Assembly: GCA_017549605.1 (NCBI GenBank)
Contig: JAFYUH010000103.1
Coordinates: forward strand, 1-39,457
Reading direction: 5' to 3'
Origin: Bacteroidales bacterium
Lineage (GTDB): Bacteria > Bacteroidota > Bacteroidia > Bacteroidales > F082
Length of the DNA: 39,457 nt
Position 1 is the stretch's first letter. Every line of letters starts with the position of its first letter. The position numbers and the translations under genes were made by a program. This document shows positions 1 through 39,457 of this stretch, one piece after another. Below the pieces are notes generated by a model. The model did not search any database and had not been told where the DNA came from. It saw only the letters and a program-made list of their open reading frames with translations.

Positions 1-1
1 A

Positions 2-544
2 CATTGTAACAATTATCGAATTAGAAAGCTGTCATTAAATGAAACAATAAAGTCGTTCGATTGCGGCGACCCGGATTTGAACGACTTTATTATCAACGAT
101 GCCAATAACTACCGAAATTCATTACTTGCTGTAACATACGTCTTTGAGCATATCATTACTGGTGATATTGTTGCATATTTCAGTCTAGCCAACGATCGTG
201 TTTCATTATCCGACTTCAAGGACAAAACAGAATTCAATCGTTTTCGCAAGATACGTTTTGTCAATGAAAAACGTATTAAAAGTTATCCGGCCGTAAAGAT
301 TTGTCGTCTTGGAGTTGCTGACACTATGAAAGGACAAGGTATCGGGACAGTGTTATTATCTTTCATTAAAAGATTCTTTTTCAATGATAACAAAACCGGA
401 TGTCGTTTCATAACAGTTGACGCATACAGCAATGCTGTTTCATTTTATGAAAGAAACAAATTCCAGCATCTTCGAAATGACGATGAACCACAAAATGTGA
501 TTACTCATTTGCTATATTATGACCTAAACGATATTGCTGTATGA
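2..544 (+). CDS. GNAT family N-acetyltransferase, 5' end outside the window
   Basis: The reading frame is open from base 2, so the start codon lies left of the window. The residues before the first TTG (77) already read as family sequence: a DCGDPDLNDF stretch typical of GNAT enzymes resembling the AtaT/TacT toxins. The acetyl-CoA pyrophosphate-binding loop is visible as KGQGIGTVLL after RLGVADTM, followed by the conserved C-terminal SFYERNKF strand-helix. GNAT toxins of this type acetylate aminoacyl-tRNA and usually sit beside a small ribbon-helix-helix antitoxin; that neighbour would be upstream, out of view, so the toxin role is only a possibility. A stand-alone housekeeping acetyltransferase is the alternative. 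The gene converges on the PEGA/FGE gene, and a long palindromic array lies directly behind its stop. Confidence 0.8.
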   Translation, partial: HCNNYRIRKLSLNETIKSFDCGDPDLNDFIINDANNYRNSLLAVTYVFEHIITGDIVAYFSLANDRVSLSDFKDKTEFNRFRKIRFVNEKRIKSYPAVKICRLGVADTMKGQGIGTVLLSFIKRFFFNDNKTGCRFITVDAYSNAVSFYERNKFQHLRNDDEPQNVITHLLYYDLNDIAV

Positions 545-642
545 CATAAAAAAACCTCAGAAATTCAGAACCTCAAAAACTCAAAAATTTTGAGATTCTG
601 AAGTTCTGAGATTCTGAGATTTTGAAATTTTGAATTTCTAAA
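545..642. terminator. Palindromic octamer array, probable bidirectional terminator
   Basis: Units of the TGARRTTY family stand on the right and their complements on the left. They form an imperfect hairpin, 556-586 against 588-618, with 26 of 31 positions paired. It sits between convergent genes (GNAT on plus, PEGA/FGE on minus), with A-runs on the left and T-rich sequence on the right, as expected for a terminator working in both directions. Termination itself is inferred. Confidence 0.6.
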
Positions 643-714
643 AAGTCACGTAGTGACGACAGTTCCCAGGCAGGCGGTGGAGTGCTCTATTTAGCCGAGG
701 CGGCAGGATGGACT

Positions 715-805
715 TTGGGCTTTGAACTCTGAACTTTGAACTCTGAACCTTGAGCTAAGAACCTCGGTGTCTCGGTGACTTGGCGTCTTGGCGTCTTGGC
801 GTCTT
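715..805. repeat. Heptamer array GAACTYT joined to octamer array CTYGGYGW
   Basis: Heptamers GAACTCT, GAACTTT, GAACTCT, GAACCTT run from 724 to 751 and decay to the right. Five octamers (two CTCGGTGW, three CTTGGCGT) follow from 763 to 802. The same octamer family reappears at 17691-17722. The stretch 643-714 holds nothing I recognise. Confidence 0.8.
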
Positions 806-812
806 AACAAGC

Positions 813-903
813 CGCACGTCCGTGCGACTCTACACGAAATTATGGTATAAAAAGACACTACTATTTCATAAACGAATCTCGTGTAGAGACATACGGACGT
901 ATG
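813..903. repeat. REP/MITE-like element with a hairpin at each tip
   Basis: Two perfect small hairpins, 813-826 (6-bp stem) and 890-903 (6-bp stem), sit at the ends. A 10-bp inverted repeat (828-837 with 879-888) lies inside them. The GTGTAGAGAC core is shared in part with the right end of a second inverted repeat at 39206-39282. No coding sense is visible. It lies just behind the 3' end of the PEGA/FGE gene. Confidence 0.6.
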
Positions 904-927
904 TCTAAAAACAAAAATGCGTTAGCG

Positions 928-3087
928 TTAATCTTGAGATAAGGCAAGACGCATCCCAAGATAGCCGTACTTGCCATCCTGGCTGCAGTTGTCACGATAT
1001 GACACTCGGCAGCTCCCCACACCGCTGCCGCTGCGCCAGCTACCGCCACGTGACACTCGGGCAGAACCAAATGACGGTCCCATAGGATTGGTCCGTGAAC
1101 CACTACTATAGTTGCCATACCAATCTTGACACCACTCAAAAACATTGCCGCTCATATCATAGATGCCTAATTCATTTGCTTGCTTAGTCCTTACATCATG
1201 TGTTTGGTCACCGCTATTATTTGTACACCAAGCAACAACACCAACAAAATCACTTCCACTATATCTATAGTCCAACGATTTTTTACCACCTCTCGCAGCA
1301 TATTCCCACTCCGCCTCTGTTGGAAGTCTGAAATTCTTGCCTGTCAACTGATTTAACTTTTTTATAAACACCTGACAATCATTCCATGAAACTGTTTCAA
1401 CAGGTTTCTTTTTCCCTTTAAAGCCGCTTGGGTTACTTCCCATCACCGCCTGCCACAACTCTTGGGTCACTTCCGTTTCTCCTATATAATAATCTGAAAG
1501 GGTTACAAAATGCACTGGTTTTTCATCTCCATCAGCATAACCGCTTTGTTCTGAGGTTGCACCCATTTGGAATGTCCTGCCTTCTACTGATATCATAGTA
1601 AAAGAGACTCCGTTAACTATAAAAGTTTGATTTCCAAAAGTCAGTTTCACACTATTATCATCTCCGCTTTGCGCAACGTTTATTGTTTTTGAAATTGTTT
1701 TGCCATTTCTTTCGGCTTTAATTTCATGATTTCCGTATGACAAATATGTTGCAATAGGACTGACACCTAAATAGTTCCCATCAACGTAAATCTTGTCGCC
1801 GGACTGACCTGTACTTATACTTATTTCTTTACCCGTCTGAAGTTTCTCGTTTATCATCAAAGTCTCGTTTTCTTCAATGACAATGATTTTATTAAACTCA
1901 GCACAACCTTGCTTTGTCAATTTAAGTTCATGTTCGCCAATCAATATTTCAGATATATAGATAGGTGTTTCTCCGTAATGTTTTCCGTCAATATAGATAT
2001 TGGCACCCATTGGAGATGAATTTATTTCTGCAGTACCATTTATCGGTTTGGGTGCGTCAAGTGTTATGACCTGCGTATCACCCAAGACCAAATCCACGTT
2101 TTTCTTACTTGGTTTATGATTAACTTTTTTAGCTTCAAACACATGTGAACCATCAGAGAGTCTGCCAGTCCATTTACCCTTTCCCTTTAATTCGTCATCA
2201 ACGTAAATATCAGATTGTGAATCGGTGTTAATAGTCACATTCACAAAGTTGGCAAGCATTTCGAGAGTCGCTTCATTTGTTTGTCCGTCAGTAACAACGA
2301 AAGACTGTTCTTTCATTTTATACATATCTTTCATAACTCTAACGGTATGAGAACCGCTTTTGAGTCTGTCTGTCTTTATAGGAGATATTCCAACATATTC
2401 TTCATCAACAAACACCTTTGCTCCTTCTTCAGGTTTTGTCGTTATATTGAGATAACCAAAATTAGGACGTAATTCCTTATCTATCAAAATTCTTTCGTTC
2501 AACGTAACCGTTCCACTCTCGGTATGGTACATATTACATTTTATCATCCAAGTATGAGTACCTCCAATATCAAAAAGCTTAGAGGCTTCCTTGGTGGAAA
2601 CTGGCTCATCATCAATATAAATAGTGGCATTATCCTGATCTGATTTTACAATAAGATGTGCTTTTTGAGGCTTGAGTTGTTCTTCTGCAGCAACTATCGG
2701 GATATACTGCAACACCATTTCATAAACGCAGTAGTCGCACAACTCTTCTGGAAGAGGATATTTAAAAGTTCCATAGTCAGGGTGTTTGATATTTATGAAG
2801 GTTGCTGTTTCCGCTGAGATATACACCCACATTTCTCCTGTCTTTGGTTTCTTGATAATCTGTGTCGCTCTGTTGCCAGTGAACACAAGACGCGACCTTT
2901 CATACTCATTGATATTCTCAGTAGAAATCTTTATCAATGCCATAGGCAAGTCGTTGCCGTCAGTATATTCTTCTTTATCTTCAATAACGCCGCCTGGCAC
3001 ATATTTAAAAGAGCCTTCCTTAACCTGAAGCTGAGAGAAAGCGTTTAAAGAAATCAGTGCAAATATCACAAGTAAAATCCTCTTCAT
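928..3087 (-). CDS. Secreted protein with five PEGA repeats and a C-terminal FGE/sulfatase-modifying-factor-like domain
   Basis: The start is taken at 3087 (MKRILLV...) because the promoter -7 box at 3110-3117 leaves too little leader for 3093. A signal peptide ends at ...NAFS|Q. Numbered from the 3093 Met, about five PEGA-type beta repeats (YVD, IYIDG, VDEEYVG signatures) span roughly 146-485. An FGE-type domain follows at about 495-721, with FQMG, ETEVTQELW, RLPTEAEWEYAARGG, YDMSGNVFEWCQDWY and RGGSW. The first catalytic Cys of true formylglycine-generating enzymes, which follows GGSY in the human enzyme, is absent (GGSWRSG). It is therefore probably a non-catalytic, C-type-lectin-fold binding domain, as in many Bacteroidetes surface proteins. 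PEGA repeats commonly link envelope proteins to ligand-binding domains. Ligand unknown. A decayed copy of its N-terminus lies at 29045-29140. Confidence 0.8.
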   Translation of the reverse strand: MKRILLVIFALISLNAFSQLQVKEGSFKYVPGGVIEDKEEYTDGNDLPMALIKISTENINEYERSRLVFTGNRATQIIKKPKTGEMWVYISAETATFINIKHPDYGTFKYPLPEELCDYCVYEMVLQYIPIVAAEEQLKPQKAHLIVKSDQDNATIYIDDEPVSTKEASKLFDIGGTHTWMIKCNMYHTESGTVTLNERILIDKELRPNFGYLNITTKPEEGAKVFVDEEYVGISPIKTDRLKSGSHTVRVMKDMYKMKEQSFVVTDGQTNEATLEMLANFVNVTINTDSQSDIYVDDELKGKGKWTGRLSDGSHVFEAKKVNHKPSKKNVDLVLGDTQVITLDAPKPINGTAEINSSPMGANIYIDGKHYGETPIYISEILIGEHELKLTKQGCAEFNKIIVIEENETLMINEKLQTGKEISISTGQSGDKIYVDGNYLGVSPIATYLSYGNHEIKAERNGKTISKTINVAQSGDDNSVKLTFGNQTFIVNGVSFTMISVEGRTFQMGATSEQSGYADGDEKPVHFVTLSDYYIGETEVTQELWQAVMGSNPSGFKGKKKPVETVSWNDCQVFIKKLNQLTGKNFRLPTEAEWEYAARGGKKSLDYRYSGSDFVGVVAWCTNNSGDQTHDVRTKQANELGIYDMSGNVFEWCQDWYGNYSSGSRTNPMGPSFGSARVSRGGSWRSGSGVGSCRVSYRDNCSQDGKYGYLGMRLALSQD

Positions 3088-3109
3088 AAGCATGTTTATA
3101 TTGAAAGAA

Positions 3110-3117
3110 CAAATATA
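3110..3117 (-). promoter_or_regulatory. Bacteroidetes -7 promoter element (TATATTTG)
   Basis: The complement reads TATATTTG and matches TAnnTTTG. It lies 22 bases before the chosen start of the PEGA/FGE gene. No convincing -33 TTTG is present. Confidence 0.55.
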
Positions 3118-3121
3118 AAAA

Positions 3122-3183
3122 AAATCAGAAACTCAAAACCTCAAAAGTTCTGAAATTCTGAGATTCTGAGATTCTGAGTTTTT
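3122..3183. repeat. TGARRTTY octamer array, partly palindromic
   Basis: Left-hand complement units (CTCAAAA-like) face right-hand TGAGATTC units. The array lies between the promoter of the PEGA/FGE gene and the stop of nhaA, so it sits directly downstream of nhaA and may terminate it. Confidence 0.65.
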
Positions 3184-3196
3184 AAAACAGCCTTTA

Positions 3197-4585
3197 TCAC
3201 TTCTTCTTCTTCGAGAAGGCCGTAATCAACACGCTTCCTAAGATTCCTGCTGATATTGATGCTGCCAAGATCGCTATCTTACCTAAGTTTCGCAAGTGCA
3301 TTGTCATCTCCGGTGCGAGTTCGCCGAATGAGAGCGTGTCGACGAAGATTGACATTGTGAAGCCGATACCGCCGAGGCATGCCACTGCGAAGAGCATCTT
3401 CCAAGAAGCGCCGTTTGGCATCTCACCGACTTTCAACTTGATCGCAATCCAGCTCGCGAGGGTGATGCCGACAGGCTTGCCTAACAGCAATCCGAGATAG
3501 ATGCCGAGTCCGACAGATCCTATCTCTGGCGAGTATTGGAAGAAGTTAAGATAACTCAAACCTGGAATCTCAACGCCAGCGTTAGCGATAGCGAAGATAG
3601 GCATGATTACGAAGTTGACCCATGGTGTCAACGCATGTTCCAGACGATAGCTCATGCCGACAGTGCCTCTAGCAACATTACTGATACTTCTGAGACATAT
3701 CTGCTGGTCGTGGTTTGGAGAGTCTGAGTCATCATGGAACTTGTCTATCATATTTCTATAATAGGTAGTCTTTCTGTCGTAATAAGAACGTGAATAACGA
3801 GCTTTCATTGGTATCATCATAGCCATAACAACGCCCGACATCGTAGCATGGATGCCAGCGTAGTAGAACAACATCCATATTGCTATCGCTGGGATGAGAT
3901 AATATATCATTCGTTTGACGCCTGCCTGGTTAAGCAAGAACACGAACAACAGAATCAATGCTGATACTATTAAAAGGTGGAAGTCTATAGCTCCTCCGTA
4001 GAAGAAGGCTACTACCAAAATAGCGCCTAAGTCGTCGGCAATGGCAAGCGCTGTCAAAAAGATCTTCAACGAGACAGGCACTCTGTTGCCGAGCATCGAC
4101 ATGATACCGATGGCAAAGGCGATGTCTGTTGCAGTAGGGATTCCCCATCCGCTGCCCGCTGCTGTTCCAGCATTGAAACATGTATAGATGAGAGCTGGCA
4201 CAAGCATACCGCCAACAGCGGCTATGACTGGCAACATGGCTTTCTTGACATTAGACAACTCTCCGCAGACAATCTCGCGCTTGATCTCAAGACCGACACA
4301 GAAAAAGAACACGACCATCAGGATATCGTTGATAAACTTCTCGACAGTCATCTCCTTAGGGAAGACCCATTCAAAATTATGACTCTTGATAGAAATAGCC
4401 AAAGTGGTCTCCAAAAAAGAATGATAGGCCTCTTTAGTAAAAGGTAGATTCGCCAACAACATGGCGACAACGACGCTAAACATCAAAAGGACGCCTGAGA
4501 TCCATGGCTTTGCCATAAGACGAGTACCGCCCAGACCAACAGCATGCTGGTATCTAACTCTGGTGTAATGTTGAAAAATTCTCAT
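3197..4585 (-). CDS. nhaA: Na+/H+ antiporter NhaA
   Basis: An inner-membrane antiporter that expels Na+ in exchange for protons. The family signature is intact: FFFCVGLEIKREIV near residue 93, the TATDIAFAIGIM helix with Asp154, and the ion-binding pair Asp184-Asp185 in ALAIADDLGAILV, equivalent to the paired Asp of the E. coli protein. At 462 residues it is longer than E. coli NhaA; the extra length is a hydrophilic loop of about 40 residues near 265-305 (KTTYYRNMIDKFHDDSDS region) and a longer N-terminus. It appears to be a single-gene unit: a -7 box stands 68 bases upstream and an array follows the stop. A later start at Met24 is possible. Confidence 0.93.
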   Translation of the reverse strand: MRIFQHYTRVRYQHAVGLGGTRLMAKPWISGVLLMFSVVVAMLLANLPFTKEAYHSFLETTLAISIKSHNFEWVFPKEMTVEKFINDILMVVFFFCVGLEIKREIVCGELSNVKKAMLPVIAAVGGMLVPALIYTCFNAGTAAGSGWGIPTATDIAFAIGIMSMLGNRVPVSLKIFLTALAIADDLGAILVVAFFYGGAIDFHLLIVSALILLFVFLLNQAGVKRMIYYLIPAIAIWMLFYYAGIHATMSGVVMAMMIPMKARYSRSYYDRKTTYYRNMIDKFHDDSDSPNHDQQICLRSISNVARGTVGMSYRLEHALTPWVNFVIMPIFAIANAGVEIPGLSYLNFFQYSPEIGSVGLGIYLGLLLGKPVGITLASWIAIKLKVGEMPNGASWKMLFAVACLGGIGFTMSIFVDTLSFGELAPEMTMHLRNLGKIAILAASISAGILGSVLITAFSKKKK

Positions 4586-4652
4586 AATCTTTTTAGATTA
4601 AAAGCACTTGTTTATAAATATTATTAAATAAATAATGTTTTAAAATAAGGCG

Positions 4653-4660
4653 CAAAAGTA
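4653..4660 (-). promoter_or_regulatory. -7 promoter element (TACTTTTG) of nhaA
   Basis: The complement TACTTTTG fits TAnnTTTG. It would give a leader of about 60 bases before the nhaA start. Confidence 0.5.
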
Positions 4661-4752
4661 GTAAATATTTTCACATATTTTCTAAATAAACGGCTCTATT
4701 TTCTCGTTAAAAAAAATCTACTTTTTGTTAAATATCATATCAAAAAATATTA

Positions 4753-4760
4753 TATCTTTG
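4753..4760 (+). promoter_or_regulatory. -7 promoter element (TATCTTTG) of tRNA-Ala
   Basis: TATCTTTG lies 14 bases before the tRNA 5' end. A TTTG at 4724-4727 could be the -33 element, but its spacing (25 bases) is wider than usual. The same promoter may also feed the threonine deaminase gene. Confidence 0.6.
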
Positions 4761-4774
4761 CACTTCGAACTGAT

Positions 4775-4848
4775 GGGGCATTAGCTCAGTTGGCTAGAGC
4801 GTTTGACTGGCAGTCAAGAGGTCATGAGTTCGATTCTCATATGCTCCA
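4775..4848 (+). tRNA. tRNA-Ala (anticodon GGC)
   Basis: A full cloverleaf can be drawn: 7-bp acceptor stem, D-stem GCTC/GAGC, anticodon stem with loop CTGGCAG, T-stem ATGAG/CTCAT with loop TTCGATT. The acceptor stem has a G3-U70 wobble pair, the identity element of alanine tRNAs, which agrees with anticodon GGC. CCA is not encoded. Length is 74 bases. Confidence 0.96.
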
Positions 4849-4858
4849 CAAATTGGCT

Positions 4859-4896
4859 AAAGCTAATGACTTAAACCAAGGTCGTTAGCTTTTTTT
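4859..4896 (+). terminator. Intrinsic terminator between tRNA-Ala and the threonine deaminase gene
   Basis: A 12-bp stem (4859-4870 with 4881-4892, one G-U pair) is followed by a run of T. It lies 10 bases behind the tRNA and 31 bases before the ilvA start. No -7 box is visible between the two, so it might act as an attenuator for ilvA. Confidence 0.75.
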
Positions 4897-4927
4897 ATGG
4901 CTATGAATTAAAAAAAATTAAATTGTC

Positions 4928-6145
4928 ATGGATTCAACATTAAAGTTTTCCGACATCGTTGCAGCACGTAACACATTGAAAGGCGTTGCTAAGCAAACAT
5001 CAATCATCCACTCTAAGTCATTTTCACAAATGTCTGACGCCAACATCTTCTTGAAGTTGGAAAACATGCAGACTACAGGTGCCTTCAAGTTAAGAGGCGC
5101 ATATAACAAATTAGCTAACTTATCAGACGAGGAAAAAGCAAGAGGCGTTGTGGCAGCATCTGCTGGCAACCACGCTCAAGGCGTTGCTTTCTCAGCAACA
5201 AAACTCGGCATGCAAAGCACCATCTTCATGCCTATCTTCACTCCTCCTTTGAAAGTGTTGGCAACAAAAGGTTACGGCGCTAACGTAGTGCTCGCCGGCG
5301 ACTCTTTCGACGACGCAGCTATCGCATCTCAAGAATATATCAAAGAACATAACGCTACATATATCCATCCTTTCAACGACCCATTGATCATCGCTGGTCA
5401 AGGCACTATAGGTTTGGAAATCATCGAGCAACAACCTGACGTTGACGCTGTCATCGTTCCTATCGGCGGTGGCGGTCTCGTAGCAGGTATCGCAATGGCG
5501 ATAAAAGAAATGAACCCTAAGATCAAGGTCATCGGCGTTAACGCTGCTGGCGCTGCTTCTATGGTCGCTTCTCGCGAAGCTAACAAAGTAGTCTCTTTAC
5601 CAAAAGTTTCTACTATCGCCGATGGTATCGCTGTTAAGACTCCAGGTTCTCTCACATTCGACATCATCCAAAAATACGTCGACGATATCGTAAGCGTTAC
5701 TGACACAGAAATAGCTCACACAGCTTACCTCTTGCTACAAAGAGCTAAGATTCTCGCTGAACCAGCAGGCGTAACTTCAATGGCAGCTGCTTTGTATAAC
5801 AAGGCTAACCTTAAAGGCATGAACGTAGTTCCTGTCATCAGCGGCGGTAACATCAACATGCAGATCCTTTCTCAAATCATCGAAAAAGGCATGGTGGAAG
5901 AAGGTCTCAGAGCAACAGTCAGAGTCATCATCCCTGACCAATCTGGTGAGCTTAGAAAGATACTCGCTATATTTGAAGGTCTTAAGGTCAACATCAACTC
6001 TATCAACCACGAACGTTCTTCAAGCAAGGTCGAAGTTGGTAAGACAATGATCACAATAAGCATGAATCTCCAAGACATGAACCAACTCAACACTATCGTA
6101 ACTATGATTCGCGAACAAGGAATCAGCTGCGAAGTAGTTTCTTGA
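4928..6145 (+). CDS. ilvA: Threonine ammonia-lyase (threonine deaminase) with C-terminal ACT domain
   Basis: A PLP enzyme that converts threonine to 2-oxobutyrate and ammonia, the first step towards isoleucine or a catabolic route to propionate. The Schiff-base lysine is Lys54 in TGAFKLRGAYNK. SAGNHAQG (from residue 78) and the phosphate-binding GGGGLVAG (from 180) are intact. An ACT regulatory domain occupies about residues 330-405 (RVIIPDQSGELRKILAIFEGL). At 405 residues with a single ACT domain it resembles the short TdcB/IlvA-like forms rather than the E. coli biosynthetic enzyme with two ACT-like units. The start is unambiguous, with an A-rich leader typical of the phylum. RidA, which removes the reactive enamine that such enzymes release, is encoded about 5 kb away at 10840-11217. 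Confidence 0.93.
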   Translation: MDSTLKFSDIVAARNTLKGVAKQTSIIHSKSFSQMSDANIFLKLENMQTTGAFKLRGAYNKLANLSDEEKARGVVAASAGNHAQGVAFSATKLGMQSTIFMPIFTPPLKVLATKGYGANVVLAGDSFDDAAIASQEYIKEHNATYIHPFNDPLIIAGQGTIGLEIIEQQPDVDAVIVPIGGGGLVAGIAMAIKEMNPKIKVIGVNAAGAASMVASREANKVVSLPKVSTIADGIAVKTPGSLTFDIIQKYVDDIVSVTDTEIAHTAYLLLQRAKILAEPAGVTSMAAALYNKANLKGMNVVPVISGGNINMQILSQIIEKGMVEEGLRATVRVIIPDQSGELRKILAIFEGLKVNINSINHERSSSKVEVGKTMITISMNLQDMNQLNTIVTMIREQGISCEVVS

Positions 6146-6217
6146 TAAGAATCTCAAAATCCCCAAAATTCAAAATCTCAAAATTCTGAACTTTTGAATT
6201 TCTGAGTTTCTGAGTTT
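6146..6217. terminator. Palindromic array between convergent genes
   Basis: Arms 6153-6180 and 6187-6214 pair at 21 of 28 positions around a 6-base loop. They are built from TGARTTTY-type units and their complements. The array follows ilvA (plus) and the MauE/thioredoxin-like gene (minus), fitting a two-way terminator. Confidence 0.6.
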
Positions 6218-7165
6218 CTATATAAAGGCATCATCAACATCTCGGAAGTCCCCGATTTTGATGATGTCTTTTTCTTTTAAAAATATAAATATCGGGAATC
6301 TGCCATAAGTGATTTCTATGGCTCTGTTAGGCATGATGTGCCAATATGAATAATCTTCCGTCATGGTCTCGTTACGGAAATCTTCTATACCTTCCGGACT
6401 TCCCCAGATAAAGATATCGACATTGTCTGTCGCAAGATCTTCATTCTTCATTATCAAAGAAAGTTTCTTAAGTCCTAGACGACAATACTTACAGCCGGAA
6501 CTCACAATCACAATAAGCTGATTTTCCTTCTCTTTAAAAGAAGAAATGCTGTCGAAGACAAGACCTTCTTCCGTAAAGTCTATCTTCACCACTTCGTCAA
6601 AAGATTTGTATAAGTCGACAGTGCTTATCTCTTTCTCAGTTGAATAAATCATCTTATAAATAGAATCAGGAGGAGAGATTATAAAGACTAAGAACGTTGA
6701 ACTAAGAACTAAGAGCTTTGAGCTCTGAGCCTTGAGCTTTGAGCTTGTTGTCCGTTGTCCTAACATCAAAAGCACTATCATCACCAGATTCTTGATAATC
6801 GATTCTAACGGACTTAATTCAACGAGTTCGCCGAAGCAATGGCAGTTGGCATCTTGACGGAAGATAGCGACATATATCAAAAACAAGGTAAATAATATCA
6901 ATGATATGAATGTAAGTCGACAGATGAGTTTATAATTAATTTTAAGGATAAGAAACAATCCCAGGATGAATTCGCCTATGATTATAATCCTCGACACGAA
7001 TGTCGTAAGAAGGAAACTAAAGATATCAAAGCTGTAGATATAAATCTCGAATTCATCTATAGACATTAATTTAAGAATGGCAGCTATGATAAACACGCTG
7101 CCAATTACTATATTGATGAACTTTGAACTTTGAACTCTGAACTCTGAACTTTGAACTCTGAACAT
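6218..7165 (-). CDS. MauE/DoxX-like membrane protein fused to a thioredoxin-like domain, with array-encoded segments
   Basis: The N-terminal half has about five hydrophobic helices (from residue 17) with a CHCFGE motif at 108-113, as in MauE-type proteins that pass reducing equivalents across the membrane. The C-terminal half is a thioredoxin-like domain, presumably outside, with a CKYC motif at 225-228. A role in disulfide or redox homeostasis is inferred. Two segments are encoded by repeats. Residues 1-16 (FRVQSS repeated) come from the GAACTYT array, and the ATG itself is created by a variant unit GAACATT. Residues about 136-157 (TTSSKLKAQSSKLLVLSS) come from the array at 6689-6763. A start nearer residue 17 would need a non-ATG codon. 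It is the last gene downstream of asmA on the minus strand. Confidence 0.7.
   Translation of the reverse strand: MFRVQSSEFRVQSSKFINIVIGSVFIIAAILKLMSIDEFEIYIYSFDIFSFLLTTFVSRIIIIGEFILGLFLILKINYKLICRLTFISLILFTLFLIYVAIFRQDANCHCFGELVELSPLESIIKNLVMIVLLMLGQRTTSSKLKAQSSKLLVLSSTFLVFIISPPDSIYKMIYSTEKEISTVDLYKSFDEVVKIDFTEEGLVFDSISSFKEKENQLIVIVSSGCKYCRLGLKKLSLIMKNEDLATDNVDIFIWGSPEGIEDFRNETMTEDYSYWHIMPNRAIEITYGRFPIFIFLKEKDIIKIGDFRDVDDAFI
6689..6763. repeat. Degenerate heptamer array inside a coding sequence
   Basis: Units of the GAACTYT and GAGCTYT type end in two GTCYGTT-type units. On the minus strand the array is read through without a stop and encodes the linker between the membrane and thioredoxin-like parts. 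Confidence 0.75.
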
Positions 7166-7207
7166 TGAACAAACTCCTAACTCCTAATTCCTAACTCCTA
7201 ACTCCTA
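7118..7207. repeat. GAACTYT array (seven units) followed by a TAAYTCC array
   Basis: Seven contiguous heptamers run 7118-7166: six GAACTYT and a final GAACATT. The start codon of the membrane/thioredoxin gene lies in the last unit. Heptamers of the complementary GGARTTA family follow from about 7172 to 7207, up to the asmA-like stop. Confidence 0.85.
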
Positions 7208-7208
7208 A

Positions 7209-10200
7209 CTATTTTAACGATTCATAAATCATATTCTTGAGTCTCAATGACTCTTGAATCAGATGAACATCTTCTTTACTTCCTTTAGGATTTTCAAGTC
7301 CAACATTTTTCTTTCCTCTCAATCGGAACTTCATGTCATCCAAGTCGCCTTGTATCATGATTCCAAGTCTTCTGAACGGCCATGGATTTGCCACTCCTAA
7401 TCTATAGTCGAAAGTCATGTTAAGATTATGACGGCCACCTACGACAGCCTGATATTTATCGACGGTGATAAGTGTTGGATATACGTCGATTTCGTTCTTG
7501 AAAGCTGTTATCTCAACATTGAGATTATCTATAGTGTTATGTTCCTTGTCCTTGAATCCGAGCAATCTGCCAAGTTTCTTATAGGTGGCGTTATCAAGTA
7601 TCACCAAGTCCTTTCCGTGTATCGCAGTCGCGCCCTTCAAGGTAGAGATTTTCATATCATAGTTAGATTTAAGATATGTCTCCACTGCGAAATGGAACTC
7701 GGCCTTTCCTGCAAAGGAACTGAGCATAGGAACAAGAGTGTCTATCTCTGGAACAAGTTTGATCATCTCTGCGATGTCAATCTCAAGGAGATGTAAGTCC
7801 AAACCGAGATAGAGATGGTTTCTGCGAGGCGACTTATACATCGCTGTGACTTCCATAGTAGCAGCATCTGAGGTGAAGCCCATTTCCTGCAATACCATCA
7901 AGCCGTCTTTAACGGTGAGCCCGCCGCCTATATTAGACAGGTTCATATCTCCTGCTATAGCCTTCTCGATATTTGTATTCAGTGTTATGTCGATGCCAAG
8001 AGGAACCATAAACGGATTGTCTTCCTTTACGACAGCATCTGTCACAACAGCCTCTTCTGCGACTAAAGTAGTGTCGCCCATGCCGCTGAAGAGTTCCATA
8101 ATCTGGTTCACGTCAGTATAATGTGATGTGAAATCAAGAGTTCCTTTCAAGAGCGCTTCCTTTTTCAAGAACTCGTCTACATTTGTAAACTTGCCTTGTA
8201 ATTCAAAGTCAGAATTGCCTAAGACGACGCTGCTGTTCTTGATATCTATTCCAGTTGTATCATATTGGAAGTCAATAGATGGAATATAAACAGGCACTGG
8301 GATATCGCTCATGGAGAAGACTGCCTTGTTCAACTGTATTCCTGCATGAGGATTCCATTGCAAGATCACATCTTCCTGACTGTCGTCGTAGTCTGCTGAA
8401 ACATTGAAGTCGAGTTTCTCTGTTGCGAAGCTCATCTCATCACCCATTTCAAACGACAAACTGTCGCCGTTATAAACTGCTATATATGAAGCGTCTTTGC
8501 CATTTTCTTTCATGAACATCGCGACACTTCCTTTTGGATTATTGGTGAAGAAAGTCATGTCATCCATAGAAGCATCTATTCTTGAAAGACTGTAATCGGC
8601 ATATACCGACATTGGAACGTTTTCGTCCAAGATATTAGAAACCTGCGCGTCTATGTTATAATCCTTAAGACTTGCCACTATCATTTCAGACACTTTCGCA
8701 TCTAAGTTTGTGCCGCTTATCTCAACATTTATCAGGCTGTTTGCTACAACTTCCGAAGTAGAGTTTGGCAAAGTGAATTTGACATTAAGCTCATCAGCAT
8801 TAACATTTATTGTATCGCAATAAACCATCTTCATGTCATTCCATTGCAAGTCGCCATTGACTTTAGCATCAGCGAAATCCATGTTAGTAAGCTGATAGTT
8901 ATTAACATTAACATTAGCATTTACATTCATTTTCACCTTACCGCCAGCAACTATTCCTTCAGGAAGGAAATCTTGAAGTTCGTCAAGGTCAGCATTAGCA
9001 TTAAGGTTTATATTGCAATACATCTTATCCATCATGTCTTTTACAGCACCTGAGAAAGAGAGTGATGATTTTGACATATTAGCCTTCAGATAATTGACAT
9101 AAACATCTGACTTATTGTTAAGGTCTAAGTCAGCTTTTATTGAAGTATTGAAATCTGTTATAGGGTAAGGCAGCATCTCTGGCATTGAGATCATACCTTT
9201 ATTATATTCTATTTCAGTATTCACGACAGGCATTGATGTTTCGTTATAGACACCTTTTATGTCAGCGGCGAGTTTAAGTTCACCTTTAACGTCTATGCCT
9301 TCGAGAAGTTCTTCGCGCATCGAAGCTGGTATCAGTCCGATGAGCTCTTCCATAATTATGGTATTGGTTTTTAAGTTCATGTCGACATTGATGTCATCGT
9401 TAGGCATTGAGACCTTACCGATCATATCGACGAAGATATTGTTGATGGCAAATTGTGAAGCGCCGAGTTCCACGTCCATAGTGCTCAATGTAGCATTGAC
9501 AGGCATTATCATTCTGACGTCAGCCTTGTTCACCAGTTGCTCATCATCCATGCTAAATGACAAGTCGTTGACAATCATTTCAGCATTACCTTTTATTACA
9601 TCATAGTTATTGATGTCGCCTTTGTATTTGAATTCGAAAGAATCGAACTCAGCGATTTGTCCTTCGCTTTCATAAAATAAAATAGAAGAAGATGCCTTGA
9701 CATCCGCATTGATATTATCTCCGCGCATCTCAGCATCTCCTTCTAATTTTAAGTCGTTAAGTTTCACAGCCATTGACAATGTGTCTGTCATCTGTTGATA
9801 TACGATATCACGTAAAGACATATTCACATTGCCGGCGATGTTTTCCCCTCTTACCTTAGCTTTCGCTGACATATTTAACCCATTAATGTCGGCGAACATA
9901 CCTTGAGTTTGGTCGGTGTAATTTACGGCAACATCATTGAGTTTCATTGAAACCAAGTCAATGCCGTAGACAAACTCCGAGTTTCCATCCTCGCTCACGG
10001 TATCTGCTTGTGATGGAGGGAAAATATCGATGTTTGTATTTCCAAGCTTGTCAGTAAAAAGATTTACATAACCGCCTTTCAATTTACATTCATCGATTAT
10101 AATCTGATCTCCCTTAAGGAACTTCTTGATATCCACTGAAACAACACATTCATTGATATAGGCGAGCGTGTCGGATGGATTCCCGTCCATCGGATTGACA

Positions 10201-10430
10201 AGCACGACATCATTGATTTTCAATCCAACTTTAGGGAAGGATTTAAATACTGTGAGGTCGGCTCTTTCTATATCGAAGTCGCAGTTGATAAAGTTAGGTG
10301 CCTGATTTTTCACTATTGATGTTAAGCGAGCAGGAGTCACCACAAACCAGCACGCAACCGTCACGGCTACCAATAGGAATACTATCAAAGAACCTAAGCT
10401 TATCAGTGTTATCTTCAGCGGCTTTTTCAT
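7209..10430 (-). CDS. AsmA-like outer-membrane biogenesis protein
   Basis: A 1,073-residue protein with one N-terminal membrane helix (about 9-31, LISLGSLIVFLLVAVTVACW). A long region rich in beta strands follows, ending in the conserved AsmA C-terminal part (LDLHLLEIDIAEMIKLVPEIDTLVP; FRRLGIMIQGDLDDMKFRLRGKK near the end). Proteins of the AsmA/TamB class are long periplasmic proteins thought to carry lipids between the membranes or to influence outer-membrane assembly. The exact cargo is unknown here. It starts one base after the stop of the small lipoprotein gene, so the two are almost certainly co-translated. No promoter is visible in front of it. Confidence 0.85.
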   Translation of the reverse strand: MKKPLKITLISLGSLIVFLLVAVTVACWFVVTPARLTSIVKNQAPNFINCDFDIERADLTVFKSFPKVGLKINDVVLVNPMDGNPSDTLAYINECVVSVDIKKFLKGDQIIIDECKLKGGYVNLFTDKLGNTNIDIFPPSQADTVSEDGNSEFVYGIDLVSMKLNDVAVNYTDQTQGMFADINGLNMSAKAKVRGENIAGNVNMSLRDIVYQQMTDTLSMAVKLNDLKLEGDAEMRGDNINADVKASSSILFYESEGQIAEFDSFEFKYKGDINNYDVIKGNAEMIVNDLSFSMDDEQLVNKADVRMIMPVNATLSTMDVELGASQFAINNIFVDMIGKVSMPNDDINVDMNLKTNTIIMEELIGLIPASMREELLEGIDVKGELKLAADIKGVYNETSMPVVNTEIEYNKGMISMPEMLPYPITDFNTSIKADLDLNNKSDVYVNYLKANMSKSSLSFSGAVKDMMDKMYCNINLNANADLDELQDFLPEGIVAGGKVKMNVNANVNVNNYQLTNMDFADAKVNGDLQWNDMKMVYCDTINVNADELNVKFTLPNSTSEVVANSLINVEISGTNLDAKVSEMIVASLKDYNIDAQVSNILDENVPMSVYADYSLSRIDASMDDMTFFTNNPKGSVAMFMKENGKDASYIAVYNGDSLSFEMGDEMSFATEKLDFNVSADYDDSQEDVILQWNPHAGIQLNKAVFSMSDIPVPVYIPSIDFQYDTTGIDIKNSSVVLGNSDFELQGKFTNVDEFLKKEALLKGTLDFTSHYTDVNQIMELFSGMGDTTLVAEEAVVTDAVVKEDNPFMVPLGIDITLNTNIEKAIAGDMNLSNIGGGLTVKDGLMVLQEMGFTSDAATMEVTAMYKSPRRNHLYLGLDLHLLEIDIAEMIKLVPEIDTLVPMLSSFAGKAEFHFAVETYLKSNYDMKISTLKGATAIHGKDLVILDNATYKKLGRLLGFKDKEHNTIDNLNVEITAFKNEIDVYPTLITVDKYQAVVGGRHNLNMTFDYRLGVANPWPFRRLGIMIQGDLDDMKFRLRGKKNVGLENPKGSKEDVHLIQESLRLKNMIYESLK

Positions 10431-10431
10431 A

Positions 10432-10821
10432 TCAATTAGCCCTAATCAGATTATAAGTGGCTCTGAGGCCTTCATTGTTATACTTGAAATTTGTTGAAGT
10501 CAACTCCAAGATGTTACAATACTGAGGCACAATAGCATCACTTATTTCCATCTTGTAGTATTTGAAGAACTTGTCTTCTGCAGATTCATCAAACTCCCAT
10601 GTAAACGATGTAGCTTCTTCTTCTGTGACATCATCTCTGAGGTCCCATTCTTTTCCTGTGCCATCGCTATTGTAGACTTCGAAATACATCTCGTCGGCAG
10701 TCATCCATTTTCCCACAATTTGAGACTTGTCGACATTGGAAGTATTTCCTCCGCCTAAACCGTTACATGATGTCATGCAGACGGTCAACAGCAATAATGC
10801 CACAAAACTTAACTTTTTCAT
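10432..10821 (-). CDS. Small lipoprotein, lipocalin-like
   Basis: A 129-residue protein with a lipoprotein signal peptide: lipobox MTSC with Cys19, so it is exported and lipidated. The mature part begins with a Gly-rich linker, then a KSQIVGKWMTADEMYFEVYNSDG stretch like the small lipocalin-type or DUF4923-like proteins of Bacteroidetes. Function unknown. It lies 18 bases behind ridA and one base before the asmA-like gene, so it belongs to the mltC-ridA-asmA unit and may serve the envelope together with the AsmA-like protein. Confidence 0.75.
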   Translation of the reverse strand: MKKLSFVALLLLTVCMTSCNGLGGGNTSNVDKSQIVGKWMTADEMYFEVYNSDGTGKEWDLRDDVTEEEATSFTWEFDESAEDKFFKYYKMEISDAIVPQYCNILELTSTNFKYNNEGLRATYNLIRAN

Positions 10822-10839
10822 ATTATTGGTTTTCTAAGA

Positions 10840-11217
10840 TTACTTAGCTGCAATCATTTCGATTTCAACGAGAACTTCTTTTGGAAGTGTTCTTACTGCG
10901 AAAGCTGCTCTTGCAGGAGGATTTTGTGTAAAGCGTTTGCCATACACTTCGTTCATTGCTGCGAAGTTAGCCATGTCGCTGAGTAAGCATGTTGATTTAA
11001 CAACGTTTTCGAATGTATAACCAGCTTCTGTCAAGATACCTTCGAGGTTTTTCATGACTTGTTCTGTTTGTTCGTAAATGCCACCTTCAACGATGTTGCC
11101 TGTTTCTGGGTTGATTGGAATCTGGCCAGAGATGAACAACATGCCGTTTACTTCGATAGCTTGGCTGTAAGGGCCGATTGCACCAGGTGCATTTTTTGTT
11201 GCAATAACTCTTTTCAT
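10840..11217 (-). CDS. ridA: RidA family reactive enamine/imine deaminase
   Basis: A cytoplasmic protein of 125 residues, the usual family length, that hydrolyses enamine/imine intermediates such as 2-aminoacrylate released by PLP enzymes including threonine/serine dehydratase. Family marks are KNAPGAIGPYSQAIEVNGMLFISGQIP at the N-terminus, ACLL/CLLSDM in the middle, PPARAAFAVRTLPKEVLVEIEMIA at the C-terminus with the substrate-carboxylate arginine and the conserved Glu. It lies 28 bases behind the mltC-like gene with no promoter between. Its presence near a threonine deaminase gene (4928-6145) makes biochemical sense although the two are not in one operon. Confidence 0.95.
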   Translation of the reverse strand: MKRVIATKNAPGAIGPYSQAIEVNGMLFISGQIPINPETGNIVEGGIYEQTEQVMKNLEGILTEAGYTFENVVKSTCLLSDMANFAAMNEVYGKRFTQNPPARAAFAVRTLPKEVLVEIEMIAAK

Positions 11218-11245
11218 TATTTTATGATTTTAAATTTGTTAATAA

Positions 11246-12442
11246 TTATTTCATCCATTCATTAAAATTATTCATTCTTTCCGTCACTTTCCTGATATAA
11301 TTCTGTGTCTCAGGAAGCAATTTGTTTTCAAAATACTTAAACAATTCCTCGTACGACATCTCGTTGATTTGAGGGATAGCCTTAGATATTTTGGTATCGC
11401 CACGCAAGGCTCTTGCCACATTGCCAGCGCCAGTGTTATATGATGCTATGATGCAGAGGTCTCTGCTGTCAGGATCAGTCACCTTAGTATAATAACGTTT
11501 GTTCAAGAGATAGAGATAATGGACGCCCATCTCGATATTGTTTTCTGGTTCATAAAGATAGTTGGCTGTTGGTTGTGAGAATGACTTGTTCAAGCTTGCC
11601 GCACAGTCCTTGCCTGCTGATGTAGGAACGATCTGCATAAGTCCGTATGCTGGCACGTATGACTTAGCCTTAGGATTGAAAGACGACTCTGTCTGCATCA
11701 CAGCATATACCATAGCTGGATTGACTTCATATTTACGGCAATAAGTTTCAACTTCTTTCTTATAAGCCTCAGCTCTTGTCTTGATATGATCTGGAACCAA
11801 ATCCAGTTTCACGGTAACGACCTGACGTATCTCGCCGTCATCACCTGTGATTTCTTTCTTTTCAACAACGACTTCTTGAACTATTTCCTTCACGCTTTCT
11901 TCTACGTTTTCCTCTGTCACGAGTTCGCCTGAAGGAGTCTGAATCTGATTTTCAAGTACTGGAGTCTCTTGCAAAGGCAAGGCTTTTTCCTTTTCAGAAT
12001 CATAATCTTTGGTGGTTCCCTTATTAACGATAAGCTCCTTGATTTTCTCTTCCACCTTCTCCTCCAACTTCTCTTCTGATTTCTCTTCCTCTGGTGTGAT
12101 GATTATCTCTATAGTAGCTTCTCCTTGTTCAAAGTCAACGATGCTACGGCTTTTGCCGTCATCTGAATATTCAACCCATTCTTTTTCAGTGCTCTCTGCA
12201 ACATTGCCGCCGCCCCACATCGCACTCATCTCCTTGACAAATTTCTCGTATGCTTCTTTTTCAGCTTTTACATAATCTTGATATTCTTTTTCCAAGTCAT
12301 TATATAAAGCTTTGTCGCTCTGCATCATGGCTTCCATCTGTTTTTGTTGTTCTTTCTTGAACTTTTCAAACTCAGACTCCACCTGTGCATAAGCGCCATT
12401 TACGCAAAACGCCAATAATATTATCAAGAGACTCTTCCTCAT
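11246..12442 (-). CDS. mltC: Lytic murein transglycosylase, MltC/SLT family
   Basis: A signal peptide ends at ...NGAYA|Q. An N-terminal charged, helical domain (21-80) and a low-complexity Glu/Lys linker (about 110-200) precede a Slt-type catalytic domain from about 225. The catalytic Glu252 lies in VMQTESSFNP, followed by the family motifs YGLMQIVPTSAG and IASYNTGAGNVARAL. Such enzymes cleave the glycan strands of peptidoglycan in the periplasm to give 1,6-anhydro ends. The combination of an N-terminal domain and a catalytic domain resembles MltC, but this form ends its signal peptide at Gln rather than a lipidated Cys. It is the first gene of the unit mltC, ridA, lipoprotein, asmA-like, with a -7 box 23 bases before the start. 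Confidence 0.88.
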   Translation of the reverse strand: MRKSLLIILLAFCVNGAYAQVESEFEKFKKEQQKQMEAMMQSDKALYNDLEKEYQDYVKAEKEAYEKFVKEMSAMWGGGNVAESTEKEWVEYSDDGKSRSIVDFEQGEATIEIIITPEEEKSEEKLEEKVEEKIKELIVNKGTTKDYDSEKEKALPLQETPVLENQIQTPSGELVTEENVEESVKEIVQEVVVEKKEITGDDGEIRQVVTVKLDLVPDHIKTRAEAYKKEVETYCRKYEVNPAMVYAVMQTESSFNPKAKSYVPAYGLMQIVPTSAGKDCAASLNKSFSQPTANYLYEPENNIEMGVHYLYLLNKRYYTKVTDPDSRDLCIIASYNTGAGNVARALRGDTKISKAIPQINEMSYEELFKYFENKLLPETQNYIRKVTERMNNFNEWMK

Positions 12443-12464
12443 AACATACTGTCAATAATACCCG

Positions 12465-12472
12465 CAAATTTA
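12465..12472 (-). promoter_or_regulatory. -7 promoter element (TAAATTTG) of the mltC unit
   Basis: The complement TAAATTTG fits TAnnTTTG and would give a leader of roughly 15 bases before mltC. It is the only such box found ahead of the genes from mltC to the MauE-like protein. Confidence 0.5.
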
Positions 12473-12538
12473 TTATAATTATTTAAAAAAACAAATAATA
12501 AATGCAGATTGTTATTAACACACAATTGTTAATAAAAT

Positions 12539-12738
12539 GGAACTGAGGAACTGAGGAATTAAGGAATTGAGGAACTGAGGAATTGAGGAACTGAGGAACT
12601 GAGGAACTGAGGAACTGAGGAATTAAGGAATTGAGGAATTGAGGAACTAAGGAACTGAGGAACTAAGGAATTAAGGAATTGAGGAATTGAGGAACTGAGG
12701 AATTGAGGAATTAAGGAATTAAGGAACTGAGGAACTAA
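12539..12738. repeat. Array of 25 perfect-length octamers, GGAAYTRA
   Basis: From 12539 to 12738 there are 25 units, all exactly 8 bp and all matching GGAAYTRA. Only positions 5 (C/T) and 7 (A/G) vary, in all four combinations. There is no indel. The minus strand is free of stops. An 8-bp inverted repeat (TTATTAAC/GTTAATAA) lies just to the left, near 12516-12539. Confidence 0.95.
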
Positions 12739-12754
12739 AGAGGAGTATCTTCTC

Positions 12755-12834
12755 ATACCCTTATACCCTCATACCCTTATACCCTCATACCCTTATACCC
12801 TCATACCCTCATACCCTCATACCCTTACACCCTC
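12755..12834. repeat. Array of ten octamers, ATACCCTY
   Basis: Ten units of 8 bp: nine fit ATACCCTY and the last is ACACCCTC. The array ends 6 bases before the lptD stop codon. The same family recurs at about 27440-27483, 29180-29220 and 30080-30100. Confidence 0.95.
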
Positions 12835-12839
12835 AAATC

Positions 12840-15587
12840 CTAATTATCCCTATAGTCTTTCTTCTTTGTCAGCTTCAAGTCTTGAAGTGCGGAGGCTTTC
12901 ACGTTGATAGTGAAGTTCCAGCTTTTATATGTTCCGAGCGGAATCCAGTTGAAGCGCATCTCCCAACAGTGCAGGTCGCGATATATTGTCAAAGATGTAT
13001 AGGACAGCTTCTTGAGTTCAAAGTCCCAGCCCGACTGCACAGAGACCTTCCAGTTAGGAGAAAGGTTTATGTTACCATTAACACCTAGCGTCTGGATGAC
13101 TTTCCTATCATCTTTTAATATATAGTTGATATACGACAGGTTATTCGATAAGGTAAGATTATAACTCAAGGACAAAGCCCATTTCGTTGTCCAATCGACA
13201 TAGTTTCCAGGATTAGACCGTATGTCGTTCATCTCTTCCTCCGAAGCTAGCGACGACTCATATTGTTTTGGCGCAGCCTTCTTTCCTTTATTTTTAAATG
13301 TGTCATTGTTCAAGGAATAGTTGATGCTGAAATTCCAAGCCACGCTGTTTTTTCTGAACAGACGTTTGTTGACATCCCATTCAAACTGGTTGAGCTGCTT
13401 TTTGCCCAAAGAGTCGAGGATATAAGGATCCCAGATGCTGGAATATCTGACAGATAAGTTTTTGAACAATGTCGTTCTTCCGTTCACTGAGAGATACGAG
13501 AAATTAAGCGAGTCTTTCGCTATGTCGTAGCTTCCGCTGAAAGTAAGATCTTCTATGACTTTCACCTTCTTGAGACCAGTGATGGTATCTTTTTTCGACG
13601 GCACCTTTATCTCCAGATTATTGCCGAAGCTATAGTTGATTCGTCCCGACTCACTTGATGGCGGCGTTCCATATATATTTCCCTGGAACATAGAATACAA
13701 CTGCTCGATACCATTGGCATCGTAATATGTATCATAATAATTCCAGAAGTCTTTTGAGAAGTCCGGATTATACGACACGCCTATCGAAGGAGTGAACACA
13801 TGGCGTATCGCACGGATAGGACCTTTTTTAAAGGCGAGCATACCGTAAAGTTTCGTAGTCATGCTACTTGACACATCGAAACTGAATACGTTTCTAAACT
13901 GATTTATGGTGTCAGTCTTGAGATAACCGCCGGCAGCCATAGAAGGATCCTCGACCCATTGTTTCTCAAAATATCTGAAATACATCCTATCCAACAAATT
14001 CACAGATGTGGTCCATGTGACATATTTAAAAAGTTTCACAGGCATGCTTATCGGCACTCTATGCTGCATGCCATTCTGCAGATTGTCGAGCCATCCTGGA
14101 CGGAAGTAAAGGCTATCGGCCATGCTCATATAATTCTTCGCATTGGCGGTATAGCTGATATACATATCCTTATACCATCTCTTCTTCGCAGAGTTACCTA
14201 TATTTTTAAAAGGATACACACGATTCATGGTAAGCGTGACTTCAGGCAAAGTAACCGTCATGACACGAGTGAGAGTGTTTTGGCTATGGCTAGCGTTAGC
14301 CGTAAAATTGAATAGGTTGCCTATTCTAGTCTGATACGCAACACTTGACTGGAAGGTGTTGCTCAAGTATTCGTTAGAAGATATAGCGTTGTATTTGTTA
14401 TAGTTAGAGCTCACGATATAGACGTCGGCAGAGAAAGAAGACTTAGGTCTTGCCTTAGGGTCTTGCTTATGAACCCAACGCACTTTGAAGTCGGTGCTTT
14501 CGTTATAGTCGGCAGAGCCTTTGGAACCGATCTTATTCACGGCATAGCTTCCGGAAAAGGAACCGTTGTAAGCATAACGTTTGTTATAACGAAGCGTAGG
14601 TTTCAACGCCCAGCTACCTCTGGTGTAGATATCACCGACAAGCTGGAAGTCCAAATACTCGTTGATACCCCAATAGAAACCACCATTCTCAAAATAGAAG
14701 CCTCGGTTGGCAGACTCACCCCATGTAGGAACCAAGATACCGTTACGCTGACCTTTGGAGTTCGGGAAGATGCCGAAAGGAACGCCTATAGGAAGCGGCG
14801 TCTCCATCAGTCGGAAATAAGCAGGACCAGTGACGATCTTATCATCTGGAATGACCTTGGCCTTGCCGAAATAAAACTCGAAGTGAGGATGCTCCTGATT
14901 GCTGCAAGTGGTAAAGGAACCCGACTTGATATTGATAGAGTTGTCCTCCATCTTCTTGATTTTAGAGCCATGGATATAACCCATAGCATCTTCAGTAAAC
15001 ACCTTGGTGATGACACCTTTCTTGGTCTCGAAGTTAAAGGTCATAGATTCTGAAAGATATCTTTTATCACCTTCCAAAAATATTGGAGAGCCATAAAGTT
15101 TACCAGTAGAATCAAGAAGACCTTTGGCAAAGACGGTACGTTTGTCAAAGTCGAATTCTATAAATGCAGCCTCGATGGTGATATCTTCATAAACGACTTT
15201 AGCGTCGCCGTAATAATAGACTTTGTTATTCTTGAAATCCTGCACAGTGGAGTCGTTGCAAGAACGTTCTATCTTATCATCGATGAAAGATTCTTTTGTT
15301 GCAGGTTTCTTTCGTTCTGATGGAACATCTTCTTTTTTGGCAATGGTATCAATGACTGTGTCGTTATGCTTTTGAGGAACGACGACCTCTTTTTTCACAG
15401 TGTCGACGACAAGGACTTTTTCCGTGTCTGTTTTTATTGTATCAGCAACATAAGGCGTTGACACACTGACAGTATCTTGCTTCTCCTCAGTTTCGCCCAC
15501 GACATCCAAAGTCTTGCAACCCGACATCATGAAGGCGAGAGAAAAGAAAAAAACAATAAAAAGATTATATCTGTCAGTCCTCAACAA
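12840..15587 (-). CDS. lptD: LptD-type outer-membrane LPS assembly protein
   Basis: A 915-residue protein. The N-terminus is hydrophobic with a possible lipobox (MMSGC, Cys24), then a Thr/Val/Lys-rich linker (about 30-100). An OstA/LptA-like beta-jellyroll follows at about 110-235 (NNKVYYYGDAKVVYEDITIEA; GSFTTCSNQEHPHFEFYFG), then a long beta-barrel domain (LptD C-terminal) to the end. This is the arrangement of the putative LptD of Bacteroidetes, which inserts LPS into the outer leaflet. Cysteines for the disulfides of the proteobacterial protein are not arranged in the same way. It is transcribed away from the amidase operon, with promoters that overlap (15597-15627). It is co-located with an OstA-like gene, which supports a shared role in LPS transport. 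Confidence 0.87.
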   Translation of the reverse strand: MLRTDRYNLFIVFFFSLAFMMSGCKTLDVVGETEEKQDTVSVSTPYVADTIKTDTEKVLVVDTVKKEVVVPQKHNDTVIDTIAKKEDVPSERKKPATKESFIDDKIERSCNDSTVQDFKNNKVYYYGDAKVVYEDITIEAAFIEFDFDKRTVFAKGLLDSTGKLYGSPIFLEGDKRYLSESMTFNFETKKGVITKVFTEDAMGYIHGSKIKKMEDNSINIKSGSFTTCSNQEHPHFEFYFGKAKVIPDDKIVTGPAYFRLMETPLPIGVPFGIFPNSKGQRNGILVPTWGESANRGFYFENGGFYWGINEYLDFQLVGDIYTRGSWALKPTLRYNKRYAYNGSFSGSYAVNKIGSKGSADYNESTDFKVRWVHKQDPKARPKSSFSADVYIVSSNYNKYNAISSNEYLSNTFQSSVAYQTRIGNLFNFTANASHSQNTLTRVMTVTLPEVTLTMNRVYPFKNIGNSAKKRWYKDMYISYTANAKNYMSMADSLYFRPGWLDNLQNGMQHRVPISMPVKLFKYVTWTTSVNLLDRMYFRYFEKQWVEDPSMAAGGYLKTDTINQFRNVFSFDVSSSMTTKLYGMLAFKKGPIRAIRHVFTPSIGVSYNPDFSKDFWNYYDTYYDANGIEQLYSMFQGNIYGTPPSSESGRINYSFGNNLEIKVPSKKDTITGLKKVKVIEDLTFSGSYDIAKDSLNFSYLSVNGRTTLFKNLSVRYSSIWDPYILDSLGKKQLNQFEWDVNKRLFRKNSVAWNFSINYSLNNDTFKNKGKKAAPKQYESSLASEEEMNDIRSNPGNYVDWTTKWALSLSYNLTLSNNLSYINYILKDDRKVIQTLGVNGNINLSPNWKVSVQSGWDFELKKLSYTSLTIYRDLHCWEMRFNWIPLGTYKSWNFTINVKASALQDLKLTKKKDYRDN

Positions 15588-15596
15588 TTTATTTTA

Positions 15597-15604
15597 TATT
15601 TTTG
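15597..15604 (+). promoter_or_regulatory. -7 promoter element (TATTTTTG) of the amidase operon
   Basis: It fits TAnnTTTG and lies 32 bases before the ATG at 15636. It supports 15636 rather than the upstream in-frame start at 15477, which would lie inside lptD. Confidence 0.6.
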
Positions 15605-15619
15605 TAGAAAATTTGTATG

Positions 15620-15627
15620 CAAATATA
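15620..15627 (-). promoter_or_regulatory. -7 promoter element (TATATTTG) of lptD
   Basis: The complement TATATTTG fits TAnnTTTG and gives a leader of about 25 bases for lptD. It lies downstream of the plus-strand -7 box, so the two promoters face into each other and overlap. Confidence 0.6.
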
Positions 15628-15635
15628 CGTTTCTT

Positions 15636-16727
15636 ATGCTTAAGTTACGACTAAATTCTGAAAAACGAGCGATTTTATTTTTTCTTATTCTGATTTCAAA
15701 CTTTATTTTTTCAAATGATGTAAAAGCTCAGAATAAAGGAAAGATAAGCACCGTCGTAATCGATGCTGGACACGGCGGCAAAGACCCTGGCGCAGTAGGA
15801 AAAAAGGCCAAGGAAAAAGACATCACCTTGAGTGTCGCCAAGATGACCGGCGACTACATCAAGCAGCACTGCCCTGACGTAAAAGTCATCTATACCCGCA
15901 GCAACGACACCTTCGTCTCTCTCCTCAGAAGAGCGCAGATTGCAAACGAAAAAAACGCTGACTTATTTATCTCCATACACTGTAACGCCAATGCTTCCAC
16001 ACAGCCTTGCGGCGTCGAGACCTTCGTGATGGGAGAGCACAGAAACGTTGCTAACCTCGAAGTGGCTAAGCTAGAAAACGCAGCCATCATGTATGAAGAG
16101 AACGCTCAGGAAGACTACAATAACTTCAACCCTAACAGCACCGAGGCTTATATCATGCTCAACTTCTTCCAAAGCGAATATAAAAACGCTTCCCTGACAT
16201 TTGCAGAGCATATACAAAACCAACTCGTCAATAGAGTCGGACGCAAAGACAGAGGCGTACAACAAGCTGGATTCTTGGTGCTTTACAAGACCGCCATGCC
16301 TTCAGTGCTGGTAGAGATAGGCTTCCTCTCCAATCCTGCAGAAGAGAATTTCCTCAACTCCAAAGACGGACAGACCTACATAGCATCGGCTTTGTTCCGC
16401 GCCTTCCGCGACTATAAAAACGCATACGAAAAAGAAAATGTGACAGAAGGCCCCGCTTACGAAAACAACAACAGCAACAAAATCGTTGATGCAAATAAAG
16501 TCATCTATAAGGTTCAGATAGAAAGCAGAAGCAAGAAGGTGGACAACCCTTCTCAACATTATAAAGGATTAAACGCCATCGACTTCTACGAACATAACGG
16601 GCAATACAAATATACCGCCGGCGCTTTTGAATCAAAGAAAGAGGCTGACGAATATTGCAAAGACATCAAGACGAAAGGCTATGCCAGCGCTTTCGTGGTA
16701 GCATTTAAAAACGGAATAAGATTATAA
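15636..16727 (+). CDS. N-acetylmuramoyl-L-alanine amidase (Amidase_3) with SPOR-like C-terminus
   Basis: The start at 15636 gives 363 residues with a signal peptide ending at ...NDVKA|Q. The amidase_3 zinc ligands are visible: His46 in VIDAGHGGKDPGA, Glu60, and His115 in DLFISIHCNANA; the catalytic Glu227 is in VLVEIGFLSNPAEE. It cleaves the amide bond between MurNAc and the stem peptide during septum splitting or turnover. The C-terminal 75 residues (KVIYKVQIESRSKKV ... YKYTAGAFESKKEADEY) resemble a SPOR domain, which binds denuded septal glycan. It is the first gene of a unit with the MCE protein (10 bases downstream) and the OstA-like protein. Confidence 0.92.
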   Translation: MLKLRLNSEKRAILFFLILISNFIFSNDVKAQNKGKISTVVIDAGHGGKDPGAVGKKAKEKDITLSVAKMTGDYIKQHCPDVKVIYTRSNDTFVSLLRRAQIANEKNADLFISIHCNANASTQPCGVETFVMGEHRNVANLEVAKLENAAIMYEENAQEDYNNFNPNSTEAYIMLNFFQSEYKNASLTFAEHIQNQLVNRVGRKDRGVQQAGFLVLYKTAMPSVLVEIGFLSNPAEENFLNSKDGQTYIASALFRAFRDYKNAYEKENVTEGPAYENNNSNKIVDANKVIYKVQIESRSKKVDNPSQHYKGLNAIDFYEHNGQYKYTAGAFESKKEADEYCKDIKTKGYASAFVVAFKNGIRL

Positions 16728-16737
16728 ACTAAACAAA

Positions 16738-17640
16738 ATGAAAGACAAAACAAAATCAATATTAATCGGATTATCATTCATAATCGCATTGGCATTGTTC
16801 ATCTGGGGATTCAACTTCTTGAAAGGCAAGTCATTGCTCAACAATCAATATACGTTTTATGCAGTATACGAAAACTCTAAGGGACTGCTTCCTGGCGACC
16901 TCGTCACCATCAACGGCATGCAGGTCGGAACAGTGAGCTCGCTGGAGTTTCACCCAAGCCAAGACGGAACCATCATCGTTGAGTTCATCACAAGCAAAGA
17001 CCTGAACATCCCTGAAAACAGTCTCGTGAACCTGGCATCCAGCCTGACAGGATCCGTAAGCCTCGACATAAAATTAGGCGACTCTAAAAACTTCGCTGAG
17101 TCTGGTGACACACTCACAGCAAGTTACGATAACGGAACAATGGGAATGATAATGGATGCTTTCACACCTATCAAAAATAATCTCGAGACATTATTGGTTT
17201 CTCTCAACGACCTCACCACAAACCTCAACGGTTTGCTCAGCACAGAACTCAAAGACAACATCAACAGAAGCGCTAGCAGTTTCGCTTCTTCAATGGATAA
17301 CATAGAAGCAATCTCTTCCGACTTACAACAGCTCACCGACAGCAAAGACGGCAAGCTCACAATGGTTGTCAACAATTTAGAGACAATAACAGAAAACTTC
17401 GGCACCGTAAGCGACTCTTTAAAGAAAATTGATTACAGCCATCTCGTAGGTTCATTGGAAAACTGCATCACCGAGTTCAACACTCTTCTCAACGGCATCA
17501 ACAATGGTGAAGGCAGCGCCGGACTCTTGGTAAAAGACGACAGCTTATATTATAATGTAAACGAAAGCGTCAAGACACTTCAATATATCTTAGAAGAGAT
17601 AAAAGAAAATCCTAAGAAGATAAAACTGAGCGTTTTTTGA
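16738..17640 (+). CDS. MlaD/MCE family lipid-transport protein
   Basis: One N-terminal membrane helix (about 7-27, ILIGLSFIIALALFIWGF) anchors the protein to the inner membrane. The MCE domain follows at about 37-115 (YENSKGLLPGDLVTINGMQVGTVSSLEF). The rest (about 140-300) is a largely helical, coiled-coil-like tail. MCE proteins form hexameric rings that carry phospholipids between the membranes. The matching ATPase and permease (MlaF/MlaE) are not in this window. It starts 10 bases after the amidase stop, so they are co-transcribed. Confidence 0.9.
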   Translation: MKDKTKSILIGLSFIIALALFIWGFNFLKGKSLLNNQYTFYAVYENSKGLLPGDLVTINGMQVGTVSSLEFHPSQDGTIIVEFITSKDLNIPENSLVNLASSLTGSVSLDIKLGDSKNFAESGDTLTASYDNGTMGMIMDAFTPIKNNLETLLVSLNDLTTNLNGLLSTELKDNINRSASSFASSMDNIEAISSDLQQLTDSKDGKLTMVVNNLETITENFGTVSDSLKKIDYSHLVGSLENCITEFNTLLNGINNGEGSAGLLVKDDSLYYNVNESVKTLQYILEEIKENPKKIKLSVF

Positions 17641-17643
17641 TCA

Positions 17644-17725
17644 GTTAGGAGTTAGGAGTTAGGAATTAGGAGTTAGGAGTTGTAAAAAAACTTGGTGTCT
17701 CGGCGACTTGGTGACTTGGTGACTA
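17644..17725. repeat. GGARTTA heptamers followed by CTYGGYGW octamers, within an operon
   Basis: Five heptamer units run 17648-17681. Four octamers run 17691-17722 (CTTGGTGT, CTCGGCGA, CTTGGTGA, CTTGGTGA). The array lies between two genes on the same strand and ends 6 bases before the ATG at 17731. Confidence 0.9.
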
Positions 17726-17730
17726 AAAAA

Positions 17731-19224
17731 ATGAAACATTACATTTTAACAATATTATTATTTCTAACGTTCAGCATTTCAGCCCAGAAGAAGACAACGA
17801 TTCATATCCTGAATGCTGACAGGGCCGACTATGACGAGCGTCTTGGGAGAGACGTGCAACGTCTAATTGGCAATGTCGTAATGCGTCAGGACTCCACCTA
17901 CTTCTACAGCGACAGCGCATATTATAATGAGAGAACCAAATTCTTCGACGGCTTCGGCAACGTCCATATCAATGTCAACGACAGCATAGATATCTATAGC
18001 AATATTTTAAAATACAACGGCGAGACAAAATTCGCAGAGCTTTTATACGATGTAGTTCTCAAAGACGACTCCACCGTCTTGAAGACGCAATATATGACTT
18101 ACGACAGAGTCGAGCATCTGGCGACATATCCCAACAAAGGAACGATAACACGCAACGACAAGAAACTCGTAAGTAAAAAGGGTTATTACCGCGACGACAC
18201 CAAAGTGCTTTATTTCAGAAAAGACGTCGTTGGCACCATGCCTGATTATAAGATCGTCTCCGACACTTTGGTCTACGACACAGAGAACGAGATGATGTAT
18301 TTCTACGGACCTACCGACATATATAATAAGAAGAACACCTTGACAGGCAATTACGGCTGGTATAATACTGAGACTGAGTTCGTCTATCTCGACAGACGCG
18401 CCACCTTGAAAAACAAGGAGCAGTCGATGACAGCAGACACCATGTTTTACAACAAAAAGACAGGCTATGCCAAAGCGCTCAGCGATGTGGTAATTGTCGA
18501 TACCACCAACAAGGCTATCTTGAAAGGCGAACATGCGGAGCTATGGAAAAACATCGGCAAGTGTATGATAACAGATAACTTAAGAGCTATCTATTATGAA
18601 GACACCGACACCTTGTTTGCAAAGGCCGACACTATGTACGTCTATTTCGACACCATCAGCAACGACATACAACGCATCAAGGCATTCTATAACGTGCGCT
18701 TTTTCAGAAACGACGTACAAGGCAAATGCGACTCGATGCATTACGTGCTCGCCGACTCGATGGCTTATATGAGAAAGAATCCTGTGATATGGGCAGAAGA
18801 CACACAACTCAGCGGTGATGACATCAATATAAAGACAAGAGGACAAAGCATAGAAAACCTTAGGATGCAGCCTAACGCCTTCGTCATACAGCAAGACAGC
18901 ATCAAAGGATTTAACCAAGTGAAAGGCAAGAAAATCACGACTTACTTCAAAGGCAACGACATTGACAATATGTATAACGAAGGTAATGCCGAGACAGTTT
19001 ACTGGCTACGTGACGACGATGGCAGCCTGATAGGAGTCAACTTCTCGCAGTCGTCAGAAATGGATATCAAGATCAGAAACCGCCAGATCTCCAACATAAG
19101 ATTTTACCAAAACATCAAGGAAACCTTATACCCAGAAGAACAACTCAAAGACAATATGGAATACCTCAAAGGATTCCTATGGCTAGAAGAAGAGAAGCCG
19201 GTGAGAGGAGAGTTCAGGTTTTAA
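17731..19224 (+). CDS. OstA-like (LptA-fold) periplasmic protein
   Basis: The start is set at 17731 (MKHYILTILL) because the upstream part of the open frame is only array sequence. A signal peptide ends at ...FSISA|Q. The 497-residue product consists of OstA/LptA-type beta-jellyroll sequence, with recurring units such as DSTYFYSDSAYYNERTKFFDGFG and DTLVYDTENEMMYFYGPTDI. This is the OstA-like protein family of Bacteroidetes, longer than proteobacterial LptA, with about two to three jellyroll stretches. It probably forms part of the LPS bridge across the periplasm, together with the LptD encoded nearby. It follows the MCE gene in the same unit. Confidence 0.85.
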   Translation: MKHYILTILLFLTFSISAQKKTTIHILNADRADYDERLGRDVQRLIGNVVMRQDSTYFYSDSAYYNERTKFFDGFGNVHINVNDSIDIYSNILKYNGETKFAELLYDVVLKDDSTVLKTQYMTYDRVEHLATYPNKGTITRNDKKLVSKKGYYRDDTKVLYFRKDVVGTMPDYKIVSDTLVYDTENEMMYFYGPTDIYNKKNTLTGNYGWYNTETEFVYLDRRATLKNKEQSMTADTMFYNKKTGYAKALSDVVIVDTTNKAILKGEHAELWKNIGKCMITDNLRAIYYEDTDTLFAKADTMYVYFDTISNDIQRIKAFYNVRFFRNDVQGKCDSMHYVLADSMAYMRKNPVIWAEDTQLSGDDINIKTRGQSIENLRMQPNAFVIQQDSIKGFNQVKGKKITTYFKGNDIDNMYNEGNAETVYWLRDDDGSLIGVNFSQSSEMDIKIRNRQISNIRFYQNIKETLYPEEQLKDNMEYLKGFLWLEEEKPVRGEFRF

Positions 19225-19237
19225 ATCTCAGAAATTC

Positions 19238-19309
19238 AAAAATTCAGAACCTCAAAACTTCAGAACCTCAAAATTTTGAGATTTTTAATTTCTGAGATTC
19301 TGAATTTTT
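19238..19309. terminator. Palindromic octamer array at a convergent junction
   Basis: Arms 19238-19273 and 19274-19309 match at 30 of 36 positions as an inverted repeat. It follows the OstA-like stop by 13 bases and lies on the far side of buk, which converges from the right. Bidirectional termination is inferred. Confidence 0.65.
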
Positions 19310-19318
19310 ATAATAGCT

Positions 19319-19476
19319 GGGCGCGTTAGGGATTGGAGCGGCATCCTTTGCGAGATAATGGGAATTGGGATTCGGGAACGGTGATTTGGGATTGGGGAAC
19401 GGGAATTTGGGAGCGAGGAGAAAATAAAAGCGAGCAAAGATAGAGCGGAAAGCCCGACGGCGATAGCCGGAACGCC
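19319..19476 (+). ncRNA. Candidate structured RNA element of Bacteroidetes type, interrupted by an array
   Basis: Non-coding sequence with consistent pairings: GGCG..TT (19319-19326) with AACGCC (19471-19476), GGAT/ATCC (19330-19333, 19343-19346), TTTGC/GCAAA (19347-19351, 19434-19438) and a GGC-GATA-GCC hairpin (19459-19468), then an A-run. The block GGATTGGAGCGGCATCC and the block GCGGAAAGCCCGAC recur, from memory, in intergenic regions of this phylum; it may correspond to the Rfam Flavo-1 motif, which I cannot verify here. Between the halves, about 19359-19412, lies a GGGAAT/GGGATT-type repeat array. Function unknown. Confidence 0.45.
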
Positions 19477-19484
19477 AAAAAAAA

Positions 19485-19532
19485 CTCAGAACCCCATTTC
19501 TGAGATTCTGAGATTTTGAATTTATAAATTTC
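19485..19532. repeat. TGARATTY array downstream of buk
   Basis: A short hairpin (CTCAGAA/TTCTGAG) and TGAGATTC units run up to the buk stop. It may be the buk-side terminator. Confidence 0.6.
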
Positions 19533-19540
19533 TAGATTTA

Positions 19541-20614
19541 TTATTCGTAGATCTTTGCTACTGTTTCGCCGTTGAGGACCATGAGGCCGTTTAATGTAAG
19601 AGCCATCATTTCGTCTTCGCCTGGATATACGCAAACTGGAGCGATCTTGCCGAGGTGACCTTCTAAGATCTTGCAGAAGTTCTTGTCGTAAGCCATACCG
19701 CCTGTTACGAAGATAGCGTCAACGTCCATGCAGAATGCTGATGCTGCGAGACCACCGACTTCTTTAGCTACTTGGTAAGCCATAGCGCGGTATACGAGTT
19801 CCCATTCTTTGTTACCAGCTTTAACTTGGTTTTCAACTTCCATAGCGTCGTTTGTGCCGAGGTAAGCAACGAAACCGCCTTGACCTTTAAGCATGAGGTC
19901 GATTTCTTTCTTGGTATATTTACCGCTGAAGCAAGCGTTCATAAGAGGACCTGATGGCAATGCGCCTGAGCGTTCTGGAGTGAAAGGACCGTCGCCGTTC
20001 AATGCGTTGTTGACGTCAACTACGCGACCTTTTTTATGAGCTGCTACTGAGATACCGCCGCCGAGGTGAATACCGATAAGGTTCAAGTCTTCATATCTCT
20101 TGCCAACTGTTGTTGCATGTTGACGAGCAATCATCTTTTGGTTCAAAGCGTGGAAAACAGACATACGTGGGAATGCAGGGTGTCCTGAGAAACGTGCTAC
20201 GTCTTCCATTTCATCAACGATAACTGGGTCAGCGATATAAGCTTTAACGCCAACTGACTTAGCGATATCGTCAGCGATCAAACCGCCGAGGTTACAAGCG
20301 TGTTCACCTACAGGGCTGTTGACCAAGTCGCGTTTCATTGCTTCGTTAACTTCGTAGATACCTGATGTGAGAGGTTTTAACAAACCACCGCGGCCGACAA
20401 CCATTGAAAGGTCGTTAAGTTCAATGCCAGCGTTTTTCAAAGTATTGAGGATAACTTCTTTACGGAAGTGATATTGATCTGCAATGTGTTCGAATGGAGC
20501 TATCTCTTCAGCTGAGTGTTTGATATTTGTCTTGAAAACACATTCTTTATCTTGGAAAACAGCAATCTTAGTTGATGTTGAACCTGGGTTGATGATTAAT
20601 AATTTATGACTCAT
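19541..20614 (-). CDS. buk: Butyrate kinase
   Basis: A kinase of the acetokinase family that makes ATP from butyryl- (or branched-chain acyl-) phosphate. Family motifs: LLIINPGSTSTKIAVF at the N-terminus, VVGRGGLL, HACNLGGLIA, HLGGGISVAAHKKGRVVDVNNAL and the C-terminal TGGMAYDKNF. Its length of 357 is normal. It is the last gene of the mccB-to-buk unit, 29 bases after ptb. The substrate could be butyryl-, isobutyryl- or isovaleryl-phosphate; sequence does not decide this. Confidence 0.94.
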   Translation of the reverse strand: MSHKLLIINPGSTSTKIAVFQDKECVFKTNIKHSAEEIAPFEHIADQYHFRKEVILNTLKNAGIELNDLSMVVGRGGLLKPLTSGIYEVNEAMKRDLVNSPVGEHACNLGGLIADDIAKSVGVKAYIADPVIVDEMEDVARFSGHPAFPRMSVFHALNQKMIARQHATTVGKRYEDLNLIGIHLGGGISVAAHKKGRVVDVNNALNGDGPFTPERSGALPSGPLMNACFSGKYTKKEIDLMLKGQGGFVAYLGTNDAMEVENQVKAGNKEWELVYRAMAYQVAKEVGGLAASAFCMDVDAIFVTGGMAYDKNFCKILEGHLGKIAPVCVYPGEDEMMALTLNGLMVLNGETVAKIYE

Positions 20615-20643
20615 AGTAGTATTATTTTTTTATGTTTATATTA

Positions 20644-21543
20644 TTATTTTGCTAACAATGCTGCCAATGCGATTGAATATAACTTTGTCTTTGCTGTATC
20701 GCCACGTGATGACAAGACGCATGGAACCTTAGCGCCCATAACGACTGCTGCAACTTCAGCGTGGTTGAACTTGCTGTTACATTTGTAGAATACGTTAGCT
20801 GCTTCGATGCATGGGAACAAGAGACAGTCGGCATCGCCTGCAACAGGGCTCTTGAAACCTTTGATAGCTACAGCTTCAGCGTCGATAGCGAGGTCTAATG
20901 AGATAGGACCGTCAACGACACAACCTTTGATTTGACCGCGTTCTGCCATCTTAGCGATGAGAGCTGCGTCAACGCAAGCTTGCATACCTGCGAGCATTTG
21001 TTCTGTAGCTGTGATGATAGCCAACTTAGGATTCTTGATATCTAAAGCGTTAGCTGTTGATACTAAGTATTTCAACAATGTTTGTTTTTGTTTGAAATCT
21101 GGAGCTGGGATGATAGCGCAGTCGCTAGCGATCATCAATTTGTGGTAGTTAGGATTTTCGATTGCACAGACGTGAGCCAATGTTGCGTTTGGAGGGCACA
21201 AGCCGCGTTCTTTGTTCAAGATAGCGCGCATGTATTTGTCTGTTGAGAGAAGACCTTTCATCATGATGTCAGCTTCACCTGCATTGATGAGTTCACATGC
21301 CTTTGTTGCAGCCTTAACATCGTCTGTTTCATGGATGATTTTAAACTTGTTGATGTCGATATTTTCTGCTTCACAAACCTTAGCGATAACGTCTTTGTCG
21401 CCACATAAGATAGCTTCGATTAAACCGTTGTCAACTGCTTCGCTGACAGCGCAGATTGTATGATCATCATTAGCGTAAGCTGCTACCAAGCGTTTTTTTG
21501 GACGGCTACGCAAAACTTCAAACATTTGTTCTAATTTATTCAT
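20644..21543 (-). CDS. ptb: Phosphate butyryltransferase
   Basis: Exchanges CoA for phosphate on butyryl-CoA or a similar short or branched acyl-CoA, giving the acyl phosphate used by butyrate kinase. Family marks are ADIMMKGLLSTDKYMRAILNKE, ASDCAIIPAPDFKQKQTLL and VVDGPISLDLAIDAEAV. It has 299 residues, as expected for Ptb and shorter than most Pta proteins. It lies 45 bases after the acyl-CoA dehydrogenase gene and 29 bases before buk. The pairing with buk is the standard ATP-forming ending of acyl-CoA fermentation. Confidence 0.94.
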   Translation of the reverse strand: MNKLEQMFEVLRSRPKKRLVAAYANDDHTICAVSEAVDNGLIEAILCGDKDVIAKVCEAENIDINKFKIIHETDDVKAATKACELINAGEADIMMKGLLSTDKYMRAILNKERGLCPPNATLAHVCAIENPNYHKLMIASDCAIIPAPDFKQKQTLLKYLVSTANALDIKNPKLAIITATEQMLAGMQACVDAALIAKMAERGQIKGCVVDGPISLDLAIDAEAVAIKGFKSPVAGDADCLLFPCIEAANVFYKCNSKFNHAEVAAVVMGAKVPCVLSSRGDTAKTKLYSIALAALLAK

Positions 21544-21588
21544 AACGCGAGTTTTTGTTTTATTTGTTTATACTTATTTTGATTCTAT

Positions 21589-22731
21589 TTAACATCCTAT
21601 ATATCTTGATATCACGAGGCGTAAGATCTCTGAAGTTCCCTCTCCTATCTGTAATATCCTTTGGTCGCGGTAGAAGCGTTCCATGTTAAAGTCTTTTAAC
21701 AATCCATGGCCGCCCATCACCTGTACTGCGTTGTCGCATACCTCAGCAGCGACTTCAGAGCAATACAATTTCGCCATAGCGGCTTCTTTGCCGTAAGGCA
21801 TTCCTGCGTCTTTTATTCTACATGCTTTATATAACAGACAGCGTGCTGCTTCTATCTTCATCGCCATGTCTGCGAGTTTGAAGCTGACAGCCTGGAACTT
21901 GCAGATCTGTTTGCCAAACTGTTCTCTTTTTTGTGAGTAAGCGAGAGCCATCTCGTAAGCACCTTGAGCGCAGCCCAATCCCATAGCGGCGATAGAAAGA
22001 CGTCCGCCGTCTAATGTCGACAACATGATATGAGAGCCTTGACCTGGTTTGCCGAGCATATTCTCTTGTGGGAGCTCAACATTCTCAAAAGTGAGGCGTC
22101 CTGTGTTGGAAGCGCGCCACATCATCTTGCGATCCATAGGCACCTGTGTAAAGCCTGGAGTGTCGTTTTCCATCAAGAATGTAGTGAATTCAGGTTTGCC
22201 GTTGTTCTCACCGGAGATGACTTGCAATGTGCTGCCCAATGTCATAGGTGTCGCACTGTTGGTGATGAAGATCTTAGAGCCGTTGAGGATCCACTTGTCG
22301 CCTTCCTGACGTGCTGTAGATTCTGTTCCTCTTGAGTCGCAGCCTGCGTTCTCTTCTGTCAAGCCGAAGCCCCAGAGATGTGTCTTGCAGAGACGTGGAA
22401 GATATTTCTCTTTTTGTTCCTTGGTTCCGTATTCTTTGATAGGGCTGATACCTAATGAGTTGTCAGCCGCAATAGTGGCTGCTGTAGAACCGTCGATTCT
22501 TGCGAGTTCTTCAACAGCGATGATATAAGAAAGTGTGTCGAGTTCTTGTCCGCCGTATTCCTTAGGCACACAGATGCCGAGAAGCCCGAGATCAGCCATC
22601 TTCTTTGTGAGTTCAACATCGAAGATTTCATTTTCGTCATTATAGGCTGCCACTGGCTTCACCTCACGTTCAGCGAAGTCGCGGACCTTCTCACGAAACT
22701 CTACCTGTTCTTTTGTTAAATCAAAATTCAT
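21589..22731 (-). CDS. Short-chain acyl-CoA dehydrogenase
   Basis: A flavin enzyme of 380 residues, the normal length, oxidising or (in fermenters) reducing the alpha-beta bond of short acyl-CoAs with ETF as partner. Motifs: FGLTEENAGCDSRG, WILNGSKIFITNS, RDQRILQIGEGTSEI. The catalytic base is the canonical Glu364 (GEGTSEI). The position used by isovaleryl-CoA dehydrogenases, in LDxERL, is Gly243 (LDGGRL). It therefore resembles butyryl-CoA, isobutyryl-CoA or 2-methylbutyryl-CoA dehydrogenases more than isovaleryl-CoA dehydrogenase, although it sits beside methylcrotonyl-CoA carboxylase genes. Its ATG overlaps the mccA stop by 4 bases (ATGA). Confidence 0.92.
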   Translation of the reverse strand: MNFDLTKEQVEFREKVRDFAEREVKPVAAYNDENEIFDVELTKKMADLGLLGICVPKEYGGQELDTLSYIIAVEELARIDGSTAATIAADNSLGISPIKEYGTKEQKEKYLPRLCKTHLWGFGLTEENAGCDSRGTESTARQEGDKWILNGSKIFITNSATPMTLGSTLQVISGENNGKPEFTTFLMENDTPGFTQVPMDRKMMWRASNTGRLTFENVELPQENMLGKPGQGSHIMLSTLDGGRLSIAAMGLGCAQGAYEMALAYSQKREQFGKQICKFQAVSFKLADMAMKIEAARCLLYKACRIKDAGMPYGKEAAMAKLYCSEVAAEVCDNAVQVMGGHGLLKDFNMERFYRDQRILQIGEGTSEILRLVISRYIGC

Positions 22732-24755
22732 ATCGATAATTCTATCAAAATATTTTTAACATCTACTTTATCACCTTCGTTGACGAAGACCTTTGCTACC
22801 TTAGCAGATGTCATCGCCTTTATATTGTTTTCCATTTTCATAGCCTCAACAACGCATAACACATCGCCTTCCTTAACGTCATCGCCTTCTTTCACATTGA
22901 CCTTGATAACCTTTCCTGGCATTGGCGAGAAATATGTCATATCGTTGTTTTTGGTTTCTACATTGGAATAATCTTTTGCATAATTAAGCTCATCATTACG
23001 ACGGCAGATGAAATCCAAACCTTTAAGATGAACGCAATAATTGTTATCCGATGTCGCTGAAACGAAGACCGACTCTGTCATGCCATTGATGATGACCTTA
23101 TTGATCTTGCCGCCATTCTGTGACAACAAGACCTCATAATCTTGTCCGTTGATTTTACATTTCAACGACTTAGGATCTATTTTCTCCACTTTTACATCAT
23201 AAACAGAAGACTGTTGTCTGTTGTCCGTTGTCTGTTGTCCATCAACACTAACTGTGACGTTCATATTATAACGCCAGTAACCTATTCTTTCCCAGACGTT
23301 GTTGATGTCTCTGTTTTCAAGATATAACTTATTGAAGTCATAGAATAAGAACAAGGCTACTACGTCTTCTTTCTTTATCTCATCACGCATGACATGCATG
23401 GCGTCGATGAGTTCTTTCTGATGTTTAGCGCAATATGACGTATCGATTTTATTGTTGATAAAATCCTGATTGTCTATCACACTTTGGAGATATGGTATGT
23501 TGGTCTTTTCAGCTTGTACTATATAATCTTTCAGCGCATTTCGTGTTATCTCGATAGCTGCCTCTCTTGTCTTGCCATGGCAGATAAGCTTGCTTATCAT
23601 AGGGTCATAGCTATCAGAGATTGTCGTTGGTCTGTCGATGCTGCTGTCGATTCTGACGCCTCTCATCTTAGGCTCGTGATATAATGTTAGCTTAGATGGC
23701 GCTGGCATGAAGTCGTTTTCAGGGTCTTCTGCATAGATTCTGCATTCGATGGCATGACCGTTAGCCACTATAGAATCCTGGGTGTAGCCCATCACCTTGC
23801 CGCGTGCTATGCGGATCTGCTCTTCGACTATGTCGATACCTGTTCTTTGTTCTGTGACTGGATGCTCAACCTGTATGCGGGTGTTCATCTCAAGGAAATA
23901 GAAGTTCTGGTTCTCATCGACGATAAACTCCACTGTGCCGGCGTTGTTATAGTTCATCTTCTTGCAGATGTCGACGGCTGTGCTGCATATCGCCTGACGT
24001 CTCTCTTCTGTCAATGTTGGTGACGGAGACTCTTCTATGATCTTCTGGTATCTGCGTTGCACTGAGCATTCGCGTTCGTACAGATGTATGACGTTGCCAT
24101 GATGGTCGGCAAGTATCTGCACTTCTATATGACGAGGGTTTCTTATATACTGCTCTATGAAGATCTGTCCGTTGCCGAAATATTTCTCTGCCTCGCGTGA
24201 AGCCTGCTCTAAAGAAAGATGCAGCTGTGAGGCTTCTTCTACTATATGCATACCCTTACCGCCGCCGCCCGCAGAGGCTTTTATCAAGACGGGATACGGC
24301 AGGGCGGCGGCTTGCGCCTCTATCTCTTCAACGCTACCCACCAGACCCCAAACGACAGGGATTCCGTTCTCGATGGCGAACTGACGTGACCTTATCTTGT
24401 CACCCATCAAACGCATCGACTCAGCATCAGGACCGATAAATATGAGATTGTTGGCTTTACATGCCTCAGCGAATTCCGCATCTTCCGACAGGAATCCATA
24501 ACCAGGATGAATGGCGTCAACACCGGCATCTAAAGCAACGTCTATGATTTTTTGTATGTTGAGATATGTGTCCTTCAAAGTTCCGCCACCAAGAGGACGT
24601 GCCTCATCAGCAACACGGCAATGCATAGAATCTACATCATTATCAGCATATATAGCAACAGAATTAATGCTCAGTTTCTTTAATGTACTGATAATACGAA
24701 CAGCGATTTCACCTCTGTTCGCCACTAATATCTTATGTATTTTCTTCGAAGGCAT
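22728..24755 (-). CDS. mccA: Biotin-dependent acyl-CoA carboxylase alpha subunit (probable 3-methylcrotonyl-CoA carboxylase)
   Basis: The start at 24755 (MPSKKIHKILVANRGEIAVRI) is preferred because the 17 residues upstream are array-like and lie across a -7 box. The 675-residue product has biotin carboxylase (about 5-450; ATP-grasp ASAGGGGKGMHIV, EMNTRIQVEHPVTE), a middle domain, and a C-terminal biotinyl domain with Lys640 in EAMKMENN. It carboxylates a biotin carried on itself, which the beta subunit (25711-27318) uses. The beta subunit identifies the substrate as methylcrotonyl-CoA. Between carboxylase and biotinyl parts a GTCYGTT array (23209-23240) is translated as DGQQTTDNRQQS. Confidence 0.9.
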   Translation of the reverse strand: MPSKKIHKILVANRGEIAVRIISTLKKLSINSVAIYADNDVDSMHCRVADEARPLGGGTLKDTYLNIQKIIDVALDAGVDAIHPGYGFLSEDAEFAEACKANNLIFIGPDAESMRLMGDKIRSRQFAIENGIPVVWGLVGSVEEIEAQAAALPYPVLIKASAGGGGKGMHIVEEASQLHLSLEQASREAEKYFGNGQIFIEQYIRNPRHIEVQILADHHGNVIHLYERECSVQRRYQKIIEESPSPTLTEERRQAICSTAVDICKKMNYNNAGTVEFIVDENQNFYFLEMNTRIQVEHPVTEQRTGIDIVEEQIRIARGKVMGYTQDSIVANGHAIECRIYAEDPENDFMPAPSKLTLYHEPKMRGVRIDSSIDRPTTISDSYDPMISKLICHGKTREAAIEITRNALKDYIVQAEKTNIPYLQSVIDNQDFINNKIDTSYCAKHQKELIDAMHVMRDEIKKEDVVALFLFYDFNKLYLENRDINNVWERIGYWRYNMNVTVSVDGQQTTDNRQQSSVYDVKVEKIDPKSLKCKINGQDYEVLLSQNGGKINKVIINGMTESVFVSATSDNNYCVHLKGLDFICRRNDELNYAKDYSNVETKNNDMTYFSPMPGKVIKVNVKEGDDVKEGDVLCVVEAMKMENNIKAMTSAKVAKVFVNEGDKVDVKNILIELSI
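23209..23240. repeat. GTCYGTT heptamer array inside mccA
   Basis: Four units and a part, read in frame on the minus strand. A 28-bp stretch is identical to one inside mntP (29518-29545) but is read there in a different frame. Confidence 0.9.
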
Positions 24756-24765
24756 AATATGGAGA

Positions 24766-24773
24766 CAAAGATA
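24766..24773 (-). promoter_or_regulatory. Possible internal -7 element (TATCTTTG) before mccA
   Basis: The complement TATCTTTG matches TAnnTTTG 10 bases before the chosen start. The leader would be very short, so it could be chance within a longer operon. Confidence 0.35.
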
Positions 24774-24827
24774 ATAAAAAAACTTTAAACCTTGAACCAA
24801 GAACATTAAAAAAACTAAGGCTTTTGG

Positions 24828-25595
24828 CTAACTGCCAATAGCCTTCCCCATCCTCTCCTGCGCATCGTCACTCATTCTCTCTTGTGCTATCATCATGGCT
24901 GTGGCCTGAAATATCTCGTCGTATGGATTGACTCTTCCTGCTACGCTTCTGATGAGATGCTTGCATTCTCTGATGGCGTTAGGCGAGGCACTGAGATAAT
25001 TGTCGATATAAAAATCTAATCTCTGATTCAACTCGTCTATATTTCCAACATAATTGACGAGCTTATAATCCATAGCTTCCTGCGCTGTGAATTTCCTTCC
25101 CGACAGCATCAGGTCGCGTGCTGGCATCTCGCCGCATCTCGCGATGACGAATGGCGATATGGTCGCTGGTGTGAGTCCGAGTTTCACCTCGCTGAAAGCG
25201 AAGACGGTGTCTTTCTCAGCCAACACCACGTCGGAAGCTGCTATGATGCCATTGCCGCCACCAACGACAGCGCCATGCACTAAAGTGATGACTGGCTTGT
25301 TGCAGAAATATATCTTCTGGAATAATTTCGATAATCTCTTGGCGTCTTCAAGGTTCTGCTCATAACCGTATGACGCTATGTCTTTCATATAGTTGATATC
25401 CGCTCCTGCACAGAATGACTTGCCGTTGCCGCATATCTCGATGACGCGTATGTCATCACGACAGTCGAGCCAGTCGACAGCTTCTGTCAGTTCTTTAATC
25501 ATAAGAGCATTCATGGCATTGCGTACCTCTGGACGATTCAGAGCGATACGAGCCACGTTCTTTTCTATTCCTATCTGTAATGTCGTGAAATCCAT
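24828..25595 (-). CDS. Enoyl-CoA hydratase/isomerase family protein, probable methylglutaconyl-CoA hydratase
   Basis: A crotonase-fold enzyme of 255 residues. Motifs: VARIALNRPEVRNAMNALM, the oxyanion-hole stretch GNGKSFCAGADINYMKDIA, and VHGAVVGGGNGIIAASDVVLAEKDTVFAFSEVKLGLTPATISPFV carrying the active-site region with Glu in the FAFSEVKLG segment. The position between the two methylcrotonyl-CoA carboxylase subunit genes suggests the next step of leucine breakdown, hydration of 3-methylglutaconyl-CoA to HMG-CoA (LiuC role). Crotonyl-CoA hydration for butyrate metabolism is the alternative. It has no promoter of its own and lies 115 bases after mccB. Confidence 0.85.
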   Translation of the reverse strand: MDFTTLQIGIEKNVARIALNRPEVRNAMNALMIKELTEAVDWLDCRDDIRVIEICGNGKSFCAGADINYMKDIASYGYEQNLEDAKRLSKLFQKIYFCNKPVITLVHGAVVGGGNGIIAASDVVLAEKDTVFAFSEVKLGLTPATISPFVIARCGEMPARDLMLSGRKFTAQEAMDYKLVNYVGNIDELNQRLDFYIDNYLSASPNAIRECKHLIRSVAGRVNPYDEIFQATAMMIAQERMSDDAQERMGKAIGS

Positions 25596-25606
25596 TTCTT
25601 TTTTTG

Positions 25607-25704
25607 GTCAACAGTCAACGGTCAACAGTCAACAGGTTTTGTCTGCTCAAGTTAACGGACAGCATACCCAAGGTCTGTTGTCCGTTGTCTGTTGTCCGTT
25701 GTCC
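25607..25704. repeat. GTCAACR and GTCYGTT heptamer arrays between mccB and the hydratase gene
   Basis: GTCAACA, GTCAACG, GTCAACA, GTCAACA run 25607-25634. GTCTGTT, GTCCGTT, GTCTGTT, GTCCGTT run 25673-25700. They fill most of the gap between two genes of one operon. Confidence 0.9.
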
Positions 25705-25710
25705 TAAATT

Positions 25711-27318
25711 TTACATTCTAAATACTCCAAACTGTAATGGTGGGAATGGCTGGTTCAAGGATGCTGCTATTCCCATTGCCAATATCTTACGAGTGTCGAC
25801 AGGGTCTATGATGCCGTCGTCCCAGAGACGTGCAGTGCTGTAGAATGCCGAGCCTTCGTAATCGTATTTCTTGAGTATCTCTGTCTTTATCTTGTCGAGT
25901 TCTTCTTTAGAAATCTCTTGTCCTCTGTATCTGTATTGTTCTTCTTTCACTGTAGAGAGCACTCCCGCTGCCTGTTCGCCGCCCATGACGGAGATCTTGG
26001 CGTTAGGCCACATGAACAGCAGCCTTGGGCTATAGGCTCTTCCCGCCATGCCGTAGTTGCCAGCTCCGAATGAGCCGCCGAAGATGACGGTGAACTTAGG
26101 CACGTTGGCGTTGCTCACAGCATGAACCATCTTGGCTCCGTCTTTGGCGATGCCACCGCATTCGTATTGCTTTCCGACCATGAAGCCTGTGACGTTCTGC
26201 AAGAATACCAACGGTATGTTACGCTGACAGCATAACTCTATGAAGTGAGTCGCCTTGAGTGCCGACTCTGAGAAGAGCACTCCGTAGTTGGCGATGATGC
26301 CCACAGGGAACCCCATGATATGTGCGAAGCCACATACTATAGTGGTTGCATAACGAGCCTTGAATTCTTGGAAGCGGCTGCCGTCGACGAGACGTGCTAT
26401 CACCTCTCTTGGGTCGACGAGCTGACGGAGGTCGACAGGCGCAATGCCATAAAGCTCTTCCGGGTCATATAAAGGAGCTTCGATAGGAAGTATATCGAGG
26501 CGTTGTTTCTCTCTTTTTTCTAATGTCTTGAAAATGCTACGGCATATCTGCATGGCGTGGCTGTCGTTCTCTGCGAGGTGGTCTGCCACACCCGACACTG
26601 AGGTGTGCATCTCTGCGCCGCCGAGTTCCTCAGCGGTGACAATCTCGCCCGTAGCGGCTTTCACCAATGGAGGTCCTGCGAGATATATGGTGCCTTGGTT
26701 TCTGACGATGATGGTCTCGTCGCTCATCGCTGGGACATACGCGCCGCCTGCGGTACACATGCCCATCACTATGGCGATCTGAGGTATTCCCATGGCCGAC
26801 ATACGAGCCTGGTTGTAGAAGAAACGACCGAAATGGTCTCTGTCAGGGAACACCGTGTCCTGTTCTGGCAGGAAGGCGCCGCCGCTGTCGACCATATAGA
26901 CGCAAGGCAGTTTATTCTCCATCGCAATCTCCTGTGCACGAAGGTGTTTCTTCACGGTATATTGCATATAAGTGCCGCCTTTGACAGTGGCGTCGTTGGC
27001 TACTATCATAGCCTCTCTGCCTTGTATGATGCCGATGCCTGTGATGATACCAGCTGATGGGAAGTCGTTGTTATAGGTGTCGTAAGCAGCCATTGGAGAC
27101 AGCTCCAAAAACGGAGTGTTCTTGTCGATGAGCTGGTCGATGCGCTCGCGTGCGAGAAGCTTATGACGTTTCTTATGCTTCTCTATGGCAGCGGTGCCTC
27201 CGCCTTGCATACTCATAGCCATGCCCTCGCGATAGCGTGACATCAGCTCCATATAAGCTTTCTTATTATCTTGAAACTCCTGGCTGTTAGGATTTATCTG
27301 TGACTTTAACGTTTGCAC
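25711..27318 (-). CDS. mccB: 3-Methylcrotonyl-CoA carboxylase beta subunit (carboxyltransferase)
   Basis: A 535-residue carboxyltransferase that moves CO2 from biotin to methylcrotonyl-CoA in leucine degradation. Family-specific runs are [59 protein letters not shown] and [17 protein letters not shown]; the glycine-rich [18 protein letters not shown] forms the biotin-side site. These favour the MCC beta over the propionyl-CoA carboxylase beta. It is the first gene of the unit mccB, hydratase, mccA, acyl-CoA dehydrogenase, ptb, buk, with a clear -7 box 22 bases upstream. Confidence 0.93.
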
Positions 27319-27340
27319 AATATAAAGTTTTTGTTTTTCG

Positions 27341-27348
27341 CAAAGATA
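27341..27348 (-). promoter_or_regulatory. -7 promoter element (TATCTTTG) of the mccB-buk operon
   Basis: The complement TATCTTTG fits TAnnTTTG and lies 22 bases before the mccB start. Confidence 0.65.
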
Positions 27349-27352
27349 AGAA

Positions 27353-27483
27353 AACTAAGGCTATTGAACTAAGGCTATTGAACTTTTTTTTAATGCATAA
27401 TTATCTCCTCAATTCCTTAATCCCTTAATTCCTCAGCTCCTCATACCCTCAGATCCTCATACCCTCAATTCCTCATACCCTCA
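27353..27483. repeat. Mixed arrays between fic and mccB
   Basis: A 14-bp unit (AACTAAGGCTATTG) occurs twice at about 27353-27382. Octamers like TCAATTCC, TCATACCC and variants fill about 27405-27483, belonging to the GGAAYTRA (complement) and ATACCCTY families. Confidence 0.8.
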
Positions 27484-27526
27484 AATTACTTAGTTTCCTT
27501 CTTTGGGCGTTCGGCTCGGCGATTTA

Positions 27527-27593
27527 AAATTAGGGGAAATTTTCCTCTAATTTCCCCTAATTTCCTCTATTTTGATTTATTTCCTTCTATAAG
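27527..27593. repeat. 67-bp direct repeat, copy 1, covering the 3' end of fic and its hairpin
   Basis: Matches 28925-28991 with one mismatch in 67 bp. It contains the last codons of fic and, 3 bases after the stop, a perfect 15-bp stem (27527-27541 with 27549-27563) that would act as a terminator for fic. Confidence 0.9.
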
Positions 27594-28883
27594 GCTCTCA
27601 AATTCATCTGATTTCACATATCCTAAAGCTCTTTTGTTAATATTTGTTATTTTTAAATATCCCATTTCAACCAACTCCTGCAAATCAGTTCGAGCCGTTC
27701 TTGTTGTAATACCAAATTGACTTGCTAACTCTTTAGGCGTTATTATCATATGCTTATTTTCCATAATTACTTTAAATACATATCTTTGTCGATCATTTGT
27801 ATTTAACACACCAATAAATCTATGAATATTTTGTTGCTCATCAATTTTTCTTTGAAGATATTTCTTTAATTCTTCAAACGCTTTTTTCATAACATTCAAA
27901 TGATACTGAATAAAATAAGACAAATCATTATCATCATTTTCAGTATATAAAAAAGCTTTTTCATAAGATTTCTTATTAGTATAGATAATTCTGGATATCG
28001 AAAGATACTCTGTCAACCAATACCCTTTTTTTATCATATACCAATAGAACAACGATCTTGCCGTTCTTCCATTTCCATCAACAAAAGGGTGAATATACGC
28101 CAACATAAAATGTATAATTATACCTTTAATTATAGGATGTATAAAATTGTCATTATTATCGTTATTGGCGAACTCACACAAATCTCCGACCATATCAATA
28201 ATTTCATTATATGAAGGCGGAGTATGCGCAACAGAACCAGTTATACTATCCACAACATATATATCATCATTTTTTCTGAACACGCCTTCATCATCAGAAT
28301 TCTCTAATGTGCTTTTTGATATAGAACGATGTATATCAAGTAAGTCTTCTATTGAAAAATCCTTATTAAAATCATTCGATATTTTCGTGATTGTATCGTA
28401 GTTATTTACAATCATTTGCTGACTTTTATTGATAGGCTTCAATTGTTTACGAAGCATATCTTTCGCGATACGTCTTGTAGTTGAAGCACCTTCCATCTGG
28501 CTCGATGCAATAGCCTCTTCCATAATAGAACTTATCAGATAATAACTCTTATCAGATGCTGGTATTATACTTTTTGTACCAAGATTACCACCCAAATTCA
28601 TATCAAAAGCATGTAACAATGCCAACATATTTTTTGTTATGGTAAAATGGAATACATATTTTCCAAAACGTACAGTTTGAGAATTTAATTGACGTTGGAT
28701 TTTAACAGCATGCCATAAAGTATGCTTATCAACATTTTCAGGAGCAGTATATTTAACTTTATCCCAATACAGATACTCTCTATCTATTTTCTGAAAAACT
28801 TCCTGCAAAGTACTGTTTATCAGCATTTGTATTGCTTCAATCCTATTTTTTTCCTCTATTTTTGGTACAGGTTCTATTTTCAT
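27567..28883 (-). CDS. Fic family protein with autoinhibitory helix and C-terminal winged-helix
   Basis: The start is at 28883 (MKIEPVPKIEEKN); the upstream TTG at 28907 overlaps the promoter. The 438-residue product has the Fic core motif HPFVDGNGRTAR at about 265-276, with the catalytic His and the ATP-binding GNGR. The inhibitory motif SSQMEG at about 127-132 lies N-terminal to it, as in class II Fic proteins where the Glu blocks ATP. A winged-helix DNA-binding domain follows at about 385-425 (TPKELASQFGITTRTARTDLQEL). Such proteins transfer AMP to target hydroxyls; the target here is unknown. The gene is visibly more AT-rich than its neighbours and is flanked by 67-bp direct repeats, suggesting acquisition or rearrangement. 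Confidence 0.92.
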   Translation of the reverse strand: MKIEPVPKIEEKNRIEAIQMLINSTLQEVFQKIDREYLYWDKVKYTAPENVDKHTLWHAVKIQRQLNSQTVRFGKYVFHFTITKNMLALLHAFDMNLGGNLGTKSIIPASDKSYYLISSIMEEAIASSQMEGASTTRRIAKDMLRKQLKPINKSQQMIVNNYDTITKISNDFNKDFSIEDLLDIHRSISKSTLENSDDEGVFRKNDDIYVVDSITGSVAHTPPSYNEIIDMVGDLCEFANNDNNDNFIHPIIKGIIIHFMLAYIHPFVDGNGRTARSLFYWYMIKKGYWLTEYLSISRIIYTNKKSYEKAFLYTENDDNDLSYFIQYHLNVMKKAFEELKKYLQRKIDEQQNIHRFIGVLNTNDRQRYVFKVIMENKHMIITPKELASQFGITTRTARTDLQELVEMGYLKITNINKRALGYVKSDEFESLIEGNKSK

Positions 28884-28904
28884 ATAAGCACTATTAAGTC
28901 GTGA

Positions 28905-28912
28905 CAAATATA
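28905..28912 (-). promoter_or_regulatory. -7 promoter element (TATATTTG) of fic
   Basis: The complement TATATTTG lies 21 bases before the ATG at 28883 and overlaps the possible TTG start at 28907, favouring the shorter reading. Confidence 0.6.
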
Positions 28913-28924
28913 CAATAATTATTC

Positions 28925-28991
28925 AAATTAGGGGAAATTTTCCTCTAATTTCCCCTAATTTCCTCTATTTTGATTTATTTCCTTATATAAG
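28925..28991. repeat. 67-bp direct repeat, copy 2, upstream of fic
   Basis: Same sequence as copy 1 with one C/A change, which turns the fic tail codons into a stop (LI*GNKSK). It holds the same hairpin (28925-28939 with 28947-28961). It is thus a remnant of a fic 3' end lying in front of the fic promoter. Confidence 0.9.
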
Positions 28992-29044
28992 ACGAAAGAT
29001 ATAAACTAAGAACCAAGCACTTTAAAACTCCAAATCCTAGTGGA

Positions 29045-29140
29045 ACTTCAAGCGTAATCTCTCCTGCTCCGAAATGTTCTCAGTAGAAATCTTTATCAAT
29101 GCCATTCCTGCAGCATCTTATCTCTATCGCACCTTCGGAA
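29045..29140 (-). pseudogene. Remnant of the N-terminus of a PEGA/FGE-gene paralogue
   Basis: The minus strand encodes MALIKISTENISEQERLRL and then a stop, matching MALIKISTENINEYERSRL of the protein at 928-3087 (17 of 22 residues over the whole segment). Twenty-nine bases are identical. Upstream the similarity (FKSSEGAIE against FKYVPGGVIE) continues in another frame, so at least one frameshift is present. No longer reading frame remains. Confidence 0.75.
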
Positions 29141-29150
29141 CTTTTGAAAA

Positions 29151-29236
29151 CTCCTCAGTTCCTCAAACCCTTAGTTCCTCAATTCCTCATACCCTTAGTT
29201 CCTCAATTCCTCATACCCTCAATTCCTAACTCCTAA
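29151..29236. repeat. Mixed GGAAYTRA, ATACCCTY and GGARTTA arrays downstream of mntP
   Basis: Complement-oriented units of three families run directly up to the mntP stop codon. Confidence 0.8.
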
Positions 29237-29824
29237 TTAAAAAACAAGGTGTTCCAACAAAATCTTGACTCCTAAGATTATGAGGATCGCGCCTCCTGTC
29301 ATCTCAGCGGCCTTGCTGTAGCGTGAACCGAAGATGTTTCCTATCCTCACGCCCACAAAAGAAAACAAGAATGTAGTGATGCCGATGACCAATACAGAGA
29401 ACCAGATATTCACTTTAAGGAATGCAAATGTAACACCCACTGCCAAAGCATCGATGCTTGTAGCTATCGCCAACATCAACATTGTCTTAAATCCAGTATA
29501 ACCACAAGCACACTCAACTGTTGTCTGTTGTCCGTTGTCTGTTGACTCTTCTTCAGAAAACGCCTCGCGTATCATATTGACACCTATGACAAGAAGCAGT
29601 CCGAATGCGATCCAGTGGTCGAAAGAAGTGATGAAATGTTCAAACTGCGCTCCGAGGAAATATCCTATCAAGGGCATCAAAGCCTGGAATCCGCCGAACC
29701 ATAATCCGCATAACAATGCAGTCTTAAAAGAGAATTTCTTCGTTGCAAGGCCCTTGCATATCGAAACAGAAAAAGCGTCCATTGAAAGAGCGACGCTTAT
29801 TGCGAGTAAAGAGATTATATCCAT
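29237..29824 (-). CDS. mntP: Manganese exporter MntP
   Basis: A six-helix inner-membrane protein of 195 residues of the MntP (DUF204) family, which exports Mn2+. Both pseudo-symmetric halves show the helix motif with Asp: SVALSMDAFSVSICKG in the first and IATSIDALAVGVTFA in the fourth helix. The second half keeps GVRIGNIFGSRYSKAAEMTGGAILI. The loop between the halves (residues about 92-105, ESTDNGQQTTVE) is encoded by a GTCYGTT array at 29517-29550. No yybP-ykoY-type manganese riboswitch is apparent; upstream lie a palindromic array and the tRNA-Pro terminator. Confidence 0.93.
   Translation of the reverse strand: MDIISLLAISVALSMDAFSVSICKGLATKKFSFKTALLCGLWFGGFQALMPLIGYFLGAQFEHFITSFDHWIAFGLLLVIGVNMIREAFSEEESTDNGQQTTVECACGYTGFKTMLMLAIATSIDALAVGVTFAFLKVNIWFSVLVIGITTFLFSFVGVRIGNIFGSRYSKAAEMTGGAILIILGVKILLEHLVF
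29517..29550. repeat. GTCYGTT heptamer array inside mntP
   Basis: Four to five units encode the cytoplasmic loop. Twenty-eight bases are identical to the array in mccA but are translated in a different frame. Confidence 0.9.
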
Positions 29825-29825
29825 T

Positions 29826-29916
29826 TTTGAGTTTATGAGTTTATAAGTCTATGAGTCTATGAGTCTATGAGTGCTTATCGACTTATTGACTCATAGACTC
29901 ATAGACTTATTGACTC
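29826..29916. repeat. GAGTYTAT octamer array forming a long hairpin upstream of mntP
   Basis: The arms 29845-29871 and 29890-29916 pair at 24 of 27 positions around an 18-base loop. It lies in what would be the 5' leader of mntP, behind the tRNA-Pro terminator. Confidence 0.8.
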
Positions 29917-29940
29917 AAAAAAGACCTTTCGGTCTTTTTT
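29917..29940 (-). terminator. Intrinsic terminator of tRNA-Pro
   Basis: A 10-bp stem (AAAAAAGACC with GGTCTTTTTT) and a 4-base loop directly behind the tRNA, with T-runs on the minus strand. Confidence 0.8.
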
Positions 29941-29941
29941 G

Positions 29942-30015
29942 TCGGGATGACAAGATTCGAACTTGCGGCCTCTTCGTCCCGAACGAAGCGCGCTACCGGA
30001 CTGCGCTACATCCCG
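29942..30015 (-). tRNA. tRNA-Pro (anticodon CGG)
   Basis: The minus strand folds as a cloverleaf: acceptor CGGGATG/CATCCCG, D-stem GCGC/GCGC, anticodon stem CTTCG/CGAAG with loop TTCGGGA (anticodon CGG), T-stem GCAAG/CTTGT with loop TTCGAAT. It has 74 bases and no encoded CCA. No promoter box is visible upstream, so it may be processed from a transcript that starts at or before the aldolase gene. Confidence 0.96.
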
Positions 30016-30106
30016 ATTTAAGGATTTGAGGATTTGAGGACTTGAGGAACTAAGGGTAAACTCATACTTCCTCAGTTCCTCATACCCTCATACCCTTAGA
30101 TCCTAA
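30016..30106. repeat. Mixed octamer arrays between the aldolase gene and tRNA-Pro
   Basis: AGGATTTG, AGGATTTG, AGGACTTG units on the left are followed by TTCCTCAG and ATACCCTY units on the right, up to the aldolase stop. Confidence 0.8.
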
Positions 30107-31105
30107 TTAAAGTTTATCATTAGATCCCAAAACGTTAACGATCTTATGCATATAGAGTTTTTGCATGCTGTCGCGTGCTGGGCCTAAATATTTACGTGGG
30201 TCGAATTCACTTGGTTTTTCAGCTAATGCCTTGCGTACTGCTGCTGTCATAGCGAGACGGCTGTCAGAGTCGATGTTGATCTTACATACTGCTGACTTTG
30301 CTGCTTGACGAAGTTGTTCTTCTGGAATACCTACAGCTGCTACTAACTTACCGCCATATTGGTTGATAGTGTCAACGTCTTCTTGTGGAACTGATGATGA
30401 GCCGTGAAGCACGATAGGGAATCCTGGGAGTTGTTCTTCGATAGCTGCCAAAACGTCGAATGCCAATGGAGGAGGAAGGAGTCTGCCTGTCTCTGGATCT
30501 ACTGTGCATTGTTCTGGAGTGAATTTATATGCGCCGTGTGATGTGCCGATAGAGATTGCCAATGAGTCGCAGCCTGTCTTTGTAACGAAGTCAACAACTT
30601 CTTCTGGTTTTGTATAGTGGCTTTCTTCTGCGCTTACTTCGTCTTCAACGCCTGCTAAAACGCCGAGTTCGCCTTCTACTGTAACATCAAATTGATGTGC
30701 ATACTCAACGACTTTCTTTGTCAAAGCGACGTTTTCTTCGTATGGAAGATGTGAACCGTCAATCATGACTGATGAGAAGCCCATGTCGATGCATGACTTG
30801 CATGTTTCGAAGCTGTCACCGTGGTCGAGGTGAAGAACGATTTCTGGTTTTTCACAGCCTAATTCTTTTGCGTATGCTACAGCGCCTTCTGCCATGTAAC
30901 GGAGTAATGTTTGGTTAGCATAGTCACGTGCGCCTTTAGACACTTGCAAGATAACAGGTGATTTTGTATCAACAGAAGCCTTGATGATAGCTTGAAGTTG
31001 TTCCATATTGTTGAAATTGAATGCTGGGATAGCATAACCACCTTTAACAGCTTTCGCGAACATCTCACGAGTGTTAACGAGTCCTAAAGTTTTGTAATTT
31101 ATCAT
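30107..31105 (-). CDS. fba: Class II fructose-bisphosphate aldolase
   Basis: A zinc-dependent glycolytic enzyme splitting fructose 1,6-bisphosphate into glyceraldehyde 3-phosphate and dihydroxyacetone phosphate. Zinc ligands and neighbours are visible: LHLDHGDS with His92 and His95, the SIGTSHGAYKF loop with His190, and VLHGSSSVP with His234. Length is 332 residues. The glycine/serine phosphate loop and the NIDSDSRLAMTAAVR segment agree with the family. Codons are markedly repetitive, fitting high expression. No -7 box lies in the 111 bases before it, so it may be expressed with the antiporter gene upstream, or from a promoter of another type. Confidence 0.95.
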   Translation of the reverse strand: MINYKTLGLVNTREMFAKAVKGGYAIPAFNFNNMEQLQAIIKASVDTKSPVILQVSKGARDYANQTLLRYMAEGAVAYAKELGCEKPEIVLHLDHGDSFETCKSCIDMGFSSVMIDGSHLPYEENVALTKKVVEYAHQFDVTVEGELGVLAGVEDEVSAEESHYTKPEEVVDFVTKTGCDSLAISIGTSHGAYKFTPEQCTVDPETGRLLPPPLAFDVLAAIEEQLPGFPIVLHGSSSVPQEDVDTINQYGGKLVAAVGIPEEQLRQAAKSAVCKINIDSDSRLAMTAAVRKALAEKPSEFDPRKYLGPARDSMQKLYMHKIVNVLGSNDKL

Positions 31106-31138
31106 TGTATATTATTTTTTAATTGTTAATGTTTCTTT

Positions 31139-31216
31139 TTAAGTCAACGGACAACAGACTACAGCCAACAGACCTGGTGTATACAATCTTTAGCCTTTAG
31201 CCATTAGCCAAAAGCC
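31139..31216. repeat. Mixed arrays between the antiporter and aldolase genes
   Basis: Degenerate CAACRGA heptamers (about 31144-31171) are followed by TTAGCC-type units (about 31189-31213). Confidence 0.7.
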
Positions 31217-32725
31217 TTAGTTTCTCTTACTACGTATCTTAGAGATTCTATCCAATACAGAGAATGTCTTCTTCGCATCTTCTGTCTCTTCATGTCTCGC
31301 CGATATCAGCAGCAGCTTATCGCCTTTCTTAAGGAAAAGCTGTCCGTTAGGTACTATATATTTATTTCTTCTTTCTACAATCATCACCAATGTTCCTTCT
31401 GGCAGAGGATAGTCTCTAAGATACGCTTCGTCTCTAACCACCTGCTGTTGAAGGATTGTATTCAGTTCTTCCGGTATATCGACGCCGAAGTTTTCAGGGC
31501 CGTCGTCTTTCACCGTACTTAATCTAAGCCAGTCAGCGACTTTCGTTATCGTGGTTCCTTGTATGATGAGCGAGGTCAGCGTGATGAAGAACACCATATT
31601 AAAGATGAAATCCGCTCCTGGCACTTCTGCCACCATAGGATAAGTGGCGAAGATGATAGGCGCAGCACCTCTCAACCCCACCCATGAAATGAACAGCCTC
31701 GACTTTTTCGCGATGCCTTTGAATGGCAAGAGACATAAGAACACCGACAAAGGACGTCCGACCAAGATCACGAAGACGCCTACTATCAATGCCGGCAATG
31801 CGATCTTGAACATCTCATGCGGATTGACGAGCATACCCAAGACCAAGAACATCACGATCTGCACAAGCCATACGATACCATCCAAGAATGAGCTGATACT
31901 CTTGTTTTCCGCCAGCTTGGAGTTTCCCATCACTATACCTGCGACATATACTGCGAGGTAGCCGTTGCCATTGAATAAGTTGGTAAACGAGAAGATGAAG
32001 AAAATGAAGCTGAGCATCAAGATTGGATACAATGACTTGTTTTGAAGATCAATCTTATTGATGATCCAGACGCAGAGTCTTCCCAACAGATATCCGAAGA
32101 CAAGACCCAAACCGAACTGAAGCACGAAGTTCAATATTATATTCCATGCGTTAACATCTGCGGCACCGCCACCTTGTATCACCTGTATCATCACGATGGT
32201 GAGCATATACGCCATCGGGTCGTTGCTACCGCTTTCAAACTCGAGGAGCGGTTGCAGACGGTTACGCAACCCCATCTTCTGCGACCTAAGGATATTGAAG
32301 ACAGTAGCCGAGTCTGTTGACGACATCGTAGCTGCGAGAAGCAATGCCAATGTAAGCGGAATCTCTATCACATGTGAGAAAGCATGTGATATTCCATAGA
32401 TAAACAATCCTGTGAATAATGTGGTAAGTAAAACGCCTAAAGTGGAGAGCGAGACTCCCGCGCCGAGGATAGGCTTGATGTCGGAGAACTTGGTGTCCAT
32501 ACCGCCTGAGAAGAGTATGATGGTAAGAGCCACCATGCCGATGATCTGAGCATGTTTATAGTTGTCGAACTGTATTCCAAGTCCATCAACTCCAAGCAGC
32601 ATGCCAATGAGCAAGAACACCAGCAACACTGGTACGCCAAATTTGTAGCCTGTCTTGCTCAGCAGTATGCTGACAAACCATATAACAGCGCCAACCAAAA
32701 GTGCATTTTCTGGTGTGAAGATCAT
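31217..32725 (-). CDS. CPA1 family K+(Na+)/H+ antiporter with RCK-C (TrkA-C) domain, NhaP2/CvrA type
   Basis: About twelve to thirteen membrane helices occupy residues 1-400. Conserved helices read LALLLAATMSSTDSATVF, LLEFESGSNDPMAYML (acidic ND motif of the transport site) and the RGAAPIIFATYP helix. A soluble C-terminal domain (about 415-490, EELNTILQQQVVRDEAYLRDYPLPEGTLVMIVERR) is of the TrkA-C type, a ligand-sensing gate. The arrangement is that of NhaP2/CvrA potassium/proton antiporters used in K+ and volume control; the ion preference is not proven by sequence. A -7 box stands 48 bases upstream. Confidence 0.9.
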   Translation of the reverse strand: MIFTPENALLVGAVIWFVSILLSKTGYKFGVPVLLVFLLIGMLLGVDGLGIQFDNYKHAQIIGMVALTIILFSGGMDTKFSDIKPILGAGVSLSTLGVLLTTLFTGLFIYGISHAFSHVIEIPLTLALLLAATMSSTDSATVFNILRSQKMGLRNRLQPLLEFESGSNDPMAYMLTIVMIQVIQGGGAADVNAWNIILNFVLQFGLGLVFGYLLGRLCVWIINKIDLQNKSLYPILMLSFIFFIFSFTNLFNGNGYLAVYVAGIVMGNSKLAENKSISSFLDGIVWLVQIVMFLVLGMLVNPHEMFKIALPALIVGVFVILVGRPLSVFLCLLPFKGIAKKSRLFISWVGLRGAAPIIFATYPMVAEVPGADFIFNMVFFITLTSLIIQGTTITKVADWLRLSTVKDDGPENFGVDIPEELNTILQQQVVRDEAYLRDYPLPEGTLVMIVERRNKYIVPNGQLFLKKGDKLLLISARHEETEDAKKTFSVLDRISKIRSKRN

Positions 32726-32773
32726 CGTAATCAGGAGTTTTGCTTATAACGTTTTAACTTAAAAAGTGTTCTG

Positions 32774-32781
32774 CAAAGATA
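32774..32781 (-). promoter_or_regulatory. -7 promoter element (TATCTTTG) of the antiporter gene
   Basis: The complement TATCTTTG matches TAnnTTTG, leaving a leader of about 43 bases. Confidence 0.6.
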
Positions 32782-32791
32782 ATACTTTTTT

Positions 32792-32826
32792 TGAATTAGG
32801 AGTTAGGAATTAGGAGTTAGGAGTTG
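32792..32826. repeat. GGARTTA heptamer array
   Basis: GGAGTTA, GGAATTA, GGAGTTA, GGAGTT in direct succession from 32799, between the antiporter promoter and the terminator of the T9SS gene. Confidence 0.85.
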
Positions 32827-32835
32827 AGTGTTGGG

Positions 32836-32874
32836 AATAAAAAAGGAGGTTACTTGAAAAAGTAGCCTCCTTTT
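32836..32874 (-). terminator. Intrinsic terminator of the T9SS adhesin gene
   Basis: A 13-bp stem (32841-32853 with 32862-32874, one G-U pair) and an 8-base loop, with a T-run downstream on the minus strand. A short TGARATTY array (32880-32908) lies between it and the stop codon. Confidence 0.8.
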
Positions 32875-32910
32875 GATTTTTGAGATTCTGAATCTTTGAA
32901 ATTTTGAATT

Positions 32911-35900
32911 TTATCTAACAACGTTGACGCGTTTCACTGCAACGCCATTGTCTGTTGCGATACGTACCATATAGATACCAGTTTGGTATTGTGACATATC
33001 GATGATTTGGCTGTCGCCGCTTACCTCTTGGTCATAGACGACTTGACCTAATGTGTTAGCGATTGTGATACGTCTCATTGCTTCAACATTGATGTTCAAG
33101 TTGCCGTTTGTTGGGTTAGGATAGATCATCAATCCGTTGATGCTGTTTTCTTCAACAGCTGTAACTTCAACCACGACATAGTCTAATGTTTCGTCATTAT
33201 AAGTCTTTGCTGGTTCTGATTCGCATTCTATACCATCTTCTTCATAAACAGCTGTAACTTGATAGTAGTAAGTGCCTTTTTCTACTTCATCGAAATAAGA
33301 CTTAGCAGTTGTTGTTGCTACTACCTCCATATTTTCTAAAGAAGCGCCACGATAGATATTATAGTTCTTAAATGCAAGGCCTCTTGTTGAAGGATCTATT
33401 GATGTTGCCACACCTCTTTCGCTTGTAACGAAAGCACGGATCATGAATGAACCTTCGAGGTTGTAGCCTATTATATCCATCCAGTTAACGCCGTCACCTG
33501 AGAACCAGCGAGCATTTGAATCGCCACAGTCTTTTGACAATGTTGCTGGATATGCCAAGCCTTTGTCAGTCTTAATAACAACCCAGATGTTTTCTTCACC
33601 GCTTACAGGTAGTGGAGCCAACAATTCTATTTCAGCCCATGTGCCTGCGCCTGATCCTACATAAGATTGTGTATGTACCAAAATTTCAGGAGCGTTATCG
33701 CCGCCATAGTAAATATGGACTGTAGCTTCATTAGTGCCGCCGCCTTCTAAGAAATCATAGAACATGACCTTAGTGATATTTGTACCAGCATAAGTTTCAA
33801 GTTTTTCAACAGGGAACTTAACGCCATAGTAGAATGACTCTATACCACCGACAGCTTCTACCATATAACCATCGTCATAGTGCAACCATTCTGATGTTGG
33901 ACCAGCATATGGATAATACAACATTGTTCCGAATCTTCCGTCAGGATATGATGTTGCATAAGCATTTAATGCCTTAGGTGCTTGGCAAGCAAGGTCTGCC
34001 ATTATTGTTTGAGGGCATGACATTGCATAGTATGTCAAGTCTTTTTCACCGCCATAAACCACTCTTAATGAATATTCAGCATTTGCTGTTGTCTTTTCAT
34101 CTACGAATGTTTCGCCTTGTGCAAGTTTAGAGATGAGCTGTCCGTCACGATAGACCATCACGCCGAGAGTCTCTGCTGCTGGAATTTCAGGAGCTGCGTC
34201 ACCAACGCAAGCGCGGATCATCCAGGTAAATGCAGGCATTGAAACATACATATTGTCTAACCATCCATAGCCATCATAATAGAGCCAACGTCCGTTAGCA
34301 TCGCCTTGATCCAAGCATCCTGCTGCTGGCTGTTTGCCGTTTCCGTTAGAGAAAACAACCCATACGTTTTTGTTTCCGCTGAGTTCAACAGCTGATGTCA
34401 ATGCTACTTCTTGGAAAGAGAAAGAGCCTGTCATTGTATATTTCTGAGAATGCAACAATGTTTCAGGAGCGATGCTGCCGCCTTCATAGATAAAGAGTTC
34501 GCCTTCGTATGCTTCGCAGTCATATAAAGCGACTTTCAAAAGAGATTGACCTGCATATTGTGCAACGCTTGATGCTGGGAACATAACGCCCCACTTGAAT
34601 TGTTCGAAGTTTGTTCCGTCGTATGTAAGACCAATACGTTCGTTGTATTCGCCATTGTCATATTTCAGCCAATTTTCTGCTCTTGTTGATTTAGCTGTTG
34701 TTGCTGGCAATGTCCAGTTGATTGTTGTTACGCCATTTGAATATTCTGCTGTCAAATCTGAAAGGCCTTCATAATTGTCACAAGCGACTTTTGTCCATGT
34801 GTATGATGTTTCTTCGCCATTGCCCATAGTGTAGACAGGAACGACTGTTGTTGTATATGTCTTTCCATCGACGAGGTCTTCATGTTGATAATAAGGTTTT
34901 GACAAGCCTTCAGCAACCAACTCGCCATCCAAGTAAACATTATATGACTGTAAAGCTCTGCTGCTTCTTTCGTCTGTTTCCAAAGAGATGTCGTCAACAT
35001 TGATATAGAATTGGTCTGTACAGTTGAAGTGACGCAATGCGATATATATTTCCTGACCTGCGTAATCTCTTAAGTCGACGACTTTTTCATACCATGCGCC
35101 TTGATCTTTAGTGTCGCGGTTGCCTCTTACGCCTGACTTAGCTGTCAATGTTTCTTCCCAGATTGTCGTGAATTCTGCTGGGTCAGTATTGCCGCCGAAT
35201 GATACAGCAACGCCGTAATGGTCGTTTGGAGCTGAAGCGTCTTGAGCGCAAACCCAGAATCTTAATTTTGATGTCTCATCGATTCTGTATTTCTTATCTG
35301 TAACGAGATAGTTGTCTGGTGTAAGAATCAAGCCATAGATCCATGACATTGATGTAACGCAAGCGATACTTGAGTTATGACCTGAACCTGGAACCATGAT
35401 TTCAATTGAGTTTTGCCATGTATAGTTGTCGTTGTCAGCGTCGATTGTAGTCCAGCCATTCAATGTTCCGTCTTCAAAGTCGAATGAGAATTCATCGCCA
35501 GCGCCTACGCTGTTGCCTTCCCACATAGCCCAGCCTGTTGGTGAAACATATAAATCTTTAACAGGAGCAGTATCTTCTGTGAGCTTGCAATTTATTTCTT
35601 TAGCTTCCCAGATTTCAACAGTCTTGCCGTTGTATTCCGAATTGAAGCCTTCTTTCAAGATACTTACTGTATAAACACCTTTACGGAAGTTTTTGAATGT
35701 AAATGTATCACTCAAACCCAATGCAATTGTGTAGCTGTATTCGCTTTCCACTTCATTAACAAGGCTGATTGATGTACCAGCAACAGGATCTTTTGAGTCT
35801 ATTTCAACGGTGACAGTGACTTCTGTCAACATATCTTTAGAAAGTGTGTTTGACCAAGCCACTTCTGATTCTGCAGCTGCATCACCAAGAACTGAAACGC

Positions 35901-37107
35901 CCCATTTGTAAGCGCCTGTTCCCATTGTAGCCCAAGCGTTATCTGTATAAGATGTCTCTGTTGTATTTGCAGCGAGAAGTTCTGTTGTGTTGTTATACAA
36001 ATCTTTTCTATAGAGGTTATATCTCTCGCCTTCTTCTGCCAATGCTCTTACATTACCAGCTGCATCTTCCAAGTAGCCTCTCACCATCCATGATGTATGC
36101 AATTTGTACTCAGGTGCATGACTCCATTCTTTACCATCGAGAGAGAGCCAGTCTGCTGTAAGATATTCAGATCTCAAGCTTGCCGCTGCTGGATATAATG
36201 ATTGTTCGCAGTATAAAGTGATCCACAATGGCTGTGTTCCGTCGATAGCTACTGGAGTAGAGAGTTCTACTTCAACGAATCCGCCTTTGCCTTGCAAGCT
36301 GAAAGTTTGTGTTGAAACCAATGTCTCAGGAGCTGTTTCGCCGCCGAGGTAGATATTGGCTGTGTATTGTGCAAAGCCGCCTTTTTCAGCGTCATAGACT
36401 GCAAGCTTTGTCATTGTTTGTCCAGCATATTGAACTGTCACAGGGAAACTTACACCCCAGTACATTGGACCGACTTCACCTGTTCCGATTGAAGTTGCCC
36501 ATTTGTCGTCATCATAACCGATCCAGCCTGTTTTAGCTTCAGCTTCTTTATAGAACACGATATTGTCTACAAAATAAGCATCAGCATAAGTATGTCTTGA
36601 TCCGTCTTTTACGTATTCCCATTTGTAAGTGTGAGTTCCTTCTTTAACAAACAACTCTACATATCTCCATTCTCTATTGCCTGAGATTGTTGTTTGCAAT
36701 TCGCCATCGATATAGAAGTTGCCATAGTCGGCATTGTCTTCTGATGACACTCTGTGGTTGAATGCTACAAATCCATCGTATGGAACGTTGACTTCCAACT
36801 CTATTATAGACTGAGCCTTGTCAACTTTCTCGCATGATGATTTCATAGCGTATTTACCTTGATAAGCGTCTTCTGTGATAACCCATGGATATTCTCCATC
36901 GTTTTTCCAGTCTCTCTGGATAAAGCTTCCGATTTCGAAATTTTCCATTGATGTGTTTGAGAAGTCCATGCTCCACTTGACATCGACAGATGTTTCGTTT
37001 TCGGCAGCGGAGACCCATTTCACAGGAGTCAATCCTTCTTTTGTCTGTGCATTGAGTGAAAATAATCCCATCAAGCACATCATTGTAAAGATAAATAATC
37101 TTTTCAT
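32911..37107 (-). CDS. Large secreted, T9SS-targeted modular protein with cleaved-adhesin/gingipain-like modules
   Basis: The start is at 37107 (MKRLFIFTMM), giving 1,398 residues and a signal peptide ending ...SLNA|Q; the longer open frame crosses the promoter. Three related modules of about 150 residues recur, each with a W-L-x-Y-D-D/G start, WGV..FP, QYAGQ, APE.L.H.Q, a NVWVV strand and an ARW....G..W end. Two lectin-like segments (ENFEIGSFIQRDW; FSFDFEDGTLNGWTTIDAD) resemble the cleaved-adhesin domains of gingipains and HagA of Porphyromonas. FN3-like stretches (NVYLDGELVAEG, NIYRGASLENM) alternate with them. The last 80 residues (GLMIYPNPTNGNLNI ... VAVKRVNVVR) are a type A T9SS sorting domain. 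No protease motif is visible. Probably a surface adhesin or glycan-binding protein; ligand unknown. Confidence 0.88.
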   Translation of the reverse strand: MKRLFIFTMMCLMGLFSLNAQTKEGLTPVKWVSAAENETSVDVKWSMDFSNTSMENFEIGSFIQRDWKNDGEYPWVITEDAYQGKYAMKSSCEKVDKAQSIIELEVNVPYDGFVAFNHRVSSEDNADYGNFYIDGELQTTISGNREWRYVELFVKEGTHTYKWEYVKDGSRHTYADAYFVDNIVFYKEAEAKTGWIGYDDDKWATSIGTGEVGPMYWGVSFPVTVQYAGQTMTKLAVYDAEKGGFAQYTANIYLGGETAPETLVSTQTFSLQGKGGFVEVELSTPVAIDGTQPLWITLYCEQSLYPAAASLRSEYLTADWLSLDGKEWSHAPEYKLHTSWMVRGYLEDAAGNVRALAEEGERYNLYRKDLYNNTTELLAANTTETSYTDNAWATMGTGAYKWGVSVLGDAAAESEVAWSNTLSKDMLTEVTVTVEIDSKDPVAGTSISLVNEVESEYSYTIALGLSDTFTFKNFRKGVYTVSILKEGFNSEYNGKTVEIWEAKEINCKLTEDTAPVKDLYVSPTGWAMWEGNSVGAGDEFSFDFEDGTLNGWTTIDADNDNYTWQNSIEIMVPGSGHNSSIACVTSMSWIYGLILTPDNYLVTDKKYRIDETSKLRFWVCAQDASAPNDHYGVAVSFGGNTDPAEFTTIWEETLTAKSGVRGNRDTKDQGAWYEKVVDLRDYAGQEIYIALRHFNCTDQFYINVDDISLETDERSSRALQSYNVYLDGELVAEGLSKPYYQHEDLVDGKTYTTTVVPVYTMGNGEETSYTWTKVACDNYEGLSDLTAEYSNGVTTINWTLPATTAKSTRAENWLKYDNGEYNERIGLTYDGTNFEQFKWGVMFPASSVAQYAGQSLLKVALYDCEAYEGELFIYEGGSIAPETLLHSQKYTMTGSFSFQEVALTSAVELSGNKNVWVVFSNGNGKQPAAGCLDQGDANGRWLYYDGYGWLDNMYVSMPAFTWMIRACVGDAAPEIPAAETLGVMVYRDGQLISKLAQGETFVDEKTTANAEYSLRVVYGGEKDLTYYAMSCPQTIMADLACQAPKALNAYATSYPDGRFGTMLYYPYAGPTSEWLHYDDGYMVEAVGGIESFYYGVKFPVEKLETYAGTNITKVMFYDFLEGGGTNEATVHIYYGGDNAPEILVHTQSYVGSGAGTWAEIELLAPLPVSGEENIWVVIKTDKGLAYPATLSKDCGDSNARWFSGDGVNWMDIIGYNLEGSFMIRAFVTSERGVATSIDPSTRGLAFKNYNIYRGASLENMEVVATTTAKSYFDEVEKGTYYYQVTAVYEEDGIECESEPAKTYNDETLDYVVVEVTAVEENSINGLMIYPNPTNGNLNINVEAMRRITIANTLGQVVYDQEVSGDSQIIDMSQYQTGIYMVRIATDNGVAVKRVNVVR

Positions 37108-37162
37108 ACTAAACATTTTCGTTAATAATAATATTTGCCTTAAACTAATAAATTCTAGGCAA

Positions 37163-37170
37163 CAAATATA
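37163..37170 (-). promoter_or_regulatory. -7 promoter element (TATATTTG) of the T9SS adhesin gene
   Basis: The complement TATATTTG fits TAnnTTTG and leaves a leader of about 50 bases before the start at 37107. It lies 12 bases left of the -7 box of the LD-carboxypeptidase gene; the two promoters point away from each other. Confidence 0.6.
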
Positions 37171-37182
37171 TGATTTTTTTCG

Positions 37183-37190
37183 TAAATTTG
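37183..37190 (+). promoter_or_regulatory. -7 promoter element (TAAATTTG) of the LD-carboxypeptidase gene
   Basis: It fits TAnnTTTG and lies 21 bases before the ATG at 37212. Confidence 0.6.
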
Positions 37191-37211
37191 TATGTTTAAA
37201 AATACAAGAAA

Positions 37212-38111
37212 ATGATTGCTCCGAAGCCATTATCCAAAGGGTCAAAAATCGCCATAGTATCGCCTGCAAGATTCATTTCAGAAGAGGATTTAGCATATTC
37301 TTTACAATATCTCCGCGACAGAGGTTTCGTCCCTGTCTATGACGAACGTCTCTTTGCCGTCAGCGGTCAGTTTGCCGGCGATGACGAACTGCGCGCGAGT
37401 GTCTTGCAATCGTATCTCGACAGCCCCGACATCGACGCCATCTTATGTGCGAGAGGCGGCTACGGAACAGTACGCATCATCGACAGACTCAGCTTCGAGA
37501 AATTTGCCCTTAAACCTAAATGGATAATCGGATACAGCGACATCACCGTCTTGCATGCCAAGATGCAGAGCCTAGGCTACGAGAGCATACACGCCACCAT
37601 GCCCATCAACTTCCGCGACAACACTGAAGATTCGCTGAATTCTCTGATAGACGCTCTGACATCACAGCCTTTACATTACGAAATAAAAAACTCGCCATTG
37701 AACATACAAGGCGAGGCGGAAGCAGAGATAGTAGGCGGCAACATTTCTGTATTATACAGCATGTTAGGCTCAGCCACATTCCCTGACACTAAAGGAAAAA
37801 TCTTATTCTTGGAAGACCTTGACGAATATCTTTATCATATCGACAGAATGATGTTCGCCTTGGACAGAGCTGGAAAACTTGACGGCATCAAAGGCCTTGT
37901 CGTCGGAGGATTGACAAAGATGCACGACAACAACATTCCTTTCGGAAAGACAGCTGAAGAGATAATACTGGAACGCGTCGCCGACAAAGGAATACCTGTA
38001 TGCTTCAACTTCCCTGCAGGTCATATCGACGACAACAGAGCCATCATCTTCGGAAGAAACTACAAGATGTCAGTAAATCAAACCGCCCAACTCCTAACTC
38101 CTAACTCCTAA
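37212..38111 (+). CDS. LD-carboxypeptidase / S66 peptidase
   Basis: A cytoplasmic serine peptidase of 299 residues without a signal peptide, of the LdcA/MccF family. It removes the terminal D-Ala from tetrapeptides during peptidoglycan recycling, or detoxifies microcin-like compounds. The Ser-Glu-His triad is visible: Ser109 in WIIGYSDIT, Glu201 in ILFLEDLDE, His271 in NFPAGHIDDN. The last residues (QLLTPNS and the stop) are encoded by the TAAYTCC array at 38091-38125, so the natural end of the protein may have been replaced by array sequence. It converges on the glutaminyl-cyclase-like gene with only 3 bases between the stops. Confidence 0.92.
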   Translation: MIAPKPLSKGSKIAIVSPARFISEEDLAYSLQYLRDRGFVPVYDERLFAVSGQFAGDDELRASVLQSYLDSPDIDAILCARGGYGTVRIIDRLSFEKFALKPKWIIGYSDITVLHAKMQSLGYESIHATMPINFRDNTEDSLNSLIDALTSQPLHYEIKNSPLNIQGEAEAEIVGGNISVLYSMLGSATFPDTKGKILFLEDLDEYLYHIDRMMFALDRAGKLDGIKGLVVGGLTKMHDNNIPFGKTAEEIILERVADKGIPVCFNFPAGHIDDNRAIIFGRNYKMSVNQTAQLLTPNS

Positions 38112-38125
38112 CTCCTAATTCCTAT
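38091..38125. repeat. CTCCTAA heptamer array that supplies two stop codons
   Basis: Four CTCCTAA units and a TTCCTAT unit. The LD-carboxypeptidase stop (38109-38111) and, on the other strand, the stop of the convergent gene (38115-38117) both lie inside it. Confidence 0.9.
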
Positions 38126-39104
38126 AAATGACATTAACAACAACATCGCCGACCATTCCTAAAGTCTTAGGGTCGATTTGTTCGATATTATCCTTGACAG
38201 TATGCCAATAAGGATAGAATGAGCTTTCGCTGTTATTTTCAAGATGTATGATGTCGATCATCGGGATTCTTGCGTGGACGTTCACATAAATATGGTCGTC
38301 GTTGATAGGATGGCCTATTTCGTTTGTGAAATAATCCGAATAGCCAATCTCACGAGCCATTCTCCATATATCGTTACTCAAGGCTGGAGCGAACTGCTGT
38401 GAATAATATTCTTTAGGGAATTTAGGATTAGGGCCGCCGACCATGTCGAGCAATATTCCGAAATAAGCGCGGTAGTTATATATGTGCGGATTCTTTGCCC
38501 AGTATTGAGAACCGAGAGCCCAGTCGTTGTTTGTCATGAGGTTGAGATAATACGGAGCTCCGTAATCTTCAAGGTCGAAGAGGATGATGTCGACGCCAAT
38601 GTTCAAAGGGTTTTCCTTAATCACTCTTGCTATTTCCATAAGCACTCCCACTCCACTTGCGCCGTCGTTGGCACCGTCGATAGGAGTGTTCCAGTTGTTT
38701 TCGTCAGGGTCGTGGTCGGCGAAAGGACGCGAATCCCAGTGAGCCGCGAGCAGGATTCTCTTCTTCGCCTCTGGATTGAAAGCAGCGATGATGTTCTTGC
38801 CGTCGATGCCGTTGCCATTATAAAGACGTGTCCTGAAATTCTGCACATAGACGGTGTCTGCCTTGTCGCTGAAGAAGTCGACGAACCAGTCAGCACATTG
38901 AGCATGAGCCTCGCTGCCTGGCACACGAGGTCCGAAATCTAACTGTTTCTTAACGTAATTATATGCCGAGTCGGCATTGAAATCTGGAATCACGACCTGC
39001 TTTGCCTGAGGTGCAGGCTTTGCAGCAGGTTTGGAATTTTGTTTGTTATCGCAAGAAACTATTGATAATAATACCAATGATATGAGAGTGATTTTTTTAA
39101 GCAT
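38115..39104 (-). CDS. M28-fold lipoprotein, probable glutaminyl cyclase (type II)
   Basis: The start at 39104 (MLKKITLISL) is preferred over 39116 because the -7 box at 39126-39133 leaves no room for the latter. Numbered from 39116, a lipobox IVSC gives Cys22 and a Pro/Ala/Lys-rich tether of 20 residues follows. The M28-type core has LLAAHWDSRPFADHD (His126), GANDGASGVGVLMEIAR (Asp151), LFDLEDYGAP (Glu183) and GHPINDDHIYVN (His275). This pattern resembles the M28-fold glutaminyl cyclases of Porphyromonas and relatives, which convert N-terminal Gln of exported proteins to pyroglutamate. A true aminopeptidase is the alternative. Five exported proteins in this window carry Gln at +1. Confidence 0.75.
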   Translation of the reverse strand: MLKKITLISLVLLSIVSCDNKQNSKPAAKPAPQAKQVVIPDFNADSAYNYVKKQLDFGPRVPGSEAHAQCADWFVDFFSDKADTVYVQNFRTRLYNGNGIDGKNIIAAFNPEAKKRILLAAHWDSRPFADHDPDENNWNTPIDGANDGASGVGVLMEIARVIKENPLNIGVDIILFDLEDYGAPYYLNLMTNNDWALGSQYWAKNPHIYNYRAYFGILLDMVGGPNPKFPKEYYSQQFAPALSNDIWRMAREIGYSDYFTNEIGHPINDDHIYVNVHARIPMIDIIHLENNSESSFYPYWHTVKDNIEQIDPKTLGMVGDVVVNVIYRN

Positions 39105-39125
39105 AGAATTCTTCATTTGTCAATG

Positions 39126-39133
39126 CAAAAATA
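39126..39133 (-). promoter_or_regulatory. -7 promoter element (TATTTTTG) of the glutaminyl-cyclase-like gene
   Basis: The complement TATTTTTG matches TAnnTTTG and lies 21 bases before the preferred start at 39104. Confidence 0.5.
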
Positions 39134-39140
39134 ACATTTT

Positions 39141-39173
39141 AATTAGGAATTAGGAGTTAGGAATTAGGAATTA
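39141..39173. repeat. GGARTTA heptamer array
   Basis: GGAATTA, GGAGTTA, GGAATTA, GGAATTA in direct succession from 39146. Confidence 0.85.
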
Positions 39174-39205
39174 TTTACAATTATTTCATCACTTCGACAA
39201 TTACA

Positions 39206-39282
39206 GACGTGTCAATGATGTCCATTATATCAAAATCACATTACTTTATTTTATAAATCACATCATTGACGCGTCTCTACAA
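39206..39282. repeat. REP-like inverted repeat with GTAGAGAC end
   Basis: Arms 39206-39221 and 39260-39275 pair at 15 of 16 positions around a 38-base AT-rich loop. The minus strand at the right end reads GTAGAGACGCGTC, like the GTAGAGAC core of the element at 813-903. Confidence 0.6.
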
Positions 39283-39317
39283 ATTTTCAACTTTCAATTT
39301 TTAAGACGCCACAGGAG

Positions 39318-39457
39318 TGAAGTGAACCCCAAAGTTTGGACAAAAAACTTTGGGGTTTCTTTATGCGCAAAAAACACGATTATGAAGCATTACTTAAATA
39401 CATGAGAATGCTAGAGGAAGGTTATTCTTTCAGAGGTATCAGTAATGAATTCGGTAT
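39318..39457 (+). mobile_element. Left end of an IS3-family-like insertion sequence
   Basis: The sequence from 39318 (TGAAGTGAACCCCAAAG) resembles the terminal inverted repeats of IS3/IS150-type elements. A transposase orfA start follows at 39363. A perfect 13-bp stem (39325-39337 with 39345-39357, 7-base loop) lies between the end and the ATG. The right end is outside the window, so the boundary and completeness cannot be checked. Confidence 0.7.
39363..39457 (+). CDS. Transposase orfA, partial (3' end outside the window)
   Basis: The ATG at 39363 opens a frame to the window edge: MRKKHDYEALLKYMRMLEEG then YSFRGISNEFG, a helix-turn-helix of the type found at the start of IS3-family OrfA (InsE-like) proteins. 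Only 31 residues are visible. A frameshifted orfB with the DDE catalytic domain would be expected beyond the edge. Confidence 0.7.
   Translation, partial: MRKKHDYEALLKYMRMLEEGYSFRGISNEFG

Follow-up and report, generated by a model that had tools for sequence, protein, structure and literature searches.

Families of 7- and 8-bp tandem repeats recur throughout a Bacteroidales genome and may be copied between loci

A 39,457-nt stretch of a Bacteroidales genome (contig JAFYUH010000103.1; hereafter the window) carries many short tandem arrays, raising the question of whether they arose independently at each locus or belong to a genome-wide system whose repeats are copied between loci. The window contains 13 arrays of period 7 and 15 of period 8, together with one of period 6, none of period 9 and two of period 10. 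The original prediction had named nine families, and all were present at or very near the predicted positions, with which TRF agreed: GGARTTA at 7178, 17648, 32799, 38095 and 39146; GTCYGTT at 23216, 25673 and 29523, plus 31146; CTYGGYGW at 763 and 17691; GAACTYT at 724 and 7118; TGARRTTY at 591, 3151, 19247 and 19501; ATACCCTY at 12755, GAGTYTAT at 29829 and GTCAACR at 25607; and GGAAYTRA, described below. However, reverse-complementing GACYGTT and rotating it gives GTCAACR, which is therefore the same family as GTCYGTT on the opposite strand and brings the total to eight families.

We then compared the source genome (G000, window included) with three relatives (G009, G027 and G035). G000 is a draft assembly, 85% complete (G027, 91%). 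The main sample comprised 908,035 bases of G000, including the window; most of its stretches were sampled at regular intervals of contig number, except that five of them, plus the final 20, came from contigs with known arrays, and short contigs represented as N contributed no bases. This sample held 286 period-7 and 159 period-8 arrays, as well as 2–19 arrays each for periods 5, 6 and 9–11, which bears out the claim that the system is genome-wide. In a 534,527-base sample of G000, 130 period-7 and 80 period-8 arrays were found as against none in an order-2 Markov control, excluding chance as their source. Because the later stretches were chosen on array-bearing contigs, array density is best taken from this 534-kb sample, at about one per 2.5 kb (overall range, 2–3 kb). 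Most arrays fell into 13 period-7 and 10 period-8 families, those beyond the distance thresholds being labelled 'other' or omitted from the family counts. Families seen at least four times were matched by 250/286 period-7 and 136/159 period-8 arrays, compared with 44 and 7 under a unit-shuffle null, the families themselves having been defined on these arrays. Recurrence at distant loci, likewise predicted, was demonstrated with GGARTTA x3, which gave 97 matches in G000 (49 and 48 on the two strands) and none in a backward control; the backward control of GTCYGTT x3 gave 17, because GTCTGTT reversed is a rotation of itself. An assembly or binning artefact is barely conceivable as the source of these arrays: the assembly is a draft of 205 contigs and some arrays of the relatives lie at contig ends (G009 C66:3-23 and C77:6-26; C39:2-25), but arrays also lie within intact genes and at orthologous sites in other assemblies, with an order common to G009.

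Units within a family differ at a few fixed two-state positions, mostly by transitions, which accounted for 158 of the 215 unit-to-unit changes in the window and, over 534 kb, for 328/582 (period 7) and 392/640 (period 8). Transitions thus form a majority of the changes, but not nearly all of them, as had been claimed; common transversions occur at position 8 of CTYGGYGW (A/T), position 2 of GWCYGTT (T/A) and position 5 of YAATKCA (T/G). In GGARTTA, position 4 is A at a frequency of 0.51 and G at 0.48, and every other position is at least 0.92 one base. Units in alternating order might point to copying in 14-bp steps. The z value of such alternation reached 2.75 for GGARTTA and 2.09 for CTTGGTGA in G000 (GGARTTA in G027, 2.25) and stayed below 1.2 in the other nine G000 families, so this order is not general. 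GGG on either strand appeared in only two octamer consensuses, ACCCTCAT and AATGAGGG, of the 21 + 18 family consensuses, and TAACTGA x2 had no match in the 908-kb G000 sample.

As to whether the arrays are discrete, they are in the best-defined family, GWCYGTT, whose elements begin and end at preferred bases. With paralogs dropped, 53 of its 80 copies measured 31–33 bp, coding or not (35/50 coding and 18/30 noncoding). End phases, tested against random cuts with paralogous copies kept, were concentrated for GTCYGTT (right phase 61/87, chi-square 153.4), GGARTTA (left phase 37/47, chi-square 117.5) and CTYGGYGW (right phase 33/41, chi-square 108.0). A preference for about four units is clear in GWCYGTT and partial in GGARTTA, CTYGGYGW and YAATKCA; these last three, together with TCARYTT, lean partly to four units plus four bases. 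The 'fixed length' attributed to each family therefore holds for the period, and for the whole array in GWCYGTT and partly in these four, but not in GARCTYT, GGAAYTRA and ATACCCTY, whose lengths are broad and show no four-unit preference. Matching array ends would be equally expected from slippage off a short direct repeat, which would count against copying.

The arrays had been described as filling intergenic gaps. Most of them are indeed intergenic (284), but they are not confined to gaps, as 115/445 lie within predicted ORFs, a count that includes some false ORFs because the calling was simple and required no more than 100 residues. Of the 284 intergenic arrays, 31 lie in divergent gaps, which make up 22% of gap length. 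In the window, several TGARNTTY arrays consist of two inverted arms: at 553..642, forming a predicted hairpin past a GNAT gene stop (fold z -5.5); at 3121..3181, past an antiporter stop codon (z -4.7); and between convergent genes at 6146..6219 (z -3.4) and 19228..19303 (z -3.5). The arms at 6146..6219 mark one end of a block (3197-6145) whose orientation is reversed in G027. A further TGARNTTY array (19498..19539, plus strand) follows an acetate kinase-like gene. GTCAACR at 25607..25635 and a 32-bp GTCYGTT element at 25673..25704 (both plus strand) are paired as hairpin arms (z -5.4); the latter site is short in G027 and carries inverted arrays of another 7-mer in G035. Beside tRNA-Pro, a GAGTYTAT array and its inverted copy (29824..29915) make a long predicted hairpin (z -12.2), and octamer arrays in inverted orientation make another at 30015..30104 (z -6.7). 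Nine of 12 array regions folded better than shuffles, one of them through a separate hairpin, with folds scored without U-runs. Some of these arrays may form terminator-like hairpins. Of 109 adjacent array pairs, only 12 joined inverted copies of one family within 60 bp; another 5 were direct, and in the remaining 92 the two arrays differed in family or period. Outside TGARNTTY, pairing into hairpins is thus not a general feature.

The remaining window arrays are mostly single runs. Near the left end, repeat finding placed GARCTYT at 709..753 and CTYGGYGW (five full units) at 763..805, both on the plus strand. GARCTYT recurs on the plus strand within a MauE-like ORF (6692..6746) and in the start region of ORF 6218-7165 (7117..7171), followed past an AsmA-family ORF by GGARTTA at 7172..7210 (minus strand); neither of these last two has such an array in G027. 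The same is true of the plus-strand GGAAYTRA array of 25 full units at 12539..12741, whose flanking genes differ in G009. Immediately past the LptD stop lies ATACCCTY (12752..12841, plus strand, nine full units); GGARTTA follows the MlaD stop (17643..17681, plus strand), and CTYGGYGW stands ahead of the OstA start (17691..17724, plus strand). Mixed GGAAYTRA/ATACCCTY octamer arrays occur on the minus strand at 27406..27483 and 29152..29221, and a short period-7 array of TTTAGCCATTAGCC on the plus strand at 31188..31216. GGARTTA is found again at 32793..32833 and 39141..39173 (plus strand) and at 38086..38124 (minus strand), where it covers the 3' ends of two convergent ORFs. The genes near arrays are largely housekeeping, whereas a phase-variation contingency locus would switch a surface gene through unit-number differences within a population. 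Arrays were also observed just upstream of TTATCTTTGC, a putative promoter motif.

Two plus-strand GTCYGTT elements lie inside genes, a location overlooked in the original prediction: one in the linker of a biotin carboxylase gene (23211..23239, read on the minus strand as GQQTTDNRQQS) and one in a loop of the MntP gene (29518..29550, read on the minus strand as ESTDNGQQTT). The biotin carboxylase loop is 10 residues longer than in G009. Throughout the sample, coding copies of three stop-free families occur in enzymes and in T9SS sorting-domain loops, 64 in sense and 14 in antisense. For the 64 sense-strand arrays, which lay in ORFs of 150 aa or more, the comparison drew on 1.24 Mb of relatives' DNA. 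A spanning relative was found for 29 of them, with a net insertion of at least 4 residues in only 9; in the other 20, the array is common to the relative, the loop is similar or longer in the relative, or a distant paralog was compared. A conserved coding array was seen in a single case. No paper on the peptide strings of the coding arrays was found in the literature searched, a statement that extends to that literature only.

Placement also bears on the idea that the arrays are binding sites of a DNA- or RNA-binding regulator. In the accessible parts of the respective papers, regulator binding is proposed for TAACTGA repeats in Beggiatoaceae (PMC4679880), and regulator binding or a regulatory-RNA role for Geobacter octamer and heptamer repeats (PMC2700814). 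Some families have a 4-base core that varies little in spacing and number, which would suit this idea, as would the clustering of some families at stop codons (TGAGATTC, 15/24 stop sides within 15 bp). It is nevertheless quite improbable, given the equal use of both orientations by GGARTTA, the many copies in predicted ORFs, the many different words and the sites that are mostly not conserved.

Comparison with relatives, represented by one genome per species, separated words from sites; among these genomes, no insertion was observed between near-identical strains. GGARTTA x3 was present in 11/60 genomes searched, its own included; it recurred outside the window and, as anticipated, in some relatives (10/35 congeners), with 0/24 in genomes of other families in the order. 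The 7-mers of G027 matched the G000 vocabulary in 86/123 cases (null 21), an overlap inflated by picking G027 stretches on contigs bearing GGARTTA or GTCYGTT, and its octamers were not shared beyond chance (2/21, null maximum 3). For G009, the matches were 19/28 for 7-mers (null 5) and 9/22 for octamers (null 0.8). Of 28 syntenic gaps between G000 and G027, eight had arrays in both, and by eye only one of these eight had the same family. Congeners thus have words in common more than sites, which demonstrates positional turnover with a common vocabulary. Site hot spots were rejected, as about six co-occupied gaps are expected from density (19 x 9 / 28). Local change was also observed: the array at 17691..17724 is inherited in G009 with similar unit order and a different unit number (it is absent in G027), and at L184/L349 one family was swapped for another in place between matching flanks, in a single case.

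These data allow independent slippage at each locus to be weighed, in which slips of 7 or 8 bases may go uncorrected by mismatch repair and some words expand more readily, so that the same families keep arising with no copying. Slippage would explain why periods 7 and 8 alone abound and why unit number shifts locally, as where G009 has a single TTAGGAGT in place of the G000 array past MlaD. Some words are also partly common to other phyla: 35/95 non-GGARTTA arrays at non-cyanobacterial loci matched the G000 vocabulary (null 11), as did 21/114 arrays at cyanobacterial loci (null 12). On the other hand, slippage accounts poorly for the preferred ends and locked length of some families and for two-state positions amid near-fixed ones, and universal attractor words should be commoner in relatives, where GGARTTA x3 is absent from 25/35 congeners and GTCYGTT x3 from 37/40 genus genomes. 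We consider it rather unlikely as the full account. Recurrence had been argued to imply copying, a view supported in part: words common to mostly different sites and preferred ends favour copying, and slippage keeps a share because local unit number changes. GGARTTA also occurs in distant phyla, so local copying alone is not a sufficient explanation. A universal vocabulary was a weak candidate, with a modest excess in other phyla and octamers scarce there (376 period-7 and 24 period-8 arrays at 117 loci chosen for GGARTTA). Phage carriage was considered too, and GTCYGTT x3 was found in only 25 stretches of a viral collection.

What, then, could spread the arrays? A dedicated trans-acting enzyme, either a transposase or a telomerase-like polymerase, might leave the four-units-plus-four length and the two-state positions as a record of template and alignment steps. 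The preferred ends and length and the copies within genes agree with this, and wobble pairing with a template might explain those two-state positions that are transitions, though not those that are transversions. No transposase or reverse transcriptase was found by Pfam among the 26 window ORFs, a scan that stopped short of a partial ORF at the contig end. Y1_Tnp (RAYT) had no match in G000, G027 or G035 and one in G009; for RVT_1, G027 again had none, and G000 and G009 each had a single untyped match, that of G000 exceeding the cut-off at 45 bits. The predicted lack of a spreading enzyme thus held for the window ORFs, for Y1_Tnp in G000 and G027 and for RVT_1 in G027, but not for RVT_1 in G000; with G000 and G027 incomplete, absence is not proof. 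Across 40 genus genomes, the RAYT/REP and reverse-transcriptase (group II intron, retron or DGR) explanations were unsupported, Y1_Tnp being absent from the array-rich G000 and G027. No target-site duplication was evident by eye at one clear empty site. A dedicated enzyme is therefore improbable. Lost mismatch repair is not the cause, since MutS_I was found in G000, G027 and G009.

We give about an even chance to the reading that these repeats, very small and dispersed as they are, are copied from locus to locus through template switching or conversion, with local slippage, and are mostly neutral or parasitic; the copying mechanism itself is what we infer. Each element would consist of a single word, drawn from a limited, lineage-specific 7-/8-mer vocabulary and repeated in tandem, over about four units plus four bases (32 bp) in the best-defined family, leaning to 36 bp in the 8-mers and freely expanded in others. 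During replication or repair, a strand end that matches another array at a few bases (AATT, GTCT) would anneal there, copy that array and return, by template switching or a short conversion, while slippage would add or remove whole units locally. Elements would persist because most landing sites are neutral, and selection would purge those that create stops in genes or fall in divergent gaps, which are rich in promoters. Some inverted pairs may be retained as terminator-like hairpins, so that the elements would be neutral or parasitic DNA with some co-option rather than a dedicated regulatory system.

Related repeats are known elsewhere. Cyanobacterial STRR repeats are short tandem heptanucleotides dispersed in intergenic DNA, like the G000 arrays; unlike G000, they are not known to include octamers or in-frame gene copies. 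Rickettsia palindromic elements are small, lie in frame within protein genes and have no known mobilising enzyme. The G000 copies likewise occur in genes, but are 7-/8-bp tandem repeats rather than long palindromes. According to the accessible part of MacGregor 2015 (PMC4679880), TAACTGA direct repeats of Beggiatoaceae, Cyanobacteria and some Bacteroidetes are also dispersed intergenic heptamers, sporadic across distant phyla, with no evident transfer mechanism and, in some Bacteroidetes, with other heptamers nearby. That system has one word; in the main genome each set holds 2–6 copies, usually a short way ahead of a start codon, and related heptamers are rarely repeated, whereas G000 has about two dozen 7-/8-bp families in both orientations, with many ORF copies and preferred length and ends. 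The GGGAATC and GGGGA(C/T)T heptamers of Xanthomonas and Nostoc (Rehm 2015, PMC4692102) are, in the part of that account available, similarly genome-wide, four-unit in preference and scarce between divergent genes, with a C/T position in Nostoc; G000 differs in that nearly all its words lack G-runs, the four-unit preference showing up without them, and in its many ORF copies and site turnover. In Geobacter metallireducens, a single genome likewise carries several classes: four-unit heptanucleotide elements (49 copies) and octanucleotide repeats whose paired members lie on opposite strands. In the accessible part of the paper (PMC2700814), copies and classes are fewer than in G000 and there is no turnover analysis. 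The kind is therefore already known, and G000 is a rich multi-family variant of it; what is new is the discreteness of GWCYGTT, the sharing of words over sites, the in-place swap, the coding copies with sense bias and the lack of a Y1_Tnp match in G000 and G027 and of an RVT_1 match in G027. A bolder and rather doubtful reading would make the Geobacter, Xanthomonas and Nostoc four-unit heptamers members of one class of length-locked mobile words: tandem-word elements of about 32 or 36 bp, with five 4-base cores spaced by 7 or 8, whose lineage-specific, changing vocabulary is rewritten genome-wide, proteins included, by an undescribed copying process.

If the copying reading is true, a genome can fill with spreading repeats too small to count as transposons, which exchange one word for another at a site and insert stop-free peptide segments into enzymes and the sorting domains of secreted proteins. 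A 7- or 8-base word is frame-agnostic, in that its stop-free sense yields an identical repeating peptide in any frame. The copying reading would also argue against G-quadruplex formation as the general cause of the four-unit preference. Because the copies have defined ends, a defined length and comparable empty or swapped sites, the question of how such repeats spread becomes testable.

The window, contig C85, belongs to a 2.53-Mb assembly (G000; 205 contigs, 84.75% complete). Its scanned ORFs encode mostly housekeeping and surface functions, and the domains in them include T9SS sorting and cleaved adhesin, a pair suggestive of Bacteroidota. All of the tandem-array families in the original prediction were located at their places, in agreement with TRF, but they number eight rather than nine because GTCYGTT and GTCAACR are a single family read on opposite strands. 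Their recurrence at distant loci was borne out: three tandem GGARTTA units (GGARTTA x3) gave 97 matches, 49 and 48 on the two strands, while the backward control gave 0. In 534,527 non-N bases (the window and 40 stretches), 130 arrays had period 7 and 80 had period 8, with at most 11 at each remaining period from 4 to 17 (multiples 14 and 16 excluded); an order-2 Markov control yielded 0 arrays at periods 7 and 8. Adding 20 stretches, taken from contigs with arrays already known, brought the sample to 286 period-7 and 159 period-8 arrays in 908,035 bases. Array density was about one per 2 to 2.5 kb. Clustering produced 21 heptamer and 18 octamer families, 13 and 10 of which, respectively, held at least four arrays. 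The most frequent were GTCYGTT/GTCAACR, GGARTTA, GARCTYT and YAATKCA among the heptamers, and CTYGGYGW, GGAAYTRA, TGARNTTY and ATACCCTY among the octamers.

Differences between units are carried by a few fixed positions. In GGARTTA, position 4 is A (0.51) or G (0.48), and a single base reaches at least 0.92 at all remaining positions. The variable positions are mostly transitions, the exceptions being CTYGGYGW position 8 (A/T), GWCYGTT position 2 (T/A) and YAATKCA position 5 (T/G). The expectation that variation is almost all C/T or A/G held as a majority in the window (158/215 changes), but over 534 kb transitions made up just 56% (period 7) and 61% (period 8) of unit-to-unit changes.

When each family pattern was extended outwards until the first mismatch, array ends in several families favoured certain phases: the left end in GGARTTA (37/47), the right end in GTCYGTT (61/87) and ATACCCTY (12/14), and both ends in CTYGGYGW (left 25/41, right 33/41) and YAATKCA (left 15/23, right 16/23). 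The null here was a random cut with the real flanks, and paralogs were counted in. With paralogous copies taken out, a length of 31-33 bp was found in GWCYGTT (35/50 coding, 18/30 noncoding), GGARTTA (17/39 noncoding, 0/4 coding, plus peaks at about 39 and 25), YAATKCA (8/22, or 11/22 at 32-34 bp) and TCARYTT (5/16), and one of 35-37 bp in CTYGGYGW (13/34); the GTCYGTT peak also appeared in a relative, G027 (18/24). No such peak was seen in GARCTYT (1/29), GGAAYTRA (1/20) or ATACCCTY (2/12). A locked length is not expected as the outcome of free slippage.

In folding, nine of the 12 array regions in the window outperformed shuffled sequences (z -3.4 to -12.2), one of them (32793-32912) owing its fold to a separate hairpin, and the other three folded no better than shuffles. 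TGARNTTY arms are located at gene ends, and in one case a block bounded by two TGARNTTY hairpins (3197-6145) is inverted in G027. Genome-wide, inverted same-family pairs made up just 12 of 109 adjacent array pairs. Divergent gaps held 31 of 284 intergenic arrays versus 22% of gap length, with 46 arrays near stretch ends left unclassed.

GGARTTA x3 was found in 11 of 60 searched genomes: its own, 10 of 35 congeners, and none of the 24 from other families; the corresponding GTCYGTT and CTYGGYGW patterns occurred in three and two of 40 genus genomes, respectively, own included. On G027 stretches picked from contigs bearing two of G000's words, 86 of 123 7-mers fell within the G000 vocabulary (null 21, with at most 35 in any of 50 shuffles), and octamers did so in 2/21, not exceeding the null maximum of 3. 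The figures for another relative, G009, were 19/28 and 9/22. In G027, synteny with window 3234-27355 is found on contig C6, whose 25 kb contain no period-7 or -8 arrays over threshold; degenerate GTTGAC words lie ahead of its carboxyltransferase gene. Across 28 syntenic gaps (C6 included), arrays occupied 19 in G000, 9 in G027 and 8 in both, and among these eight, by eye, one had a common family and one more a related octamer. In the shared-family gap, the adjacent array is swapped, with TAATTCA words in G000 versus TAATTAGG words in G027, matching flanks, and both arrays ending in AATT. At the 25596-25710 site, the relative G035 carries inverted arrays of a different 7-mer. Some arrays are inherited: the CTYGGYGW array before OstA is kept in G009 with its unit order nearly unchanged, and in another gap G000 and G009 have an identical 36-bp piece of an octamer array, as far as compared. 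At the MlaD stop, an array in G000 faces a single TTAGGAGT in G009. The largest array site, 12443-12840 downstream of LptD, coincides with a change of gene neighbour, since G009 has other genes there (an OmpH-like one and one for a secreted-type protein, by eye).

A simple ORF caller placed 115 of the 445 arrays inside ORFs, including 45 of 70 for GTCYGTT. The three stop-free families were read 64 times in sense and 14 in antisense, 12 of the latter starting no more than 25 residues into the called ORF, and the most frequent peptide was of the QQTTDN[RG]QQ type. The host genes include biotin carboxylase and MntP in the window, and elsewhere PrmC, RibD, a YjeF-type enzyme, a solute-binding protein and a family-9 glycosyltransferase. 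Among 30 genomes (own included), the turn in biotin carboxylase is 29 residues long in 22, 39 in both G000 and G027, and 31-43 in the remaining six; its array is near-perfect in G000, and the clean repeat is lost in G027. In a different species (G034, stretch L317), this linker holds another short repeat of GAAAGTK words. A spanning relative was available for 29 of 64 coding arrays compared; nine of these show a net insertion (4 residues or more) and 20 do not. For the array in one solute-binding protein, identity between G000 and G027 reaches 90% across 29 bases, versus 58% and 78% in the ungapped flanks, and its differences are A/G at the two-state position; this one case is suggestive of homogenisation. 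An array is also retained in a second protein family common to both genomes. Three of the labelled families occur in paralogs, within their T9SS sorting-domain loops. On G000 C75 (1-20000), paralogous secreted-type proteins form a tandem cluster in which every sorting-domain-like loop has a CTYGGYGW array, and GGAAYTRA/ATACCCTY arrays separate several of the genes.

The window also holds other repeats. A direct repeat (27532-27593 and 28930-28991; 61/62 bases identical) lies either side of a Fic/DOC gene (27567-28907), an arrangement that would fit arrival of the gene as a unit or duplication of the flank. A longer dispersed repeat at 19310-19480 (GGGATTGGAGCGGCATCC ... AGCGGAAAGCCCGACGGCGATAGCCGGAACGCC), also present many times over in G027 and G009, has an internal run of GGGAATT-like words. 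Short repeats ending GTAGAGACG / CGTCTCTAC (39180-39300, and stretch L185 16674-17030) recur next to arrays in both genomes, G000 and G027, and resemble small palindromic repeats.

Within the species collection, at least 117 stretches contain GGARTTA x3; draft contigs among them may be contaminants, and the matches listed include cyanobacteria, Clostridia, Bacteroidales, Neisseriaceae and others. At the GGARTTA-bearing loci listed, other 7-mers were in the G000 vocabulary modestly above shuffles: 35 of 95 at the non-cyanobacterial loci (null 11) and 21 of 114 at the cyanobacterial ones (null 12). Dispersed heptamer arrays are an already known class. In the parts consulted of the published accounts compared, we found neither many co-existing words including an octamer half, nor preferred ends and length without G-runs, nor positional turnover with shared words, nor an in-place swap.

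It is possible that an unknown enzyme moves the arrays. Y1_Tnp matched in 28 of 40 genus genomes, with no match in G000 (85% complete), G027 (91%) or G035; RVT_1 matched in 22 of 40, once each in G000 and G009, with none in G027. The incomplete assemblies of G000 and G027 limit what these absences show. A partial ORF at the contig end (39362-39457) starts MRKKHDYEALLKYMRMLEEG..., which we take to resemble an IS transposase first ORF. MutS_I was present in 38 of 40, including G000, G027 and G009, and G000 has an additional MutS_I-domain match (C193:10426-10710) beside the usual MutS. Our best inference is that arrays are copied between loci by template switching, together with slippage.
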